From: Sulfitobacter sp.
GTDB lineage: Bacteria > Pseudomonadota > Alphaproteobacteria > Rhodobacterales > Rhodobacteraceae
Length of the DNA: 49,032 nt
Reading direction: 5' to 3'
Assembly: GCA_013002405.1 (NCBI GenBank)
Contig: JABDKA010000226.1
Coordinates: 1-49,032 of the forward strand
Position numbers and translations under genes: made by a program
In this document: positions 1 through 49,032 of the stretch, piece by piece
Layout of the letters: every line of letters starts with the position of its first letter
Position numbering within the stretch: the first letter of the stretch is position 1
The notes under the pieces: model-generated
Databases searched by the model: none
Seen by the model: only the letters and a program-made list of their open reading frames with translations
Told to the model about the DNA's origin: nothing

Positions 1-579
1 GTGCCGCAGATTGAGGCGGACTATCCCAATATGCGGGTCACCGCCGGGGGTGAGCAGGAGGAACAGGGTCGCTTCGGCCCGGCACTCGCCTTCAATTTCG
101 TCCTTGCCCTCTTTGCCATGTATGCCACGATGGCACTGGCCTTCGGGTCCTACTTCAGACCTCTCATCGTTCTGCTGATCGTGCCGCTTGGCTTTATCGG
201 CGCACTTCTGGGCCACGCGGCCCTGGGGCTGAACCTGACGCTTCTGTCCATATTCGGGGTGATCGGACTGGTCGGCGTAATCGTGAACGATTCCCTTCTG
301 ATCGTCGATCTGATCCAGCGGGCGGAGGAAGAGGGGAAGGATCCGGTCGAGGCCATCAGCGAAAGCACCATCCGTCGCGTGCGCGCCGTAACGCTGACGA
401 CGTTTACGACCTTCTTCAGCATCGCGCCATTGATCCTGGAGGCAAGCGTGCAGGCGCAGTTTCTCAGCCCGACAGCAGTCGCCCTGGGCTTCGGTGTACT
501 ATTCGCTTCTGTCCTGCAGATGTTCCTCGTGCCCGCTCTCGCCAGTCTCTACGCAATGACCCGTGCCGTAATTGCCTGA
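1..579 (+). CDS. RND efflux transporter, C-terminal part (cut by window edge)
   Basis: This is the last 192 residues of a resistance-nodulation-division inner-membrane pump of the AcrB/HAE1 type, which exports small molecules using the proton gradient. What is visible is the C-terminal membrane block: about five hydrophobic helices (roughly residues 28-48, 53-73, 75-95, 130-150 and 160-185). It has the usual family pattern of a GxxxLxGIVVND-like helix (here GVIGLVGVIVNDSLL) followed by an ER..AI..S...R.R.V.lTT segment. A full pump is about 1,000 residues, so most of the gene lies left of the window, and the GTG at base 1 is only the edge of the sequence, not a start. The substrate cannot be told from this part. 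An adaptor gene would be expected upstream. Confidence 0.9.
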   Translation: MPQIEADYPNMRVTAGGEQEEQGRFGPALAFNFVLALFAMYATMALAFGSYFRPLIVLLIVPLGFIGALLGHAALGLNLTLLSIFGVIGLVGVIVNDSLLIVDLIQRAEEEGKDPVEAISESTIRRVRAVTLTTFTTFFSIAPLILEASVQAQFLSPTAVALGFGVLFASVLQMFLVPALASLYAMTRAVIA

Positions 580-660
580 CCTGCGGTAGAGCGTCCCGAT
601 TTGATGGACGGCGCCGCTCTGCAAGCTACCTACCGCAACTCAAGCTGTGAAAGGCCAGCC

Positions 661-1593
661 ATGCGGATCGTCATTATCGGAGCAGGGGTTGCAGGTTTGT
701 CCTGTGCACGCGCCCTATCTGCGGCCGGAAGGCAGGTGACGGTTCTGGACAAGGGCCGGGGCCTGGGTGGCCGGATGGCGACAAGGCGCACTGCTGAGGG
801 TTTTCACTTTGACCACGGTGCACAGTACATCTCTGCCAGATCGGATGACTTTCACACCTTGCTGAGCGAGGGGGCGAAAAAAGGCTTCATTGCGGAATGG
901 CCACTGGGCAAGGATCACCCGCGCTATGTCGGCACACCTGGCATGACCGGCCTGGCCAAGTTCCTTGTCGAAGGACTTGACGTTCGGCGACAGCAGGCCG
1001 TAACCACCCTTGAACAGACCGACCGGGGCTGGGTTCTTGATTGCGCGGACCAGTCATTCGAGGCCGATATCGTTGTATCAACGGCCCCCGCGCCCCAGAC
1101 CGCCGCCTTGCTGGGGCAGGGCCACCCGCTCACGGCGGAGATCGGTCTGGCGACCTATGACCCCTGTCTCACCCTTATGATCGCGCTCCACGCGCCCCTT
1201 CCTGAGGTCCCGCGCATTCTGGAAGAACCTGATGCGCCGCTTGCTTTCATTGCCCGGAATGAGACCAAGCCCCAGCGTCCGCCCACGCCCGCCTTTACCG
1301 CCCACGCCAGCCCGGACTGGAGCCTTGAGCATATGGAGCTTGAAAAGGGAGAGATCGCGAACCGGATGGCAGACCTTTTCTGCGACCGCTTCGGCATTTC
1401 GCACGACCGGATCGCCTATCGCGCAGGACATCGCTGGCGCTATGCTCAGGTATCCAAGCCCCTGGGCCGCGACTTTGTCGTAGACAACAGCGGAACCCTC
1501 TACGCTGGCGGCGACTGGTGCCTTGGCCCGCGGATTGAGGCGGCATGGACGTCCGGAAAGGCCATCGCCGAAGATATCCTGGAGCAGGTATGA
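661..1593 (+). CDS. FAD/NAD(P)-binding amine-oxidase-like protein (renalase family type)
   Basis: A 310-residue flavoprotein. The N-terminus is a Rossmann FAD-binding fold (IVIIGAGVAGLSCARAL, then an acidic residue ending strand 2 and the GxGGRMATRR motif). The C-terminus carries the second FAD-binding stretch (LYAGGDWCLGPRIEAAWTSG). This layout is that of the renalase / NAD(P)-binding amine-oxidase-like group, which oxidises small substrates or wrongly reduced nicotinamides. The substrate here is unknown. I chose the ATG at 661 rather than an upstream one at 601 because the Rossmann motif begins right after it and GAAAGG lies just upstream. The stop overlaps the next start (ATGA at 1590-1593), so the two are probably cotranscribed and translationally coupled. 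Confidence 0.8.
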   Translation: MRIVIIGAGVAGLSCARALSAAGRQVTVLDKGRGLGGRMATRRTAEGFHFDHGAQYISARSDDFHTLLSEGAKKGFIAEWPLGKDHPRYVGTPGMTGLAKFLVEGLDVRRQQAVTTLEQTDRGWVLDCADQSFEADIVVSTAPAPQTAALLGQGHPLTAEIGLATYDPCLTLMIALHAPLPEVPRILEEPDAPLAFIARNETKPQRPPTPAFTAHASPDWSLEHMELEKGEIANRMADLFCDRFGISHDRIAYRAGHRWRYAQVSKPLGRDFVVDNSGTLYAGGDWCLGPRIEAAWTSGKAIAEDILEQV

Positions 1594-2423
1594 CATCTGA
1601 CGATCCCCGTATCAGCCGTCTTATCAAGCTCATCGCTGCAGCCTTGAACCCGCCCGCCGGAGCGGGACGTATCGCGCTCGCCCTGACCTTTGGGGCGTTC
1701 TGCCACCTGATCTTTGCTGCTGCCGTACTGTCGATGATCGCCGCGATGTTCTTCGGGATGAGCGAAAGCTTTGGATCGGTCCCCTACCCTTGGGCCGTTC
1801 TGGCCAATCTGGCACTGGTTGCCCAGTTTCCAGTAATCCATTCGCTGCTGTTGACGAAACGCGGCGGAAAGTTCCTGTCACGGATCGTCCCCGGCAGCCA
1901 TGGCGGCACCCTGGCCACAACGACGTACGCGATCATTGCCTCCCTGCAATTGCTCGCCCTTTTCACCCTTTGGACCCCCTCGGGGATCATCTGGTACCGC
2001 GCCGAAGGGACCGGGCTGGTCCTGATTTCCATCGCCTACGCAACCTCATGGCTGATCCTGATCAAGGCAAGTTTTGATGCAGGTGCGGAGGTGCAGTCAG
2101 GTGCGCTTGGCTGGATGTCCCTTCTGGGCAAGATCAAGCTGGTCTTTCCCGACATGCCCAAGCTGGGTCTCTTCCGGGTCATTCGGCAGCCCATTTACGT
2201 GGGCTTTGCCCTGACACTCTGGACGGTCCCGGTCTGGACACCGGATCAGTTGGTACTTGCCATCGGCTACACCGCCTACTGCCTGCTGGCACCGCGGATC
2301 AAGGAACGCCGCTTCGAGGCGCGGTACAGCGAAGAGTTTGATCGTTATCGCGCGCAAACGCCCTATGTAATTCCCCAACTGAAGGTAGGCAAACAGACGA
2401 GGCACGAGACCGATGGAGCGTAA
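1590..2423 (+). CDS. Membrane methyltransferase of the ICMT / NnrU-MddA type
   Basis: A 277-residue integral membrane protein with about six hydrophobic segments. Near the C-terminus is the signature of the isoprenylcysteine carboxyl methyltransferase / phospholipid methyltransferase fold: an RQPIYVGF segment (usual form RHPxYxG), then a helix pair and an E-R-x-F-x-x-x-Y-x-x-Y-x-x-x-x-P-x-Y-like tail (ERRFEARYSEEFDRYRAQTP). The family moves a methyl group from S-adenosylmethionine to a lipid or thiol at the membrane. MddA, which methylates methanethiol to dimethyl sulfide, belongs to the same broad family. That assignment is only a possibility here. The ATG at 1590 overlaps the upstream stop, and its own stop lies 11 bases inside the next methyltransferase gene, so three genes form a tight unit. 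Confidence 0.65.
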   Translation: MTSDDPRISRLIKLIAAALNPPAGAGRIALALTFGAFCHLIFAAAVLSMIAAMFFGMSESFGSVPYPWAVLANLALVAQFPVIHSLLLTKRGGKFLSRIVPGSHGGTLATTTYAIIASLQLLALFTLWTPSGIIWYRAEGTGLVLISIAYATSWLILIKASFDAGAEVQSGALGWMSLLGKIKLVFPDMPKLGLFRVIRQPIYVGFALTLWTVPVWTPDQLVLAIGYTAYCLLAPRIKERRFEARYSEEFDRYRAQTPYVIPQLKVGKQTRHETDGA

Positions 2424-3120
2424 CAAGCTCGATATCTACGATGACGTCGCCGATCACTGGTGGTCGGACGAAATTCGCTGGGTGCGCACCCTCAAGAACA
2501 TGGTGCCGGGACGGCTGAGCTGGTTCGATCAGCGGATAGACTGGAAAGGCAAGGCGGTGCTGGATCTGGGCTGCGCGGGCGGCTTCATGGCAGAGGCGCT
2601 CGATGATCGGGGGGCATCGGTCACAGGCATCGACCCTGCGGAAGAGGCCATTGCCGCCGCCCGTGCCCACGCGCGGCAGGAAAGCCGACAGATCGCCTAC
2701 GATGTCGGCGTTGGAGAGGCCTTGCCCTACGCCGAAGGCCAGTTCGACGCGGTCGTCTGTGTCGATGTGCTGGAACATGTGAGCGATCTGGATCAGGTCA
2801 TTCGCGAAGTCGCCCGCGTGCTGCGCCCGGGCGGCATGTTCCTGTTCGACACGATCAATCGCAATCCGCTGTCGCGGCTGGCGACGATCACGGTGGCCGA
2901 AAACGTCCTGCGCCTCCTGCCCAAGGGTACCCATGACCCGGAGATGTTCATCAAACCAGATGAACTGCGCACCAGCCTGAAACAGGCCGGTTTTCTCCCG
3001 CACGATTTCACAGGTCTGGGGCCGCGCGGGATCAACCGAAAGGGCGACCTGGTTTTTGGCGCCCTGCCCCTGACCAGCATCATCTTCATGGGCACCGCGA
3101 CCAAACGTGCCGACGCCTGA
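2413..3120 (+). CDS. Class I SAM-dependent methyltransferase, UbiG-like
   Basis: A 235-residue soluble methyltransferase. Motif I (VLDLGCAGGFMAEAL, about residues 48-62), the acidic loop (TGIDPAEEAI) and motif II/post-II (VVCVDVLEHVSDLDQ) are all present. The overall match is to the UbiG / 3-demethylubiquinone O-methyltransferase group. Canonical UbiG starts differently (a region around AEWWD with PLH), and here the N-terminus reads DDVADHWWSDEIRWVRTL. The gene may therefore be true UbiG or a paralogue acting on another phenol. It overlaps the membrane methyltransferase by 11 bp, which points to shared translation and perhaps a shared pathway. Confidence 0.7.
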   Translation: MERNKLDIYDDVADHWWSDEIRWVRTLKNMVPGRLSWFDQRIDWKGKAVLDLGCAGGFMAEALDDRGASVTGIDPAEEAIAAARAHARQESRQIAYDVGVGEALPYAEGQFDAVVCVDVLEHVSDLDQVIREVARVLRPGGMFLFDTINRNPLSRLATITVAENVLRLLPKGTHDPEMFIKPDELRTSLKQAGFLPHDFTGLGPRGINRKGDLVFGALPLTSIIFMGTATKRADA

Positions 3121-3142
3121 ATATTATTTTGAGGAAAGTCAG

Positions 3143-3784
3143 ATGGACAAAGCAGTTCTTGTAATGGGCGCGACTTCCGGCATCGGATCGCTTGCCATGA
3201 AGGAGGCGCTGTCGCGCGGCATGAAGGTCCGCGCCTTCGCGCGCAGCGCGGCGGAGTTGGAGGCGCAGCCGGGACTTGAACCTGTCCCCGGCGACGCGCG
3301 GGATGCAGGGGATGTGGCAAAGGCCCTTTCGGGCGCGGGCGCGGTGATCTACGCACTTGGCATAAAGGAACGTCTGGCCATGCTTTGGGACAAGGAAACG
3401 CTTTTCTCTGACAGCACACGCGTTCTTCTGGAAGAGATGCCGAAGGCGGGCGTGAAAAGGCTCGTGGCCGTGACGGGGTTCGGCGCGGGCCGCAGCAGCA
3501 AGGCGATGAGCTTTATCGAATATGCCGGTCACAGGGCGATCCTTGGGAAACCTTACGCCGACAAGGACCGGCAGGAGGCGCTGATCGTGGAAAGTGACCT
3601 CGACTGGACGATCGCGCGTCCGGTCATCCTCACCAATAGCCGCAAATCCGGGAAGATCAGGGTGCTTTCAGACCCCAAAAGCTGGCGCAACGGTCTGATT
3701 TCGCGCGCGGATGTCGCCAGCTATCTGGTGGATGCGGTTGAAAAGGATCTGAACATCCGTGAGGATGTCGTCCTCGCTCGCTGA
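3143..3784 (+). CDS. NAD(P)-binding atypical short-chain dehydrogenase (NmrA-like)
   Basis: A 213-residue Rossmann protein. It starts with a nucleotide-binding motif (VLVMGATSGIGSLA), followed by a basic residue pattern (RAFARS) that favours NADP(H), and an acidic residue in GDARD. The later ARPVILTN segment is typical of atypical SDRs that act as NAD(P)H-dependent reductases or redox sensors. The classical YxxxK catalytic pair is not evident. I chose ATG 3143 because GAGGAAA lies just upstream; the earlier in-frame ATG at 3107 overlaps the preceding gene and would add a tail without motifs. It ends 8 bp from the convergent hemN stop. Confidence 0.7.
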   Translation: MDKAVLVMGATSGIGSLAMKEALSRGMKVRAFARSAAELEAQPGLEPVPGDARDAGDVAKALSGAGAVIYALGIKERLAMLWDKETLFSDSTRVLLEEMPKAGVKRLVAVTGFGAGRSSKAMSFIEYAGHRAILGKPYADKDRQEALIVESDLDWTIARPVILTNSRKSGKIRVLSDPKSWRNGLISRADVASYLVDAVEKDLNIREDVVLAR

Positions 3785-3792
3785 CGGCGCGA

Positions 3793-5145
3793 TCAGGAAG
3801 CTTTGGAGTATTGCCCCGAGGCGACCGTGCTGTGATCGTACATGTTTGCCACCAGCCTGGCGAGTTGGCGACCGTTGCTGGGAATCGACAGCACCTCGGA
3901 CCGCCAGTCGACAGCAGAACCAAACCGTTCCGCCACCGCGCGGTGATCGGCTGCCAACGTATCGGCCAAGGAGCCAAACTCCTGCCTGAGTGCCGAAAGA
4001 TCTAGCCGGAAATAGCACATGATGCTCTCCACCACCCGCTTGCGCAAAAGATCGTCGGCGGAATGGCGGTGCCCCCGGAACCCGGCAAGCGTCCCGGACC
4101 GGATGCGCTGCGTATAGGCCGATGTAGCAGAGGCGTTCTGCATGAACCCCTCCTTGAATTGCGAGATTGAGGAGGCACCGATGCCAATGAGGGTCTCGCA
4201 GGTATCCACGGTGTAGCCTTGAAAATTGCGCCGCAGATGACCGGTACGCTCCGCAATCGCGAGGGTGTCCTGTGGCTTGGCGAAATGGTCAATCCCGATA
4301 GGGCTCAGCCCCGCCTCTACAAATCGGCGTGTTGCCAATTCACTTAGCGCAAAACGCGCCTCATCACCCGGCAGCGTATCGACGTCGATCAGCCTTTGCC
4401 GCTTTGACATGTGGGGCACGTGGGCATAACCGAAAAGCGCCACACGGTCGGGATCAAGGGCGATGACGTTGTCGATGGAGGCTGAGATCTTGTCCAAGGT
4501 CTGGTGCGGCAGGCCGTAAACCAGATCCGTGTTCAGTGAATGAATGCCCGCCTTGCGCAGCATGTCGACACAGGCCTTTGTCGCGGCAAAGCTCTGCTCG
4601 CGTCCGATGGCCTTCTGGACATCCTCCGCAAAGTCCTGAATGCCGATGCTGGCACGGGACATGCTCGCGGCGGCAAGGGCATCAATCTTGGGCTGATCGA
4701 CCATGGTCGGGTCAATCTCAACCGAGAACTCAAAATCTTCTGCCTTCGGGAAAGCCGCGTAGATCGCCGCCGCCAGCCGGGCGATGGCGGCGGGCGGCAG
4801 GATTGTCGGCGTTCCACCGCCCCAATGGAGGCGGCCCATCGTGACCCCTTCGGGCAGGAGACCGGCGATCATCTTCAACTCATCGATTACGGTATCGATA
4901 TAGTTCTCAACCGACTGCAGGGTCTTTGTGCCCTGCGTCCGGCAGGCGCAGAACCAGCACAGCCGCTCGCAAAAGGGGATGTGCACGTAGACCGAAACAG
5001 GCTCGGCCGGATCAAGGGAGGTAATGCAGTCGGACTGGAAAGGCGCGCCGAAGGAATGAGAAAAAACCGTGGCTGGCGGGTAGCTGGTGTAGCGCGGGAT
5101 CCTTGCATCGAAGAAACCCAATGCTCTGAGTTGGTCGTTGTTCAT
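3793..5145 (-). CDS. hemN: Oxygen-independent coproporphyrinogen III dehydrogenase
   Basis: HemN oxidatively decarboxylates coproporphyrinogen III to protoporphyrinogen IX without oxygen, allowing haem and bacteriochlorophyll synthesis under low oxygen. The protein is 450 residues, the usual HemN length. It begins with the family's LGFFDARIPRYTSYPPA region and carries the radical-SAM cluster C-x3-C-x2-C-x-C (C59, C63, C66, C68, within PFCERLCWFCAC), followed by the HWGGGTPTIL motif. I prefer ATG 5145, though TTG 5151 is two codons upstream in frame. It lies 38 nt downstream of the DUF6455 gene with no terminator between. The FNR-type promoter before DUF6455 therefore probably drives both, which fits the known FNR control of hemN in Rhodobacter relatives. 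Confidence 0.95.
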   Translation of the reverse strand: MNNDQLRALGFFDARIPRYTSYPPATVFSHSFGAPFQSDCITSLDPAEPVSVYVHIPFCERLCWFCACRTQGTKTLQSVENYIDTVIDELKMIAGLLPEGVTMGRLHWGGGTPTILPPAAIARLAAAIYAAFPKAEDFEFSVEIDPTMVDQPKIDALAAASMSRASIGIQDFAEDVQKAIGREQSFAATKACVDMLRKAGIHSLNTDLVYGLPHQTLDKISASIDNVIALDPDRVALFGYAHVPHMSKRQRLIDVDTLPGDEARFALSELATRRFVEAGLSPIGIDHFAKPQDTLAIAERTGHLRRNFQGYTVDTCETLIGIGASSISQFKEGFMQNASATSAYTQRIRSGTLAGFRGHRHSADDLLRKRVVESIMCYFRLDLSALRQEFGSLADTLAADHRAVAERFGSAVDWRSEVLSIPSNGRQLARLVANMYDHSTVASGQYSKAS

Positions 5146-5183
5146 ATCCAAATCTCGGAAATTGCAGGAGCGCGCGGTTCAGT

Positions 5184-5471
5184 TCAGGCCGGGCGCGATT
5201 CTGATGTGCCGTTGAGGCGGGCGATGCGAGACCTGTTCGGACAGAAATCCGGAGGCGGGCTGTCAACCGTCACATTGGCAAGCCAGGTCTGACACTCCTT
5301 TCCGTGGGCGCAGTTCAGGCAGGCAACCATGGCCGCCCGCATTTCACCGTGTGCCTCCCTGTCCCTCGGGTCTTGTGGCAGGGCGCCGTTGCGGCGGAAC
5401 ATCTCCTGCATCAGATCCAGACGGTCCCCCCAGGATTGCAGGGCGTCCCCCAGCTTTGTGATCAGTCCCAT
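5184..5471 (-). CDS. DUF6455 family small protein, partner of hemN
   Basis: A 95-residue soluble protein with a cysteine-containing C-terminal half (CLNCAHGKECQTW and later DFCPN), the pattern of DUF6455, a family common in Rhodobacteraceae and of unknown function. Four cysteines in two groups suggest a metal or redox site, but this is inference. It is the first gene of a likely two-gene operon with hemN. A GGGAGA ribosome-binding site precedes the ATG at 5471, and an FNR-type box with a matching -10 lies about 64-106 nt upstream. Its position suggests a role in haem synthesis or iron-sulfur handling at low oxygen. Confidence 0.8.
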   Translation of the reverse strand: MGLITKLGDALQSWGDRLDLMQEMFRRNGALPQDPRDREAHGEMRAAMVACLNCAHGKECQTWLANVTVDSPPPDFCPNRSRIARLNGTSESRPA

Positions 5472-5534
5472 GGTTCAGTCTCCCTTTCATGGCGCGATGG
5501 CGGGCGGTACGCCATCAACGCGAAACACATCTCC

Positions 5535-5577
5535 AGGCTAGTCGGCATCGCGGCGATGAGTCTTTGATCTGGCGCAA
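5535..5577 (-). promoter_or_regulatory. FNR/FixK-type promoter for DUF6455-hemN
   Basis: The box TTGATCTGGCGCAA lies at 5564-5577. It matches the FNR consensus TTGAT-N4-ATCAA except for two bases in the second half. Reading the minus strand, TAGCCT at 5540-5535 is a good -10, with 23 nt between box and hexamer, as in class II FNR promoters. The box also lies upstream of the divergent HAD gene at 5649, but no convincing -10 is seen on that side. Confidence 0.65.
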
Positions 5578-5648
5578 CCCATCTGGCGCGGGGCGACAGG
5601 ACGAATGGGTGATTGCACCCGGGCGGCCCTGTGCGCTAGCAGCGCACC

Positions 5649-6299
5649 ATGACAGACAACCGGCCCATCATTTTCGATCTGGACGGCACCCTGGTGCATT
5701 CCGCGCCTGACCTGCATGCGGCCCTCAACGTGACCCTGACTGCCCTCGACCGTCCCACGCTTGATCTCGCGACCGTCATTTCCTTCATCGGAAACGGTGT
5801 GGACAAGCTGGTAGAACGTGGGTTGCGCGCCACTGGCGGTGCACCGGAGCATTTGCTGAGAGAGGCGATTGCCGGGTTCCGGGCCTACTACGGGCAGAAT
5901 GCCGCGACGCTGACCCGACCCTATCCGGGTGTGGTCGATACACTTGTGGGGCTGCAGAAGGCGGGCCACCCCCTCGGGATCTGCACCAACAAGCCAACAG
6001 AACCAGCCCGCTTCATCTGTTCGACTCTGAGGCTTTCGGACTATTTTGACATCATTCAGGGGGCTGAACCGGACCTGGCGCACAAGCCCGATGCAGAACC
6101 GCTGTTGCGCGTGATCACGGCACTTGGTGGCGCGGCCGAAAGCGCTCTCTTTGTCGGCGACAGCGAGGTGGACTACCTGACCGCCCGCAGTGCCAACGTC
6201 CCCTTCCGGCTCTTTACCGGAGGGTATTTGCACGTGTCACTGCCGGATCTGGCCACTGAGGACAGGTTCGATGATTGGCACAACTGCCAGATTGGGTGA
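5649..6299 (+). CDS. gph: HAD-family phosphatase, phosphoglycolate phosphatase-like
   Basis: A 216-residue HAD hydrolase. Motif I is FDLDGTLVHS with the two catalytic aspartates (residues 10 and 12), motif II is in GICTNKP, the motif III lysine is in LAHKPDAEPLL, and motif IV is FVGDSEVDYLTA. The cap domain between motifs I and II is the helical type of the Gph/phosphoglycolate phosphatase group, which removes 2-phosphoglycolate made by Rubisco oxygenation or DNA repair. Related sugar-phosphate phosphatases cannot be excluded. It is divergent from DUF6455-hemN and shares their intergenic region. Confidence 0.8.
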   Translation: MTDNRPIIFDLDGTLVHSAPDLHAALNVTLTALDRPTLDLATVISFIGNGVDKLVERGLRATGGAPEHLLREAIAGFRAYYGQNAATLTRPYPGVVDTLVGLQKAGHPLGICTNKPTEPARFICSTLRLSDYFDIIQGAEPDLAHKPDAEPLLRVITALGGAAESALFVGDSEVDYLTARSANVPFRLFTGGYLHVSLPDLATEDRFDDWHNCQIG

Positions 6300-6352
6300 A
6301 GCCTGAGGGTGATGCATGTGTCCGGCTGCTGTGCGGCGTTCGCAATTCCCGA

Positions 6353-6745
6353 TCAGGGCGGTGCGGCGGCCATGACCTCCACCTCCACCTTGAATTCCGG
6401 CAAGGTGAAGCCCGAAACGATCAGCAGCGTGGAACTTGGCAACCGACCAACCTCCGCAAGAAAGGTATCCCGCGCCCGCATGTAGCCCTGCATGTGCGTG
6501 CGGTCCGTAACGTAGGCGTTGATGTGGGCGACGTCCGCCGGGCCCATGCCGCCAGCAGCAAGGATTGTGCGGATGTTACAAAAACAGATCTCTGCCTGTG
6601 CCTCCGCCCCCTCCGGGATCTGTCCATCCCTGGCTTTCCCCAGCTGGCCTGAGGTCTGCAGGATCCGCCAGCCAGCGGGGATTTCGACGCCGTGCGCGTA
6701 GCGTGCAAAAGGCGGGGCAAGCGTTTCGGGTGTGATCTCTTTCAT
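6353..6745 (-). CDS. RidA family protein (enamine/imine deaminase)
   Basis: A 130-residue member of the RidA/YjgF/UK114 family, which hydrolyses reactive enamines and imines to ketones and ammonia. Visible family features are the GQLG segment, the long helix with an aspartate/valine pattern in AQAEICFCNIRTIL, the VAHINAYVTD strand and the LIVSGFTLPEFKVEVEVMA C-terminus. Canonical RidA has an arginine in the final catalytic stretch (near RVEVEA); here the equivalent stretch is FKVEVEV, so it may be one of the subfamilies without deaminase activity. ATG 6745 is preferred over 6823 because GGAAGGA precedes it. It is convergent with gph and divergent from the creatininase operon. Confidence 0.85.
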   Translation of the reverse strand: MKEITPETLAPPFARYAHGVEIPAGWRILQTSGQLGKARDGQIPEGAEAQAEICFCNIRTILAAGGMGPADVAHINAYVTDRTHMQGYMRARDTFLAEVGRLPSSTLLIVSGFTLPEFKVEVEVMAAAPP

Positions 6746-6872
6746 TCTTGGTCCTTCCGTCATGCAGCCGAAACCCCTTGCCAGATCGCGCCTGTGCAGT
6801 AAATTTGTCGATATCTCTGGCACAGATCATTTCTCAGGGCCACGCAGCAGCACTTTCTTGAAAGGAAGAAGC

Positions 6873-6929
6873 ATGAATGGGCGTGTTCTTATGATTTGTG
6901 CAATCCGAACCGGGTGGGTCCGGCGATGA
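6873..6929 (+). CDS. Possible 18-residue leader ORF before the creatininase gene
   Basis: An ATG at 6873 follows a strong ribosome-binding site (AAAGGAAGAAG) and opens an 18-codon frame whose TGA stop (6927-6929) overlaps the creatininase ATG at 6926 (ATGA). The creatininase start itself has only a poor ribosome-binding site, so this short frame may deliver ribosomes to it. The peptide is basic at its end and contains one Cys and one Trp. It has no recognised family and may have no function beyond coupling. Confidence 0.35.
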   Translation: MNGRVLMICAIRTGWVRR

Positions 6930-7732
6930 CCGCTGAGCACACCAACCTGCAGGGCTATTGGGCCGATCTGCCCACCACGGCCTTCAACGACCTTCCCGAG
7001 GATCTGATCGCAGTTCTGCCGCTTGGTGCGACGGAGCAGCATGGGCCACACCTGCCCCTGTCCGTTGATACCGATTTGACCGACGCGGTGCTGGCGCGGT
7101 CGCTTGATGTCTTGTCGGCCGATCAGAAGGTGCTGATCATGCCCACGCTGACCATCACCAAGAGTGATGAGCACAATGGCTTTCCCGGCACGTTGAGCCT
7201 GTCTGCCGAAACCCTGCTCGCGGTGTTGCGGGATATCGCCGAGAGCCTGAACCAAACCGGTGTGCGGCACTGCGTCCTGTTCAACGGACACGGCGGCAAC
7301 AACGCGGTTCTAGAGATCGCGGCGCGCGATATGCGGATCCGGCACGGGATGATTGTCTGCACCTGCTCCTGGTTCGGCTTTGCGGATGACAGTCGCGATT
7401 TTGGTGCAGGGGCGCTGCGGCACGATATCCATGCAGGCGATCTGGAAACCTCCGCGATGCTGGCGGTGCGATCAGGCCAAGTGGACATGCATGCCGCGCA
7501 GAGTTTTGCGCCTGCGCAGGCCGACTGGGAAAGCGGATCAAAGTTCATCGGTCTGACGGGACAGGCGGCAAGGCCCGCCTGGATCGCTGCGGACCTGAAC
7601 CCGGCGGGCGCCTGTGGCGATGCAGGTGCGGCCACGACCGAAAAGGGGGAGCATCTGATCAACAGCGCCGCACGGAGTTTCGCGGCCTTCCTGGCGGAAT
7701 TCGCAATCTTCGATCCTGCAGGAATTTCATGA
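6926..7732 (+). CDS. Creatininase family amidohydrolase
   Basis: A 268-residue metal-dependent amide hydrolase of the creatininase/FAPy-deformylase/mycofactocin-MftE superfamily, which opens cyclic amides or cleaves formamides. The metal site is complete: Glu37 and His39 (LGATEQHGPHLP), Asp48, and His122 in the NGHGGN motif. The DIHAGDLETS motif supplies His169 and Glu174. The ATG at 6926 is chosen because the conserved N-terminal region follows it and because the short leader ORF ends there. It starts a four-gene operon with ATGA overlaps, alongside a cytosine-deaminase-like enzyme and a flavin oxidase. Breakdown of a cyclic nitrogen compound is likely; the exact substrate is unknown. Confidence 0.85.
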   Translation: MTAEHTNLQGYWADLPTTAFNDLPEDLIAVLPLGATEQHGPHLPLSVDTDLTDAVLARSLDVLSADQKVLIMPTLTITKSDEHNGFPGTLSLSAETLLAVLRDIAESLNQTGVRHCVLFNGHGGNNAVLEIAARDMRIRHGMIVCTCSWFGFADDSRDFGAGALRHDIHAGDLETSAMLAVRSGQVDMHAAQSFAPAQADWESGSKFIGLTGQAARPAWIAADLNPAGACGDAGAATTEKGEHLINSAARSFAAFLAEFAIFDPAGIS

Positions 7733-8979
7733 TGCCAGGAGAGCCAAGCACTTCACGCGTCGTCCGGGACGTCCTCGTTCCCCGCTCCCTTTTGTCATGG
7801 CCCGAGGCCTTTGGCGGGACCGAAGTGCAGGACTGCCTGCGTGGTGATCTTGTCATCGAGGAGGATATGTCACTGCGTCTGAAGGTCAGCGCATCTGGGG
7901 TATACCCCCGCGGTCTGGTCATGCCGAAACTCTGCGAGCCGCATGTACACCTTGACAAATGCCACACCATTAGCCGGATCGGGGCCACCGGCGGTTCCCT
8001 ACAGGATGCCATCGCCGCGCAGTCAGAGGACAAGGGCAACTGGAGCGCGGAGGACATTCGCACCCGGGCGGGCCGCGGTCTGCGGGAGCTTGCCGCGTCG
8101 GGATGCGGTGCGGTCCGAAGCCATGTGGACTGGCCGCACGAAGAGAGTGCCAAGTCACCGCCAACTGCCTGGTCCGTTCTGCGCGAACTGGCGCAGGAGG
8201 TCGCGCCCGAGGTCGCGCTTCAACTCTCGCCACTGCTTGGCGTCAATGATTATGCCGTTCCCGGTGTCGCCGATGCCATGGGCAAGTTGCTGGGCGGCAC
8301 GGACCATGCGCTGGGGTGTTTCGTCTACGACCAGCCAGACCGCAAGGAAGGCATCATGGCCGCCTTTCGGACCGCTGACCGCTATGGCCTGGCGCTTGAT
8401 TTCCATGTGGATGAGGGCCTCGAAAAGGGCCTCGACGGTCTTGCGCTGATCGCGGAGGCGGCCATCGAGACAGGGTTCAAAGGTCCGATCCTGTGCGGGC
8501 ACGCCTGTAGCCTGATGAACCTCACCGGAGATGCGCTTGCCCGCCGGATCGAGAGGGTTGCCAAGGCTGGTATCACGGTCGTCGCCCTGCCCAGCACAAA
8601 CTTTTATTTGCAGGGGCGCAACGGCGGTACACCAGACCGCCTGGGGATCACGCGGGTGCATGAACTTCTGGCGGGCGGTGTGGATGTGATCATCGGGACG
8701 GACAACGTGCAGGACGCCTTCTGCCCTCTGAATCGCCATGATCCACGGCTAAGCCTCTCACTCGCCGCGCTTGGCGTGCACCTGGACCCGCTCTACGGAC
8801 TCCACCTGCCCATGATCACCACCCGGGCCGAGGCCGCCCTGGGCCGCACGCCCCGGCGCATCGACGACACGCCCCCCGACGATCTGTTGATCTATCAGGC
8901 CACCAGCACGGCAGATTTCCTCTGCAGTACCGCATCACCAGAACCACTCTTCGCCGCCATTGAGAGCCGCAATCCATGA
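7729..8979 (+). CDS. CodA-like amidohydrolase / deaminase
   Basis: A 416-residue TIM-barrel amidohydrolase resembling cytosine deaminase. Metal ligands are in the right order and spacing: His72 and His74 (EPHVHLDK), His226 (DFHVDE), His258 (CGHACSL) and Asp325 (IGTDNVQD), followed by the CodA-like aspartate-rich stretch before CPLNRHDP. The family hydrolyses ring C-N bonds in cytosine, isoguanine, creatinine and triazines. It starts inside the stop of the creatininase gene (ATGA at 7729-7732). The pairing of a CodA-like enzyme with a creatininase-family enzyme suggests sequential deamination and ring opening. Which step comes first cannot be told from sequence. Confidence 0.8.
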   Translation: MMPGEPSTSRVVRDVLVPRSLLSWPEAFGGTEVQDCLRGDLVIEEDMSLRLKVSASGVYPRGLVMPKLCEPHVHLDKCHTISRIGATGGSLQDAIAAQSEDKGNWSAEDIRTRAGRGLRELAASGCGAVRSHVDWPHEESAKSPPTAWSVLRELAQEVAPEVALQLSPLLGVNDYAVPGVADAMGKLLGGTDHALGCFVYDQPDRKEGIMAAFRTADRYGLALDFHVDEGLEKGLDGLALIAEAAIETGFKGPILCGHACSLMNLTGDALARRIERVAKAGITVVALPSTNFYLQGRNGGTPDRLGITRVHELLAGGVDVIIGTDNVQDAFCPLNRHDPRLSLSLAALGVHLDPLYGLHLPMITTRAEAALGRTPRRIDDTPPDDLLIYQATSTADFLCSTASPEPLFAAIESRNP

Positions 8980-10379
8980 CATCCGTTTCGGGAAAAAACA
9001 CGCTCGACTGGAAGGCCTTCGCCCGCCGCCTTTCACCCGTAGAGGTGATCGAAGAGCCTGTTCTGATCAAGAAAAGGTCGCGCGACTTCTTTTGGTACAG
9101 TCCTATCCTGAATAAGGAACTGCGCCGCTGCTTTGGCGATCTGGTCGCCATGCCGAAGGACAAGGAAGAGCTGAAGCATTGCCTTGCCTGCGCCTACGCA
9201 GCAGGTGTGCCGGTTACGGTTCGCGGCGGCGGGACGGGGAACTACGGACAGGCGGTTCCGATGGAAGGCGGGCTGATCATCGAGACAACGACGATGAAAC
9301 GGGTGTTGGAGATCGGGCCGGACTATGTGCGCGCGGAGGCGGGCGCGCTCATGGCAGACATCAATGCAGCCCTCAAGCCGCACGGTCGGGAGATGTGCAT
9401 GTTCCCTTCCACCCAGCAGATCGCGACGATTGGCGGGTTTGTGGCAGGGGGGTCCTCGGGGATCGGGTCCATCGCGAACGGGATGCTGCGCGATCCCGGT
9501 AACCTGCTGGCCCTGCACGCGATGAGCGTCGCCGAAGAGCCCGAAGAGCGTCTCTTTGAAGGGGCGGAGGTGCTGCACATCCATCATGCCTGGGGGCTGA
9601 ACGGCGTCATCACGGATGTCACCCTGCGCACTGTGCCTGCCCGGGATTGGGTCGGCTGCCTGGCCACCTTCGACGCCTATGAGCGGGCCTACACCGCCGC
9701 CCATGCCCTGGCTCTTGCGGATGGGATCGGCCCGAAACTGATCAGCACCGTCGATGCGCGGATCACCGGCTATTTCCCCCGTCTGGAAGGCCACATCAGG
9801 GCGCAAAAACACCTGCTTGTGTCGATGATCCCGGCAGAGAATGAGGGCGCATTCCGCGAGCTGATCAGGACGGGAGGTGGCCACGTCGATCTGGTCCTGA
9901 CCGAGGAGGAGCGGGCCCGCAGGAAGCTGCCCCATGTCTACGACTTTTCCTACAATCACACGACGCTCCAGGTGCTCAAGGCGGACCGATCAGCCACCTA
10001 TCAGCAGGTTGGCTGCCCCACCCCACCAGACCCAAAGGCCATCGCGACGCTGCTCACCGCGCTGGGGGATGATGTCTGGATGCACCACGAATTCGCCCGC
10101 GTAGGCGGTCAAATCACGAGCTTTGATCTTCCCATCATCTGGTTCAGCAATGAGGCGCGATTGCAGCAGATCAACGGGATTTACGAAGCCCACGGGTTCC
10201 CGGTCTATGACGCACATACCTGGCAGGTTGAAGGCGGCGGGTTGAAGAACGCTGACTATCGCCATCTGGCCTGGAAAAGGCGTATGGATCCAAAGGGGCT
10301 GCTGAACAGCGCAAAAAGCGCAGCTTGGGGCAAGATCAAGGACCTGAGCCCCGAAGAAATCGAGGCGATGGCAGTATGA
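8976..10379 (+). CDS. FAD-binding oxidoreductase (GlcD / PCMH type)
   Basis: A 467-residue FAD-dependent oxidase or dehydrogenase of the vanillyl-alcohol-oxidase/GlcD family. The PCMH FAD-binding domain is clear: VTVRGGGTGNYGQAVP (about residues 78-93), GLIIETTTMKRVLEI, the IGGFVAGGSSGIGSI loop (about 152-166) and GVITDVTL. A C-terminal substrate domain ends with the LKNADYRHLAWKRRMDPKGLLN segment typical of this group. Members oxidise 2-hydroxyacids, alcohols, amines or lactams. It overlaps the neighbours on both sides by 4 bp. In this operon it probably oxidises the product released by the two hydrolases. Confidence 0.8.
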   Translation: MTSVSGKNTLDWKAFARRLSPVEVIEEPVLIKKRSRDFFWYSPILNKELRRCFGDLVAMPKDKEELKHCLACAYAAGVPVTVRGGGTGNYGQAVPMEGGLIIETTTMKRVLEIGPDYVRAEAGALMADINAALKPHGREMCMFPSTQQIATIGGFVAGGSSGIGSIANGMLRDPGNLLALHAMSVAEEPEERLFEGAEVLHIHHAWGLNGVITDVTLRTVPARDWVGCLATFDAYERAYTAAHALALADGIGPKLISTVDARITGYFPRLEGHIRAQKHLLVSMIPAENEGAFRELIRTGGGHVDLVLTEEERARRKLPHVYDFSYNHTTLQVLKADRSATYQQVGCPTPPDPKAIATLLTALGDDVWMHHEFARVGGQITSFDLPIIWFSNEARLQQINGIYEAHGFPVYDAHTWQVEGGGLKNADYRHLAWKRRMDPKGLLNSAKSAAWGKIKDLSPEEIEAMAV

Positions 10380-10870
10380 TCGAACTGGCCCAGATGATTC
10401 TTATCGCGCAGGGTATCTGTCTGCTTTTCCTCGCACTCTGGCTGACGACGGGTGTGCGGGACAACCTGTTGTACCCGCAGGTGAACGAGATGTTCACGAC
10501 CGAGGTGATGGGCCTGACACGGATGCGGTCCGAATACCCTGAGGCCTATGAAATGATCGCCCATCGGCGCGTCATCAGTCGGTACAGACAGCGCCTTGTT
10601 TTCAGGCTGGCTGTTGCCTGGGAACTTCTATCGGTTATTGCACTCTGGATCGGCGTGGGGTGCCTGGCTGCGGCGATCCTTGGCGCGATGTCGGCGGATG
10701 TGGCACGCGCTGTCGCGATGGGGGCGGCCCTGATGTTCACCACGATCTGGGCGATGTTCCTGATCGTGGGCAATCATTTCAACTACTGGCTGTGCCACGA
10801 GGGCGCGCAGAACACGCATTACCAGATGACGCTCTGGGGATTGGGTACGCTGATCTTTCTCGCGCTCTGA
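10376..10870 (+). CDS. Small integral membrane protein, DUF2165-like
   Basis: A 164-residue protein with four hydrophobic segments (about residues 4-24, 78-100, 103-128 and 140-162). The loop before the last helix (VGNHFNYWLCHEGAQNTHYQ) resembles the IGGxWFxMWQS region of DUF2165, a family of small inner-membrane proteins of unknown role. The start ATG lies in the stop of the flavin oxidase (ATGA at 10376-10379), so it belongs to the creatininase operon. It could pass electrons from the oxidase, act in uptake, or help assembly; nothing in the sequence decides. Confidence 0.6.
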   Translation: MIELAQMILIAQGICLLFLALWLTTGVRDNLLYPQVNEMFTTEVMGLTRMRSEYPEAYEMIAHRRVISRYRQRLVFRLAVAWELLSVIALWIGVGCLAAAILGAMSADVARAVAMGAALMFTTIWAMFLIVGNHFNYWLCHEGAQNTHYQMTLWGLGTLIFLAL

Positions 10871-10884
10871 GCGCGAATCCCGGA

Positions 10885-11214
10885 TCAGCTTTTGCCGCCG
10901 CTCACGCAATTGCGGCAGAGCGGTGCGTAAGGCACGGCCTCCAGCCGCTCTTTCGAGATCTCATCACCACAGGACAAGCAGATGCCGTAGGTGCCATCTT
11001 CAATCCGGGCCAGTGCCCGCTTGAGTAAATCAACCTCCCGCTCGGCCGCCTGACCAAGCCCTTCGAGCACTTCGTCATCCTCCAGATCGATGGCCTGATC
11101 CGACAGATCCCGTGTTTTCTGGTGGCCCAGTTCCTCGTCAATGTCGTGCATCCGCACACCCAACTCTTCGAGCCGGTTCTGAATGACCTTTCTAAAATGC
11201 GCCGTGTCTGTCAT
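10885..11214 (-). CDS. DksA/TraR family zinc-finger protein
   Basis: A 109-residue protein with an N-terminal coiled coil and a C-terminal four-cysteine zinc finger (C79, C82, C100, C103: CLSCGDE ... PLCRNC). DksA-family proteins insert into the secondary channel of RNA polymerase and, often with ppGpp, adjust promoters during starvation. Full DksA is about 150 residues; this shorter form is nearer TraR/YbiI-type relatives. The acidic coiled-coil tip (around DLEDDE, residues 44-48) is compatible with the functional DxxDxA-like tip but not identical. A perfect FNR box with a -10 precedes it, so it is probably induced at low oxygen. ATG 11214 is chosen because AAAGGA lies upstream. Confidence 0.85.
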   Translation of the reverse strand: MTDTAHFRKVIQNRLEELGVRMHDIDEELGHQKTRDLSDQAIDLEDDEVLEGLGQAAEREVDLLKRALARIEDGTYGICLSCGDEISKERLEAVPYAPLCRNCVSGGKS

Positions 11215-11243
11215 CGGAGGTCCTTTCCCATTTACCGAGTGCA

Positions 11244-11285
11244 AGACTAGGCGTACCGCTGACCTGACACCTTGACCAGGATCAA
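11244..11285 (-). promoter_or_regulatory. FNR/FixK-type promoter for the DksA-like gene
   Basis: TTGACCAGGATCAA (11272-11285) is a perfect FNR-type palindrome. On the minus strand, TAGTCT at 11249-11244 is a good -10 with a 22-nt gap, exactly class II geometry. The predicted start of transcription is near 11237, giving a leader of about 23 nt before the ATG at 11214. Confidence 0.8.
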
Positions 11286-11302
11286 ATCCGGCCCGCCGCA
11301 GG

Positions 11303-11518
11303 TCACGAACGCTGGCAGGTCGATATCCCGAGGACGCGGTAAATAGGGCAGAACCTAAAAAGCGCCGTTGCGACCAGGACAAGGCCAATCGCCATGCACA
11401 GGAATCCCAGGCCGCGATTTTCCCAGACCGAAGGCACATTGAGCAACGGCATGCCAATCAGCGCCAACCCGATGATGAGGCGCAGAAGTCGGTCAATTGT
11501 TCCAAGATTTGCGGTCAT
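11303..11518 (-). CDS. DUF2892 (YgaP-like) small membrane protein
   Basis: A 71-residue protein with the DUF2892 pattern: a short N-terminal stretch (MTANLGTIDRLLRLIIG) leading into one hydrophobic helix, a polar turn, a second helix and the C-terminal CPIYRVLGIST motif. The same domain forms the membrane part of the rhodanese protein YgaP. The start at 11518 follows an AGGAGGAAG ribosome-binding site. It is 17 nt downstream of the Crp-like gene and most likely cotranscribed with it from the FNR-box promoter at 12076-12117. Function is unknown; a link to sulfide or cysteine chemistry is suggested only by YgaP. Confidence 0.8.
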   Translation of the reverse strand: MTANLGTIDRLLRLIIGLALIGMPLLNVPSVWENRGLGFLCMAIGLVLVATALFRFCPIYRVLGISTCQRS

Positions 11519-11535
11519 GGTTCTTCCTCCTAGGC

Positions 11536-12045
11536 CTAAAGGGGCCGGTCGGTTCTCAGATAGTTGACCTGCCCACCGGAAAGGGCGGCAAACCAACCGG
11601 TCATCGGGATTGTGGAAAGTGGCTCACCAGCCTCAACAGCGCAGGGAACCAGGCAATCGGACGATGCGCGGAAGACAGCCGCACGAAACCTGCGCGATCC
11701 ATTCATCAAGCGCTCAACAACCGCCTGCGGCAAGAGACAGGCGGTAACCTCACCGCTGGCAAAGGCGCGCGCCCGTTTTGGCAGCGTTGCCAGCATAAGC
11801 GCGAGGCTAAAACCGCATGTCCGGTCCGCCCGAAACCAGAACTGTGACACCCTGCCGTCCATCTGATCCGGGGCGTCGATGCGGATCATGCCCGAAGTCG
11901 GGGCGATCCAGACCGTGTCTTGGTCCGTTGACCTGATTTCCTGACCGGCTGAGAATATCCTGTGCTCAAGCGGTGTTTCCGAACATCCGACCCAAACTGC
12001 CAGGCTGTCGCTAAGAACTGCATACCCATCGCATTTGGGGGTCAT
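11536..12045 (-). CDS. Crp/Fnr-like sensor-domain protein without a clear DNA-binding domain
   Basis: A 169-residue protein whose first 120 residues look like the beta-roll of Crp/Fnr regulators: a GQEI turn, then SGMIRID, DGRVSQFWF, CGFS and a helix like the dimerisation helix. Aligned by eye to the FixK-like protein at 22503 it shares the SG-V/M-x-R, N/D-G-R and G-F positions. A normal family member is 220-250 residues with a C-terminal winged helix; here the chain ends without a readable helix-turn-helix. It could be a truncated regulator, a partner that forms inactive heterodimers, or an effector-binding protein. ATG 12045 has only a weak ribosome-binding site. It shares a perfect FNR box with the divergent flavodoxin gene. 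Confidence 0.55.
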   Translation of the reverse strand: MTPKCDGYAVLSDSLAVWVGCSETPLEHRIFSAGQEIRSTDQDTVWIAPTSGMIRIDAPDQMDGRVSQFWFRADRTCGFSLALMLATLPKRARAFASGEVTACLLPQAVVERLMNGSRRFRAAVFRASSDCLVPCAVEAGEPLSTIPMTGWFAALSGGQVNYLRTDRPL

Positions 12046-12075
12046 TTTTTATAGCCTTTTCTTGTCTTCGCTCCA

Positions 12076-12117
12076 ATCCTAATTGAGCGGCCGCCCGCTT
12101 GGTTTGACAAATATCAA
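12076..12117. promoter_or_regulatory. Divergent FNR/FixK-type promoter
   Basis: TTGACAAATATCAA (12104-12117) is a perfect FNR-type box between two divergent genes. On the minus strand TAGGAT (12081-12076) lies 22 nt away, exactly where the -10 of a class II promoter belongs, directing the Crp-like/DUF2892 pair. On the plus strand the same distance gives only CAAGGT (12140-12145), a weaker -10 for the flavodoxin. The box centre is 62 and 65 nt from the two start codons. Confidence 0.8.
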
Positions 12118-12172
12118 CCTCCGCGCTGACCCTGTCTGGCAAGGTTCTTCGGCACAAAAATGGGGGCAGATC

Positions 12173-12685
12173 ATGAAGATCGCCGGGGCAGCCACAGGCA
12201 TCGTTTTCTTCACAAGGACAGGACATACCAAACGCGTGGCAAAGAGGCTTGCTCAGGCCTTGAGCGCGGACCTCATCCCGATGCGGGCACCACAGTACGA
12301 GAAAGGTTTTCGCGGTTACATGCGGGCGGCAATCGACAGCCTGAGGCATATCAATGAACATACCCCGCAGGACTTCGAAAGCCTGACCGATTATGATCGA
12401 ATTGTCCTGTGCGCCCCGGTCTGGACCTCCTTTCCGGCTGTCCCGCTGAGGGGGCTGCTGCACGGCAACGTGGCGTTGCCGTCTTCTGTATCGCTTTTCC
12501 TGACAAGTGGCGCCCATTCTCCTACACACAAGGCGTTCCGCGTGGCTGAAACGGATCTGGGCCGTTCCTTCGTTGCCAAAGCGTCATTGCCGAACGACTG
12601 GGAGGGCACCCCGAAGGAAGAGCGTATATTCGCCCGTTTCTTTCGTGATCTTGACCCAGCGCAAGGCATCGCTGCAGCATTGTGA
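12173..12685 (+). CDS. Flavodoxin-like protein
   Basis: A 170-residue protein with the flavodoxin FMN phosphate loop (FFTRTGHTKRVAKRLA, residues 12-27), a strand ending in IVLCAPVWTSFPAVPLRG that forms the second FMN loop, and an alpha/beta pattern throughout. Such proteins carry electrons or act as FMN-dependent reductases; the HemG-type protoporphyrinogen oxidase is a distant flavodoxin relative of similar length, but I see no specific match. ATG 12173 is preferred because GGGGGCAGA precedes it and the fold starts there. The perfect FNR box 62 nt upstream suggests production at low oxygen. Confidence 0.75.
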   Translation: MKIAGAATGIVFFTRTGHTKRVAKRLAQALSADLIPMRAPQYEKGFRGYMRAAIDSLRHINEHTPQDFESLTDYDRIVLCAPVWTSFPAVPLRGLLHGNVALPSSVSLFLTSGAHSPTHKAFRVAETDLGRSFVAKASLPNDWEGTPKEERIFARFFRDLDPAQGIAAAL

Positions 12686-12721
12686 TCCAGTCTGTCACAG
12701 TGTGATTAGGGAGCCCAACGG

Positions 12722-13429
12722 GTGGCAAAGGTCGTTTTCAAAACTGAAGGCATTACCAAGGTCTACGATACCGGCAAGATCAAGGTTTATGCCCTTGCGG
12801 GTGTGGATCTTGAGCTTTTCGAAGGGGAATTGACGGTCCTGCTGGGCCCCTCGGGCAGCGGCAAGTCGACGCTGCTTAACATCCTGGGCGGACTGGACCG
12901 GGCGACGGAAGGACGCGTCTGGTTTGAGGATACCGAACTGACCAACATGTCGGACCGCGGGCTGACCCGCTACAGGCGCGATCATGTCGGCTTTGTCTTT
13001 CAGTTCTACAACCTTGTTCCCAGCCTGACCGCGCGGGAAAACGTGCAACTGGTAACCGATGTGGCCCCCGACCCGATGCCCGCCGCAGAGGCGCTTGAGC
13101 TGGTCGGGCTGGGCAAGCGGATGGATCACTTCCCCTCAGAGATGTCGGGCGGCGAACAGCAACGGGTCGCCATCGCGCGCGCCATCGCCAAGCGGCCGGA
13201 GATCCTGCTGTGTGATGAACCCACTGGCGCCCTGGACAGCACCACAGGGGTTCAGGTGCTTGAAGCCCTGCGCGACATCAATGAGCGTTTCGGCACCACC
13301 ACTGTCGTCATCACCCACAACGCCGAGATCCAGCGCATGGCGCACCGGGTGATATTTTTTCAGGATGGTCGTATCAGCAGGGTCGTGACAAACGACACGC
13401 GGATCGCCCCGTCCGAGATTGCCTGGTGA
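12722..13429 (+). CDS. ABC transporter ATP-binding protein (MacB/LolD type)
   Basis: A 235-residue ABC ATPase. Walker A is GPSGSGKST (about residues 41-49), the Q-loop follows in FVFQFYNL, the signature is [13 protein letters not shown] (about 141-153), Walker B is [12 protein letters not shown] (about 161-172) and the H-loop is in VVITHNAE. The LolD/MacB subgroup powers FtsX-fold permeases that extrude molecules from the periplasm or extract lipoproteins. It starts with GTG, with TAGGGAG upstream. The permease gene begins 6 nt after its stop, then an HlyD adaptor, making a three-gene exporter. No FNR box was found before it, so it may be controlled separately from the surrounding island. Confidence 0.92.
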
Positions 13430-13435
13430 TCTGAG

Positions 13436-15799
13436 ATGCAGGCCATTGACCGCAAACTGCTGCGTGACTTCAAACGCCTCTGGTTGCAGGCTCTGGCGAT
13501 TGCGCTGGTGCTGGCCTGCGGGGTGGCGATCATGCTCACATCGGTCGGCATGTACCGTGCGCTGTCGGAAACGCGCCTCGCCTACTACGAACGCAACCGT
13601 TTTGCGGATGTCTTTGCCCAAGCCACCCGCGCGCCTCTGTCACTGCTGGCCGAGATTGCCGCGATTGAAGGCGTGCTGGCGGTGGAGCCACGGGTGAACA
13701 ATTATGCCATCCTCGACATCCCCGACCAGATCCGCACCGCAGTGGGGCTGGTGATCTCATACCCCGAAGAAGCAGAGCCGCGCCTCAACGTCCCGCGCCT
13801 TTCGTCCGGGCGCTGGCCCGATCCCTTGAATCCCGATGAGATTTTGGTCAACGCGCCCTTCGCCGAAGCCCATGACTATGGGCCTGGAGATCGCTTTTCG
13901 GCCAATCTGCGCGGTCAGAAGCGCACGCTGACAATCGTCGGCACGGCCCTGTCGCCCGAGTTTATTTATACCATTGGGCCCGGCGCGCTCATGCCGGACA
14001 ATGAGAACTTTGCCATCATCTGGATGGGAGAGCGTGCGGCGGCTGCAGCCTTCAACATGACCGGTGCCTTCAATGACCTTTCCCTGTCCCTTGCAACCGG
14101 CCAATCCGAAGAGCCGGTGATCGAGGCGGTGGATGAATTGCTGGCACCCTACGGCGGGCTTGGGGCCTTCGGGCGGGAAACCCACGCGTCAAACGCCTTT
14201 CTGGATGCCGAACTCAAACAGCTCAGGGGTATGGGCGCGATCCTGCCACCGATCTTCTTTGCCATCTCGGGGTTCCTTGTCAGCATGGTGATGAGCAGGA
14301 TCATCGCGCTTGAACGCAGTGAGATCGGGCTGCTCAAGGCCATCGGTTATTCCGATACGGAGGTCTGCCTGCATTACCTGATGCTGGCGGGGATGATTGC
14401 CCTGGTCGGTGTCGGTATCGGCTGGATCGCGGGGACCGCGCTTGCCCGTACGTTGGCTTGGCAATATGCGCAGTTCTTCAATTTTCCCTACGTGATCTTT
14501 CAGGTTTCCTACTGGGTCTACGCGGTCACCGGCCTTGCAGGGCTACTGACGACCAGTCTCGGGGCAGCGCAGAGCGCGCTGAAGGCCGCGCGCCTGGCCC
14601 CTGCGGTTGCCATGCAGCCCCCTGCCCCGCCCCGTTTCAACCGTACCCTGATCGACCGGGCAATGGCCGCGCTGCGCCTGTCGCAATCCACCATCATGAT
14701 CCTGCGCAGCCTGATCCGCTGGCCGGTGCGCAGCCTTCTGACAACACTGGGCCTGGCACTGGCCGTCGCCTCCGTCATTGCGTCGCTCTTCATGAACGAC
14801 GCGCTGGATGAGATCATCGACATGGCCTTTCACCAGACCAACAGGCAGGACGCGATGTTGCTCTTCTCGGAAGAGATGCCGATGGGAACGGTAGAGGATG
14901 TGCGCACCCTGCCGGGCGTCTGGCAGGTGGAAAGCCAACAGATGCAGCCCGCCATCCTGCGCAATGGGCACCTGTCCAAGCGGATCGCGATTGAGGGACG
15001 TCCGCCCGGCAACGATCTGAGCCGCGTGCTGGATACGAAAGGCCGACCCGTAGCAGCGCCACCGGGGGGTGTTCTGCTTTCCGAACGGCTGGCGCGCAAA
15101 CTGGCGCTGGAGCCGGGAGATCAGGTCACCGTCGAATTCCTCGAAGGACGACGGGAGATCCATGAACTGACTGTCTCGGGCCTGGTGGAGCAGCATCTCG
15201 GGTTAGGGGCCTACATGAGCTTTGACGCGCTCAATGCCACCTTTCGGCAGGCACCCCGGCTGACGATGGTCAACCTCACCTTCGACCCAACCCGCCGCGA
15301 AGAACTGCACGCCGCCATCAAGGAACTGCCTCAGTTGAGCGGGCTGGTCGAAGTTCAGGAAAACCTCCGCTTCTTCGAAGAAACGATCGAGGAGAATATC
15401 CTGGTGATGAACGCCATCTACATCACCATTGCGGTCCTGATTACTGTCGGCGTGACCTACAATGCCGCACGCATTCTGCTGTCAGAACGGGCGCGGGAAC
15501 TGGCCAGCCTGCGCATACTCGGCTTTGGCCGGGGTGAGATTTCCTATATCCTCGTGGGTGAGATGATGCTGGTGGCGCTGATCGCGCAGCCGATTGGCTG
15601 GATATTCGGGGCCTGGATCGCGGCGGCCATGACGCGGGCCTTTACCAGCGATCTTTACGCCATCCCGCTGGTGCTGGAGCCCGCCACCTTCGCCAAGGGC
15701 AGTCTGATCGTTCTTGCCGCCGCTCTGGTATCCGTCCTGATCGTTCGTATCCGGCTTGACCGGCTGGATCTGGTGGCCGTCATGAAAACAAGGGAATAA
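13436..15799 (+). CDS. ABC transporter permease, duplicated FtsX domains
   Basis: A 787-residue membrane protein made of two FtsX/MacB-type units. A first membrane helix near residues 15-40 is followed by a periplasmic domain of about 230 residues and a three-helix FtsX block (about 275-390). A fourth helix (about 440-460) leads into a second periplasmic domain and a C-terminal three-helix block (about 660-780). This 'two units in one chain' layout is typical of permeases related to LolCE and DevC that work with an HlyD-like adaptor. The partners encoded on both sides agree. Likely cargo is a lipid, glycolipid or small hydrophobic molecule, which is inference from the family. Confidence 0.88.
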   Translation: MQAIDRKLLRDFKRLWLQALAIALVLACGVAIMLTSVGMYRALSETRLAYYERNRFADVFAQATRAPLSLLAEIAAIEGVLAVEPRVNNYAILDIPDQIRTAVGLVISYPEEAEPRLNVPRLSSGRWPDPLNPDEILVNAPFAEAHDYGPGDRFSANLRGQKRTLTIVGTALSPEFIYTIGPGALMPDNENFAIIWMGERAAAAAFNMTGAFNDLSLSLATGQSEEPVIEAVDELLAPYGGLGAFGRETHASNAFLDAELKQLRGMGAILPPIFFAISGFLVSMVMSRIIALERSEIGLLKAIGYSDTEVCLHYLMLAGMIALVGVGIGWIAGTALARTLAWQYAQFFNFPYVIFQVSYWVYAVTGLAGLLTTSLGAAQSALKAARLAPAVAMQPPAPPRFNRTLIDRAMAALRLSQSTIMILRSLIRWPVRSLLTTLGLALAVASVIASLFMNDALDEIIDMAFHQTNRQDAMLLFSEEMPMGTVEDVRTLPGVWQVESQQMQPAILRNGHLSKRIAIEGRPPGNDLSRVLDTKGRPVAAPPGGVLLSERLARKLALEPGDQVTVEFLEGRREIHELTVSGLVEQHLGLGAYMSFDALNATFRQAPRLTMVNLTFDPTRREELHAAIKELPQLSGLVEVQENLRFFEETIEENILVMNAIYITIAVLITVGVTYNAARILLSERARELASLRILGFGRGEISYILVGEMMLVALIAQPIGWIFGAWIAAAMTRAFTSDLYAIPLVLEPATFAKGSLIVLAAALVSVLIVRIRLDRLDLVAVMKTRE

Positions 15800-15803
15800 C
15801 GCT

Positions 15804-17015
15804 ATGGTAGTCTCCGCTCGGACCTTCACCCTTCTCGCCTTCGGACTGGCCCTGCTGGCAGGACTGGCCTTTGTCAGTTTCCGGGCGGACCCGGTCCCTG
15901 TCGATCTGGCCGAGGTTACAAGAGGACCGTTGGAGATTACCGTCAACGCCGACGGCCGCACGCAGATCCGTGATCTTTACGAGGTTGCGGCCCCCATCGC
16001 GGGAATGGCTCTTCGATCCCCCGTGGAGGTGGGCGATCAGGTGGTGGCGAATGAGACGGTCGTGGCCGTGGTGCGCCCCGCCTCTTCCGGCCTGCTGGAT
16101 GCGCGCACCAGGCGGCAGGCCGAGGCGGCCCTGCAGGAAGCGCTGGCCGCGCATCATGTGGCCGAGGCCGATCTGTTACAAGCGAACGAGCGGCTGCTCT
16201 TCGCGCGCAGCCAGTTCGACCGCACCCAGGCGCTCGTGGCCCGCGGCGTAGCCTCTGTCACGCGGCTTGAGGATGACACACAGCGCCTTTCTGTGGCGCA
16301 GGCCGCAGCGGAGGCCGCACAGGCGCGGATCGATATGGCGAAGGGCACCATTGAGCGGGCACGCGCGAGCCTGCTGGAGCCGGGCACGCCCGAAGAGACC
16401 CCGGATAGTTGCTGCATTGAGCTTAAATCCCCTGCGGACGGCCTGATCCTGGAGGTTGCCGCGATGAGCGAGCGGCCCGTGGCCATCGGCACACCGCTGG
16501 TCAGCGTGGGCGATCCGCACAACATCGAACTGGTTGCGGATATTCTGTCCACCGATGCGGTGCGCCTCTCCTCCGGTGCCCTTGCCCACGTGGAGCGCTG
16601 GGGGGGTCTCGAGACACTGGAGGCCCGGCTCGACCGAATTGATCCCAAGGCCCGCACCAAGGTCTCAGCGCTCGGCATCGAAGAGCAGCGGGTGGACGCC
16701 TATTTCACCCTGGTCAATCCTCTGGAAGAAAGGCCCACGCTTGGTGACGGCTTCGCCGTCTTCCTGCGCATCGTGGAATGGCGGGGGGAAGATGTGCTTC
16801 AGGTGCCGCTCAGTGCGCTTTTCCGCAGTGATGGCGGATGGGCCGTCTTCGTGGCCCGTGACGGGGTGGCGGAACTGCGGCCCGTCACACCCGGCCGCCG
16901 AAACGGCCAGATGAGCGCCATCAAAGAGGGACTGACCGAGGGTGAAAGGGTCATCATGCACCCAAGCGACGAAATCGGCCCCGGTGTCGGGCTGGTTGAG
17001 CGGTCCTTGCTCTGA
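15804..17015 (+). CDS. HlyD/MacA-type periplasmic adaptor subunit
   Basis: A 403-residue adaptor with a single N-terminal membrane anchor (residues 8-26), a first lipoyl/barrel-sandwich half (around YEVAAPIAGMALRSPVEVGDQV), a long coiled-coil hairpin rich in Ala, Glu and Gln (about 100-190), the second lipoyl half (CIELKSPADGLILEVAAMSE), then beta-barrel and membrane-proximal domains. It bridges the inner-membrane permease to an outer-membrane channel. The channel (TolC type) is not in the window, so it must be supplied from elsewhere. It follows the permease by 4 nt and ends the operon, converging on the phasin gene. Confidence 0.88.
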   Translation: MVVSARTFTLLAFGLALLAGLAFVSFRADPVPVDLAEVTRGPLEITVNADGRTQIRDLYEVAAPIAGMALRSPVEVGDQVVANETVVAVVRPASSGLLDARTRRQAEAALQEALAAHHVAEADLLQANERLLFARSQFDRTQALVARGVASVTRLEDDTQRLSVAQAAAEAAQARIDMAKGTIERARASLLEPGTPEETPDSCCIELKSPADGLILEVAAMSERPVAIGTPLVSVGDPHNIELVADILSTDAVRLSSGALAHVERWGGLETLEARLDRIDPKARTKVSALGIEEQRVDAYFTLVNPLEERPTLGDGFAVFLRIVEWRGEDVLQVPLSALFRSDGGWAVFVARDGVAELRPVTPGRRNGQMSAIKEGLTEGERVIMHPSDEIGPGVGLVERSLL

Positions 17016-17040
17016 CCGCCCGCTCTCCAGTTCAGGCTTG

Positions 17041-17385
17041 TCAGCCCTGGTTTTCCTGCTTCTGGGCAAAGGCACGGGTACCGATTTCAACCAGCTTCCC
17101 GGTTTCTTCCTGGTACTGTTTCATCGCCTTTTGCACGAACTGCGCCTGAACGTGCTGCAACTCTTCCACGGTCTTGCAGCCCATCAGGTCCTGTTGGGTC
17201 TTGACGTCTTCCTTTACCCTGTCGGCAACGAAGGTGGCCATTTCGGCGCCCATCTTGCCCAGGGCGTCCAGCCATGCCGAACTCATCCCCATCATGTTGC
17301 CGAAACCGGCCTCTTGCAGATGGGCGATGATTTCGTTGGGGGACTGAGGATGGGCAGCTTCGGTTTTGTCGGTCTTACGGGTCAT
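17041..17385 (-). CDS. Phasin-family protein
   Basis: A 114-residue, mostly helical protein with the phasin-type pattern: an amphipathic helix around MGMSSAWLDALGKMGAEMATFVADRVKEDV, then a second helix LMGCKTVEELQHVQAQFVQKAMKQYQEETGKLVEIG. Phasins coat polyhydroxyalkanoate granules or act as small helper proteins. At 114 residues it is in the normal range. CAGGAG lies upstream of the ATG at 17385. An FNR-type box with an exact -10 (TAAACT) is upstream, so it is probably made at low oxygen, when reducing power is stored as polymer. No PHA synthase is in the window. Confidence 0.75.
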   Translation of the reverse strand: MTRKTDKTEAAHPQSPNEIIAHLQEAGFGNMMGMSSAWLDALGKMGAEMATFVADRVKEDVKTQQDLMGCKTVEELQHVQAQFVQKAMKQYQEETGKLVEIGTRAFAQKQENQG

Positions 17386-17416
17386 GGGTGATTCTCCTGT
17401 CTGATCCGGCCTTGCA

Positions 17417-17458
17417 AGTTTAACGTGCCGGGCGGGCCGGTGACTTGATTTGGCTCAA
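17417..17458. promoter_or_regulatory. FNR/FixK-type promoter between phasin and VIT genes
   Basis: TTGATTTGGCTCAA (17445-17458) differs from TTGAT-N4-ATCAA at one base of the second half. Toward the phasin gene, TAAACT on the minus strand (17422-17417) lies 22 nt from the box. Toward the VIT gene the same spacing gives CAATGT (17481-17486) and a predicted start of transcription at 17493, the A of its ATG. Confidence 0.72.
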
Positions 17459-17492
17459 GGCCGCGCGCGCCGGATGTTGGCAATGTCCTCCC

Positions 17493-18206
17493 ATGCAGCA
17501 AGAACACGGCCACAGCCCCGAAGAGATTGCGGAACGCCTCAACGGTACGCCGGGTGCGAGCTATCTCAAGGACATGATCTATGGCGGGGTCGACGGGGCG
17601 GTGACCACCTTTGCAATCGTTGCGGGGGTGCAGGGGGCGGGGCTGTCGCCCACCATCATCGTGGCCCTTGGCATTGCCAACATCCTGGCTGACGGGTTCT
17701 CAATGGCGGCAAGCAATTATTCAGGCACCAAGGCCGAGTTGGATGACCGCAGGCGGATCATCCAGATCGAGGAACGCCACATCGCACATCACCGGGAAGG
17801 GGAACTGGAGGAACTGCGCCAGATCCTGGAAAAGCGCGGCCTTTCGGGTTCCGTACTGCAGGAGGCCACGCGGGAAATCTCGGGCAACAAGATGCGCTGG
17901 ATCGAAATGATGCTGACCGATGAATATGGCCTGACGCGCGGGGAACCGCACCCCATGCGCGCGGCCTTCGCCACCTTCGGGGCCTTTCTGTTGGCCGGAA
18001 GCATCCCGCTGATCCCCTTCGTGCTGGGTTTGCCCGGCGCCTTTCAGATCTCCATCCTCGCGACGCTGCTAACCTTCTTTCTGATCGGTACGGGCAAAAG
18101 CCGCTGGTCGCTTGCGCGCTGGTGGTGGTCGGGTGGTGAGACGCTGATGATCGGGGCGGCAGCGGCCATGATTGCCTATCTCGTCGGAAGCCTGTTTCAT
18201 CCCTGA
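17493..18206 (+). CDS. VIT1/CCC1-family metal transporter
   Basis: A 237-residue membrane protein of the VIT1/CCC1/nodulin-21 family, which moves Fe2+ or Mn2+ across membranes. The first helix contains the family's DGAVTTFAIVAGVQGA motif, the second contains ILADGFSMAASNYSGTKAELD, a charged cytoplasmic helical domain rich in Glu/His follows (ERHIAHHREGELEELRQIL), and three more helices close the protein. The Asp and Met of the DG and SM motifs form the metal path in known structures. No Shine-Dalgarno sequence is visible before ATG 17493, and the predicted transcription start falls on this codon, so the mRNA may be leaderless. Likely role: iron handling at low oxygen. Confidence 0.85.
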   Translation: MQQEHGHSPEEIAERLNGTPGASYLKDMIYGGVDGAVTTFAIVAGVQGAGLSPTIIVALGIANILADGFSMAASNYSGTKAELDDRRRIIQIEERHIAHHREGELEELRQILEKRGLSGSVLQEATREISGNKMRWIEMMLTDEYGLTRGEPHPMRAAFATFGAFLLAGSIPLIPFVLGLPGAFQISILATLLTFFLIGTGKSRWSLARWWWSGGETLMIGAAAAMIAYLVGSLFHP

Positions 18207-18219
18207 TGACAAACTTCAT

Positions 18220-18260
18220 TTGAGCAAGATCAAGGCGCTGCCACCCCGGCTGCCTAGTCT
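18220..18260 (+). promoter_or_regulatory. FNR/FixK-type promoter for the M50-CBS protease
   Basis: TTGAGCAAGATCAA (18220-18233) has one mismatch in the first half-site. TAGTCT at 18255-18260 gives a -10 with a 21-nt gap. The predicted start of transcription is near 18267, about 18 nt before the ATG at 18285. Confidence 0.72.
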
Positions 18261-18284
18261 GCCCCTTAGAAACGGAGCCGCCCT

Positions 18285-19415
18285 ATGTTCTCGCACGCCA
18301 TAAAGTTGTTTTCCGTCAGTGGTTTTGAGATCAAGGTCGATCCCAGCTGGCTGCTGATCGCCACGCTGATAACCTGGAGCCTGGCACAGCACTATTTCCC
18401 GCTCAGCCTGCCGGGCTACTCGAATGGGGCCTACCTGCTGATGGGGCTTATTGCGATGCTGTTCTTCTTCGCTTCGCTCCTGCTCCACGAATTGTCGCAC
18501 TCCGTCGTTGCGCGCAGCAATGGCGTGCCGATCCGCGGCATCACCCTTTTCCTCTTCGGTGGCATGGCAGAGCTGGAGGCGGAGCCTCAGTCGGGGCGGG
18601 TTGAATTCTGGATCGCCATCGCGGGTCCGATCATGAGCTTTGCGCTGAGCGGCCTGTTCTGGATCCTTTCCTCCCTTTCGCAGGCGGTTGGTGCTTCCGC
18701 GGCACTGACCGAAATCCTGTCCTACCTTTCACTGATCAATCTGGTTCTGGCCATCTTCAATCTGGTGCCTGCCTTCCCGCTGGATGGGGGACGGATCCTG
18801 CGCGCCTACCTCTGGCACCGGCACGGCGACATCCTGCGGGCCACGGAGACGGCGGCACGCTCAGGTGCCATCTTTGCGATGATCCTGATCGGTTTGGGCG
18901 TTCTGGCCATTTTTCAGGGGGCCGCGGCCGCTGGTCTCTGGCAGGTGATGATCGGCCTTTTCGTACTGACCGCCGCCCGCTCAAGTTACCAGATGCAGCT
19001 GGCAAAAAGCGTCTTCGGAGACCGCACCGTCGGCGCACTTGTCCCGGGTGATCCCATCATCCTGTCGCCCGAGATGTCTATTCAAGAGGCGGTGGATGAC
19101 ATCTTCCTTCCCAACCGCATCGGCTTTGCCCCGGTGATGGAGAAGGGCACCCTTCTCGGATACCTCGACCAGAAGGCTGTCGCCGAAATCGGACGGTCCG
19201 ACTGGGGCAAGACGACGGTCGGTGACGCCTACCGGGGCCTTGATCCCGCAATCATGGTATCGCCCGACCTGCCGGTTGAGGAACTGATGACCCGCATCGC
19301 CCAGAGCGGCCGCCGCAAGTTTTTGGTGGTCAGGGATCATGACCTGTTAGGCGTGATCACCCTGGCCGACATTACCGAGTACTTGCACCTGGCCGAGACA
19401 CTGCAGCGACGTTGA
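18285..19415 (+). CDS. Site-2 protease family protein (M50) with CBS domains
   Basis: A 376-residue intramembrane zinc metalloprotease. The HExxH site is H68-E69-L70-S71-H72 at the end of a hydrophobic helix, and the third ligand is in the FNLVPAFPLDGGR motif (around residue 165). Both motifs are complete. The C-terminal 130 residues form a CBS pair (DPIILSPEMSIQEAVDDIF and the later VSPDLPVEELMTRIAQ), which usually binds adenine nucleotides. Rip3-like relatives with the same layout cut membrane anti-sigma factors or other membrane regulators. Here a nucleotide-sensing protease is placed under an FNR-type promoter and followed 14 nt later by a flavodoxin-fold oxidoreductase. No anti-sigma target is encoded nearby. 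Confidence 0.88.
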   Translation: MFSHAIKLFSVSGFEIKVDPSWLLIATLITWSLAQHYFPLSLPGYSNGAYLLMGLIAMLFFFASLLLHELSHSVVARSNGVPIRGITLFLFGGMAELEAEPQSGRVEFWIAIAGPIMSFALSGLFWILSSLSQAVGASAALTEILSYLSLINLVLAIFNLVPAFPLDGGRILRAYLWHRHGDILRATETAARSGAIFAMILIGLGVLAIFQGAAAAGLWQVMIGLFVLTAARSSYQMQLAKSVFGDRTVGALVPGDPIILSPEMSIQEAVDDIFLPNRIGFAPVMEKGTLLGYLDQKAVAEIGRSDWGKTTVGDAYRGLDPAIMVSPDLPVEELMTRIAQSGRRKFLVVRDHDLLGVITLADITEYLHLAETLQRR

Positions 19416-19429
19416 TGGAATGACGACAC

Positions 19430-20008
19430 ATGAAGACAGTTCTCATCATTCAGGGTAACCCTGATCCCGCTGGCAATCACCTGTGTCACGCCATTGCCGC
19501 CGCCTACCGCGAGGCGGCCGAAACGGCGGGGCATCAAGTGATGGGCATCGACGTGGCACAGGAGCAAATCCCCTTCCTGCGAACCAAGGAGGAATGGGAA
19601 GGCATCAATTTGCCCCCGGTGGCAGCGGCCGGACAGAAGGCCGTCACCAAGGCAGATCACATTGTCCTGATCTATCCCCTTTGGATGGGAGACATGCCCG
19701 CAATTCTGAAGGCCTGGATCGAACAGGTCTTTCGCAAGGGGTTTGCCTTTGAGATGGACGGTTCCAGCTGGCAAAGCGCGCTTAAGGGTAAGTCGGCGCG
19801 CGTGATGGTCACCATGGGGATGCCCGGGTTCGCTTATCGGTGGTTCTATCTGGCCCATTCGCTGCGCAGCCTTAAGCGCAACATCCTGAAAATATGCGGT
19901 ATAGGGCCCGTCAAAAGCTGCGTCTTCGGGAACGCAGAGGACCCCAGCGGCAGGGCGCAACAGGGCTTCATTGCCACCGCAAGGCGGTTAGGGGCCAGCG
20001 CCGGGTAA
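19430..20008 (+). CDS. NAD(P)H-dependent flavodoxin-fold oxidoreductase
   Basis: A 192-residue member of the Flavodoxin_2 (NQO1/KefF/MdaB) family, reducing quinones or other small acceptors by two electrons with FMN or FAD. The pattern is seen in the N-terminal strand and loop (ILIIQGNPDPAGNHLCHAI), the IVLIYPLWMGDMPAILKAWIEQVF helix region and the TMGMPGFAYRW loop. It starts 14 nt after the protease gene, so it probably shares the upstream FNR-type promoter. A role in keeping quinones reduced when respiration is limited fits the setting. Confidence 0.82.
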   Translation: MKTVLIIQGNPDPAGNHLCHAIAAAYREAAETAGHQVMGIDVAQEQIPFLRTKEEWEGINLPPVAAAGQKAVTKADHIVLIYPLWMGDMPAILKAWIEQVFRKGFAFEMDGSSWQSALKGKSARVMVTMGMPGFAYRWFYLAHSLRSLKRNILKICGIGPVKSCVFGNAEDPSGRAQQGFIATARRLGASAG

Positions 20009-20076
20009 CGATAGGCGGTTACACGCTTATGAAAATCTGATCTGATCGGCCCCGTGCGACGGGGAGCAACACGAAC

Positions 20077-21627
20077 TTGGACGATATGAAGACGAGCCTG
20101 GAAGACAGCGCCCTTTTGACCGCGATCCTGGATGCGGCGGCGGATGCGATCATCGTGGCGAACGCAGAAGGGATGATCCGCCGCGCCAATGCCGCCGCGG
20201 GCAACCTATTCCAGTATGACCCTGCAGAACTGGTCGGACAGAGCGTCAATATCCTCATGCCTGCAGCACTGGCCGATGGTCACGACGGTTTCATGCAACA
20301 CCATATGAAGACAGGTGAAAACCGGATCATCGGGATCGGTCGTGAGGTCGAGGGCCTCCGCTCGGACGGGCGAGAATTCCCGCTGCATCTGTCGGTGGGT
20401 GAGGCCGAGGTGGCGGGTGAGACGCTCTTCGTTGGCATCCTCCACGATCTGACGCAGCGCCGCGCCACGCTTGATGCGCTTTCCCGGTCGCAAAGGCTGG
20501 ATGCGATCGGGCGCATGACCGGCGGCATCGCGCACGATTTCAACAACCTTCTGACTGTTGTCATCGGAAATCTGGAGTTGCTTGATATGCGCAACCCGTC
20601 CGATCAGCAGCGGCAGCTGATCACCGACGCCCTGGAGGCGGCTGAAATGGGCGCCGACCTGACCTCGCGGCTCTTGGTTTTTGCCCGCAAAAGCAACCTC
20701 AGCCCGGTGGAGGCCGATCTGACCGCGCTCTGCGAGGAAACGCTTTTGATCCTGCGGCGCACTATGGGGGCAAGCGTCCGGATCAAGACGCAATATGCGT
20801 CAGATCTGAACCGGGTGATGGTTGATCCGGTGCAGCTGCAGTCCGCCTTGATGAATCTTGCCCTGAATGCGCGTGACGCGATGAAAGATGGCGGTGAACT
20901 GCTGATTTCGGTTTCCAACGTCACGATCGACGATACCTACATTGCACAGGAAACCGACATCGCGCCGGGCCATTACGTGCGCCTGTCGGTCAGCGACGAC
21001 GGTGCGGGCATGTCGCCGGAGGCGCAAAGGCGGGCGTTCGAGCCCTTCTTCACGACCAAATCCGGCAGCGGCGGGACGGGCTTGGGCTTGGCCATGGTCT
21101 ACGGCTTTGTTCGGCAATCGGGCGGGCACATTACCCTCTACAGCGAGGAGGGCCATGGGACGAGCTTCGGTCTCTACTTTCCGGCTGTGGACGGGTCACC
21201 TCAGGTGCCGGGTGAGACTGAGCAAGGCGCGCTCGCCCTCTCCGAAATCGGGGCCGGGCGGCGGGTTCTGGTGGTCGAGGATAATCCCAAGGTCCGAAAG
21301 CTGGCTGTTCAGCGAATGCGGGATCTGGGCTTTGAGACCTATGAGGCCGAAAGCGGCGATATCGCGCTCGCCATGCTGGAAAAGGGTCTCCAGGTCGATC
21401 TGATCTTTTCGGATCTGGTCATGCCGGGCCGTCTGAACGGGTACGAATTGGCGGCGGAGGTGAACCGCTTACACCCTGAACTGAAGATCCTGCTGACCTC
21501 CGGATACGCCAGCGACGTGGTCACCGGCGCGATGGCACACGACCGCCCCTTTGAAATCCTGCACAAACCCTACCGCATCGCGGAACTGTCGCGCAGGCTT
21601 CAGACGCTCTTTGGGTTCGGTGCCTGA
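20077..21627 (+). CDS. fixL: FixL-like soluble hybrid histidine kinase (haem PAS, HisKA, HATPase, receiver)
   Basis: A 516-residue oxygen-sensor kinase. The PAS domain (about 10-130) has the FixL haem-pocket layout: His69 in the position of the haem ligand, the RIIGIGREV stretch with Arg89 equal to the distal arginine, and FPLHLSVGE after it. Then come the HisKA helix with phospho-acceptor His153 (GGIAHDFNNL), the N box (MNLALNARDAM), the G boxes (GGTGLGLAM) and a C-terminal receiver (about 395-512, Asp446). No membrane helix is seen, as in hFixL of rhizobia, whereas classical FixL is membrane-anchored. The start is uncertain: TTG 20077 has GGGAG upstream at a workable distance; ATG 20086 is three codons later. 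Its end overlaps the convergent response-regulator gene by 28 bp. Confidence 0.85.
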   Translation: MDDMKTSLEDSALLTAILDAAADAIIVANAEGMIRRANAAAGNLFQYDPAELVGQSVNILMPAALADGHDGFMQHHMKTGENRIIGIGREVEGLRSDGREFPLHLSVGEAEVAGETLFVGILHDLTQRRATLDALSRSQRLDAIGRMTGGIAHDFNNLLTVVIGNLELLDMRNPSDQQRQLITDALEAAEMGADLTSRLLVFARKSNLSPVEADLTALCEETLLILRRTMGASVRIKTQYASDLNRVMVDPVQLQSALMNLALNARDAMKDGGELLISVSNVTIDDTYIAQETDIAPGHYVRLSVSDDGAGMSPEAQRRAFEPFFTTKSGSGGTGLGLAMVYGFVRQSGGHITLYSEEGHGTSFGLYFPAVDGSPQVPGETEQGALALSEIGAGRRVLVVEDNPKVRKLAVQRMRDLGFETYEAESGDIALAMLEKGLQVDLIFSDLVMPGRLNGYELAAEVNRLHPELKILLTSGYASDVVTGAMAHDRPFEILHKPYRIAELSRRLQTLFGFGA

Positions 21628-22361
21628 CCCCTTTCGACATCGCTGGCAAAGGTATAACCGACACCGCGCACGGTCTTGATCAGCTTCGGCTGGCCCGGTT
21701 CACGTTCGATCTTCTTGCGCAGACGGGCGATCTGGTTGTCGACGGTTCGGTCCATCGGCTGCCAGGAATTGCCGCCAACCAGATCCATCAGCTGATCGCG
21801 CGACAAGACCCTCTTGGGCCGCTCCAGAAAAACCGTAAGCAATTTGAAATCGCCGCTGGTCAGGGGGCATTCCCTGCCATCCCGGTCGCGCAGTTCCAGC
21901 CTTTCGGGTACGGCAACCATCTCGTCGAAGAAGAAAGCGGCGCTGCTGCCTTGAGGCATTGCGACCGCCTGCGCCTCTGTCTCTCCGCCTAGATTTCCGA
22001 CGCGGCGCAGGACGCTGCGAACCCGCGCGACAACCTCGCGTACGTGGAAAGGCTTGGTGATGTAATCATCGGCTCCCAGCTCAAGCCCCACAACCCGGTC
22101 GATTACGTCATCCCTGCCCGTCACGATGATGATCGGCAGCGCGCCGCCTTGGCGGATCTCGCGGGCCAGCTCCAGACCATTGTCAGCGCCCAGATGGATA
22201 TCCAGCGTCACAAGATCAATATTGCCGCACGCGATGTGCTTGCGCATCTGTACGGCGCTGGCGGCTTCGACAACGGCAAAGCCTTCACTTTCCAGAACAT
22301 TGCGCAACAGCGCCCTGATCCTGGCTTCGTCCTCGACAACGAGGATGGTCTGCTGGCCCAT
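21600..22361 (-). CDS. OmpR/PhoB-type response regulator (FxkR-like position)
   Basis: A 253-residue response regulator. The receiver has the acidic pair (VVEDE), phospho-acceptor Asp54 (LVTLDIHLG), and the conserved threonine (IVTGRDD) and lysine (DDYITKPF). The C-terminal winged helix ends with the family's DRTVDNQIARLRKKIE and TVRGVGYTF motifs. FixJ has a LuxR-type domain, so this is not FixJ. In Rhizobium etli an OmpR-type regulator, FxkR, links hybrid FixL to fixK, and this gene lies between the same two partners. ATG 22361 is chosen because AAGGAG precedes it; the 5'-extended frame lacks any motif. Confidence 0.85.
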   Translation of the reverse strand: MGQQTILVVEDEARIRALLRNVLESEGFAVVEAASAVQMRKHIACGNIDLVTLDIHLGADNGLELAREIRQGGALPIIIVTGRDDVIDRVVGLELGADDYITKPFHVREVVARVRSVLRRVGNLGGETEAQAVAMPQGSSAAFFFDEMVAVPERLELRDRDGRECPLTSGDFKLLTVFLERPKRVLSRDQLMDLVGGNSWQPMDRTVDNQIARLRKKIEREPGQPKLIKTVRGVGYTFASDVERGQAPNPKSV

Positions 22362-22502
22362 GCCCGCGCGCTCCTTGGAACGATCTATCCGCTCCATCGT
22401 TTCCCGGCTCATACACTTTGATACAAAAACGCGCAGAGACCGCCTGACGCCAATTACATTCATCGCACAAGTTGAACCCATCACGATGAGGGGCTCAGTT
22501 TC

Positions 22503-23177
22503 ATGTATGTCACGATACCATCAGAGGTTACGCCGCAAAAGTCCACTAATCCAATCACCGACAAAACCGCGCAGGTCTGCGAAACAAATTTGAAAACAGG
22601 CGCTTACCTTTTCTACGAAGGAGACCCGGTTGAGTGGCTCTACCAGGTCAAAAGCGGGGTTTTGCGCCTGACCCGGCTGCTTGAAAACGGGCGGCGCCAA
22701 GTGATCGCCTTCGGCTATCCGGGCGATATCGTAGGATTTCCGGCCAACGGGCTTCACCACACGGATTGCGACGCGCTGAGTGGCGCGCGCTTGCAGCCCT
22801 ACCGCCGCGCGACACTTGAGAAAGGTGATGGCGATCCCGCTTTGCATCAGGCGCTGCTGCAGGCCGCCCTGCGGGAGATCAGCGCGATGCAGGATCATTT
22901 CATGATGCTGGGCCGCAAGTCCGCGATAGAAAAGGTTGCCTCCTTCCTCTGCGTACTGGCGGAGCGGGTCGGCCAGAATGCCGCGGGCGAGACCCGGATC
23001 GAACTGCCGATGAGCCGGGCCGACATCGCCGATTTCCTTGGCCTGACCACGGAGACCGTCAGCCGCACACTCACGCAACTGCGCAAGAGCCGTATTATTG
23101 AGATCGATAACATCCACACCATTGTCATCTGTCGCCAGACGGCCCTGCTGGGTCTGTCTCTGGGTGATCGCGACTGA
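22503..23177 (+). CDS. fixK: FixK-like Crp/Fnr transcription regulator
   Basis: A 224-residue Crp/Fnr regulator. A beta-roll (about 28-110) with SGVLRLTRLLENGRRQVIAF and GDIVGF is followed by a dimer helix and a winged helix. The recognition helix reads ETVSR (E184, S187, R188), the E-x2-S-R pattern that contacts TTGA half-sites, so it can recognise the boxes found in this window. Its cysteines (C26, C89, C150) do not form the N-terminal iron-sulfur cluster motif of FNR/FnrL, so it is probably not an oxygen sensor itself and depends on the neighbouring kinase. GAGGGG precedes the ATG. It is divergent from the response regulator across 141 bp, in which I found no FNR-type box. Confidence 0.85.
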   Translation: MYVTIPSEVTPQKSTNPITDKTAQVCETNLKTGAYLFYEGDPVEWLYQVKSGVLRLTRLLENGRRQVIAFGYPGDIVGFPANGLHHTDCDALSGARLQPYRRATLEKGDGDPALHQALLQAALREISAMQDHFMMLGRKSAIEKVASFLCVLAERVGQNAAGETRIELPMSRADIADFLGLTTETVSRTLTQLRKSRIIEIDNIHTIVICRQTALLGLSLGDRD

Positions 23178-23198
23178 ACTGCGAAACCAAGGCCTAGA

Positions 23199-23239
23199 TT
23201 GATCCGAGTCAAATCGCGCGAACGCCGTTCCGCTAGCAT
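23199..23239 (+). promoter_or_regulatory. FNR/FixK-type promoter for Hsp20 and universal stress protein
   Basis: TTGATCCGAGTCAA (23199-23212) has one mismatch in the second half-site. TAGCAT at 23234-23239 is a good -10 with a 21-nt gap. The predicted start of transcription is near 23246, giving a leader of about 36 nt before the Hsp20 ATG. Confidence 0.75.
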
Positions 23240-23281
23240 GGGATCAATCGAAGTCCGTACATCACAGGAAAGGAGAAGCAC

Positions 23282-23767
23282 ATGTCCCGTCCAACACTCC
23301 CCGGTTTGCAGACCGAGCCGTCCGGCGCACCGTTTTTTCCCTCATTCCAAAAGGAAATGAATCGCTTGCTTGAGCAGTTCCGCACCGGCTTCCCTTCCCT
23401 CGACACGGCCCTGCCCGAACGGTTCGGTGCCGACATGTTCCCAGCCATCGACGTTCTGGAAACCGAAGAGGCTATTGAGGTCAGCGCAGAAGTGCCCGGG
23501 GTGAAGGAGGATGACCTTGAGGCGTCGATCAGCGGCAGCACGCTGGTTCTCAAGGGTGAGAAAAGCTCGGACCACCGGGAGGACGAGGACAACTATCATC
23601 TGGTGGAGCGTCGCTTCGGCAGCTTCCGTCGGCAGATCCCGCTGGGATTTACCCCCGAGGAAGAGAGTGTCGAAGCAAGCTTCGTGGATGGTGTGCTGAA
23701 GGTGAAGATCACCAAGCCCGCCGCCGCGAAATCCAGCGTTCAGAAGATCAACATCAGCCGCAAATGA
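23282..23767 (+). CDS. Small heat-shock protein, Hsp20/alpha-crystallin family
   Basis: A 161-residue ATP-independent holdase chaperone. An N-terminal arm (1-50) precedes an alpha-crystallin domain that starts at AIDVLETEEAIEVSAEVPGVKEDDLE and includes LVLKGEK, the RRFGSFRRQIPLG strand and the conserved A-x-x-x-x-G-V-L motif (ASFVDGVLKVKI). Length and domain order are normal. GGAAAGGAG lies before the ATG. It is the first gene after an FNR-type box, with the universal stress protein 64 nt behind, a pair often seen in oxygen-limitation regulons such as DosR of mycobacteria. Confidence 0.92.
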   Translation: MSRPTLPGLQTEPSGAPFFPSFQKEMNRLLEQFRTGFPSLDTALPERFGADMFPAIDVLETEEAIEVSAEVPGVKEDDLEASISGSTLVLKGEKSSDHREDEDNYHLVERRFGSFRRQIPLGFTPEEESVEASFVDGVLKVKITKPAAAKSSVQKINISRK

Positions 23768-23831
23768 TAGAGCCCTCGCGGGCTGGCGGTAAGGTCCACC
23801 CGCGACCTCCAACACCAGAAGGAAGACCGCC

Positions 23832-24671
23832 ATGAGCCTCAAGACACTGCTTGTTTGTCTTACCACGGCAGAGCACGCCGATACGCTCTTGAAATTCGCC
23901 GTGCCCCTGGCGAAGGCACATGGCGCTCATCTGACCGGTCTGCACACGATCGAGGCGCTTCTGGTCTACCCCGGTATTGCGATGCACGTGCCCGGCCCTG
24001 CCTTTGCCGCCTTCAACGAAAGCCAGAAGAAAGAGGCCGCGGCCATCCGTGGGATTTTCCAGAAGCACACCGAAGGTGAGAGCTTTGCCAGCGAATTCCG
24101 GCTGATCCGCGCCGAGGCGGTATCGGCCAACGAAAGGATGATCGAAAGTGCGCGCGCGGCGGACCTTGTCATCATGGCGCAGGAGGACCGCGAGGCCGAC
24201 CGCTACGATCAGCGCAAGGCACAGGTAAATATGATCCGCGAAAGCGGTCGGCCGGTGATCGTTGTCCCGCTTGACTACGACGGGCCGCCGCCCGGCGCAA
24301 ATATCCTGGTCGGCTGGAGCGACACGCGCGAAGCCGCCCGCGCCGCCCACGATATGCTGAGCATTGCGAAACCGGGGGCGGACGTCACGGTCCTGCGCGT
24401 GGGACACGCGCCCGCGGATACATTGAAAGATTCAGACGGCATCGATGAGGTGGAGTCGCTGACGCGGCAAGGCCTGAAAGTCACGCTTGAGCATCGCGAG
24501 CCCAAAGGGCAGCAGGTGGCAGAGATCCTTTGCCAGGCCGCTTTCGAAAAGGGTGCCGATCTGATCGTGACGGGCGCCTTCGGTCATTCGAAGGTCTATG
24601 ATTTCGTGATCGGTGCCACTACCCATACCCTTCTGAAAGAAGCGCAGATCCCGGTGCTTTTCAGCAAGTGA
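23832..24671 (+). CDS. Universal stress protein, tandem UspA domains
   Basis: A 279-residue protein with two UspA-type domains (about 3-145 and 155-278). The second ends with the nucleotide-binding motif G-x2-G-x9-G (GAFGHSKVYDFVIGATT), while the first has only a degenerate form (MAQEDREADRYD). Usp proteins help cells survive energy stress and stasis, and many bind ATP or AMP. AGAAGGAAG precedes the ATG. It is 64 nt downstream of the Hsp20 gene and probably shares its FNR-type promoter. Its last 11 bases overlap the convergent endonuclease-like gene. Confidence 0.9.
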   Translation: MSLKTLLVCLTTAEHADTLLKFAVPLAKAHGAHLTGLHTIEALLVYPGIAMHVPGPAFAAFNESQKKEAAAIRGIFQKHTEGESFASEFRLIRAEAVSANERMIESARAADLVIMAQEDREADRYDQRKAQVNMIRESGRPVIVVPLDYDGPPPGANILVGWSDTREAARAAHDMLSIAKPGADVTVLRVGHAPADTLKDSDGIDEVESLTRQGLKVTLEHREPKGQQVAEILCQAAFEKGADLIVTGAFGHSKVYDFVIGATTHTLLKEAQIPVLFSK

Positions 24672-25362
24672 CCCCTGCGGGAAGGGCAATATCCGTCCAG
24701 ATGGGCAGGTGATCCGACGCCCGCCGGGCGAGCGCACCTTCATCCACACCGCCATCGTGCAACTCCAGCCCGCGGCTCAGCGCCACCCGGTCCAGGGCCG
24801 CCACAGGACGGCGCGCGTGAAAGGAATGACCGGGGGCGTGGGTCTGGAAACGCTGCTCCAGTGGCTCCAATCCGCGATCTTCCGACCATTCGTTGAAATC
24901 TCCGGCGATGGCGACGTGCGCATTCTCGGACACCCGCTCAATCACCCTCTCAAGCTGATCGCGACGGTCCTTGCGGCGCAGGCCCAAGTGCGCGGCCACA
25001 ATGGTCAGTCCACCTGAAAGGTGCACACCGACAGCTCCGCGCGGTTCCAAACCAGGCAGATCAATCTGGTCGATTCCCTCCACCTTGAGCCCCTTGCGCA
25101 CCAGAATGGCATTGCCGTGAAAGCCAAGGCTGATACCATTGCGGGACACGGGCACCAGATCGAAATCGGTGCCTTTTTCGATCATCTTCCTCGGAATCGC
25201 GGGCCGACGCTGACCCAGGCGGCGGTCGGCCTCCTGCAGAACCACGAGGTCCGCGTCCAAGCCATTTATGACATCCAGCGTCCGCCCCGGGCGGCGTTTC
25301 TGGTCCAAACCGCGGGCTTTCCGGATATTGTAGCTGGCAAGACGAATGACGCTTTGAGACAT
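24661..25362 (-). CDS. Endonuclease/exonuclease/phosphatase family protein
   Basis: A 233-residue metal-dependent phosphoesterase. Motifs in order are LASYNIRKA (metal-binding Asn near residue 11), LQEADRR (catalytic Glu), AHLGLR, IAGDFNEW (Asp and Asn) and the C-terminal ASDHLP (catalytic His). The family cuts phosphodiester bonds in nucleic acids, lipids or inositol phosphates, and the substrate here is not indicated. ATG 25362 is chosen because SQSVIRLASYNIR starts the fold there, although its ribosome-binding site is weak. It is divergent from the YjdF-like gene by 56 bp and overlaps the universal stress gene at its end. Confidence 0.85.
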   Translation of the reverse strand: MSQSVIRLASYNIRKARGLDQKRRPGRTLDVINGLDADLVVLQEADRRLGQRRPAIPRKMIEKGTDFDLVPVSRNGISLGFHGNAILVRKGLKVEGIDQIDLPGLEPRGAVGVHLSGGLTIVAAHLGLRRKDRRDQLERVIERVSENAHVAIAGDFNEWSEDRGLEPLEQRFQTHAPGHSFHARRPVAALDRVALSRGLELHDGGVDEGALARRASDHLPIWTDIALPAGVTC

Positions 25363-25418
25363 AATGCCTATATAGGAATGACAGAGACCATTTTGAACGG
25401 CAAGAGCCCCCACAAACG

Positions 25419-26072
25419 ATGAATATCTTCAAGGATACAAGTCCCCTCATACTTACCATCTGGGCATCGCTCCTGGTGGCTGTGCTGGTCGCGCTGGCGC
25501 TGGGGCGCTGGTCGCTGGCCTTTGTCAGCCTTGCCACGCTCGTCTTGGCGCTGGTCCCCCCTGCCCTTGCTTTCCGTTACTCATTACGCCTGCCGGTTCC
25601 CTTTCTGCTGGCGACGACCCTGTTTGTTTTTGCCTCGATCTTTCTTGGTGAAGCTTTCAACTTTTACGAGCGTCTCTGGTGGTGGGATCTTTTCCTTCAC
25701 GGCTCTTCGGCCATCGGGTTCGGCCTGCTGGGGTTCCTGTTTGTCTTCATGCTTTTCGAGGGGGATCGGTTTGCGGCCCCCCCGTCGGCCATCGCCTTCA
25801 TCACATTCTGCACGGGTGTTACTGTCGGCAGTGTCTGGGAAATTTTCGAATTCACGATGGATGTCAGCTTCGGCCTCAATATGCAGAAATCGGGCCATTT
25901 GGATACGATGGGCGATCTGATTATCGACGCCGTTGGAAGCGGCATCGCGAGCCTGACCGGATACCTCTACCTCAAAAGAAACTCAGCAGGCCCCCTGGGC
26001 CATGCCATCTCGCAGTTCGTTTCCCTGAACCGTCGCCTTTACGAGAAATCGAGACACCGGCTGAAGAAATAG
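25419..26072 (+). CDS. DUF2238 (YjdF-like) membrane protein
   Basis: A 217-residue protein with six likely membrane helices. It has the DUF2238 hallmarks: a NFYERLWWWDLFLHGSSA segment before helix 4, a conserved E in VWEIFEF, and a LDTMGDLIIDAVGS segment. The histidine and acidic residues lie in or near membrane helices, suggesting a buried polar site, but the function is unknown. It is not linked to a box of its own; it lies between the stress-protein and CbpM genes. The ribosome-binding site is poor. Confidence 0.7.
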   Translation: MNIFKDTSPLILTIWASLLVAVLVALALGRWSLAFVSLATLVLALVPPALAFRYSLRLPVPFLLATTLFVFASIFLGEAFNFYERLWWWDLFLHGSSAIGFGLLGFLFVFMLFEGDRFAAPPSAIAFITFCTGVTVGSVWEIFEFTMDVSFGLNMQKSGHLDTMGDLIIDAVGSGIASLTGYLYLKRNSAGPLGHAISQFVSLNRRLYEKSRHRLKK

Positions 26073-26079
26073 CGCCCCC

Positions 26080-26379
26080 TTAATAGACGTCCGTTCGGGC
26101 AAGGCGCCGCAGGATACGCTCCCGCTCCTCGAGCAGGTCCAGCACCATGGCCACGCCGGGTGTGTTGATCCCATGATCGCGGTTCAGTCGACGTGCTTTC
26201 TTGGCCCGGCTGATGGTGGTCCCGGCGAACTGCCAGTTCTCAGCCGAACTTCCCCTGGGCTTGAGCACGCCGTGCTCAACCAGTTCAATGACCCAGCTTT
26301 CGTCGGCCTCACAGAAGCGGCACAGGGCCTTGAGGGTCAGGGCCTCAACGGGTTGTCGGCGCAATGTCGCTTTTTTCAT
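26080..26379 (-). CDS. cbpM: Chaperone modulator CbpM
   Basis: A 99-residue MerR-like winged-helix protein of the CbpM family. Features are LCRFCEADESWVIELVEHGVLKP at the N-terminal half, W.F....I.RA..A.RL in the middle and a leucine-rich C-terminal helix (VLDLLEERERILRRL). CbpM normally inhibits the DnaJ-like CbpA encoded beside it by binding its J domain. No cbpA is present on either side, which is unusual. It is preceded by a short coupled ORF and an FNR-type box, and is probably induced at low oxygen like the other boxed genes. Confidence 0.8.
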   Translation of the reverse strand: MKKATLRRQPVEALTLKALCRFCEADESWVIELVEHGVLKPRGSSAENWQFAGTTISRAKKARRLNRDHGINTPGVAMVLDLLEERERILRRLARTDVY

Positions 26380-26474
26380 GCTGCAACTCCGCTCTTTTCA
26401 GCTGGCGCAGATCGGATAGGAGGCGTGAAACCGCTGCTCACAAGGTCCGCTGACGGAACATCAACCAAAAACAC
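26376..26474 (-). CDS. Possible 32-residue small ORF coupled to cbpM
   Basis: A GTG at 26474 with GAAGG seven bases upstream opens a 32-codon frame. Its TGA (26378-26376) overlaps the cbpM ATG at 26379-26377 (ATGA). The predicted transcription start from the FNR-type promoter is about 22 nt before the GTG, so a leader of normal length would place this frame first on the mRNA. The peptide starts with a hydrophobic VFLVDV and is rich in Ser, Pro and Ala later; it has no recognised family. It could be a leader peptide, a small protein or chance. Confidence 0.35.
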   Translation of the reverse strand: MFLVDVPSADLVSSGFTPPIRSAPAEKSGVAA

Positions 26475-26503
26475 ACCTCTGCCTTCGATTTGCGCATAGG
26501 CGC

Positions 26504-26544
26504 ATCTTAGGCAGGCGGCAAAGGCTTTGCTTGATCTAGATCAG
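26504..26544 (-). promoter_or_regulatory. FNR/FixK-type promoter for cbpM
   Basis: TTGATCTAGATCAG (26531-26544) is one base away from a perfect palindrome. On the minus strand TAAGAT at 26509-26504 forms a good -10, 21 nt from the box. The predicted transcript starts about 117 nt before cbpM, leaving room for the short coupled ORF. Confidence 0.7.
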
Positions 26545-26570
26545 TTTGGGGTGCGGGGCGAAGTGCCCGG

Positions 26571-27128
26571 TCAGTAAAACCCGATCTCCCTGACATCGAT
26601 CCGCGCATCGTGGTCCCGTCCGTAGGCAACCACGGCGACGGACTTCAGGCTGCGCGCTCTGGGGGTCGCGCGCAACATGCGGCCCGATGGTTCAAAGGCA
26701 CCGAAGGGCAGACGTATCTCTGTCCAGTCGCCGGTGACCTCGAAACCGGCCTGGTAGTATTGCCAGGGCAGTATCGTTCCAAACGTCCGCAAATGCACGA
26801 AGTAGCGTTGGTCATTGCCGCGCACGACCAGGCGAAGGCCTTTTGCGTTGGCCTCAGGGGCCGCGCTCAATTCCCGCCGCATCTGAATGAAACCGCCGTT
26901 GTTCGCGGTGCTGACGGTGCCCGTCATTCGGGCAAAAGCCGCGCCTTCTTCCCGCAAAAAGGCCACCCGCCCGTCGGACACGCCACCCATCACGGTGTCC
27001 GTGAAAAAGCGCCACCTGGTTTCAGGCAGGTTCTGAAAAGTCTCGGTCATCTTGTTTTCCGCGCTCAACGGATGGGCCAGGGTGGCCAACAACGCGGCCA
27101 AGGTAAGAAAGCGTCGAATCGATTTCAT
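26571..27128 (-). CDS. Exported CIA30-family protein
   Basis: A 185-residue protein with a signal peptide (MKSIRR, hydrophobic core to about residue 20, cleavage near LSA-EN) followed by a CIA30 domain: WRFFTDTVMGGVSDGRV, the GFIQMRRE strand, LRLVVRGNDQRYFVHLRT and W.EIRLPF..F.P.GR. CIA30/NDUFAF1 is a mitochondrial complex I assembly factor with a galactose-binding-like fold. The bacterial copy is exported and its role is unknown. It reads away from the potassium-channel gene and lies behind the FNR box of cbpM but has no box of its own. Confidence 0.82.
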   Translation of the reverse strand: MKSIRRFLTLAALLATLAHPLSAENKMTETFQNLPETRWRFFTDTVMGGVSDGRVAFLREEGAAFARMTGTVSTANNGGFIQMRRELSAAPEANAKGLRLVVRGNDQRYFVHLRTFGTILPWQYYQAGFEVTGDWTEIRLPFGAFEPSGRMLRATPRARSLKSVAVVAYGRDHDARIDVREIGFY

Positions 27129-27144
27129 AGATTTCTCTTGTATG

Positions 27145-27209
27145 AGGCAGGCATCATCGCCGCCCTTTCATTGCAGATAGGCTCTTCTGTCGCGTCTGCG
27201 AGCCTGCCT
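27145..27209 (+). other. Nested inverted repeats in the CIA30/channel intergenic region
   Basis: AGGCAGGC (27145-27152) pairs perfectly with GCCTGCCT (27202-27209). A second helix, AGGCTC (27179-27184) with GAGCCT (27200-27205), uses some of the same bases, so the two are mutually exclusive. This might be an RNA switch in the channel leader or chance pairing in GC-rich DNA. Confidence 0.25.
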
Positions 27210-27276
27210 TTCCAGAAGTGTGGCCTTGCGGTTGATGTTGCAGGAAGCCCCAATTGCTCAGTAGTGTGAAACCAAG

Positions 27277-27711
27277 ATGTTTGATCAATTGCTGCTTGGT
27301 TCCACGATAACGTTCATCTCGCTCGTTGGTGGGGCGGTCATGTGGTGGTTCCTTAATGAGCTGATCCTGTGGATTGAGCCCTGGCTGCGGCGGCCGCCCT
27401 ATCCGGTGAAATCCTTTGTCGTGATCATGATGGTCGTCTTGTCGACCATGTGCATGATGACCTTCGGCGTCTGGCTCTGGGCGCTGGTTTTCAAGCAGAT
27501 GTCCGTATTCGGCACCCTTGAAGAGGCGGTCTATTATTCGCTCGTGGCCTACACAACGCTTGGACTGGGGGATGTCGTGGTGCCCCAGGAACAGCGGCTG
27601 TTAGGCGGCATGACCGGGGCGAACGGGTTCCTGATGTTCGGCCTGATGACCGCCATGTTGACGGACACGCTGCGGCACGTGCGGCGTGTTCAGCGCAATC
27701 TGCTGGATTGA
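27277..27711 (+). CDS. Two-helix potassium channel family protein
   Basis: A 144-residue ion channel of the Ion_trans_2 type: a first helix (about 8-32), a second (about 46-72), the pore helix YYSLVAYTT and selectivity filter TLGLGD (residues 94-99, compared with TVGYGD), then a further helix (about 112-130). No RCK or other regulatory domain is attached. Such short channels pass K+ and may set membrane potential. It sits near a Kef-type antiporter gene (28871), suggesting control of K+ and pH when energy is low. No FNR-type box was found before it. Confidence 0.82.
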   Translation: MFDQLLLGSTITFISLVGGAVMWWFLNELILWIEPWLRRPPYPVKSFVVIMMVVLSTMCMMTFGVWLWALVFKQMSVFGTLEEAVYYSLVAYTTLGLGDVVVPQEQRLLGGMTGANGFLMFGLMTAMLTDTLRHVRRVQRNLLD

Positions 27712-27831
27712 GGGTGTCCCTGCCCCTGAGCGCTGATGCAAGGCTGTGCGCCCTTTCAGGCTGCGCTTTGCGATGGCAAAAGGTCGTGGCGTCCCTGACA
27801 CCCCGGGCCGCAACAAATTGCGAGGATCGAC

Positions 27832-28761
27832 ATGAATGACTTTGCCACCGTTGGGGTTGTGGGCGGTGGCCTCATCGGGATGAGCTGGACCGCCCTCTTT
27901 CTGGCAAGAGGGCGCAGTGTCATCGTCCTCGATCCGGCTTCTGGGACCGAAGAACAGCTCCATTCCTTCCTCCGAAACGCCTGGCCCCATCTGACCGCCC
28001 TGGGCCTGACGGAAAGCGATGCAGCGTCGAAGCCCACGGTCACTACGGATTTCTCGGCACTCTCTAACGTGGATTTCGTGCAGGAAAATGGGCCTGAAAG
28101 GCTTGAGACCAAAAAGGACATCATCGCGCGGCTCGAGGCCGTCATTGGACAGGATGTGGTGATCGCCTCCAGCACATCCTCGCTCAAGGCCAGTGACATG
28201 CAGATCGGTGCACAGCACCCCGAGCGTATCCTTGTCGCCCACCCGATGAACCCGCCGCACCTTGTGCCGATGGTCGAACTGGTCGGCGGTCGAATTACAT
28301 CCGAAGAAACGCTGGTCACGGCAGAACAATTCTACGCCGCCATGCAGCGCGTCACGATCCGGGTAAAGCGGGAGGTGCCGGGCCATCTGGCGAACCGGCT
28401 GACCTCCGCGCTTTATCGTGAGGCGGTCCACCTTGTCGCCGAAGGGATCGCCGATGTGGCGGATATCGACAAGGCGGTGGCCTTTGGGCCGGGGATGCGT
28501 TGGGCGCTAATGGGACCACACCTCATCTATCACCTCGGCGGCGGGGAACAGGGCTATCGCGGCTATCTTGAACACCTTGGCCCAACACAGGAGGCGCGGT
28601 GGCAGAGCCTTGGCCATCCGACCCTGACCGAACCGCTCAAGGCCGCTTTGGTCGCAGGCGTGGAAGCGGAGATTGCGGCGCTGGATGCGGACACCCTTGT
28701 CGAAAGGCGCGACGCTGCCCTGGTTGAATTGATGAAACTGAAAAGGGCCAAGGGCCTCTGA
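27832..28761 (+). CDS. 3-hydroxyacyl-CoA dehydrogenase-like protein (carnitine / lambda-crystallin type)
   Basis: A 309-residue NAD-dependent dehydrogenase. The N-terminal Rossmann fold has VGVVGGGLIGMSWTALFL, the catalytic Ser/His region is STSSLKASDM ... AHPMNPPHLVPMVEL, and the C-terminal domain contains the PGHLANRLTSALYREAVHLV helix and the GPGMRWALMGP motif. That last motif fits the L-carnitine dehydrogenase / L-gulonate dehydrogenase (lambda-crystallin) branch rather than fatty-acid beta-oxidation enzymes. The substrate is not certain. GAGGAT lies before the ATG. It is alone between the channel and antiporter genes. Confidence 0.82.
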   Translation: MNDFATVGVVGGGLIGMSWTALFLARGRSVIVLDPASGTEEQLHSFLRNAWPHLTALGLTESDAASKPTVTTDFSALSNVDFVQENGPERLETKKDIIARLEAVIGQDVVIASSTSSLKASDMQIGAQHPERILVAHPMNPPHLVPMVELVGGRITSEETLVTAEQFYAAMQRVTIRVKREVPGHLANRLTSALYREAVHLVAEGIADVADIDKAVAFGPGMRWALMGPHLIYHLGGGEQGYRGYLEHLGPTQEARWQSLGHPTLTEPLKAALVAGVEAEIAALDADTLVERRDAALVELMKLKRAKGL

Positions 28762-28821
28762 GAGCCGGTCTTGCAAGGCTGCAAAGCGTAAGCCCAGCGC
28801 CTCGCGCTTTCTCACGCAGGT

Positions 28822-28863
28822 CTGATCAACATCAAGGTATGTGGTCCATTTCCCTGCCAGAGT
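28822..28863 (+). promoter_or_regulatory. FNR/FixK-type box before the antiporter gene
   Basis: CTGATCAACATCAA (28822-28835) has a single mismatch in its first half-site. At the class II distance the -10 is CAGAGT (28858-28863), which is weak. The predicted start of transcription is 28870, one base before the ATG at 28871, so the mRNA would be effectively leaderless. Confidence 0.55.
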
Positions 28864-28870
28864 CCGGCGT

Positions 28871-30031
28871 ATGGACATCTCGCATTTGCTGATCACCCTC
28901 GGGCTTCTTTTTCTGACGGGCCTTGCCGCCGACCAGTTGGGGCGCTTTACCCACCTGCCCCGGGTGACCATGCTGCTGCTCCTGGGTCTGATCGCCGGTG
29001 ACGCGGGTTTCGGACTTTTCAACGCGGAGGTTATTTCGTGGTTTGACACGGTCGCCATCGTGGCCCTGACCATGGTGGCCTTCCTTCTGGGCAGTTCCTT
29101 GTCGCGGTCGAACCTGGCGGCCCACGGGCGAGCAATCCTGGCGATATCACTTTCGGTCGTGGTGGTGACGGTGCTGTTGGTCGCCCTTGGGCTGATCGCT
29201 GCGGGATTGGAGCCCGGCATCGCGTTTCTCCTTGGGGCAATCGCGACGGCAACGGCACCGGCGGCGATTGCCGATGTCATCAGACAGACGGGACTTACCA
29301 ACCGTTTCACGGAGATGCTGAAAGGTATCGTCGCCATCGACGATGCTTGGGGGCTTCTGGCCTTCAGTCTTACGCTGGCGATGGTTTCCTCCACCGGTGG
29401 CGGCCATCTGCTCAATGGTGCGGCGATAGAGATTGGCGGCGCAATCCTTTTGGGGGGAATGGTGGGCCTGCCCGCCGCCTATCTGACCGGACGGATCGCA
29501 GCGGGCGAGCCACTGCAGGCAGAGGCGATCGGGATCGTTTTCCTCACCGCGGGTTTGGCGCTCTGGCTGAATGTGTCTTTCCTGATCGCGGGCATGACGG
29601 CGGGCGCCCTGATTGCCAATGTAGCACCGCATCATGACCGGGCCTTCCACGAGATTGAGCACGTGCAGTGGCCCTTCCTGATCCTCTTTTTCCTGCTCGC
29701 AGGGGCCTCGCTTGAGTTCGACAGGATCTGGCAGGTGGGCACGCTCTCCGTTGTCTTCATTTGTCTCAGGATCGTCTCACGGCTGGTTGGCGGCTGGATC
29801 GGCGCAGCCCTGGTGCGGGCCCCGAGGGAGGAAAGGATGTGGTACGGCCCGGCACTTTTGCCACAGGCCGGTGTTGCGGTGGGCATGGCGCTTGTCGCCG
29901 GTGAGGCACTGCCGGAATGGTCCTCCGCCATCATGGCGCTGACCCTGTCCGCAACGGTCATCTTCGAACTGATCGGCCCACCCATCACCTTCTATTGTAT
30001 CCGAAGGGTCACTCAACGATCCGGCCTTTAA
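28871..30031 (+). CDS. Kef/CPA2-type cation:proton antiporter
   Basis: A 386-residue integral membrane protein with about 12 helices. It carries family landmarks: LTGLAADQLGR, LPRVTMLLLLGLIAGD, the ALTMVAFLLGSSLS helix, and the ion-binding pair in GIVAIDDAWGLLAFS, the Asp-Asp motif used by CPA antiporters. There is no C-terminal TrkA-N domain as in full KefB/KefC, so it is a membrane-only form. ATG 28871 is supported by the start of the first helix; no Shine-Dalgarno sequence precedes it. An FNR-type box is 42 nt upstream. It may keep pH and K+ balance when respiration slows. Confidence 0.82.
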   Translation: MDISHLLITLGLLFLTGLAADQLGRFTHLPRVTMLLLLGLIAGDAGFGLFNAEVISWFDTVAIVALTMVAFLLGSSLSRSNLAAHGRAILAISLSVVVVTVLLVALGLIAAGLEPGIAFLLGAIATATAPAAIADVIRQTGLTNRFTEMLKGIVAIDDAWGLLAFSLTLAMVSSTGGGHLLNGAAIEIGGAILLGGMVGLPAAYLTGRIAAGEPLQAEAIGIVFLTAGLALWLNVSFLIAGMTAGALIANVAPHHDRAFHEIEHVQWPFLILFFLLAGASLEFDRIWQVGTLSVVFICLRIVSRLVGGWIGAALVRAPREERMWYGPALLPQAGVAVGMALVAGEALPEWSSAIMALTLSATVIFELIGPPITFYCIRRVTQRSGL

Positions 30032-30041
30032 CACACTGGGT

Positions 30042-30083
30042 TTGATTTAGGTCATGGAGACATCGGCAGTTCCGGGGCCTAAT
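30042..30083 (+). promoter_or_regulatory. FNR/FixK-type promoter for the Na/Pi transporter gene
   Basis: TTGATTTAGGTCAT (30042-30055) has a good first half-site and a poorer second (GTCAT). CCTAAT (30078-30083) lies 22 nt downstream as a candidate -10. The leader to ATG 30197 would be about 107 nt. This is the weakest of the paired box/-10 sites, apart from the antiporter. Confidence 0.5.
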
Positions 30084-30196
30084 GCCCTGGCAACGGATCG
30101 CGGGACGAAAGGTGTCCGGTTCTCGTGCCCTGACCAACCCAGAGAGCGGCCCTTTTTCAAACGACCCGGCAAATCGCGTTGCCCCAGGCGAAGACC

Positions 30197-31876
30197 ATGA
30201 CCAACGACCTCATCCAACTGGACCTTGCCATCGGCCTTATCGGCGGGCTCGCCATCTTTCTCTTCGGGATGGAGATTATGACCCGCGCGCTCAAGCTGGT
30301 GGCAGGCAATTCGCTGAAGAACATGCTGGCGCGGATGACGCAGAACCGGTTTACCGGGCTTCTGGCCGGGGCCGGTGTGACGGCCCTGATCCAGTCCTCC
30401 TCTGTCACGACGGTGCTGCTGGTCGGGTTCATCTCAGCCGGGCTTATGACGACGCTGCAGGCTGTTCCGGTCATCATCGGGGCCAACATCGGCACCACTG
30501 TCACGGCACAGATACTGGCCTTCCGGATCGAAGCGCTAGCCCTGCCACTCCTGTCGCTGGGGTTCTTCACAAGCCTTCTTGCCCGCACGAAATCGTCCCA
30601 TGAATACGGCCGTATCCTTCTGGGTCTTGGTCTGATCTTCTTTGGTATGGCCATCATGAGCGAGGCCATGCAGCCCCTGCGCAACTACAAGCCCTTCATT
30701 GATTTCATGCTGTCCCTGGACAATGTCCTGCTTGCCGCCCTCGTCGGGGCAGTCTTTACGGCGCTTGTGCAGTCCTCCTCTGCCACCACAGGTATTCTGA
30801 TTGTCATGGCCGGACAGGGACTGATCGCGTTGGAGCCTGCGGTGGCCCTCGTCCTCGGGGCCAATATCGGGACCTGCGTGACCGCACTTCTGGCCTCTGT
30901 CGGCCATGAGAGGGAAGCCGTCAGGACCGCGCTTGTGCATACGCTCTTCAATGTGGCGGGTGTATTGCTATGGGTTGGGCTGGTCGATGAGCTGGCGATG
31001 GTTGCCCGTGCGCTTTCATCATCCGGCACTCAGGGCGATACGTCAGGCGTGCCCCGGCAACTGGCCAACGTTCACACCCTCTTCAATCTCTGTAATGCTT
31101 TTCTTTTCCTGCCATTCGCGAACCAACTCGCCCGGCTGGTCAGGTTTATGGTGCCGGACAAGGCTGAGGCGCCGGTCACTGCGGGCCAACCGAAGCATCT
31201 CAACCCCGAGTTTCTAGAGGTGCCAGCGCTGGCGATTGACGCTGTACGGCTGGAAACCGTCCGCCTGGCCCAGTTGCTGCGCGAGATGCTGACGGCTGCG
31301 GTCCCTGCCCTGACTACCGGCAGCCCCCTGGACGTGGACCAGGTCCATGTCATGGACCGGCCTATCGATCTGCTGCACCGCGAAATCGTCAGCTACATCC
31401 GCCGGATATCGCTGCGGCGACTGCCCCCGGCGCAGTCAGCGGCAATGTTGAATCTCATCAAGATCGGCAATGATATTGAGCACGCCGGCGACCTGATCGC
31501 CACGGGGCTGGCCACCTCGGCCCGCAAGCGCATGGACGAGGGTGTGATCATCAGCCCCCCGACGGCAAAGGCGATTGCGCAGGTGCACGAGGACGTCGTC
31601 GCCGCTCTGGACGGCATCTTGGACGCGCTGGAGCAGGAGACCACGGATACGGCAGCCGAAGTACGGGCGCGAAAGGAGGATTTCCAGAGCCGGATCGACG
31701 CCTTCGCCGCTCACGAGATGGCCCGCCTGCGCACCGACGATCCCAATCGCATGCAGACCTACGCGCGGGAGGTCGAACTGGTCGAAACGCTGAACGACAT
31801 CTTCAAGATCTTCCGCCGGATCGCGCTGACCGAACTGGACCTCTTTCGCGCCAAAGAGCAGAAGGAGGCGCTTTAG
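30197..31876 (+). CDS. Na+/phosphate cotransporter family protein with PhoU-like tail
   Basis: A 559-residue transporter. The membrane part (about 1-310) holds two inverted copies of the NptA/YjbB motif, each with QSSS: GVTALIQSSSVTTVLLVG and FTALVQSSSATTGILIV. A cytoplasmic part from about 340 on is helical and PhoU-like (VHVMDRPIDLLHREIVSYI, LNLIKIGNDIEHAGDLIA). This combination is typical of bacterial Na/Pi transporters thought to export or import phosphate under PhoU control. ATG 30197 is preferred over TTG 30179. It follows a weak FNR-type box. A PhoX-like phosphatase gene lies 3 kb downstream. Confidence 0.85.
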   Translation: MTNDLIQLDLAIGLIGGLAIFLFGMEIMTRALKLVAGNSLKNMLARMTQNRFTGLLAGAGVTALIQSSSVTTVLLVGFISAGLMTTLQAVPVIIGANIGTTVTAQILAFRIEALALPLLSLGFFTSLLARTKSSHEYGRILLGLGLIFFGMAIMSEAMQPLRNYKPFIDFMLSLDNVLLAALVGAVFTALVQSSSATTGILIVMAGQGLIALEPAVALVLGANIGTCVTALLASVGHEREAVRTALVHTLFNVAGVLLWVGLVDELAMVARALSSSGTQGDTSGVPRQLANVHTLFNLCNAFLFLPFANQLARLVRFMVPDKAEAPVTAGQPKHLNPEFLEVPALAIDAVRLETVRLAQLLREMLTAAVPALTTGSPLDVDQVHVMDRPIDLLHREIVSYIRRISLRRLPPAQSAAMLNLIKIGNDIEHAGDLIATGLATSARKRMDEGVIISPPTAKAIAQVHEDVVAALDGILDALEQETTDTAAEVRARKEDFQSRIDAFAAHEMARLRTDDPNRMQTYAREVELVETLNDIFKIFRRIALTELDLFRAKEQKEAL

Positions 31877-31984
31877 GCATTGCCGCAGGAGTAGCCGATC
31901 CTTTGCAACGGTAGCCGTGGCGGTTTGCCCGGCTCTGCTCTATCCTCATCGCATTGACGAAGCCAAGATACGCAGCAGTCCGCC

Positions 31985-33601
31985 ATGAGCCAGTCCAATA
32001 CTTCGGTCTCCCACAAATCGGGCTCCTGGTGGCACCGGACCTTTGTCGACCTGGCCTTGCAGCTGCGCTGGTCCTACTTGCCGCCCTTGATGATCTATTT
32101 TGCCGCCGGGGTGTCGGGCCTGACATCGGTCGTCGGGGCCTTCTTCGTCAAGGAATACCTTGATCTGTCGGCGGCCTTCATTGCCGGGCTTTCCTTCTGG
32201 GCCGGGCTGCCCTGGCTTCTCAAGATGCCCCTGGGCCACGTGGTTGACCTTTTCTGGCGCTGGAAGGCCCTGCTGATCCTGCTGGGTGCGGTGCTGATCA
32301 CCGGCTCGCTCACGATCATGTACGGGCTGGTTTCGATGCCGGGCCAGATGCGTACCGTTTTCCCGCTTGAAACCTGGTACGTGATCGCCCTGCTGCTGGC
32401 GCCCTCTGGCTATGCCATTCAGGACGTCGTCGCCGATGCCATGACGGTTGAGGCGGTACCAAGGCTGGACGAAAGCGGGCAGCCCTTCGATGAGGAAACC
32501 TCGCGCGCGCTTCATACGACAATGCAGACGCTGGGACGTATCGCCATCATTTCTGGTTTCGCAGCGGTGGCGGCGGTCAACATCCTCATCTTTTCGGACA
32601 CCGGAGGAATGGCGCGCACGATGCGGCTGTCGCTTTACGGGCGGGTTTATCTCATCGCGCTGATCATTCCGGTCATCTCCGTCAGTGGCGTCCTGCTGCA
32701 CGCCATCATGCAGCGGCGGATGAGCCGGGCAGGCCAGCCTCCTGCGGCCCCCGAAGGCGCGACAGAGGTCAACTGGCAGATCCTCATCGGCGGGCTGATC
32801 TTTGTCGGGCTCAGCCTCTGGCTTGGCACGGCCCAGTTCGACTACGCGCAAGAGCTTGTCTTCGCCACCTCCTTTACCGTGATCCTTTACCTCATTTCCC
32901 GGCTGCTGAAGGAGCTTGATCCGCTGCACGCACGGGTCCTGATCGGCACCGCGACGATTGTCTTTGTCTTCCGTGCGGTGCCCCTGCCCGGCCCCGGCCT
33001 GACCTGGTTCGAGATTGATGAACTGGGGTTTGACGAACGCTTCCTCTCCATCCTGTCGCTCATCACCTCCATGCTCGCGCTGGTGGGTCTTTTTGTGCTG
33101 CGGCCCCTGATGGCCAGCCGGTCCATTGCCCACATTGTCGTTCTACTCACCATTGCGGCGGGACTTCTTTCACTGCCGAACCTCGCCCTTTACTACGGGG
33201 TGCACGAATGGACGGCGGCGCGGACGGGGGGCATCGTGGATGCAAGGTTCATCGCCATACTGGACACGGCCATCGAATCCCCCCTGGGTCAGGTCGCGAT
33301 GGTGCCCATGCTTGCCTGGATCGCCCGCAATGCACCACCGCAGCTCAAGGCGACCTTCTTTGCCGTCATGGCCTCCTTCACGAACATGGCCCTGTCGGCC
33401 AGCAGCCTTGGGACAAAATACCTAAACGAAGTCTTCCTGATCACGCGCGCGGCGGTCGATCCGGAGACCGGGGTCGCGGTCTCAACGGCGGACTATTCAC
33501 AGCTCGGGATACTGCTCATCGTGGTGGGCCTGCTCACGGTGCTGGTCCCGCTCGCCACCGTTCTGTTCATTCAGGCCTCCCGATTCCAGACCAGTGAGTG
33601 A
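31985..33601 (+). CDS. BT1 (folate/biopterin) type major facilitator transporter
   Basis: A 538-residue protein with about 12 membrane helices. The motif WLLKMPLGHVVDLF near residues 76-89 resembles the KPLYGxxxD region of folate-biopterin transporters, and IQDVVADAMTVEAVP (about 145-159) matches their Q-D-x-x-x-D-A pattern. Known BT1-family members in trypanosomatids and cyanobacteria carry folates; bacterial substrates are mostly untested. It begins about 109 nt after the Na/Pi transporter stop with no terminator evident, and its ribosome-binding site is poor. It could be in the same transcript, but this is only a possibility. Confidence 0.65.
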   Translation: MSQSNTSVSHKSGSWWHRTFVDLALQLRWSYLPPLMIYFAAGVSGLTSVVGAFFVKEYLDLSAAFIAGLSFWAGLPWLLKMPLGHVVDLFWRWKALLILLGAVLITGSLTIMYGLVSMPGQMRTVFPLETWYVIALLLAPSGYAIQDVVADAMTVEAVPRLDESGQPFDEETSRALHTTMQTLGRIAIISGFAAVAAVNILIFSDTGGMARTMRLSLYGRVYLIALIIPVISVSGVLLHAIMQRRMSRAGQPPAAPEGATEVNWQILIGGLIFVGLSLWLGTAQFDYAQELVFATSFTVILYLISRLLKELDPLHARVLIGTATIVFVFRAVPLPGPGLTWFEIDELGFDERFLSILSLITSMLALVGLFVLRPLMASRSIAHIVVLLTIAAGLLSLPNLALYYGVHEWTAARTGGIVDARFIAILDTAIESPLGQVAMVPMLAWIARNAPPQLKATFFAVMASFTNMALSASSLGTKYLNEVFLITRAAVDPETGVAVSTADYSQLGILLIVVGLLTVLVPLATVLFIQASRFQTSE

Positions 33602-33722
33602 GGCGGCGATGCGGCCACACGCCACCTTGGTCACGCTAGGCCGAAGCCGAATTCTGATATAAACTGACAGTCCACAAGGGTTTTCGCCAAAGCGCCGTGC
33701 GGGTTGTCTAAGGGGGTGACGA

Positions 33723-34706
33723 ATGCGGGCAATGATTTTCGACGGCCAGGCCCCGACCCTGCGTGCGGCCGATATTCCAGTGCCTGACCCGGCCCGGGAT
33801 CAGGTGCTGATCCGGCTGGAGGCCTGCGGGGTCTGCCGGACGGACCTGCATGTGGTGGACAGTGATCTGACCGATCCCAGACTGCCCCTGATCCCTGGTC
33901 ACGAGATTGTCGGCCGCATCGAACATTTGGGGGATGGCGTGACGGGACTTCAGGTTGGGGAGCGGGTCGGGGTCCCTTGGCTGGGGAGGACCTGCGGTGC
34001 TTGTGATTTCTGCAGAACCGAACGCGAGAACCTTTGTGACGCGCCGGAATTCACCGGCTACACGCTGAACGGCGGCTATGCCGAATACTGCGTTGCCGAC
34101 GCCGACTTTGTCTTTCGCCTGCCCGAAGAACGGAAGGCGGCCGAACTGGCACCGCTGCTTTGCGCGGGCTTGATCGGGTACCGCAGCTATCGCCTCGCAG
34201 GTCCGGTTGAGCGGCTTGGGATATACGGTTTCGGCGCCGCCGCGCATATCCTTTGCCAGATCGCAGTCCACCAGGGCGTCGAGGTTTTTGCCTTCACGCG
34301 CGACGGGGATGAGGCCGCGCAGGACTTCGCGCGCAAACTGGGGGCACAGTGGGCCGGTGGCTCATCGCATAGCTCACCGGCCCTGCTTGATGCGGCGATC
34401 ATCTTTGCCCCCGTCGGTGATCTGGTGCCGATCGCACTGAAGGCCCTGCGCAAAGGCGGAAAGGTCATCTGCGGCGGGATCCATATGAGTGACATCCCCG
34501 CTTTCCCCTACGCCGATCTCTGGCAGGAACGCTCCATCTTATCCGTCGCCAACCTGACCCGCGCGGACGGCGAGGCCTTCTTTCCATTGGCGGAAGCGGC
34601 GCAGGTGCGCACGGAAACGGTGGTCTATAACCTGGAAAAGGCGAACGAAGCGCTTGATGATCTCAGAAATGGTCGATTGCAGGGCGCAGCGGTTCTGGTG
34701 CCCTAG
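33723..34706 (+). CDS. Zinc-dependent alcohol dehydrogenase (AdhA-type)
   Basis: A 327-residue medium-chain dehydrogenase. Catalytic zinc ligands are Cys38 and the His60-Glu61 pair (GHEIVG), with a later Cys (LLCAGLIG); structural zinc is C91, C94, C97, C105 (CGACDFCRTERENLC). The NAD(P) fold is at about 160-290 (IYGFGAAAHI, KVICGGIHM). The layout fits the 'zinc-binding alcohol dehydrogenase family' close to AdhA/YjgB, acting on aldehydes or alcohols. GGGGG precedes the ATG. It stands alone, 121 nt after the BT1-type transporter and 103 nt before the PhoX-like gene. No regulatory box was found. Confidence 0.85.
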   Translation: MRAMIFDGQAPTLRAADIPVPDPARDQVLIRLEACGVCRTDLHVVDSDLTDPRLPLIPGHEIVGRIEHLGDGVTGLQVGERVGVPWLGRTCGACDFCRTERENLCDAPEFTGYTLNGGYAEYCVADADFVFRLPEERKAAELAPLLCAGLIGYRSYRLAGPVERLGIYGFGAAAHILCQIAVHQGVEVFAFTRDGDEAAQDFARKLGAQWAGGSSHSSPALLDAAIIFAPVGDLVPIALKALRKGGKVICGGIHMSDIPAFPYADLWQERSILSVANLTRADGEAFFPLAEAAQVRTETVVYNLEKANEALDDLRNGRLQGAAVLVP

Positions 34707-34734
34707 AACTCATAACGGTCTGTCATTTGGTCAG

Positions 34735-34752
34735 GCTTCACATTCCCGTCAC
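34735..34752 (+). promoter_or_regulatory. PHO-box-like direct repeat
   Basis: GCTTCAC-ATTC-CCGTCAC (34735-34752) has the 7-4-7 layout of a PhoB box. The second heptamer matches CTGTCAC at six of seven positions and the first at about four. A further CTGTCAT lies at 34720-34726 but is 15 bp away, off the 11-bp rhythm. The site is 58 nt before the ATG of a PhoX-like gene, which fits phosphate control. Confidence 0.4.
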
Positions 34753-34809
34753 GAAACGATTCTAGCCTGGCCTAGTAACGAAACCTTCATGATTCATCGG
34801 AGAGAAATC

Positions 34810-36909
34810 ATGCCTTCACGGCCAATTCTGAACTTTTCCGCAATTGCGTTTCTGTTGGCGAGCACCGCACTCGCTGCGCACGCTGACGAGATGAAAACAA
34901 TCGGTCAGGTTACAGCCGTAATCGCCGAAGCGACAACCGCCACGCGTCCCGGTGAGCTTGCCGACGGCCGCCCCGGCAACACCGCCTTTCCCTATGTCGG
35001 TGCCCTCAAGGCGATCGCCACTGTGGGGGAGGTTGATGCAGAAACCGGGCATGCTCTGACCGGTTATCCTGACGGGCACGCCGCCTGGCTTGCCAACGAA
35101 GAGACAGTGCGCGTCGTCTACCAATCGGAATCCTATGCCACCATGTCCAGTGAGACCTATGGCTGGGAAATGCAGTCGGGTGTGACCTTTACCGGGTCAC
35201 ACATCCACGCCATCGACTATGACCGTGCCGGTCTGGCGGACTTACTTGCCAGCGATGCCCCTGCCGCCTCCGTGGTCAAGGGATCCGAGCATCTTTTCAA
35301 CCGCATCTACAACGTCTTCGGGGATGAGGTACTGCCGCGTTCACGCGGGGGCCGTTGGGGCAATCAGACGCTGGCAAACGGAACGCTGATCGATTTCGCC
35401 GACAGCCGCCAACTCTCGAACGGGGATTTCTTCTTTCAGTCCTTCTGCGGGGCCTACTATGAGCCGGTGGGAAAGTACGGTGATGGTGTCGGCTTTGCCG
35501 ATGACATCTGGCTGACCGCCGAAGAATGGAAGATCCAGCGCATGTTCGACCGCAGCTATGACGCGGGCGAGACAACCTCTTCGATCATCGACGCCAACTG
35601 GACCATGGGTCTGGCCTCCGTCGTCGTCGATATCGACACCCGGACGGCCTATACCGTACCGGCCATGGGGCAGACGGGTTACGAAAAGATCCTGCCGATC
35701 AACCCACAGCATCCCGATTATGTCGTGCTGGTGCTGGCCGGATACAACCATGATCTGGAGCCCGCGCCGCTGAAGATCTACATCGGCCGCAAAGGGCTCA
35801 AGGCTGATGGCACGCCCATCGCGGCTGACGCCCCCGCCCGCGACCGGTTTCTGGCCCGCAACGGTCTGCTGCACGGCAAGATTTACGGCATGGCCGTTGC
35901 CAATGAAACCTACCCATCGCTTGGCATCGATAAGATCGATACCAGCGCCAAGATGATGGACGCCTACATCACCAACCCGGAAGCGCCGGGCGCCTTCGAC
36001 GTCGCCTTTGTGCCGACCTCCTATCAGTGGGGCGGATGGGACAAGCCTGTTGCGGTGGCACAGACGGAAATGGCCCTCTGGCAGCGTGCGGAGGAACAGC
36101 CCGAAGGCCACACCTATTTCGTAGGCGACAGCAAGACGGAGCATCCGGCTGTCGACCCCGACCTGACCAGGACCCGCTGGGTGCAGAACCTGACCAACAA
36201 GGGCGGTATGCTGGCCATTGAACTGGCCAACCTCGCCGATGAATTGGCGGCAGCCGATGGCGCATTGCCTGCAATGGTTTCCGGATCTGTAATTCGCATG
36301 CTTGGGGCTTACGACGGTGCGCTCAGCCTCGAGGTAGCGGAGGCAGGCCTAAAGCACGGTGGCGAAGCTACCCACGCAACATGGGAAGACGGGCGCGCCC
36401 AAATGGTGGCCCCCGATGGTCTGCAATGGATCAAGGCGTCGGACGCCGATGTGCTGATCGTTGACGAGGATTCGGGCAATGAATACGGCGAGCGCAAGTT
36501 TGCGCTGGTGATCGACCCCGACACGATGCAGCTCACGGAGCAAGGCAAGGGCTACTTTCTGGCCATGGCGGGTGGCAAGCTGAACCCGCGGGCCGAGGCC
36601 GGTGTTTCGGCACTGGGCGGCGCCTTCTCAAGGGCCACCTCTTCCGAATTCTCGGGCAGCTGGGACGTGACCGCCCTGCTTGCGCGCAAGGAGGACGGCA
36701 GTTTCTATCGCATGGAAGAGATTGTCGGCACCGGTGAGCAGGAGATCCTGCAGAGCATCCCGCTCAAGGATCACATCCTGATCGGCGTGGTGCAGCACAG
36801 GGGCGAGTCCGGTGGTCAGGTTGCGGCAGTCGAGGCGGACCAGGGTGGCCAGATCTTCCTCTTCAAGCTTGCCCTGCCGGAGGCCGCTTTCGAAACCGCA
36901 ATGAAGTGA
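34810..36909 (+). CDS. PhoX/DUF839-like secreted protein
   Basis: A 699-residue exported protein. A signal peptide spans about residues 1-25 (Ala-rich core ending AAHADE). Two stretches recall DUF839/PhoX: LKIYIGRKGLKADGTP (compared with LYVYVGTKT) and GLLHGKIYGM (compared with GLTNGKLYGV), together with the aromatic-rich first third. PhoX is the calcium-dependent alkaline phosphatase common in marine bacteria, usually sent out by the Tat pathway. No twin-arginine motif is visible here, so export may be Sec-dependent. ATG 34810 follows GGAGAG and opens directly into the signal peptide. The family match is moderate; a hydrolase or binding protein of related fold is the alternative. Confidence 0.55.
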   Translation: MPSRPILNFSAIAFLLASTALAAHADEMKTIGQVTAVIAEATTATRPGELADGRPGNTAFPYVGALKAIATVGEVDAETGHALTGYPDGHAAWLANEETVRVVYQSESYATMSSETYGWEMQSGVTFTGSHIHAIDYDRAGLADLLASDAPAASVVKGSEHLFNRIYNVFGDEVLPRSRGGRWGNQTLANGTLIDFADSRQLSNGDFFFQSFCGAYYEPVGKYGDGVGFADDIWLTAEEWKIQRMFDRSYDAGETTSSIIDANWTMGLASVVVDIDTRTAYTVPAMGQTGYEKILPINPQHPDYVVLVLAGYNHDLEPAPLKIYIGRKGLKADGTPIAADAPARDRFLARNGLLHGKIYGMAVANETYPSLGIDKIDTSAKMMDAYITNPEAPGAFDVAFVPTSYQWGGWDKPVAVAQTEMALWQRAEEQPEGHTYFVGDSKTEHPAVDPDLTRTRWVQNLTNKGGMLAIELANLADELAAADGALPAMVSGSVIRMLGAYDGALSLEVAEAGLKHGGEATHATWEDGRAQMVAPDGLQWIKASDADVLIVDEDSGNEYGERKFALVIDPDTMQLTEQGKGYFLAMAGGKLNPRAEAGVSALGGAFSRATSSEFSGSWDVTALLARKEDGSFYRMEEIVGTGEQEILQSIPLKDHILIGVVQHRGESGGQVAAVEADQGGQIFLFKLALPEAAFETAMK

Positions 36910-36926
36910 TCCCGTCATAACGGAAA

Positions 36927-36962
36927 GAAGAAAGGGCCGCCCCGTGGGGCGGCCCTTTCTTC
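36927..36962 (+). terminator. Bidirectional intrinsic terminator
   Basis: A perfect 17-bp inverted repeat, very GC-rich in the centre, with a GT loop. The ends of its arms are A/G-rich and T/C-rich, and TTTTTG follows on the plus side. It lies between the stops of the convergent PhoX-like and TPR genes, so it can serve both. Confidence 0.85.
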
Positions 36963-37007
36963 TAACTTTTTGTCACCGACAGTTGCCGGATATCCGGTGA
37001 AAGGATC

Positions 37008-37622
37008 CTAGTAGTTATAGGTCACGCCCGTTGCGATGGCCTTGACCAGGGAAACTTCGGCCCAGGTGTCCGATCCACCCCGCGAACGGATCTCGCGAAG
37101 CTGCTCAATCGCGGCCGAGACGTCCCCTTCCGCCACCTTGCCTTGGCCCATGTAAGAGCGGGCAAGAATGTTGTCGGGGTTCTTTTCGATGGCAGCGGTA
37201 TAGAATTGGTCCGCCGCGGTTGCGTCGCCCAACTTGCGGTGGGTGAAACCCCAGTAGGTCAGGACGAAATCGCTGCTTTGATCCATCTGTGCCAGGACCA
37301 TCTGCGCCTCGTCGTTGCGCCCGGCGTAGGCAAGTTCGCGCACTGTATCCTCAAGCAGGTCGGACTTGAGATAGCCCGCCTTGTCGGGACGGATACAGCG
37401 TTTCAGGTTCGGGTCCCAAACGCCGTTTACCTTCTGAGAATACTTGACGTATTTCTTCAGTTCAGGGTCCCACTGACGTTCGGCGAAGCAGTCTTGCGTG
37501 GTCTGTGTCTGCGCCGGGGGCGTGGTGCTTCCACCGCCACCGCCTGCAGCAAATACACCTTGCGCTGAAACGAGAATTGATGCGGAGGCCAAGGCGCCGG
37601 TCAGCAGGCTGATGTTTCGCAT
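37008..37622 (-). CDS. Exported TPR-containing protein
   Basis: A 204-residue protein with a signal peptide (MRNISLLTGALASASILVSA, cleavage near FAA), a Gly/Thr/Pro-rich linker, a segment with two cysteines and repeated WDP (ERQWDPELKKY, GVWDPNLKRC), and a TPR-type helical region (about 100-200, including TYWGFTHRKLGDATAADQFYTAAIEKNPDN). TPRs mediate protein contacts in the periplasm. GAGGAAG precedes the ATG at 37622. It is convergent with the PhoX-like gene and divergent from the large dehydrogenase; no operon partner is evident. Function is unknown. Confidence 0.75.
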   Translation of the reverse strand: MRNISLLTGALASASILVSAQGVFAAGGGGGSTTPPAQTQTTQDCFAERQWDPELKKYVKYSQKVNGVWDPNLKRCIRPDKAGYLKSDLLEDTVRELAYAGRNDEAQMVLAQMDQSSDFVLTYWGFTHRKLGDATAADQFYTAAIEKNPDNILARSYMGQGKVAEGDVSAAIEQLREIRSRGGSDTWAEVSLVKAIATGVTYNY

Positions 37623-37942
37623 TTTTTTTCTTCCTCGTGATGAATTCGATTTGCGACAAATTTCAGGGGCTTGTGTCGTCGGACCAAACACCCGGTGTTC
37701 AGTGCTGGATGGTAGTCGAAGCCGACAGCGCGTCAACTCTTGGAACCACGACCATCTCGGCCTTGTGATCGATCACGACTGATTGCGCCGCATCCCAACG
37801 CTCAGTTCCCGGCCATGACCGTCTACGGGGTCTGCCCTTGGCATGCCTTCCTGGGGCTGAAGCAGGGCCTGTTTTCCGGCCGCGTGCGGGGTAAGGGGAC
37901 CGACAGCCACGCTTCAATGCAAAGGATGACTGGTGAATCCCG

Positions 37943-38032
37943 CCCCCCGATCGAAATCATCCCTTGGAATGATCCCGCCGGACTGATTGGGTAATGAGAT
38001 CAGAGTCGGAGCTAACTGACTTGATCGGGGGG
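37943..38032 (+). promoter_or_regulatory. Possible cis-acting RNA sequestering the dehydrogenase ribosome-binding site
   Basis: CCCCCCGATC (37943-37952) is perfectly complementary to GATCGGGGGG (38023-38032), and two more pairs extend the helix inward, giving 12 pairs. The right arm contains the purine run used as ribosome-binding site for ATG 38037. Between the arms two smaller hairpins can form: ATCAT/ATGAT (37956-37960 with 37969-37973) and a bulged helix from CCG-ACTGAT (37978-37987) to ATCAG-AGTCGG (37999-38009). The rest of the 414-nt gap (37623-38036) shows no convincing gene. Which ligand or factor would open the helix is unknown. Confidence 0.45.
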
Positions 38033-38036
38033 AAAG

Positions 38037-40472
38037 ATGAAATCACGCACAAGGGTCGCAGTCATCGGGGGCGGTATCGCTGGTTGTTCCACGCTTTATC
38101 ACCTGACGAAAGAGGGCTGGTCGGATGTGGTCCTGATCGAACGGGATGAACTGACATCGGGCACCACCTGGCACTCCGCAGCGCAGGTCACAAACTTCGG
38201 CATGAACCAGACCATGGTCGGTCTGAAGACCCACTCCATCAAGCTTTACAAGGAGCTGCGGGATGATCCCGATTACCCGGTCGGGTATCACCACGGCGAT
38301 GGCGGCATTCGACTGGCGAATACCGAGGCGCAGATGCAGGGCTATCGCCACTTTGCCTCCATGGCGCGGGGCATGGGTGTCACCTTCGAAGTGATCGACG
38401 CGGCGGAATGTGCTCGCAGGCATCCGCTGATTTCGACCGATAACCTGTTGGGCGGGCTTTGGGACGGCGAGGATGGTGATATCGACCCCGCGCAGCTTTG
38501 CCAAGCGCTCGCCTTTCACGCCCGCAAGGCGGGAGCGGAGGTCTATCGCCATTCCAATGTCACCGGACTGCGGCAGCACAAAGATGACACATGGACGGTT
38601 GAAACCGACAAGGGCAGCATCGACGCGGATATCGTTGTCAACGCCTGCGGCTACCGCGTCAACGAGGTGGGCGCGATGATGGGAGTGCAGCACCCCGTGG
38701 CTTCAATGGAGCATCAGTATTTCGTCACCGAGGATATCCCCGCGATTGCCGAGGCGGGGCACCGCATGCCGCTACTGCGCTGCCCGATCTCCGACTACTA
38801 TTCGCGACAGGAAAAGAACGGGCTTCTGGTGGGATTTTATGAGCAGGACTGCAAGACCTGGGGCATGGACGGGATCAGTCCCGCCTTTTCCAACGATCTA
38901 TGCCCCGACGATCTGGACCGCGTTATGGAAGTGCTGGAGGGGGCCTTTGAGAGGATGCCGGTTCTGGCCGAGGTGGGGATCAAGCGGATCGTCAACGGGC
39001 CCATCACCTACACGATTGACGGGGCACCGTTGGTCGGGCCAATCCCCGGCAAGCGCAACGCCTTCTGCATCATTGGTCTGCGCGCGGGCGTGGGTGAAGG
39101 CGGCGGGCACGGCTGGCTGCTGGCACAACAGATCGTTAACGGTGAAGCGCAGTATGACACCTGGTGCGTCGACCCGCGCAGGTTCACGGGGCATACCAAC
39201 GTCGAATTGACAGCCCTCAAGGCCATTGAGGACTACCAGAACGAATTCCGGTTTCATTTTCCCCATGAACATCGCCCTGCAGGACGTAATGCCAAGACAA
39301 CGCCTCTGACGCCGATCATGGCTGCTGAAGGTGCTGAATTCACAGTTGTGAATGGCTGGGAGCGCGTGGATTACATTAAACCGTCCCCGGATTTCCATCC
39401 AAGTCTGAGCTTTGATTTCGACGAAGCCTTTGATGTCGTCGCTGCCGAAATACACAACGTGCAGGAAAACGTCGGTCTTTGCGAAGTCAACGGCTTCAAC
39501 CGGTTCGAGATCACCGGCGCCGACCGGCACAGTTTTCTTGACCGGATGTTCTGCGGTGCCGTGACAAGGAAGGATGGGCGCGTCGGCCTTGGCTATCTTC
39601 TCAACCATCAAGGCATGGTCAAGGGGGAGGCTACCATTGCCAACATACCTGCCTCTGACCGGGGGCCTGCACGGCTCTGGTATGGATCGGCAGCAGCATC
39701 TGAATTCCATGATATGGACTGGCTGACTGCACACCTGCAAGCAGACGAAGACGTGCAGATCCGCAGTCTGACCAACGATCAAACGATCCTGGTTCTGGCA
39801 GGGCCGAAGGCACGCCAGGTGTTGAGCGCCTGCGCGCGCGGCGACTGGTCAAAAGAAGCCTTCCCCTGGCTCAGTGTGAGGGAGTGCTTTATCGGGTTCG
39901 CCCCGGCAACGGTGATGGGCGTCAGCTTCTCGGGCGAGCTGGCCTATGAGATCCACGTGCCGAATGCATCGCTATACGCGGCCTACCTTGCCCTGCGCGA
40001 GGCGGGAAAAGCGCAGGGTCTGAAACTCTTCGGGGCCCGTTCGGTGGAATCCATGCGGATGGAGAAAGGGTTCCTCCATTGGAAGGCGGATCTGATTACG
40101 GAATTCGATCCATTCGAGACTGGCCTGGACCGTTTCGTTAAGCTCGAGAAAGGCGACTTCGTGGGCCGGGACGCCCTTCTTGAGCGCACAAAAGCGGGGC
40201 CGAGGAAATGCCTGGTCACGCTGGAACTCGGCACCAGCCGCGCGCCCGCCCACGCAGGTGCATCCCTGATACTGGACGATCACGTTGTCGGCACCATCAC
40301 GTCCGGCGACTGGGGCCACCGGACCAACAAGAACCTTGCCTATGCCTTCGTGGAACCGGGCCTCGCACAGATCGGGTCAACAATGGAACTGGACCTATGC
40401 GGTGACATCTTGGAGGCAAAGGTAATCGCCCCATCACCCTACGATCCGGAATTCGCTTTGATGCGATCCTGA
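38037..40472 (+). CDS. FAD-dependent dimethylglycine/sarcosine dehydrogenase-like protein with GcvT domain
   Basis: An 811-residue two-part enzyme. The N-terminal half is a DAO-type FAD oxidase (VAVIGGGIAGCSTLYHL, then SGTTWHSAAQ with His46 in the place of the histidine that carries covalent FAD in dimethylglycine dehydrogenase). The C-terminal half from about 430 is a GcvT-like folate-binding domain (GFNRFEITGADRHSFLDRM, VGVSFSGELAYEIHVP-like segment, MRMEKGFLHWKADLITEFDPFE). Such enzymes demethylate dimethylglycine, sarcosine or related N-methyl compounds and hand the carbon to tetrahydrofolate. GGGGGGAAAG precedes the ATG but can be masked by the upstream arm. It is a single gene, convergent with glgB. 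Confidence 0.9.
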   Translation: MKSRTRVAVIGGGIAGCSTLYHLTKEGWSDVVLIERDELTSGTTWHSAAQVTNFGMNQTMVGLKTHSIKLYKELRDDPDYPVGYHHGDGGIRLANTEAQMQGYRHFASMARGMGVTFEVIDAAECARRHPLISTDNLLGGLWDGEDGDIDPAQLCQALAFHARKAGAEVYRHSNVTGLRQHKDDTWTVETDKGSIDADIVVNACGYRVNEVGAMMGVQHPVASMEHQYFVTEDIPAIAEAGHRMPLLRCPISDYYSRQEKNGLLVGFYEQDCKTWGMDGISPAFSNDLCPDDLDRVMEVLEGAFERMPVLAEVGIKRIVNGPITYTIDGAPLVGPIPGKRNAFCIIGLRAGVGEGGGHGWLLAQQIVNGEAQYDTWCVDPRRFTGHTNVELTALKAIEDYQNEFRFHFPHEHRPAGRNAKTTPLTPIMAAEGAEFTVVNGWERVDYIKPSPDFHPSLSFDFDEAFDVVAAEIHNVQENVGLCEVNGFNRFEITGADRHSFLDRMFCGAVTRKDGRVGLGYLLNHQGMVKGEATIANIPASDRGPARLWYGSAAASEFHDMDWLTAHLQADEDVQIRSLTNDQTILVLAGPKARQVLSACARGDWSKEAFPWLSVRECFIGFAPATVMGVSFSGELAYEIHVPNASLYAAYLALREAGKAQGLKLFGARSVESMRMEKGFLHWKADLITEFDPFETGLDRFVKLEKGDFVGRDALLERTKAGPRKCLVTLELGTSRAPAHAGASLILDDHVVGTITSGDWGHRTNKNLAYAFVEPGLAQIGSTMELDLCGDILEAKVIAPSPYDPEFALMRS

Positions 40473-40592
40473 GGTCCACTCGAGATCAACACCCCTTCCG
40501 CTTCCCAATTGGAAATTGCCTGTCAGTCGGCTTGAGAAGTCCGGGGCAAAGAGATTCCTGGCACCCCCTGTCACTTATGGTCTCAATCACAA

Positions 40593-42815
40593 TCAGTTGG
40601 CATTCTGGTGGCCCAGTTGAAAGAAGAGCGTCGTATTGCCCGGAATATCGAAACTGATTGATTGGGATTGCCCGCTCCATGCGATGTCTTCAGTGCTGCA
40701 TGAGACCGGCCCATGTCCTGATCCTCCGAACGCTGCGGCGTTGCTGTTCAGCGCGACATCCCACCGCCCACTGCGTGGAACGCCCAAACGGTAGCCTGCG
40801 CGCGGTGCAGGGGTCATATTGCAGACGACCACGACAGGGTCCTGCCCGTCTTTGCCCTGACGGACCCACGCGTAGACGGACAGGTCGGACTGATCGACCT
40901 CAAGCCAATAAAAGCCTGCCGGGTCACAATCGGTGGCGTAAAGGGTCGGGGTGTCTTTGTAGAACCTGTTCAGCGCCTTGACCCAATCCTGCATCCCGCG
41001 ATGCCATTCATGGTCGAGCAGGTGCCAGTCGAGTGAACGTTCGTGGCTCCACTCCAGACCTTGGGCAAACTCCTGTCCCATGAACAAAAGCTTTTTGCCC
41101 GGATGGCCCCACATAAAGCCGTAGTAGCTCCGCAGGCCCGCGAACTTGTCGAACCCCTCGCCCGGCATCTTGGACAACATCGATCCCTTGCCGTGCACGA
41201 CTTCATCGTGGCTGATCGGCAGGATGAAGTTCTCCGAGAACGCATAGGTCAGGCCGAAAGTCATCTGGTGGTGGTGATGCGACCGGTGGATCGGGTCACG
41301 GCCCATGTAGTCAAGCGTGTCGTTCATCCAACCCATGTTCCATTTGAAACCGAAGCCAAGCCCGCCCTGATCGACAGGTTTGCTAACACCCGGGAAGGAG
41401 GTGCTTTCTTCGGCGGCCATCACCACGCCTGCGTCGGCGTCATATACCAGTGCATTGGTACGCTGCAGGAAGGCGATGGCTTCCAGGTTCTCACGTCCAC
41501 CGTGTTCGTTGGGGATCCACTCGCCCTCGTTTCGCGAATAATCGCGGTAGAGCATGGAGGCCACGGCATCCACGCGCAGGCCGTCAATGTGGAATTCCTT
41601 GATCCAATAGAGCGCGTTGGCGCAGAGGAAATTCTGCACCTCGCGTCGTCCGTAGTTGTAGATCAATGTGTTCCAGTCCTGATGAAACCCCTCACGCGGG
41701 TCGGCATGTTCGTAGAGTGCTGACCCGTCGAATTGCCCCAGACCATGCGCGTCTGTCGGGAAGTGCCCTGGCACCCAGTCAAGCAACACACCAAGGCCTG
41801 CGATGTGGGCGGCATTCACGAAGGCGCGGAATTCATCCGGTGTGCCGAAACGGATTGTCGGGGCGAAAAGACCGATGGGCTGATAGCCCCAGGAGCCGTC
41901 AAAAGGGAATTCGGATATCGGCATCAGTTCGATATGCGTGAAGCCCATGTCACAAACGTATTCGACCAGCTCGGAAGCGAACTCCAGATAGCTGAGCGGG
42001 CGATCACCCTCTTCAACCTTGCGCCGCCATGAGCCGAGGTGCACCTCGTAGATCGAAATGGGTTGATCATGGCGGTTTCGGGCGGCGCGAGTTGTCATCC
42101 AATTGTCGTCGGTCCAGGCGAATCCGTTCAAATCACGCACGACAGATGCCGTTGCCGGAGGGTGCTCTGCGCCGAACCCAACGGGGTCTGCCTTGAGCGG
42201 CAGGATGGTGCCTGAACCATCACGGATCTCGTATTTGTAGACAGTACCTTCGCCCAAATCGGGGACAAAGATTTCCCATATGCCAGTCGATCCGCGTGCG
42301 CGCATTACATGCCGACGTCCGTCCCATTGGTTGAATTCGCCAACAACGGAAACGCGCGAAGCTGCGGGGGCCCAGACCGCGAAATGCACGCCGGCCGCCC
42401 CTTGATGTGTCATCGGATGCGCGCCCATACGGTCCCAAAGCTGCAAGTGAGCCCCTTCGGCGATCAGGTATTCGTCAAGCTCGCCCAGAACGGGGCCAAA
42501 GCGGTACGCATCGTTCTGCTCCCACTCCGTTTCACCGCTGCGGGCACGCAGACGGTATGCCGCCGTGGCGACGCCCCCGGGCACGTAGCCCGAAAACAGC
42601 CCGCGTCCGTCAAGCCGCTCCAGCGTGGCCGCGACCTTGCCGGTTTTTCCGTCCAGCACGTCAACACTTTGCGCACCGGGCACGAGTGCGGTGACGCTCC
42701 AGCGGCGGCCGTTCTTGTGCGGGCCGAGGACCGAGAAGGGATCGGACATCGTGCCATTCAACAGCGCTTCGGCCGTGTTCGTGTCAAATGTCGGGCTGTA
42801 GGTTGCTTTGGTCAC
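40593..42815 (-). CDS. glgB: 1,4-alpha-glucan branching enzyme
   Basis: A 740-residue GH13 branching enzyme that makes alpha-1,6 branches in glycogen. An N-terminal region and CBM48 (about 10-210, including GAHPMTHQGAAGVHFAVWAP) precede the catalytic barrel. The nucleophile Asp is in DGLRVDAVAS, the acid/base Glu is in MAAEESTSFP and the third Asp is in PISHDEVVHGKGSM. Length is normal for GlgB. It starts with GTG, overlapping the glgP stop by 4 bp (GTGA), and is the last gene of the minus-strand operon. No terminator is evident after it; the next gene is convergent, 120 bp away. Confidence 0.95.
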   Translation of the reverse strand: MTKATYSPTFDTNTAEALLNGTMSDPFSVLGPHKNGRRWSVTALVPGAQSVDVLDGKTGKVAATLERLDGRGLFSGYVPGGVATAAYRLRARSGETEWEQNDAYRFGPVLGELDEYLIAEGAHLQLWDRMGAHPMTHQGAAGVHFAVWAPAASRVSVVGEFNQWDGRRHVMRARGSTGIWEIFVPDLGEGTVYKYEIRDGSGTILPLKADPVGFGAEHPPATASVVRDLNGFAWTDDNWMTTRAARNRHDQPISIYEVHLGSWRRKVEEGDRPLSYLEFASELVEYVCDMGFTHIELMPISEFPFDGSWGYQPIGLFAPTIRFGTPDEFRAFVNAAHIAGLGVLLDWVPGHFPTDAHGLGQFDGSALYEHADPREGFHQDWNTLIYNYGRREVQNFLCANALYWIKEFHIDGLRVDAVASMLYRDYSRNEGEWIPNEHGGRENLEAIAFLQRTNALVYDADAGVVMAAEESTSFPGVSKPVDQGGLGFGFKWNMGWMNDTLDYMGRDPIHRSHHHHQMTFGLTYAFSENFILPISHDEVVHGKGSMLSKMPGEGFDKFAGLRSYYGFMWGHPGKKLLFMGQEFAQGLEWSHERSLDWHLLDHEWHRGMQDWVKALNRFYKDTPTLYATDCDPAGFYWLEVDQSDLSVYAWVRQGKDGQDPVVVVCNMTPAPRAGYRLGVPRSGRWDVALNSNAAAFGGSGHGPVSCSTEDIAWSGQSQSISFDIPGNTTLFFQLGHQNAN

Positions 42816-45217
42816 TTGTCATCTCCCAAAAGCGATGAGACGCCCCAGATGTCGTCGGCATAGCCTTGAATTGTGCGATCAGATGAGAACCAACCGGAAT
42901 GCGCGGTGTTGAGGACTGCCATCCGCGCCCATCTATCGCCGTCGGAGAAGCCTGCGTCGACGTTGCGCTGCGCGTCCCAATAAGCGTCGAAATCGGCGCC
43001 CACCATAAAGTAGTCGTCGCGCAACAGTTTTTCGAGCACGGGCCAGTGGCGCGTCGGCTCTCCGGGTGAGTAGAAGCCGGTTCGGATCTGGTCGATGACC
43101 TCTCTGAGGATCGGGCTTTGGTCGATGTAGTTCTGGGCAACATAGCCGTCCCGCGCGGCCTGAACCCCTTCCGCCGTCAAGCCGAAAATATAGATATTCT
43201 CATCGCCAACATGGTCGCGGATTTCGACGTTTGCGCCATCCAGCGTGCCGATGGTCACCGCGCCATTCAGGGCAAATTTCATGTTGCCGGTGCCAGAGGC
43301 CTCTTTGCCCGCAGTTGAGATTTGCTCTGACAGGTCCGCTGCCGGGATCAGGATTTCCGCCATGGAGACATTGTAATTGGGCGGATAGATCACCTTGAGC
43401 CGATCGCCGATCACCGGATCCTCGTTGATGGATTTTGCGATGTCGTTGATCAGCCAGATGATGTTCTTGGCGTCGATATAGGCCGGGGCCGCCTTGCCGC
43501 CAAAAAACTTGACGCGCGGGGTCCATTCGGCGCTGGGGTCGCGCCGAATTGCGTTGGCAAGCGCCGCGGTTTCCAGCGCGTTCATCAATTGCCGCTTGTA
43601 TTCGTGGATGCGCTTGATCTGGATATCGAACATGGCGTCAGGCGAAATCTCGACCCCCATGTTCTCCGAAACCCAATCGACAAGACGCAGCTTGTTCTCC
43701 CGCTTGATGGCCATGAACCGCTCGCGGAAATTCACATCGTCGGCAAGCGGGGCCAGTTTCTCCAACTGTTCCAGATCGTTGACCCATTCGGTGCCGATGG
43801 TGTCGTTCAGCAAATTGCGCAGACCGGGGTTGCAGCCATGCACCCACCGGCGTGGGGTCACGCCGTTGGTCTGGTTCAGGATGCGGTCGGGATAGACGGC
43901 ATGCAGATCGCTGAAAACGGTTTGCTTCATCAGATCCGTGTGCAGCGCCGACACGCCATTAACCTTGCGCGCGCAGGTAAAGGCAAGTGTTCCCATGTTG
44001 ACGTTGCCGTCCGCGACGACACGTGGGTTGACGCTCTTTTTGGATGATTTCACATCGCGGGCCAGACGGTCGTCGATCCGCTCAATCAACTGCATGTGGC
44101 GGGGCAGGATCGTGCCCATCAAGGACACTTCCCACGCCTCCAGCGCTTCGGGAAGAAGCGTGTGGTTGGTATAGTGCAACGTGCCCTGGGCGATATTAAA
44201 GGCGGTGTCAAAGTCGCGTCCGTGCACATCCATCAGTTGCCTGATCAACTCAGGCCCGGCAATCGCGGGATGGGTGTCGTTCATCTGGATCGCAACCTTG
44301 GCGGGCAGCGCCTGCAGGTCACCGTTATGGGCAAGGAAACGGCGCATCAGGTCTTGCAGGGAGGCGGAAGTAAAGAAGAACTCCTGTTTGAGGCGCAGTT
44401 CCTTGCCGATCTCGGTGCTGTCGTCGGGATAGAGCACCCGGGAGATGGTTTCGGCCAGTACTTCGGGGGCTGCGGCCTGCATGTATTCACCACGGTTGAA
44501 AGGGTCGAGGTCAAAGATCTTCTTCGGCTTTGCTGACCACAGGCGAAGTGTGTTGGTCCAACTGGCCCGCCATCCCGGTACCGGTGTGTCATAGGCCTGC
44601 GCCATTACGATGTCGGAGGGGGTCCAGACGGCGCTCTTGCCGGTCTCGGTGACCTGCCCGCCGAACCCGATGTCATAAAGACATTCAGAGCGTTCAAATT
44701 CCCAATTGTGTTGGTGGCGCAGCCAGTCTTCTGCCATTTCCACCTGGCGGCCATCCTCAAATGACTGGCGGAACAGACCGTGCGCGTAGCGGATGCCGTA
44801 ACCGTAAGCGGGGATGCCAAGACAGGACAGGCTGTCGAGAAAGCAGGCGGCGAGACGGCCCAGCCCGCCGTTGCCAAGAGCGGCATCGGGCTCATCGCCC
44901 ACCACATCGGCAAAGTCTACACCGTAGCTTGCCAGCGCCGCTTTTGCCTCATCCTCAAGACCCAGATTGTTCACCGCGTCCTCAAGAATACGGCCCAGCA
45001 GGAACTCCATCGAGAGATAATAAACCCGCTTGCGGTCCTTCGCGTAGGTCTGATGCGTTGCATCGAACCACGGTGCAATCAGCTTGTCGCGTACCGCGCG
45101 TGACAGGGCAAGACGCCAGTCCGTCAAGGATGCGCTGTCCGGTGTCTTGCCCACACTATGGGCAAGGTGAAAATCAATCGCGCTGGCCAGCGCGCCTGTA
45201 AATTCGACGTCTTTCAT
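42812..45217 (-). CDS. glgP: Glycogen/starch alpha-glucan phosphorylase
   Basis: An 801-residue phosphorylase that releases glucose-1-phosphate from glycogen. The pyridoxal-phosphate lysine is in the conserved KEASGTGNMKFALNGAVTIGT motif, and earlier landmarks include DEPDAALGNGGLGRLAACFLDS and the EYMQAAAPE segment. The start is uncertain among three in-frame Met codons (45238, 45232, 45217). I prefer ATG 45217 because GGAAA precedes it at a workable distance, though TTG/ATG forms farther upstream could be used. It begins about 40 nt after the phosphoglucomutase stop, and its own stop overlaps glgB. Confidence 0.94.
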   Translation of the reverse strand: MKDVEFTGALASAIDFHLAHSVGKTPDSASLTDWRLALSRAVRDKLIAPWFDATHQTYAKDRKRVYYLSMEFLLGRILEDAVNNLGLEDEAKAALASYGVDFADVVGDEPDAALGNGGLGRLAACFLDSLSCLGIPAYGYGIRYAHGLFRQSFEDGRQVEMAEDWLRHQHNWEFERSECLYDIGFGGQVTETGKSAVWTPSDIVMAQAYDTPVPGWRASWTNTLRLWSAKPKKIFDLDPFNRGEYMQAAAPEVLAETISRVLYPDDSTEIGKELRLKQEFFFTSASLQDLMRRFLAHNGDLQALPAKVAIQMNDTHPAIAGPELIRQLMDVHGRDFDTAFNIAQGTLHYTNHTLLPEALEAWEVSLMGTILPRHMQLIERIDDRLARDVKSSKKSVNPRVVADGNVNMGTLAFTCARKVNGVSALHTDLMKQTVFSDLHAVYPDRILNQTNGVTPRRWVHGCNPGLRNLLNDTIGTEWVNDLEQLEKLAPLADDVNFRERFMAIKRENKLRLVDWVSENMGVEISPDAMFDIQIKRIHEYKRQLMNALETAALANAIRRDPSAEWTPRVKFFGGKAAPAYIDAKNIIWLINDIAKSINEDPVIGDRLKVIYPPNYNVSMAEILIPAADLSEQISTAGKEASGTGNMKFALNGAVTIGTLDGANVEIRDHVGDENIYIFGLTAEGVQAARDGYVAQNYIDQSPILREVIDQIRTGFYSPGEPTRHWPVLEKLLRDDYFMVGADFDAYWDAQRNVDAGFSDGDRWARMAVLNTAHSGWFSSDRTIQGYADDIWGVSSLLGDDK

Positions 45218-45257
45218 GGTGTTTCCAGTCATGCTCATTTTGGGCCGGTTTGCTGCG

Positions 45258-48854
<3,597 letters not shown>

Positions 48855-48858
<4 letters not shown>

Positions 48859-49032
48859 TGTGACACCTGTGTGCCGACGAACATCACCAGCGAATGGGCG
48901 GAGACCGGCTGCCTTTTGCGTCCTTCGACCCGTCTTGAAGGTGCCTTTGGTGCGGCGGTATCCAGAACCCGATCCCAGCACGGATCAGCACCGGGATCGG
49001 GCAACAAGGCGCGTTTGTCCCTTTTGCCACCG
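48855..49032 (-). CDS. glgX: Glycogen debranching enzyme, C-terminal end (cut by window edge)
   Basis: The last 58 codons of a minus-strand frame that runs off the right edge and has no start inside the window. The C-terminal sequence (DPCWDRVLDTAAPKAPSRR ... VSAHSLVMFVGT) is the typical end of GlgX: a Trp-x-x-x-x-D-T-A segment followed by a V-x-A-x-S-x-x-x-F closing strand. GlgX removes side chains from phosphorylase-limit glycogen. Its stop (48857-48855) overlaps the malQ GTG start by 4 bp, confirming frame and operon order. The identity rests on few residues plus context. Confidence 0.72.

Follow-up and report, generated by a model that had tools for sequence, protein, structure and literature searches.

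The hFixL-FxkR-FixK cascade has been described for Rhizobium etli and R. leguminosarum in portions of two studies (PMC7888657, PMC4999443), and FxkR is characterized, in an excerpt of a third, as a non-FixJ response regulator of the OmpR family (PMC7769827). According to sections of a 50-genome comparison, only FnrN occurs in the Rhodobacterales, while the hFixL-FxkR-FixKf cascade is placed in the ancestor of the Rhizobiaceae (PMC4999443). FixK is called generally restricted to the Rhizobiales in passages of a further study, in which the core FixK regulon predicted for the Bradyrhizobiaceae includes FixL, ABC subunits, a HlyD-type protein, Hsp20, a CBS-domain protein and a zinc alcohol dehydrogenase (PMC2908626).

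The window analyzed here, a stretch of 49,032 nucleotides from Sulfitobacter sp., harbors what looks, from its predicted genes, like a complete oxygen-sensing relay of the kind found in root-nodule bacteria, together with boxed stress-survival genes, within approximately 14 kb. It quite probably represents an island for survival at low oxygen that carries its own switch, in which hFixL would act through a regulator on FixK and FixK on the boxed genes. A preliminary description of this DNA had rightly noted fixK beside the boxes, but had overlooked three parts that would make up the relay, namely its sensor kinase, its OmpR-type regulator and the K-box-like repeat.

The predicted hFixL-like hybrid sensor kinase (20086..21627, plus strand) combines PAS, HisKA and HATPase_c domains and a C-terminal receiver (Response_reg) in one protein, as identified by comparison against Pfam. 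Its PAS domain aligns to FixL (1d06, E 1e-27; 1dp6), with the His and the IIGIGR segment aligned, suggesting a FixL-type haem PAS domain with its proximal His. Orthologs share 43-69% amino acid identity, and in one of these (L059) the haem-His segment has diverged. The adjoining gene (21600..22361, minus strand), which is divergent from fixK, codes for a predicted FxkR-like response regulator of the OmpR family (Pfam Response_reg and Trans_reg_C), sharing 48% identity with regulators of R. etli p42f (a putative FxkR) and R. leguminosarum, and 30-39% with eight OmpR-family paralogs of its own genome. The regulator tree is weakly supported, and one of these paralogs falls within the open group. 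FixJ has a LuxR-type output domain, and a FixLJ system beside fixK was rejected for this locus, as the output domain of the adjoining regulator is a Trans_reg_C domain of OmpR type. When phage sequences were searched with this regulator, 176 records were returned, none of which reached at least 60% identity.

The FixK-like CRP/FNR regulator (22503..23177, plus strand; Pfam HTH_Crp_2 and cNMP_binding) finds its best match among solved structures in FixK2 (4i2o). It carries an ETVSR helix and lacks a cysteine cluster, with one cysteine before residue 40, which is consistent with an ExxSR recognition helix in a protein without the N-terminal cluster; across the alignment E184 and R188 are invariant (14/14), while Ser is replaced by Cys in 4/14. 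The NCBIfam equivalogs TransRegFixKCaul (149 bits) and TransRegFnrLRhodb (130 bits) both score below the cut-off of 300, and by these comparisons the protein is FixK-like and lies outside the named NCBIfam equivalogs; its identity to the three rhizobial-order proteins compared is 33-38%. As the deep nodes of the regulator and FixK trees are weakly supported and the branches to the outgroups long, no claim is made on origin or direction of transfer. About 92-93 bp before the fixK start lies a K-box-like direct repeat, CATACA-N4-GATACA (22410..22425, plus strand), with three mismatches to the strict GTTACA-N4-GTTACA and one to GWTACA-N4-GWTACA. In 74 related loci, from among the best 80 of 546 relatives, the latter form is exact in 45 and has at most one mismatch in 64, against maxima of 0 and 2, respectively, in a random control; the strict form is exact in one relative (G116).

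Nine boxes had been claimed, at 5564, 11272, 12104, 17445, 18220, 23199, 26531, 28822 and 30042, and all nine were found. The count of two perfect boxes was mistaken: TTGA-N6-TCAA is perfect in five (11272, 12104, 17445, 18220 and 23199), while the remaining four (5564, 26531, 28822 and 30042) have one mismatch. None of the nine matches the form TTGAT-N4-ATCAA, as its only match in the genome lies on another contig. Two perfect matches that had not been listed, at 31448 and 39207, are both coding according to the gene table. The proposed density above random expectation was borne out: 5535-30083 contains five perfect and 14 one-mismatch sites, compared with averages of 0.25 (maximum 2) and 6.5 (maximum 13), respectively, over 60 dinucleotide shuffles. 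Genome-wide, 62 perfect sites occur in 3,619,459 bp (reversed-pattern control: 16), a rate that predicts approximately 0.84 for the window, where seven occur. The five perfect sites of 5535-30083 are all intergenic, although intergenic DNA makes up 2,760 of these 24,549 bp in the gene table. These five boxes are genuine and well above chance. No Rfam family scored above its gathering score in the window.

A -10 element had been proposed for eight of the nine boxes; TANNNT was found for seven. It follows the five perfect boxes, in one direction each, at gaps of 22 (11272, 12104 and 17445) and 21 nt (18220 and 23199), a geometry consistent with class II FNR-type promoters, in which the -10 lies about 22 nt past the box. 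For box 5564 the hexamer is TAGCCT, at gap 23, and for box 26531 it is TAAGAT, at gap 21. In the genome, TANNNT lies 21-22 nt past the box for 17 of 124 oriented sites, and no other gap between 5 and 44 has more than two; in the best 80 of 546 relatives' loci the count at 21-22 nt is 142 of 639 oriented sites, compared with 2.9 on average at the remaining gaps. The boxes at 28822 and 30042 were discarded as candidate promoters, as they lack TANNNT in either direction at gaps of 15-29 nt (30042 has only CCTAAT), and NaH orthologs are boxed in 1/4 cases.

The perfect box at 11272..11285 (minus strand), with TAGTCT at 11244-11249, precedes a gene for a DksA/TraR-like zinc-finger protein (10885..11214, minus strand; Pfam DksA-like_N and zf-dskA_traR). 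That at 12104..12117, with TAGGAT at 12076-12081 on the side of the minus-strand gene, lies between the gene for a 169 amino acid protein without Pfam or NCBIfam match (11536..12045, minus strand) and an apparent operon (12173..17015, plus strand), 55 bp upstream of its first gene. By Pfam, this operon encodes a protein whose weak resemblance to flavodoxin stays under the curated cut-off, an ABC ATPase, an FtsX/MacB permease and a HlyD-type protein. The box at 17445..17458 has TAAACT (17417-17422) facing a phasin-like gene (17041..17385, minus strand; Phasin_2, PF09361, E 3e-12), with a VIT1-family transporter gene (17493..18206, plus strand; PF01988) on the other side. Both 12104 and 17445 thus sit between divergent genes, which the preliminary description had not recorded. 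The box at 18220..18233 (plus strand), with TAGTCT at 18255-18260, heads an apparent operon of an M50-family (site-2-type) peptidase with a CBS domain (18285..19415, plus strand), a Flavodoxin_2 (quinone-reductase-like) protein (19430..20008, plus strand), both identified by Pfam, and hFixL. Downstream of fixK, the box at 23199..23212 (plus strand), with TAGCAT at 23234-23239, precedes Hsp20 (23282-23767) and universal stress protein (Usp; 23832-24671) genes (23282..24671, plus strand; Pfam).

Among the one-mismatch boxes, that at 5564..5577 (minus strand; TAGCCT at 5535-5540) is a credible element. It lies before a DUF6455 gene (5184-5471; PF20056) and hemN (3793..5151, minus strand; TIGR00538 above cut-off), which encodes the oxygen-independent coproporphyrinogen III oxidase, and each of 11 hemN homologs in 12 relatives has a box with at most one mismatch 31-131 bp upstream, five of them perfect. 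The box at 26531..26544 (minus strand; TAAGAT at 26504-26509), before a CbpM/MerR_2-like gene (26080-26379), is a weak candidate promoter element; CbpM orthologs are boxed in 3/22 cases.

Conservation was assessed in the 80 loci, which were picked by FixK similarity and not by boxes; orthologs with less than 60% query coverage, a start after residue 12, less than 38% identity, a better overlapping match to another query or less than 150 bp upstream were left out. Counts across these loci are not independent events, as the relatives share ancestry. A box precedes the orthologs of phasin in 15/15, M50-CBS in 41/48, Hsp20 in 31/37, VIT1 in 23/28 and DksA in 6/13 cases, and boxes are almost absent upstream of fixK (1/74) and the regulator gene (1/76). 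TANNNT at 21-22 nt is found for 33/41 boxed M50-CBS and 13/15 phasin orthologs, less often for Usp (7/14), DksA (3/6) and VIT1 (6/23), and least for Hsp20 (4/31) and hFixL (1/30). The TA at gap 21-22 is kept in all 31 Hsp20 boxes and in one of the 30 boxes before hFixL. VIT1 orthologs mostly start 33-35 bp from the box, a distance that leaves little room for the usual leader in a class II arrangement. The proposal of an FNR/FixK regulon with class II geometry near fixK is supported by the -10 gap, the enrichment and the conservation of the boxes.

Chance clustering of a short intergenic motif, with -10-like hexamers chosen afterwards, could be suggested for the four one-mismatch boxes taken alone, as the whole window contains 19 such sites, 13 of them coding in the gene table, and those at 28822 and 30042 lack TANNNT. 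For the five perfect boxes it is contradicted by their conservation before orthologous genes, as well as by the genome count, the shuffles and the fixed -10 gap, and was rejected; as an account of the island, chance is exceedingly improbable. A further question is which protein uses the boxes. A protein resembling FnrL, with ETVSR and a cysteine cluster at its N terminus, is encoded elsewhere in the genome, on the contig that also carries ccoN and ccoG-like genes, and the boxes may be mainly its sites, with FnrL sensing oxygen through its Fe-S cluster and driving the island, and the fixK triad adding little. FNR and FixK recognize very similar sites and have overlapping regulons, as stated in passages of PMC2908626, and FnrL activates usp genes in Dinoroseobacter shibae (PMC5398030, a paper in whose text the word FixK is absent). 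The ABC operon is boxed in 10/12 FixK-positive and 9/17 FixK-negative loci (Fisher p 0.13; loci from 30 of 93 permease-bearing genomes, one left out for short upstream sequence), a difference that is not significant and counts against FixK as the activator, the box kept without FixK being in line with FnrL. M50-CBS, however, tracks FixK and not the family at large, in that 18/21 carriers have FixK versus 8/227 non-carriers, and one species after another shows boxes crowded around the fixK triad. We therefore regard control chiefly by FnrL as unlikely: FnrL can probably use the same boxes, but FixK is the likely activator.

The signal itself may also be questioned. Haem PAS domains can bind ligands other than oxygen, and the kinase-regulator pair could answer to NO, or to redox or quinone state, the island then being a general stress regulon. 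Several of the cargo genes are indeed general stress genes, and a His occupies the position aligned with Arg206 of FixL. Set against this are the close alignment to oxygen-sensing FixL, with His and IIGIGR kept, the cco genes adjoining the triad on plasmids of Sulfitobacter sp. DSM 110093 and Terrarubrum flagellatum, and the same box carried by hemN homologs, which make a signal other than oxygen decidedly unlikely.

In the low-oxygen switch that we favor, loss of oxygen from the haem of the FixL-type PAS domain would cause the hybrid kinase to signal, presumably by phosphotransfer, to the divergent FxkR-like OmpR-type regulator, which would bind the GATACA/GTTACA direct repeat and turn on fixK. 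FixK, without a cysteine cluster of its own, would then bind TTGA-N6-TCAA boxes centred near -41.5 and recruit RNA polymerase in class II fashion. Its predicted targets are the dksA-like gene, the gene at 11536-12045, phasin, M50-CBS-flavodoxin-hFixL and hsp20-usp, and probably the flavodoxin/ABC-MacB-HlyD operon and VIT1, the boxes probably being shared with FnrL. With hFixL placed downstream of the M50-CBS box, the sensor would belong to its own regulon, while fixK and the regulator gene are without a box, and positive feedback through the sensor gene is possible. Across relatives, hFixL lies behind a box in 50/71 loci and behind none in 21/71. Of the 30 boxes standing immediately upstream of hFixL, 29 have no -10 at class II spacing, suggesting that feedback would be weakened where hFixL has its own box.

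The locus shares with the rhizobial hFixL-FxkR-FixK cascade a hybrid FixL-type kinase, an OmpR-family regulator, a K-box-like repeat before fixK and anaeroboxes, and in R. leguminosarum TA1 hFixL-FixK and a divergent regulator likewise lie near an hsp20 gene. It differs in lying outside the Rhizobiaceae, in K-box half-sites that are mostly GATACA instead of GTTACA, and in boxed genes that are stress genes around the triad, where the rhizobial cascade has fixNOQP. Members of the Bradyrhizobiaceae FixK regulon resemble the window genes in kind, although no phosphoketolase was seen among the annotated window genes and the Bradyrhizobiaceae species use FixLJ, whereas the window regulator is OmpR-type. 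The FnrL regulon of Rhodobacterales, as far as excerpts of PMC5398030 and PMC2908626 describe it, has the same box type and overlapping targets (hemN, usp and cco). FnrL, however, senses oxygen itself through a cysteine-bound cluster, while the window FixK lacks such cysteines and would stand behind a kinase relay.

Of 248 genomes sampled from the family, 26 encode a FixK of the window type, and the best 80 of 546 relatives' loci in the genome scan include named Sulfitobacter, Roseobacter, Tateyamaria, Roseovarius and Yoonia genomes. The divergent regulator is present in 74 of these 80 loci (three cut off, three without) and hFixL in 74 (four cut off, two without). We tentatively suggest, with slightly more doubt than confidence, that roseobacters possess a self-contained microoxic survival module, patchily distributed and partly plasmid-borne, which combines a haem-PAS hybrid kinase, an FxkR-like relay, a K-box, a cluster-free FixK and clustered stress targets, is laid over the FnrL network via the same boxes, and is latched through the sensor gene and not fixK. 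If this is true, the hFixL-FxkR-FixK circuit would not be an invention of the Rhizobiaceae tied to nodulation. The occurrence of such a FixK in this family points to a survival response (Hsp20, Usp, M50-CBS and phasin), beyond a respiratory one alone, and allows a direct test of where the oxygen circuit came from and how free-living bacteria use it.

Seven perfect copies of the anaerobox (TTGA-N6-TCAA) were identified in a motif scan of the window, at positions 11272, 12104, 17445, 18220, 23199, 31448 and 39207. According to our own gene table the last two are coding. All five within the region 5535-30083 are intergenic, although intergenic DNA makes up just 2,760 bp of the 24,549 bp. The nine positions in the preliminary description were all recovered, five as perfect boxes and four (5564, 26531, 28822 and 30042) with one mismatch, and its count of two perfect boxes was thus too low. 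The density in the region is, as had been proposed, above random expectation, with five perfect boxes against a mean of 0.25 (maximum 2) in 60 dinucleotide shuffles, and 14 one-mismatch boxes against a mean of 6.5 (maximum 13). The genome searched (3,619,459 bp; 252 contigs; 90% complete) holds 62 perfect boxes, compared to 16 for the reversed control pattern, and every other contig carries three or fewer of these sites, making the window cluster the densest found, as far as a fragmented assembly allows such a comparison. In the 80 loci compared around fixK orthologs (the best 80 of 546 relatives, selected by FixK similarity and not by boxes), 324 perfect boxes occur in a total of 1,445,906 bp, as opposed to 14-21 in five Markov controls. 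Glycogen-metabolism genes were read at 40593-48981 (branching enzyme, phosphorylase and phosphoglucomutase, with only the phosphorylase confirmed by Pfam), and the three one-mismatch boxes there are all coding in our gene table.

Across these loci, a perfect box within 200 bp upstream was found for the orthologs of phasin (15/15), M50-CBS (41/48), Hsp20 (31/37), VIT1 (23/28), hFixL (30/65), DksA (6/13) and Usp (14/44). Counts were low for CbpM (3/22), u25419 (1/17), NaH (1/4), EEP (0/6), fixK (1/74) and the response regulator (1/76), as well as for HlyD (0/6), ABC (0/8), MacB (0/3) and Flavodox2 (0/5), the latter four of which are, in the window, internal to apparent operons. The distance from box to gene start is also narrow, mostly 33-35 for VIT1 and 47-53 for M50-CBS, and 64-81 for Hsp20. 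We read the observation as a real, conserved and interpretable regulon. A 217-amino acid protein (25419-26072) without Pfam or NCBIfam match adjoins an Exo_endo_phos gene (24661-25413), and many of the 80 loci contain the pair. Similarly, a 701-amino acid protein (34804-36909) has no Pfam or NCBIfam match and, by eye, a signal-like start.

Promoter geometry was evaluated as the distance past the box at which a -10-like TANNNT hexamer falls. For the 62 genome sites read in both directions (124 oriented sites), the hexamer occurs seven times at gap 21 and ten times at gap 22, and at most twice at any other gap from 5 to 44. The near-constant -10 distance proposed earlier holds for the region's five perfect boxes, all intergenic and all among these 17 sites. 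Among 26 distinct boxes before the window genes and their orthologs in relatives, 12 have TANNNT at 21-22 and one at most at any other gap from 8 to 34, while in the 80 loci 142 of the 639 distinct oriented sites carry it at 21-22, with other gaps averaging 2.9. Such spacing fits class II activation, which would place the box centre approximately 41 bp before the start. The signal varies by gene among boxed orthologs, being present for M50-CBS in 33/41, phasin in 13/15, Usp in 7/14, DksA in 3/6, VIT1 in 6/23, Hsp20 in 4/31 and hFixL in 1/30. At least a TA is retained at gap 21-22 in all 31 Hsp20 boxes (two control gap pairs give 0 and 1), and in only one of the 30 hFixL boxes.

The one-mismatch boxes, likewise proposed as regulon members, fared unevenly. 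Box 5564 before hemN is a credible, if not certain, regulatory site, since upstream boxes recur at the hemN homologs of relatives: each of the 11 found in 12 relatives is preceded, at 31-131 bp, by a box that is perfect in five cases and otherwise has one mismatch, and three of the homologs are only 37-40% identical. TANNNT falls at gaps 20-24 in 3/11 of these boxes, and the DUF6455 gene was detected beside none of the 11 homologs. The case for box 26531, before a CbpM-like gene, is weak, and boxes 28822 and 30042 are without support.

The placement of the regulon beside fixK was borne out; the preliminary description had, however, overlooked the half formed by a sensor kinase and an OmpR-family regulator. 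A hybrid kinase gene (hFixL; 20086-21627, forward strand) lies between the M50-CBS gene and fixK (22503-23177, forward strand), and its PAS domain aligns to FixL (1d06; e-value: 1e-27) with the FixL histidine and IIGIGR segment conserved. Adjoining it, and divergent from fixK, is the regulator gene (21600-22361, reverse strand). In the rhizobial hFixL-FxkR-FixK cascade, of which the window holds a matching set of parts, FxkR binds the K-box GTTACA-N4-GTTACA before fixK (PMC7888657; PMC4999443). A K-box-like repeat, CATACA-N4-GATACA, occurs at 22410-22425, 93 bp before the fixK start. The kinase was found in 74 of the 80 loci (cut off in four, absent from two) and the divergent regulator in 74 (three cut off, three without). 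Among the latter 74, GWTACA-N4-GWTACA occurs exactly in 45 and with at most one mismatch in 64, compared to maxima of 0 and 2 in 50 Markov rounds, a test that is not fully independent as this form was chosen after viewing the first 16 sequences, some of them among the 80. In one locus, L059, the haem-histidine and IIGIGR segments of the hFixL ortholog have diverged, yet boxes persist nearby. Locus L098 carries TTGACCGTGGTCAA twice, 23 bp apart (G000:C115:3104 and 3127), followed by a near-copy; the repeat is perhaps the site of another regulator. The HHTDC cysteine of FixK, invariant in 14/14 aligned orthologs, is a possible redox switch.

On the ccoN contig, the genome additionally has a gene for an FnrL-like protein that bears a cysteine cluster. 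Among 248 family genomes, FixK of the window type (e-value ≤1e-50) is present in 26 and the M50-CBS gene in 21, with both in 18, M50-CBS only in three, FixK only in eight and neither in 219 (Fisher p 2e-18, uncorrected for kinship between genomes). The box upstream of the ABC operon, compared in 29 of the 93 genomes with the permease, was found in 10/12 FixK-positive and 9/17 FixK-negative loci (p 0.13), and its presence in the latter counts against an exclusive role for FixK. As such, the sequence comparisons suggest a group of sites that are used by FixK and are probably available to FnrL as well.

As hFixL often lies behind a box and fixK is boxed so rarely, the sensor could be what closes the regulatory loop. 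The gene order downstream of box 18220 in the window is M50-CBS, flavodoxin and hFixL, and in this arrangement the box has the -10 TAGTCT. Of 71 loci, 30 have a box directly upstream of hFixL, 20 have hFixL downstream of a boxed M50-CBS gene, and 21 show neither arrangement. In relatives, most of the boxes immediately upstream of hFixL have no -10 at class II spacing, and these may thus work in another way or not at all.

The core FixK regulon of Bradyrhizobiaceae has been predicted to include FixL, ABC subunits, HlyD, Hsp20, a CBS protein and a zinc alcohol dehydrogenase (PMC2908626), and an anaerobox-bearing small heat shock protein of R. leguminosarum is reported to be induced microaerobically (PMC11784457). 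A rhizobial counterpart to the stress island of the window is found on the R. leguminosarum TA1 plasmid (L120), where hFixL-FixK and a divergent regulator lie near hsp20, BON-domain and CBS genes; its K-box has one mismatch. FixK is called generally restricted to Rhizobiales (PMC2908626), or is found in Rhizobiales and Caulobacterales, with only FnrN in Rhodobacterales, and the hFixL-FxkR-FixKf cascade is placed in the Rhizobiaceae ancestor (PMC4999443); the word FixK is absent from the text of PMC5398030, on FnrL in Dinoroseobacter shibae. A literature search, with subscription journals mostly outside its reach, found no paper on the hFixL-FxkR-FixK cascade in Rhodobacterales. The nearest named FixK relatives among the matches listed belong to Sulfitobacter, Tateyamaria, Roseobacter and Litoreibacter, which makes a Roseobacter-group bacterium the most likely source of the window. 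Both Sulfitobacter sp. DSM 110093 and Terrarubrum flagellatum have plasmids on which the triad of hFixL, regulator and fixK adjoins cco genes. In Tropicibacter oceani all three genes are on one plasmid, where hFixL is separated from the other two. The regulon is most likely a variant of a known oxygen cascade, new to a group which has been reported to be without it.
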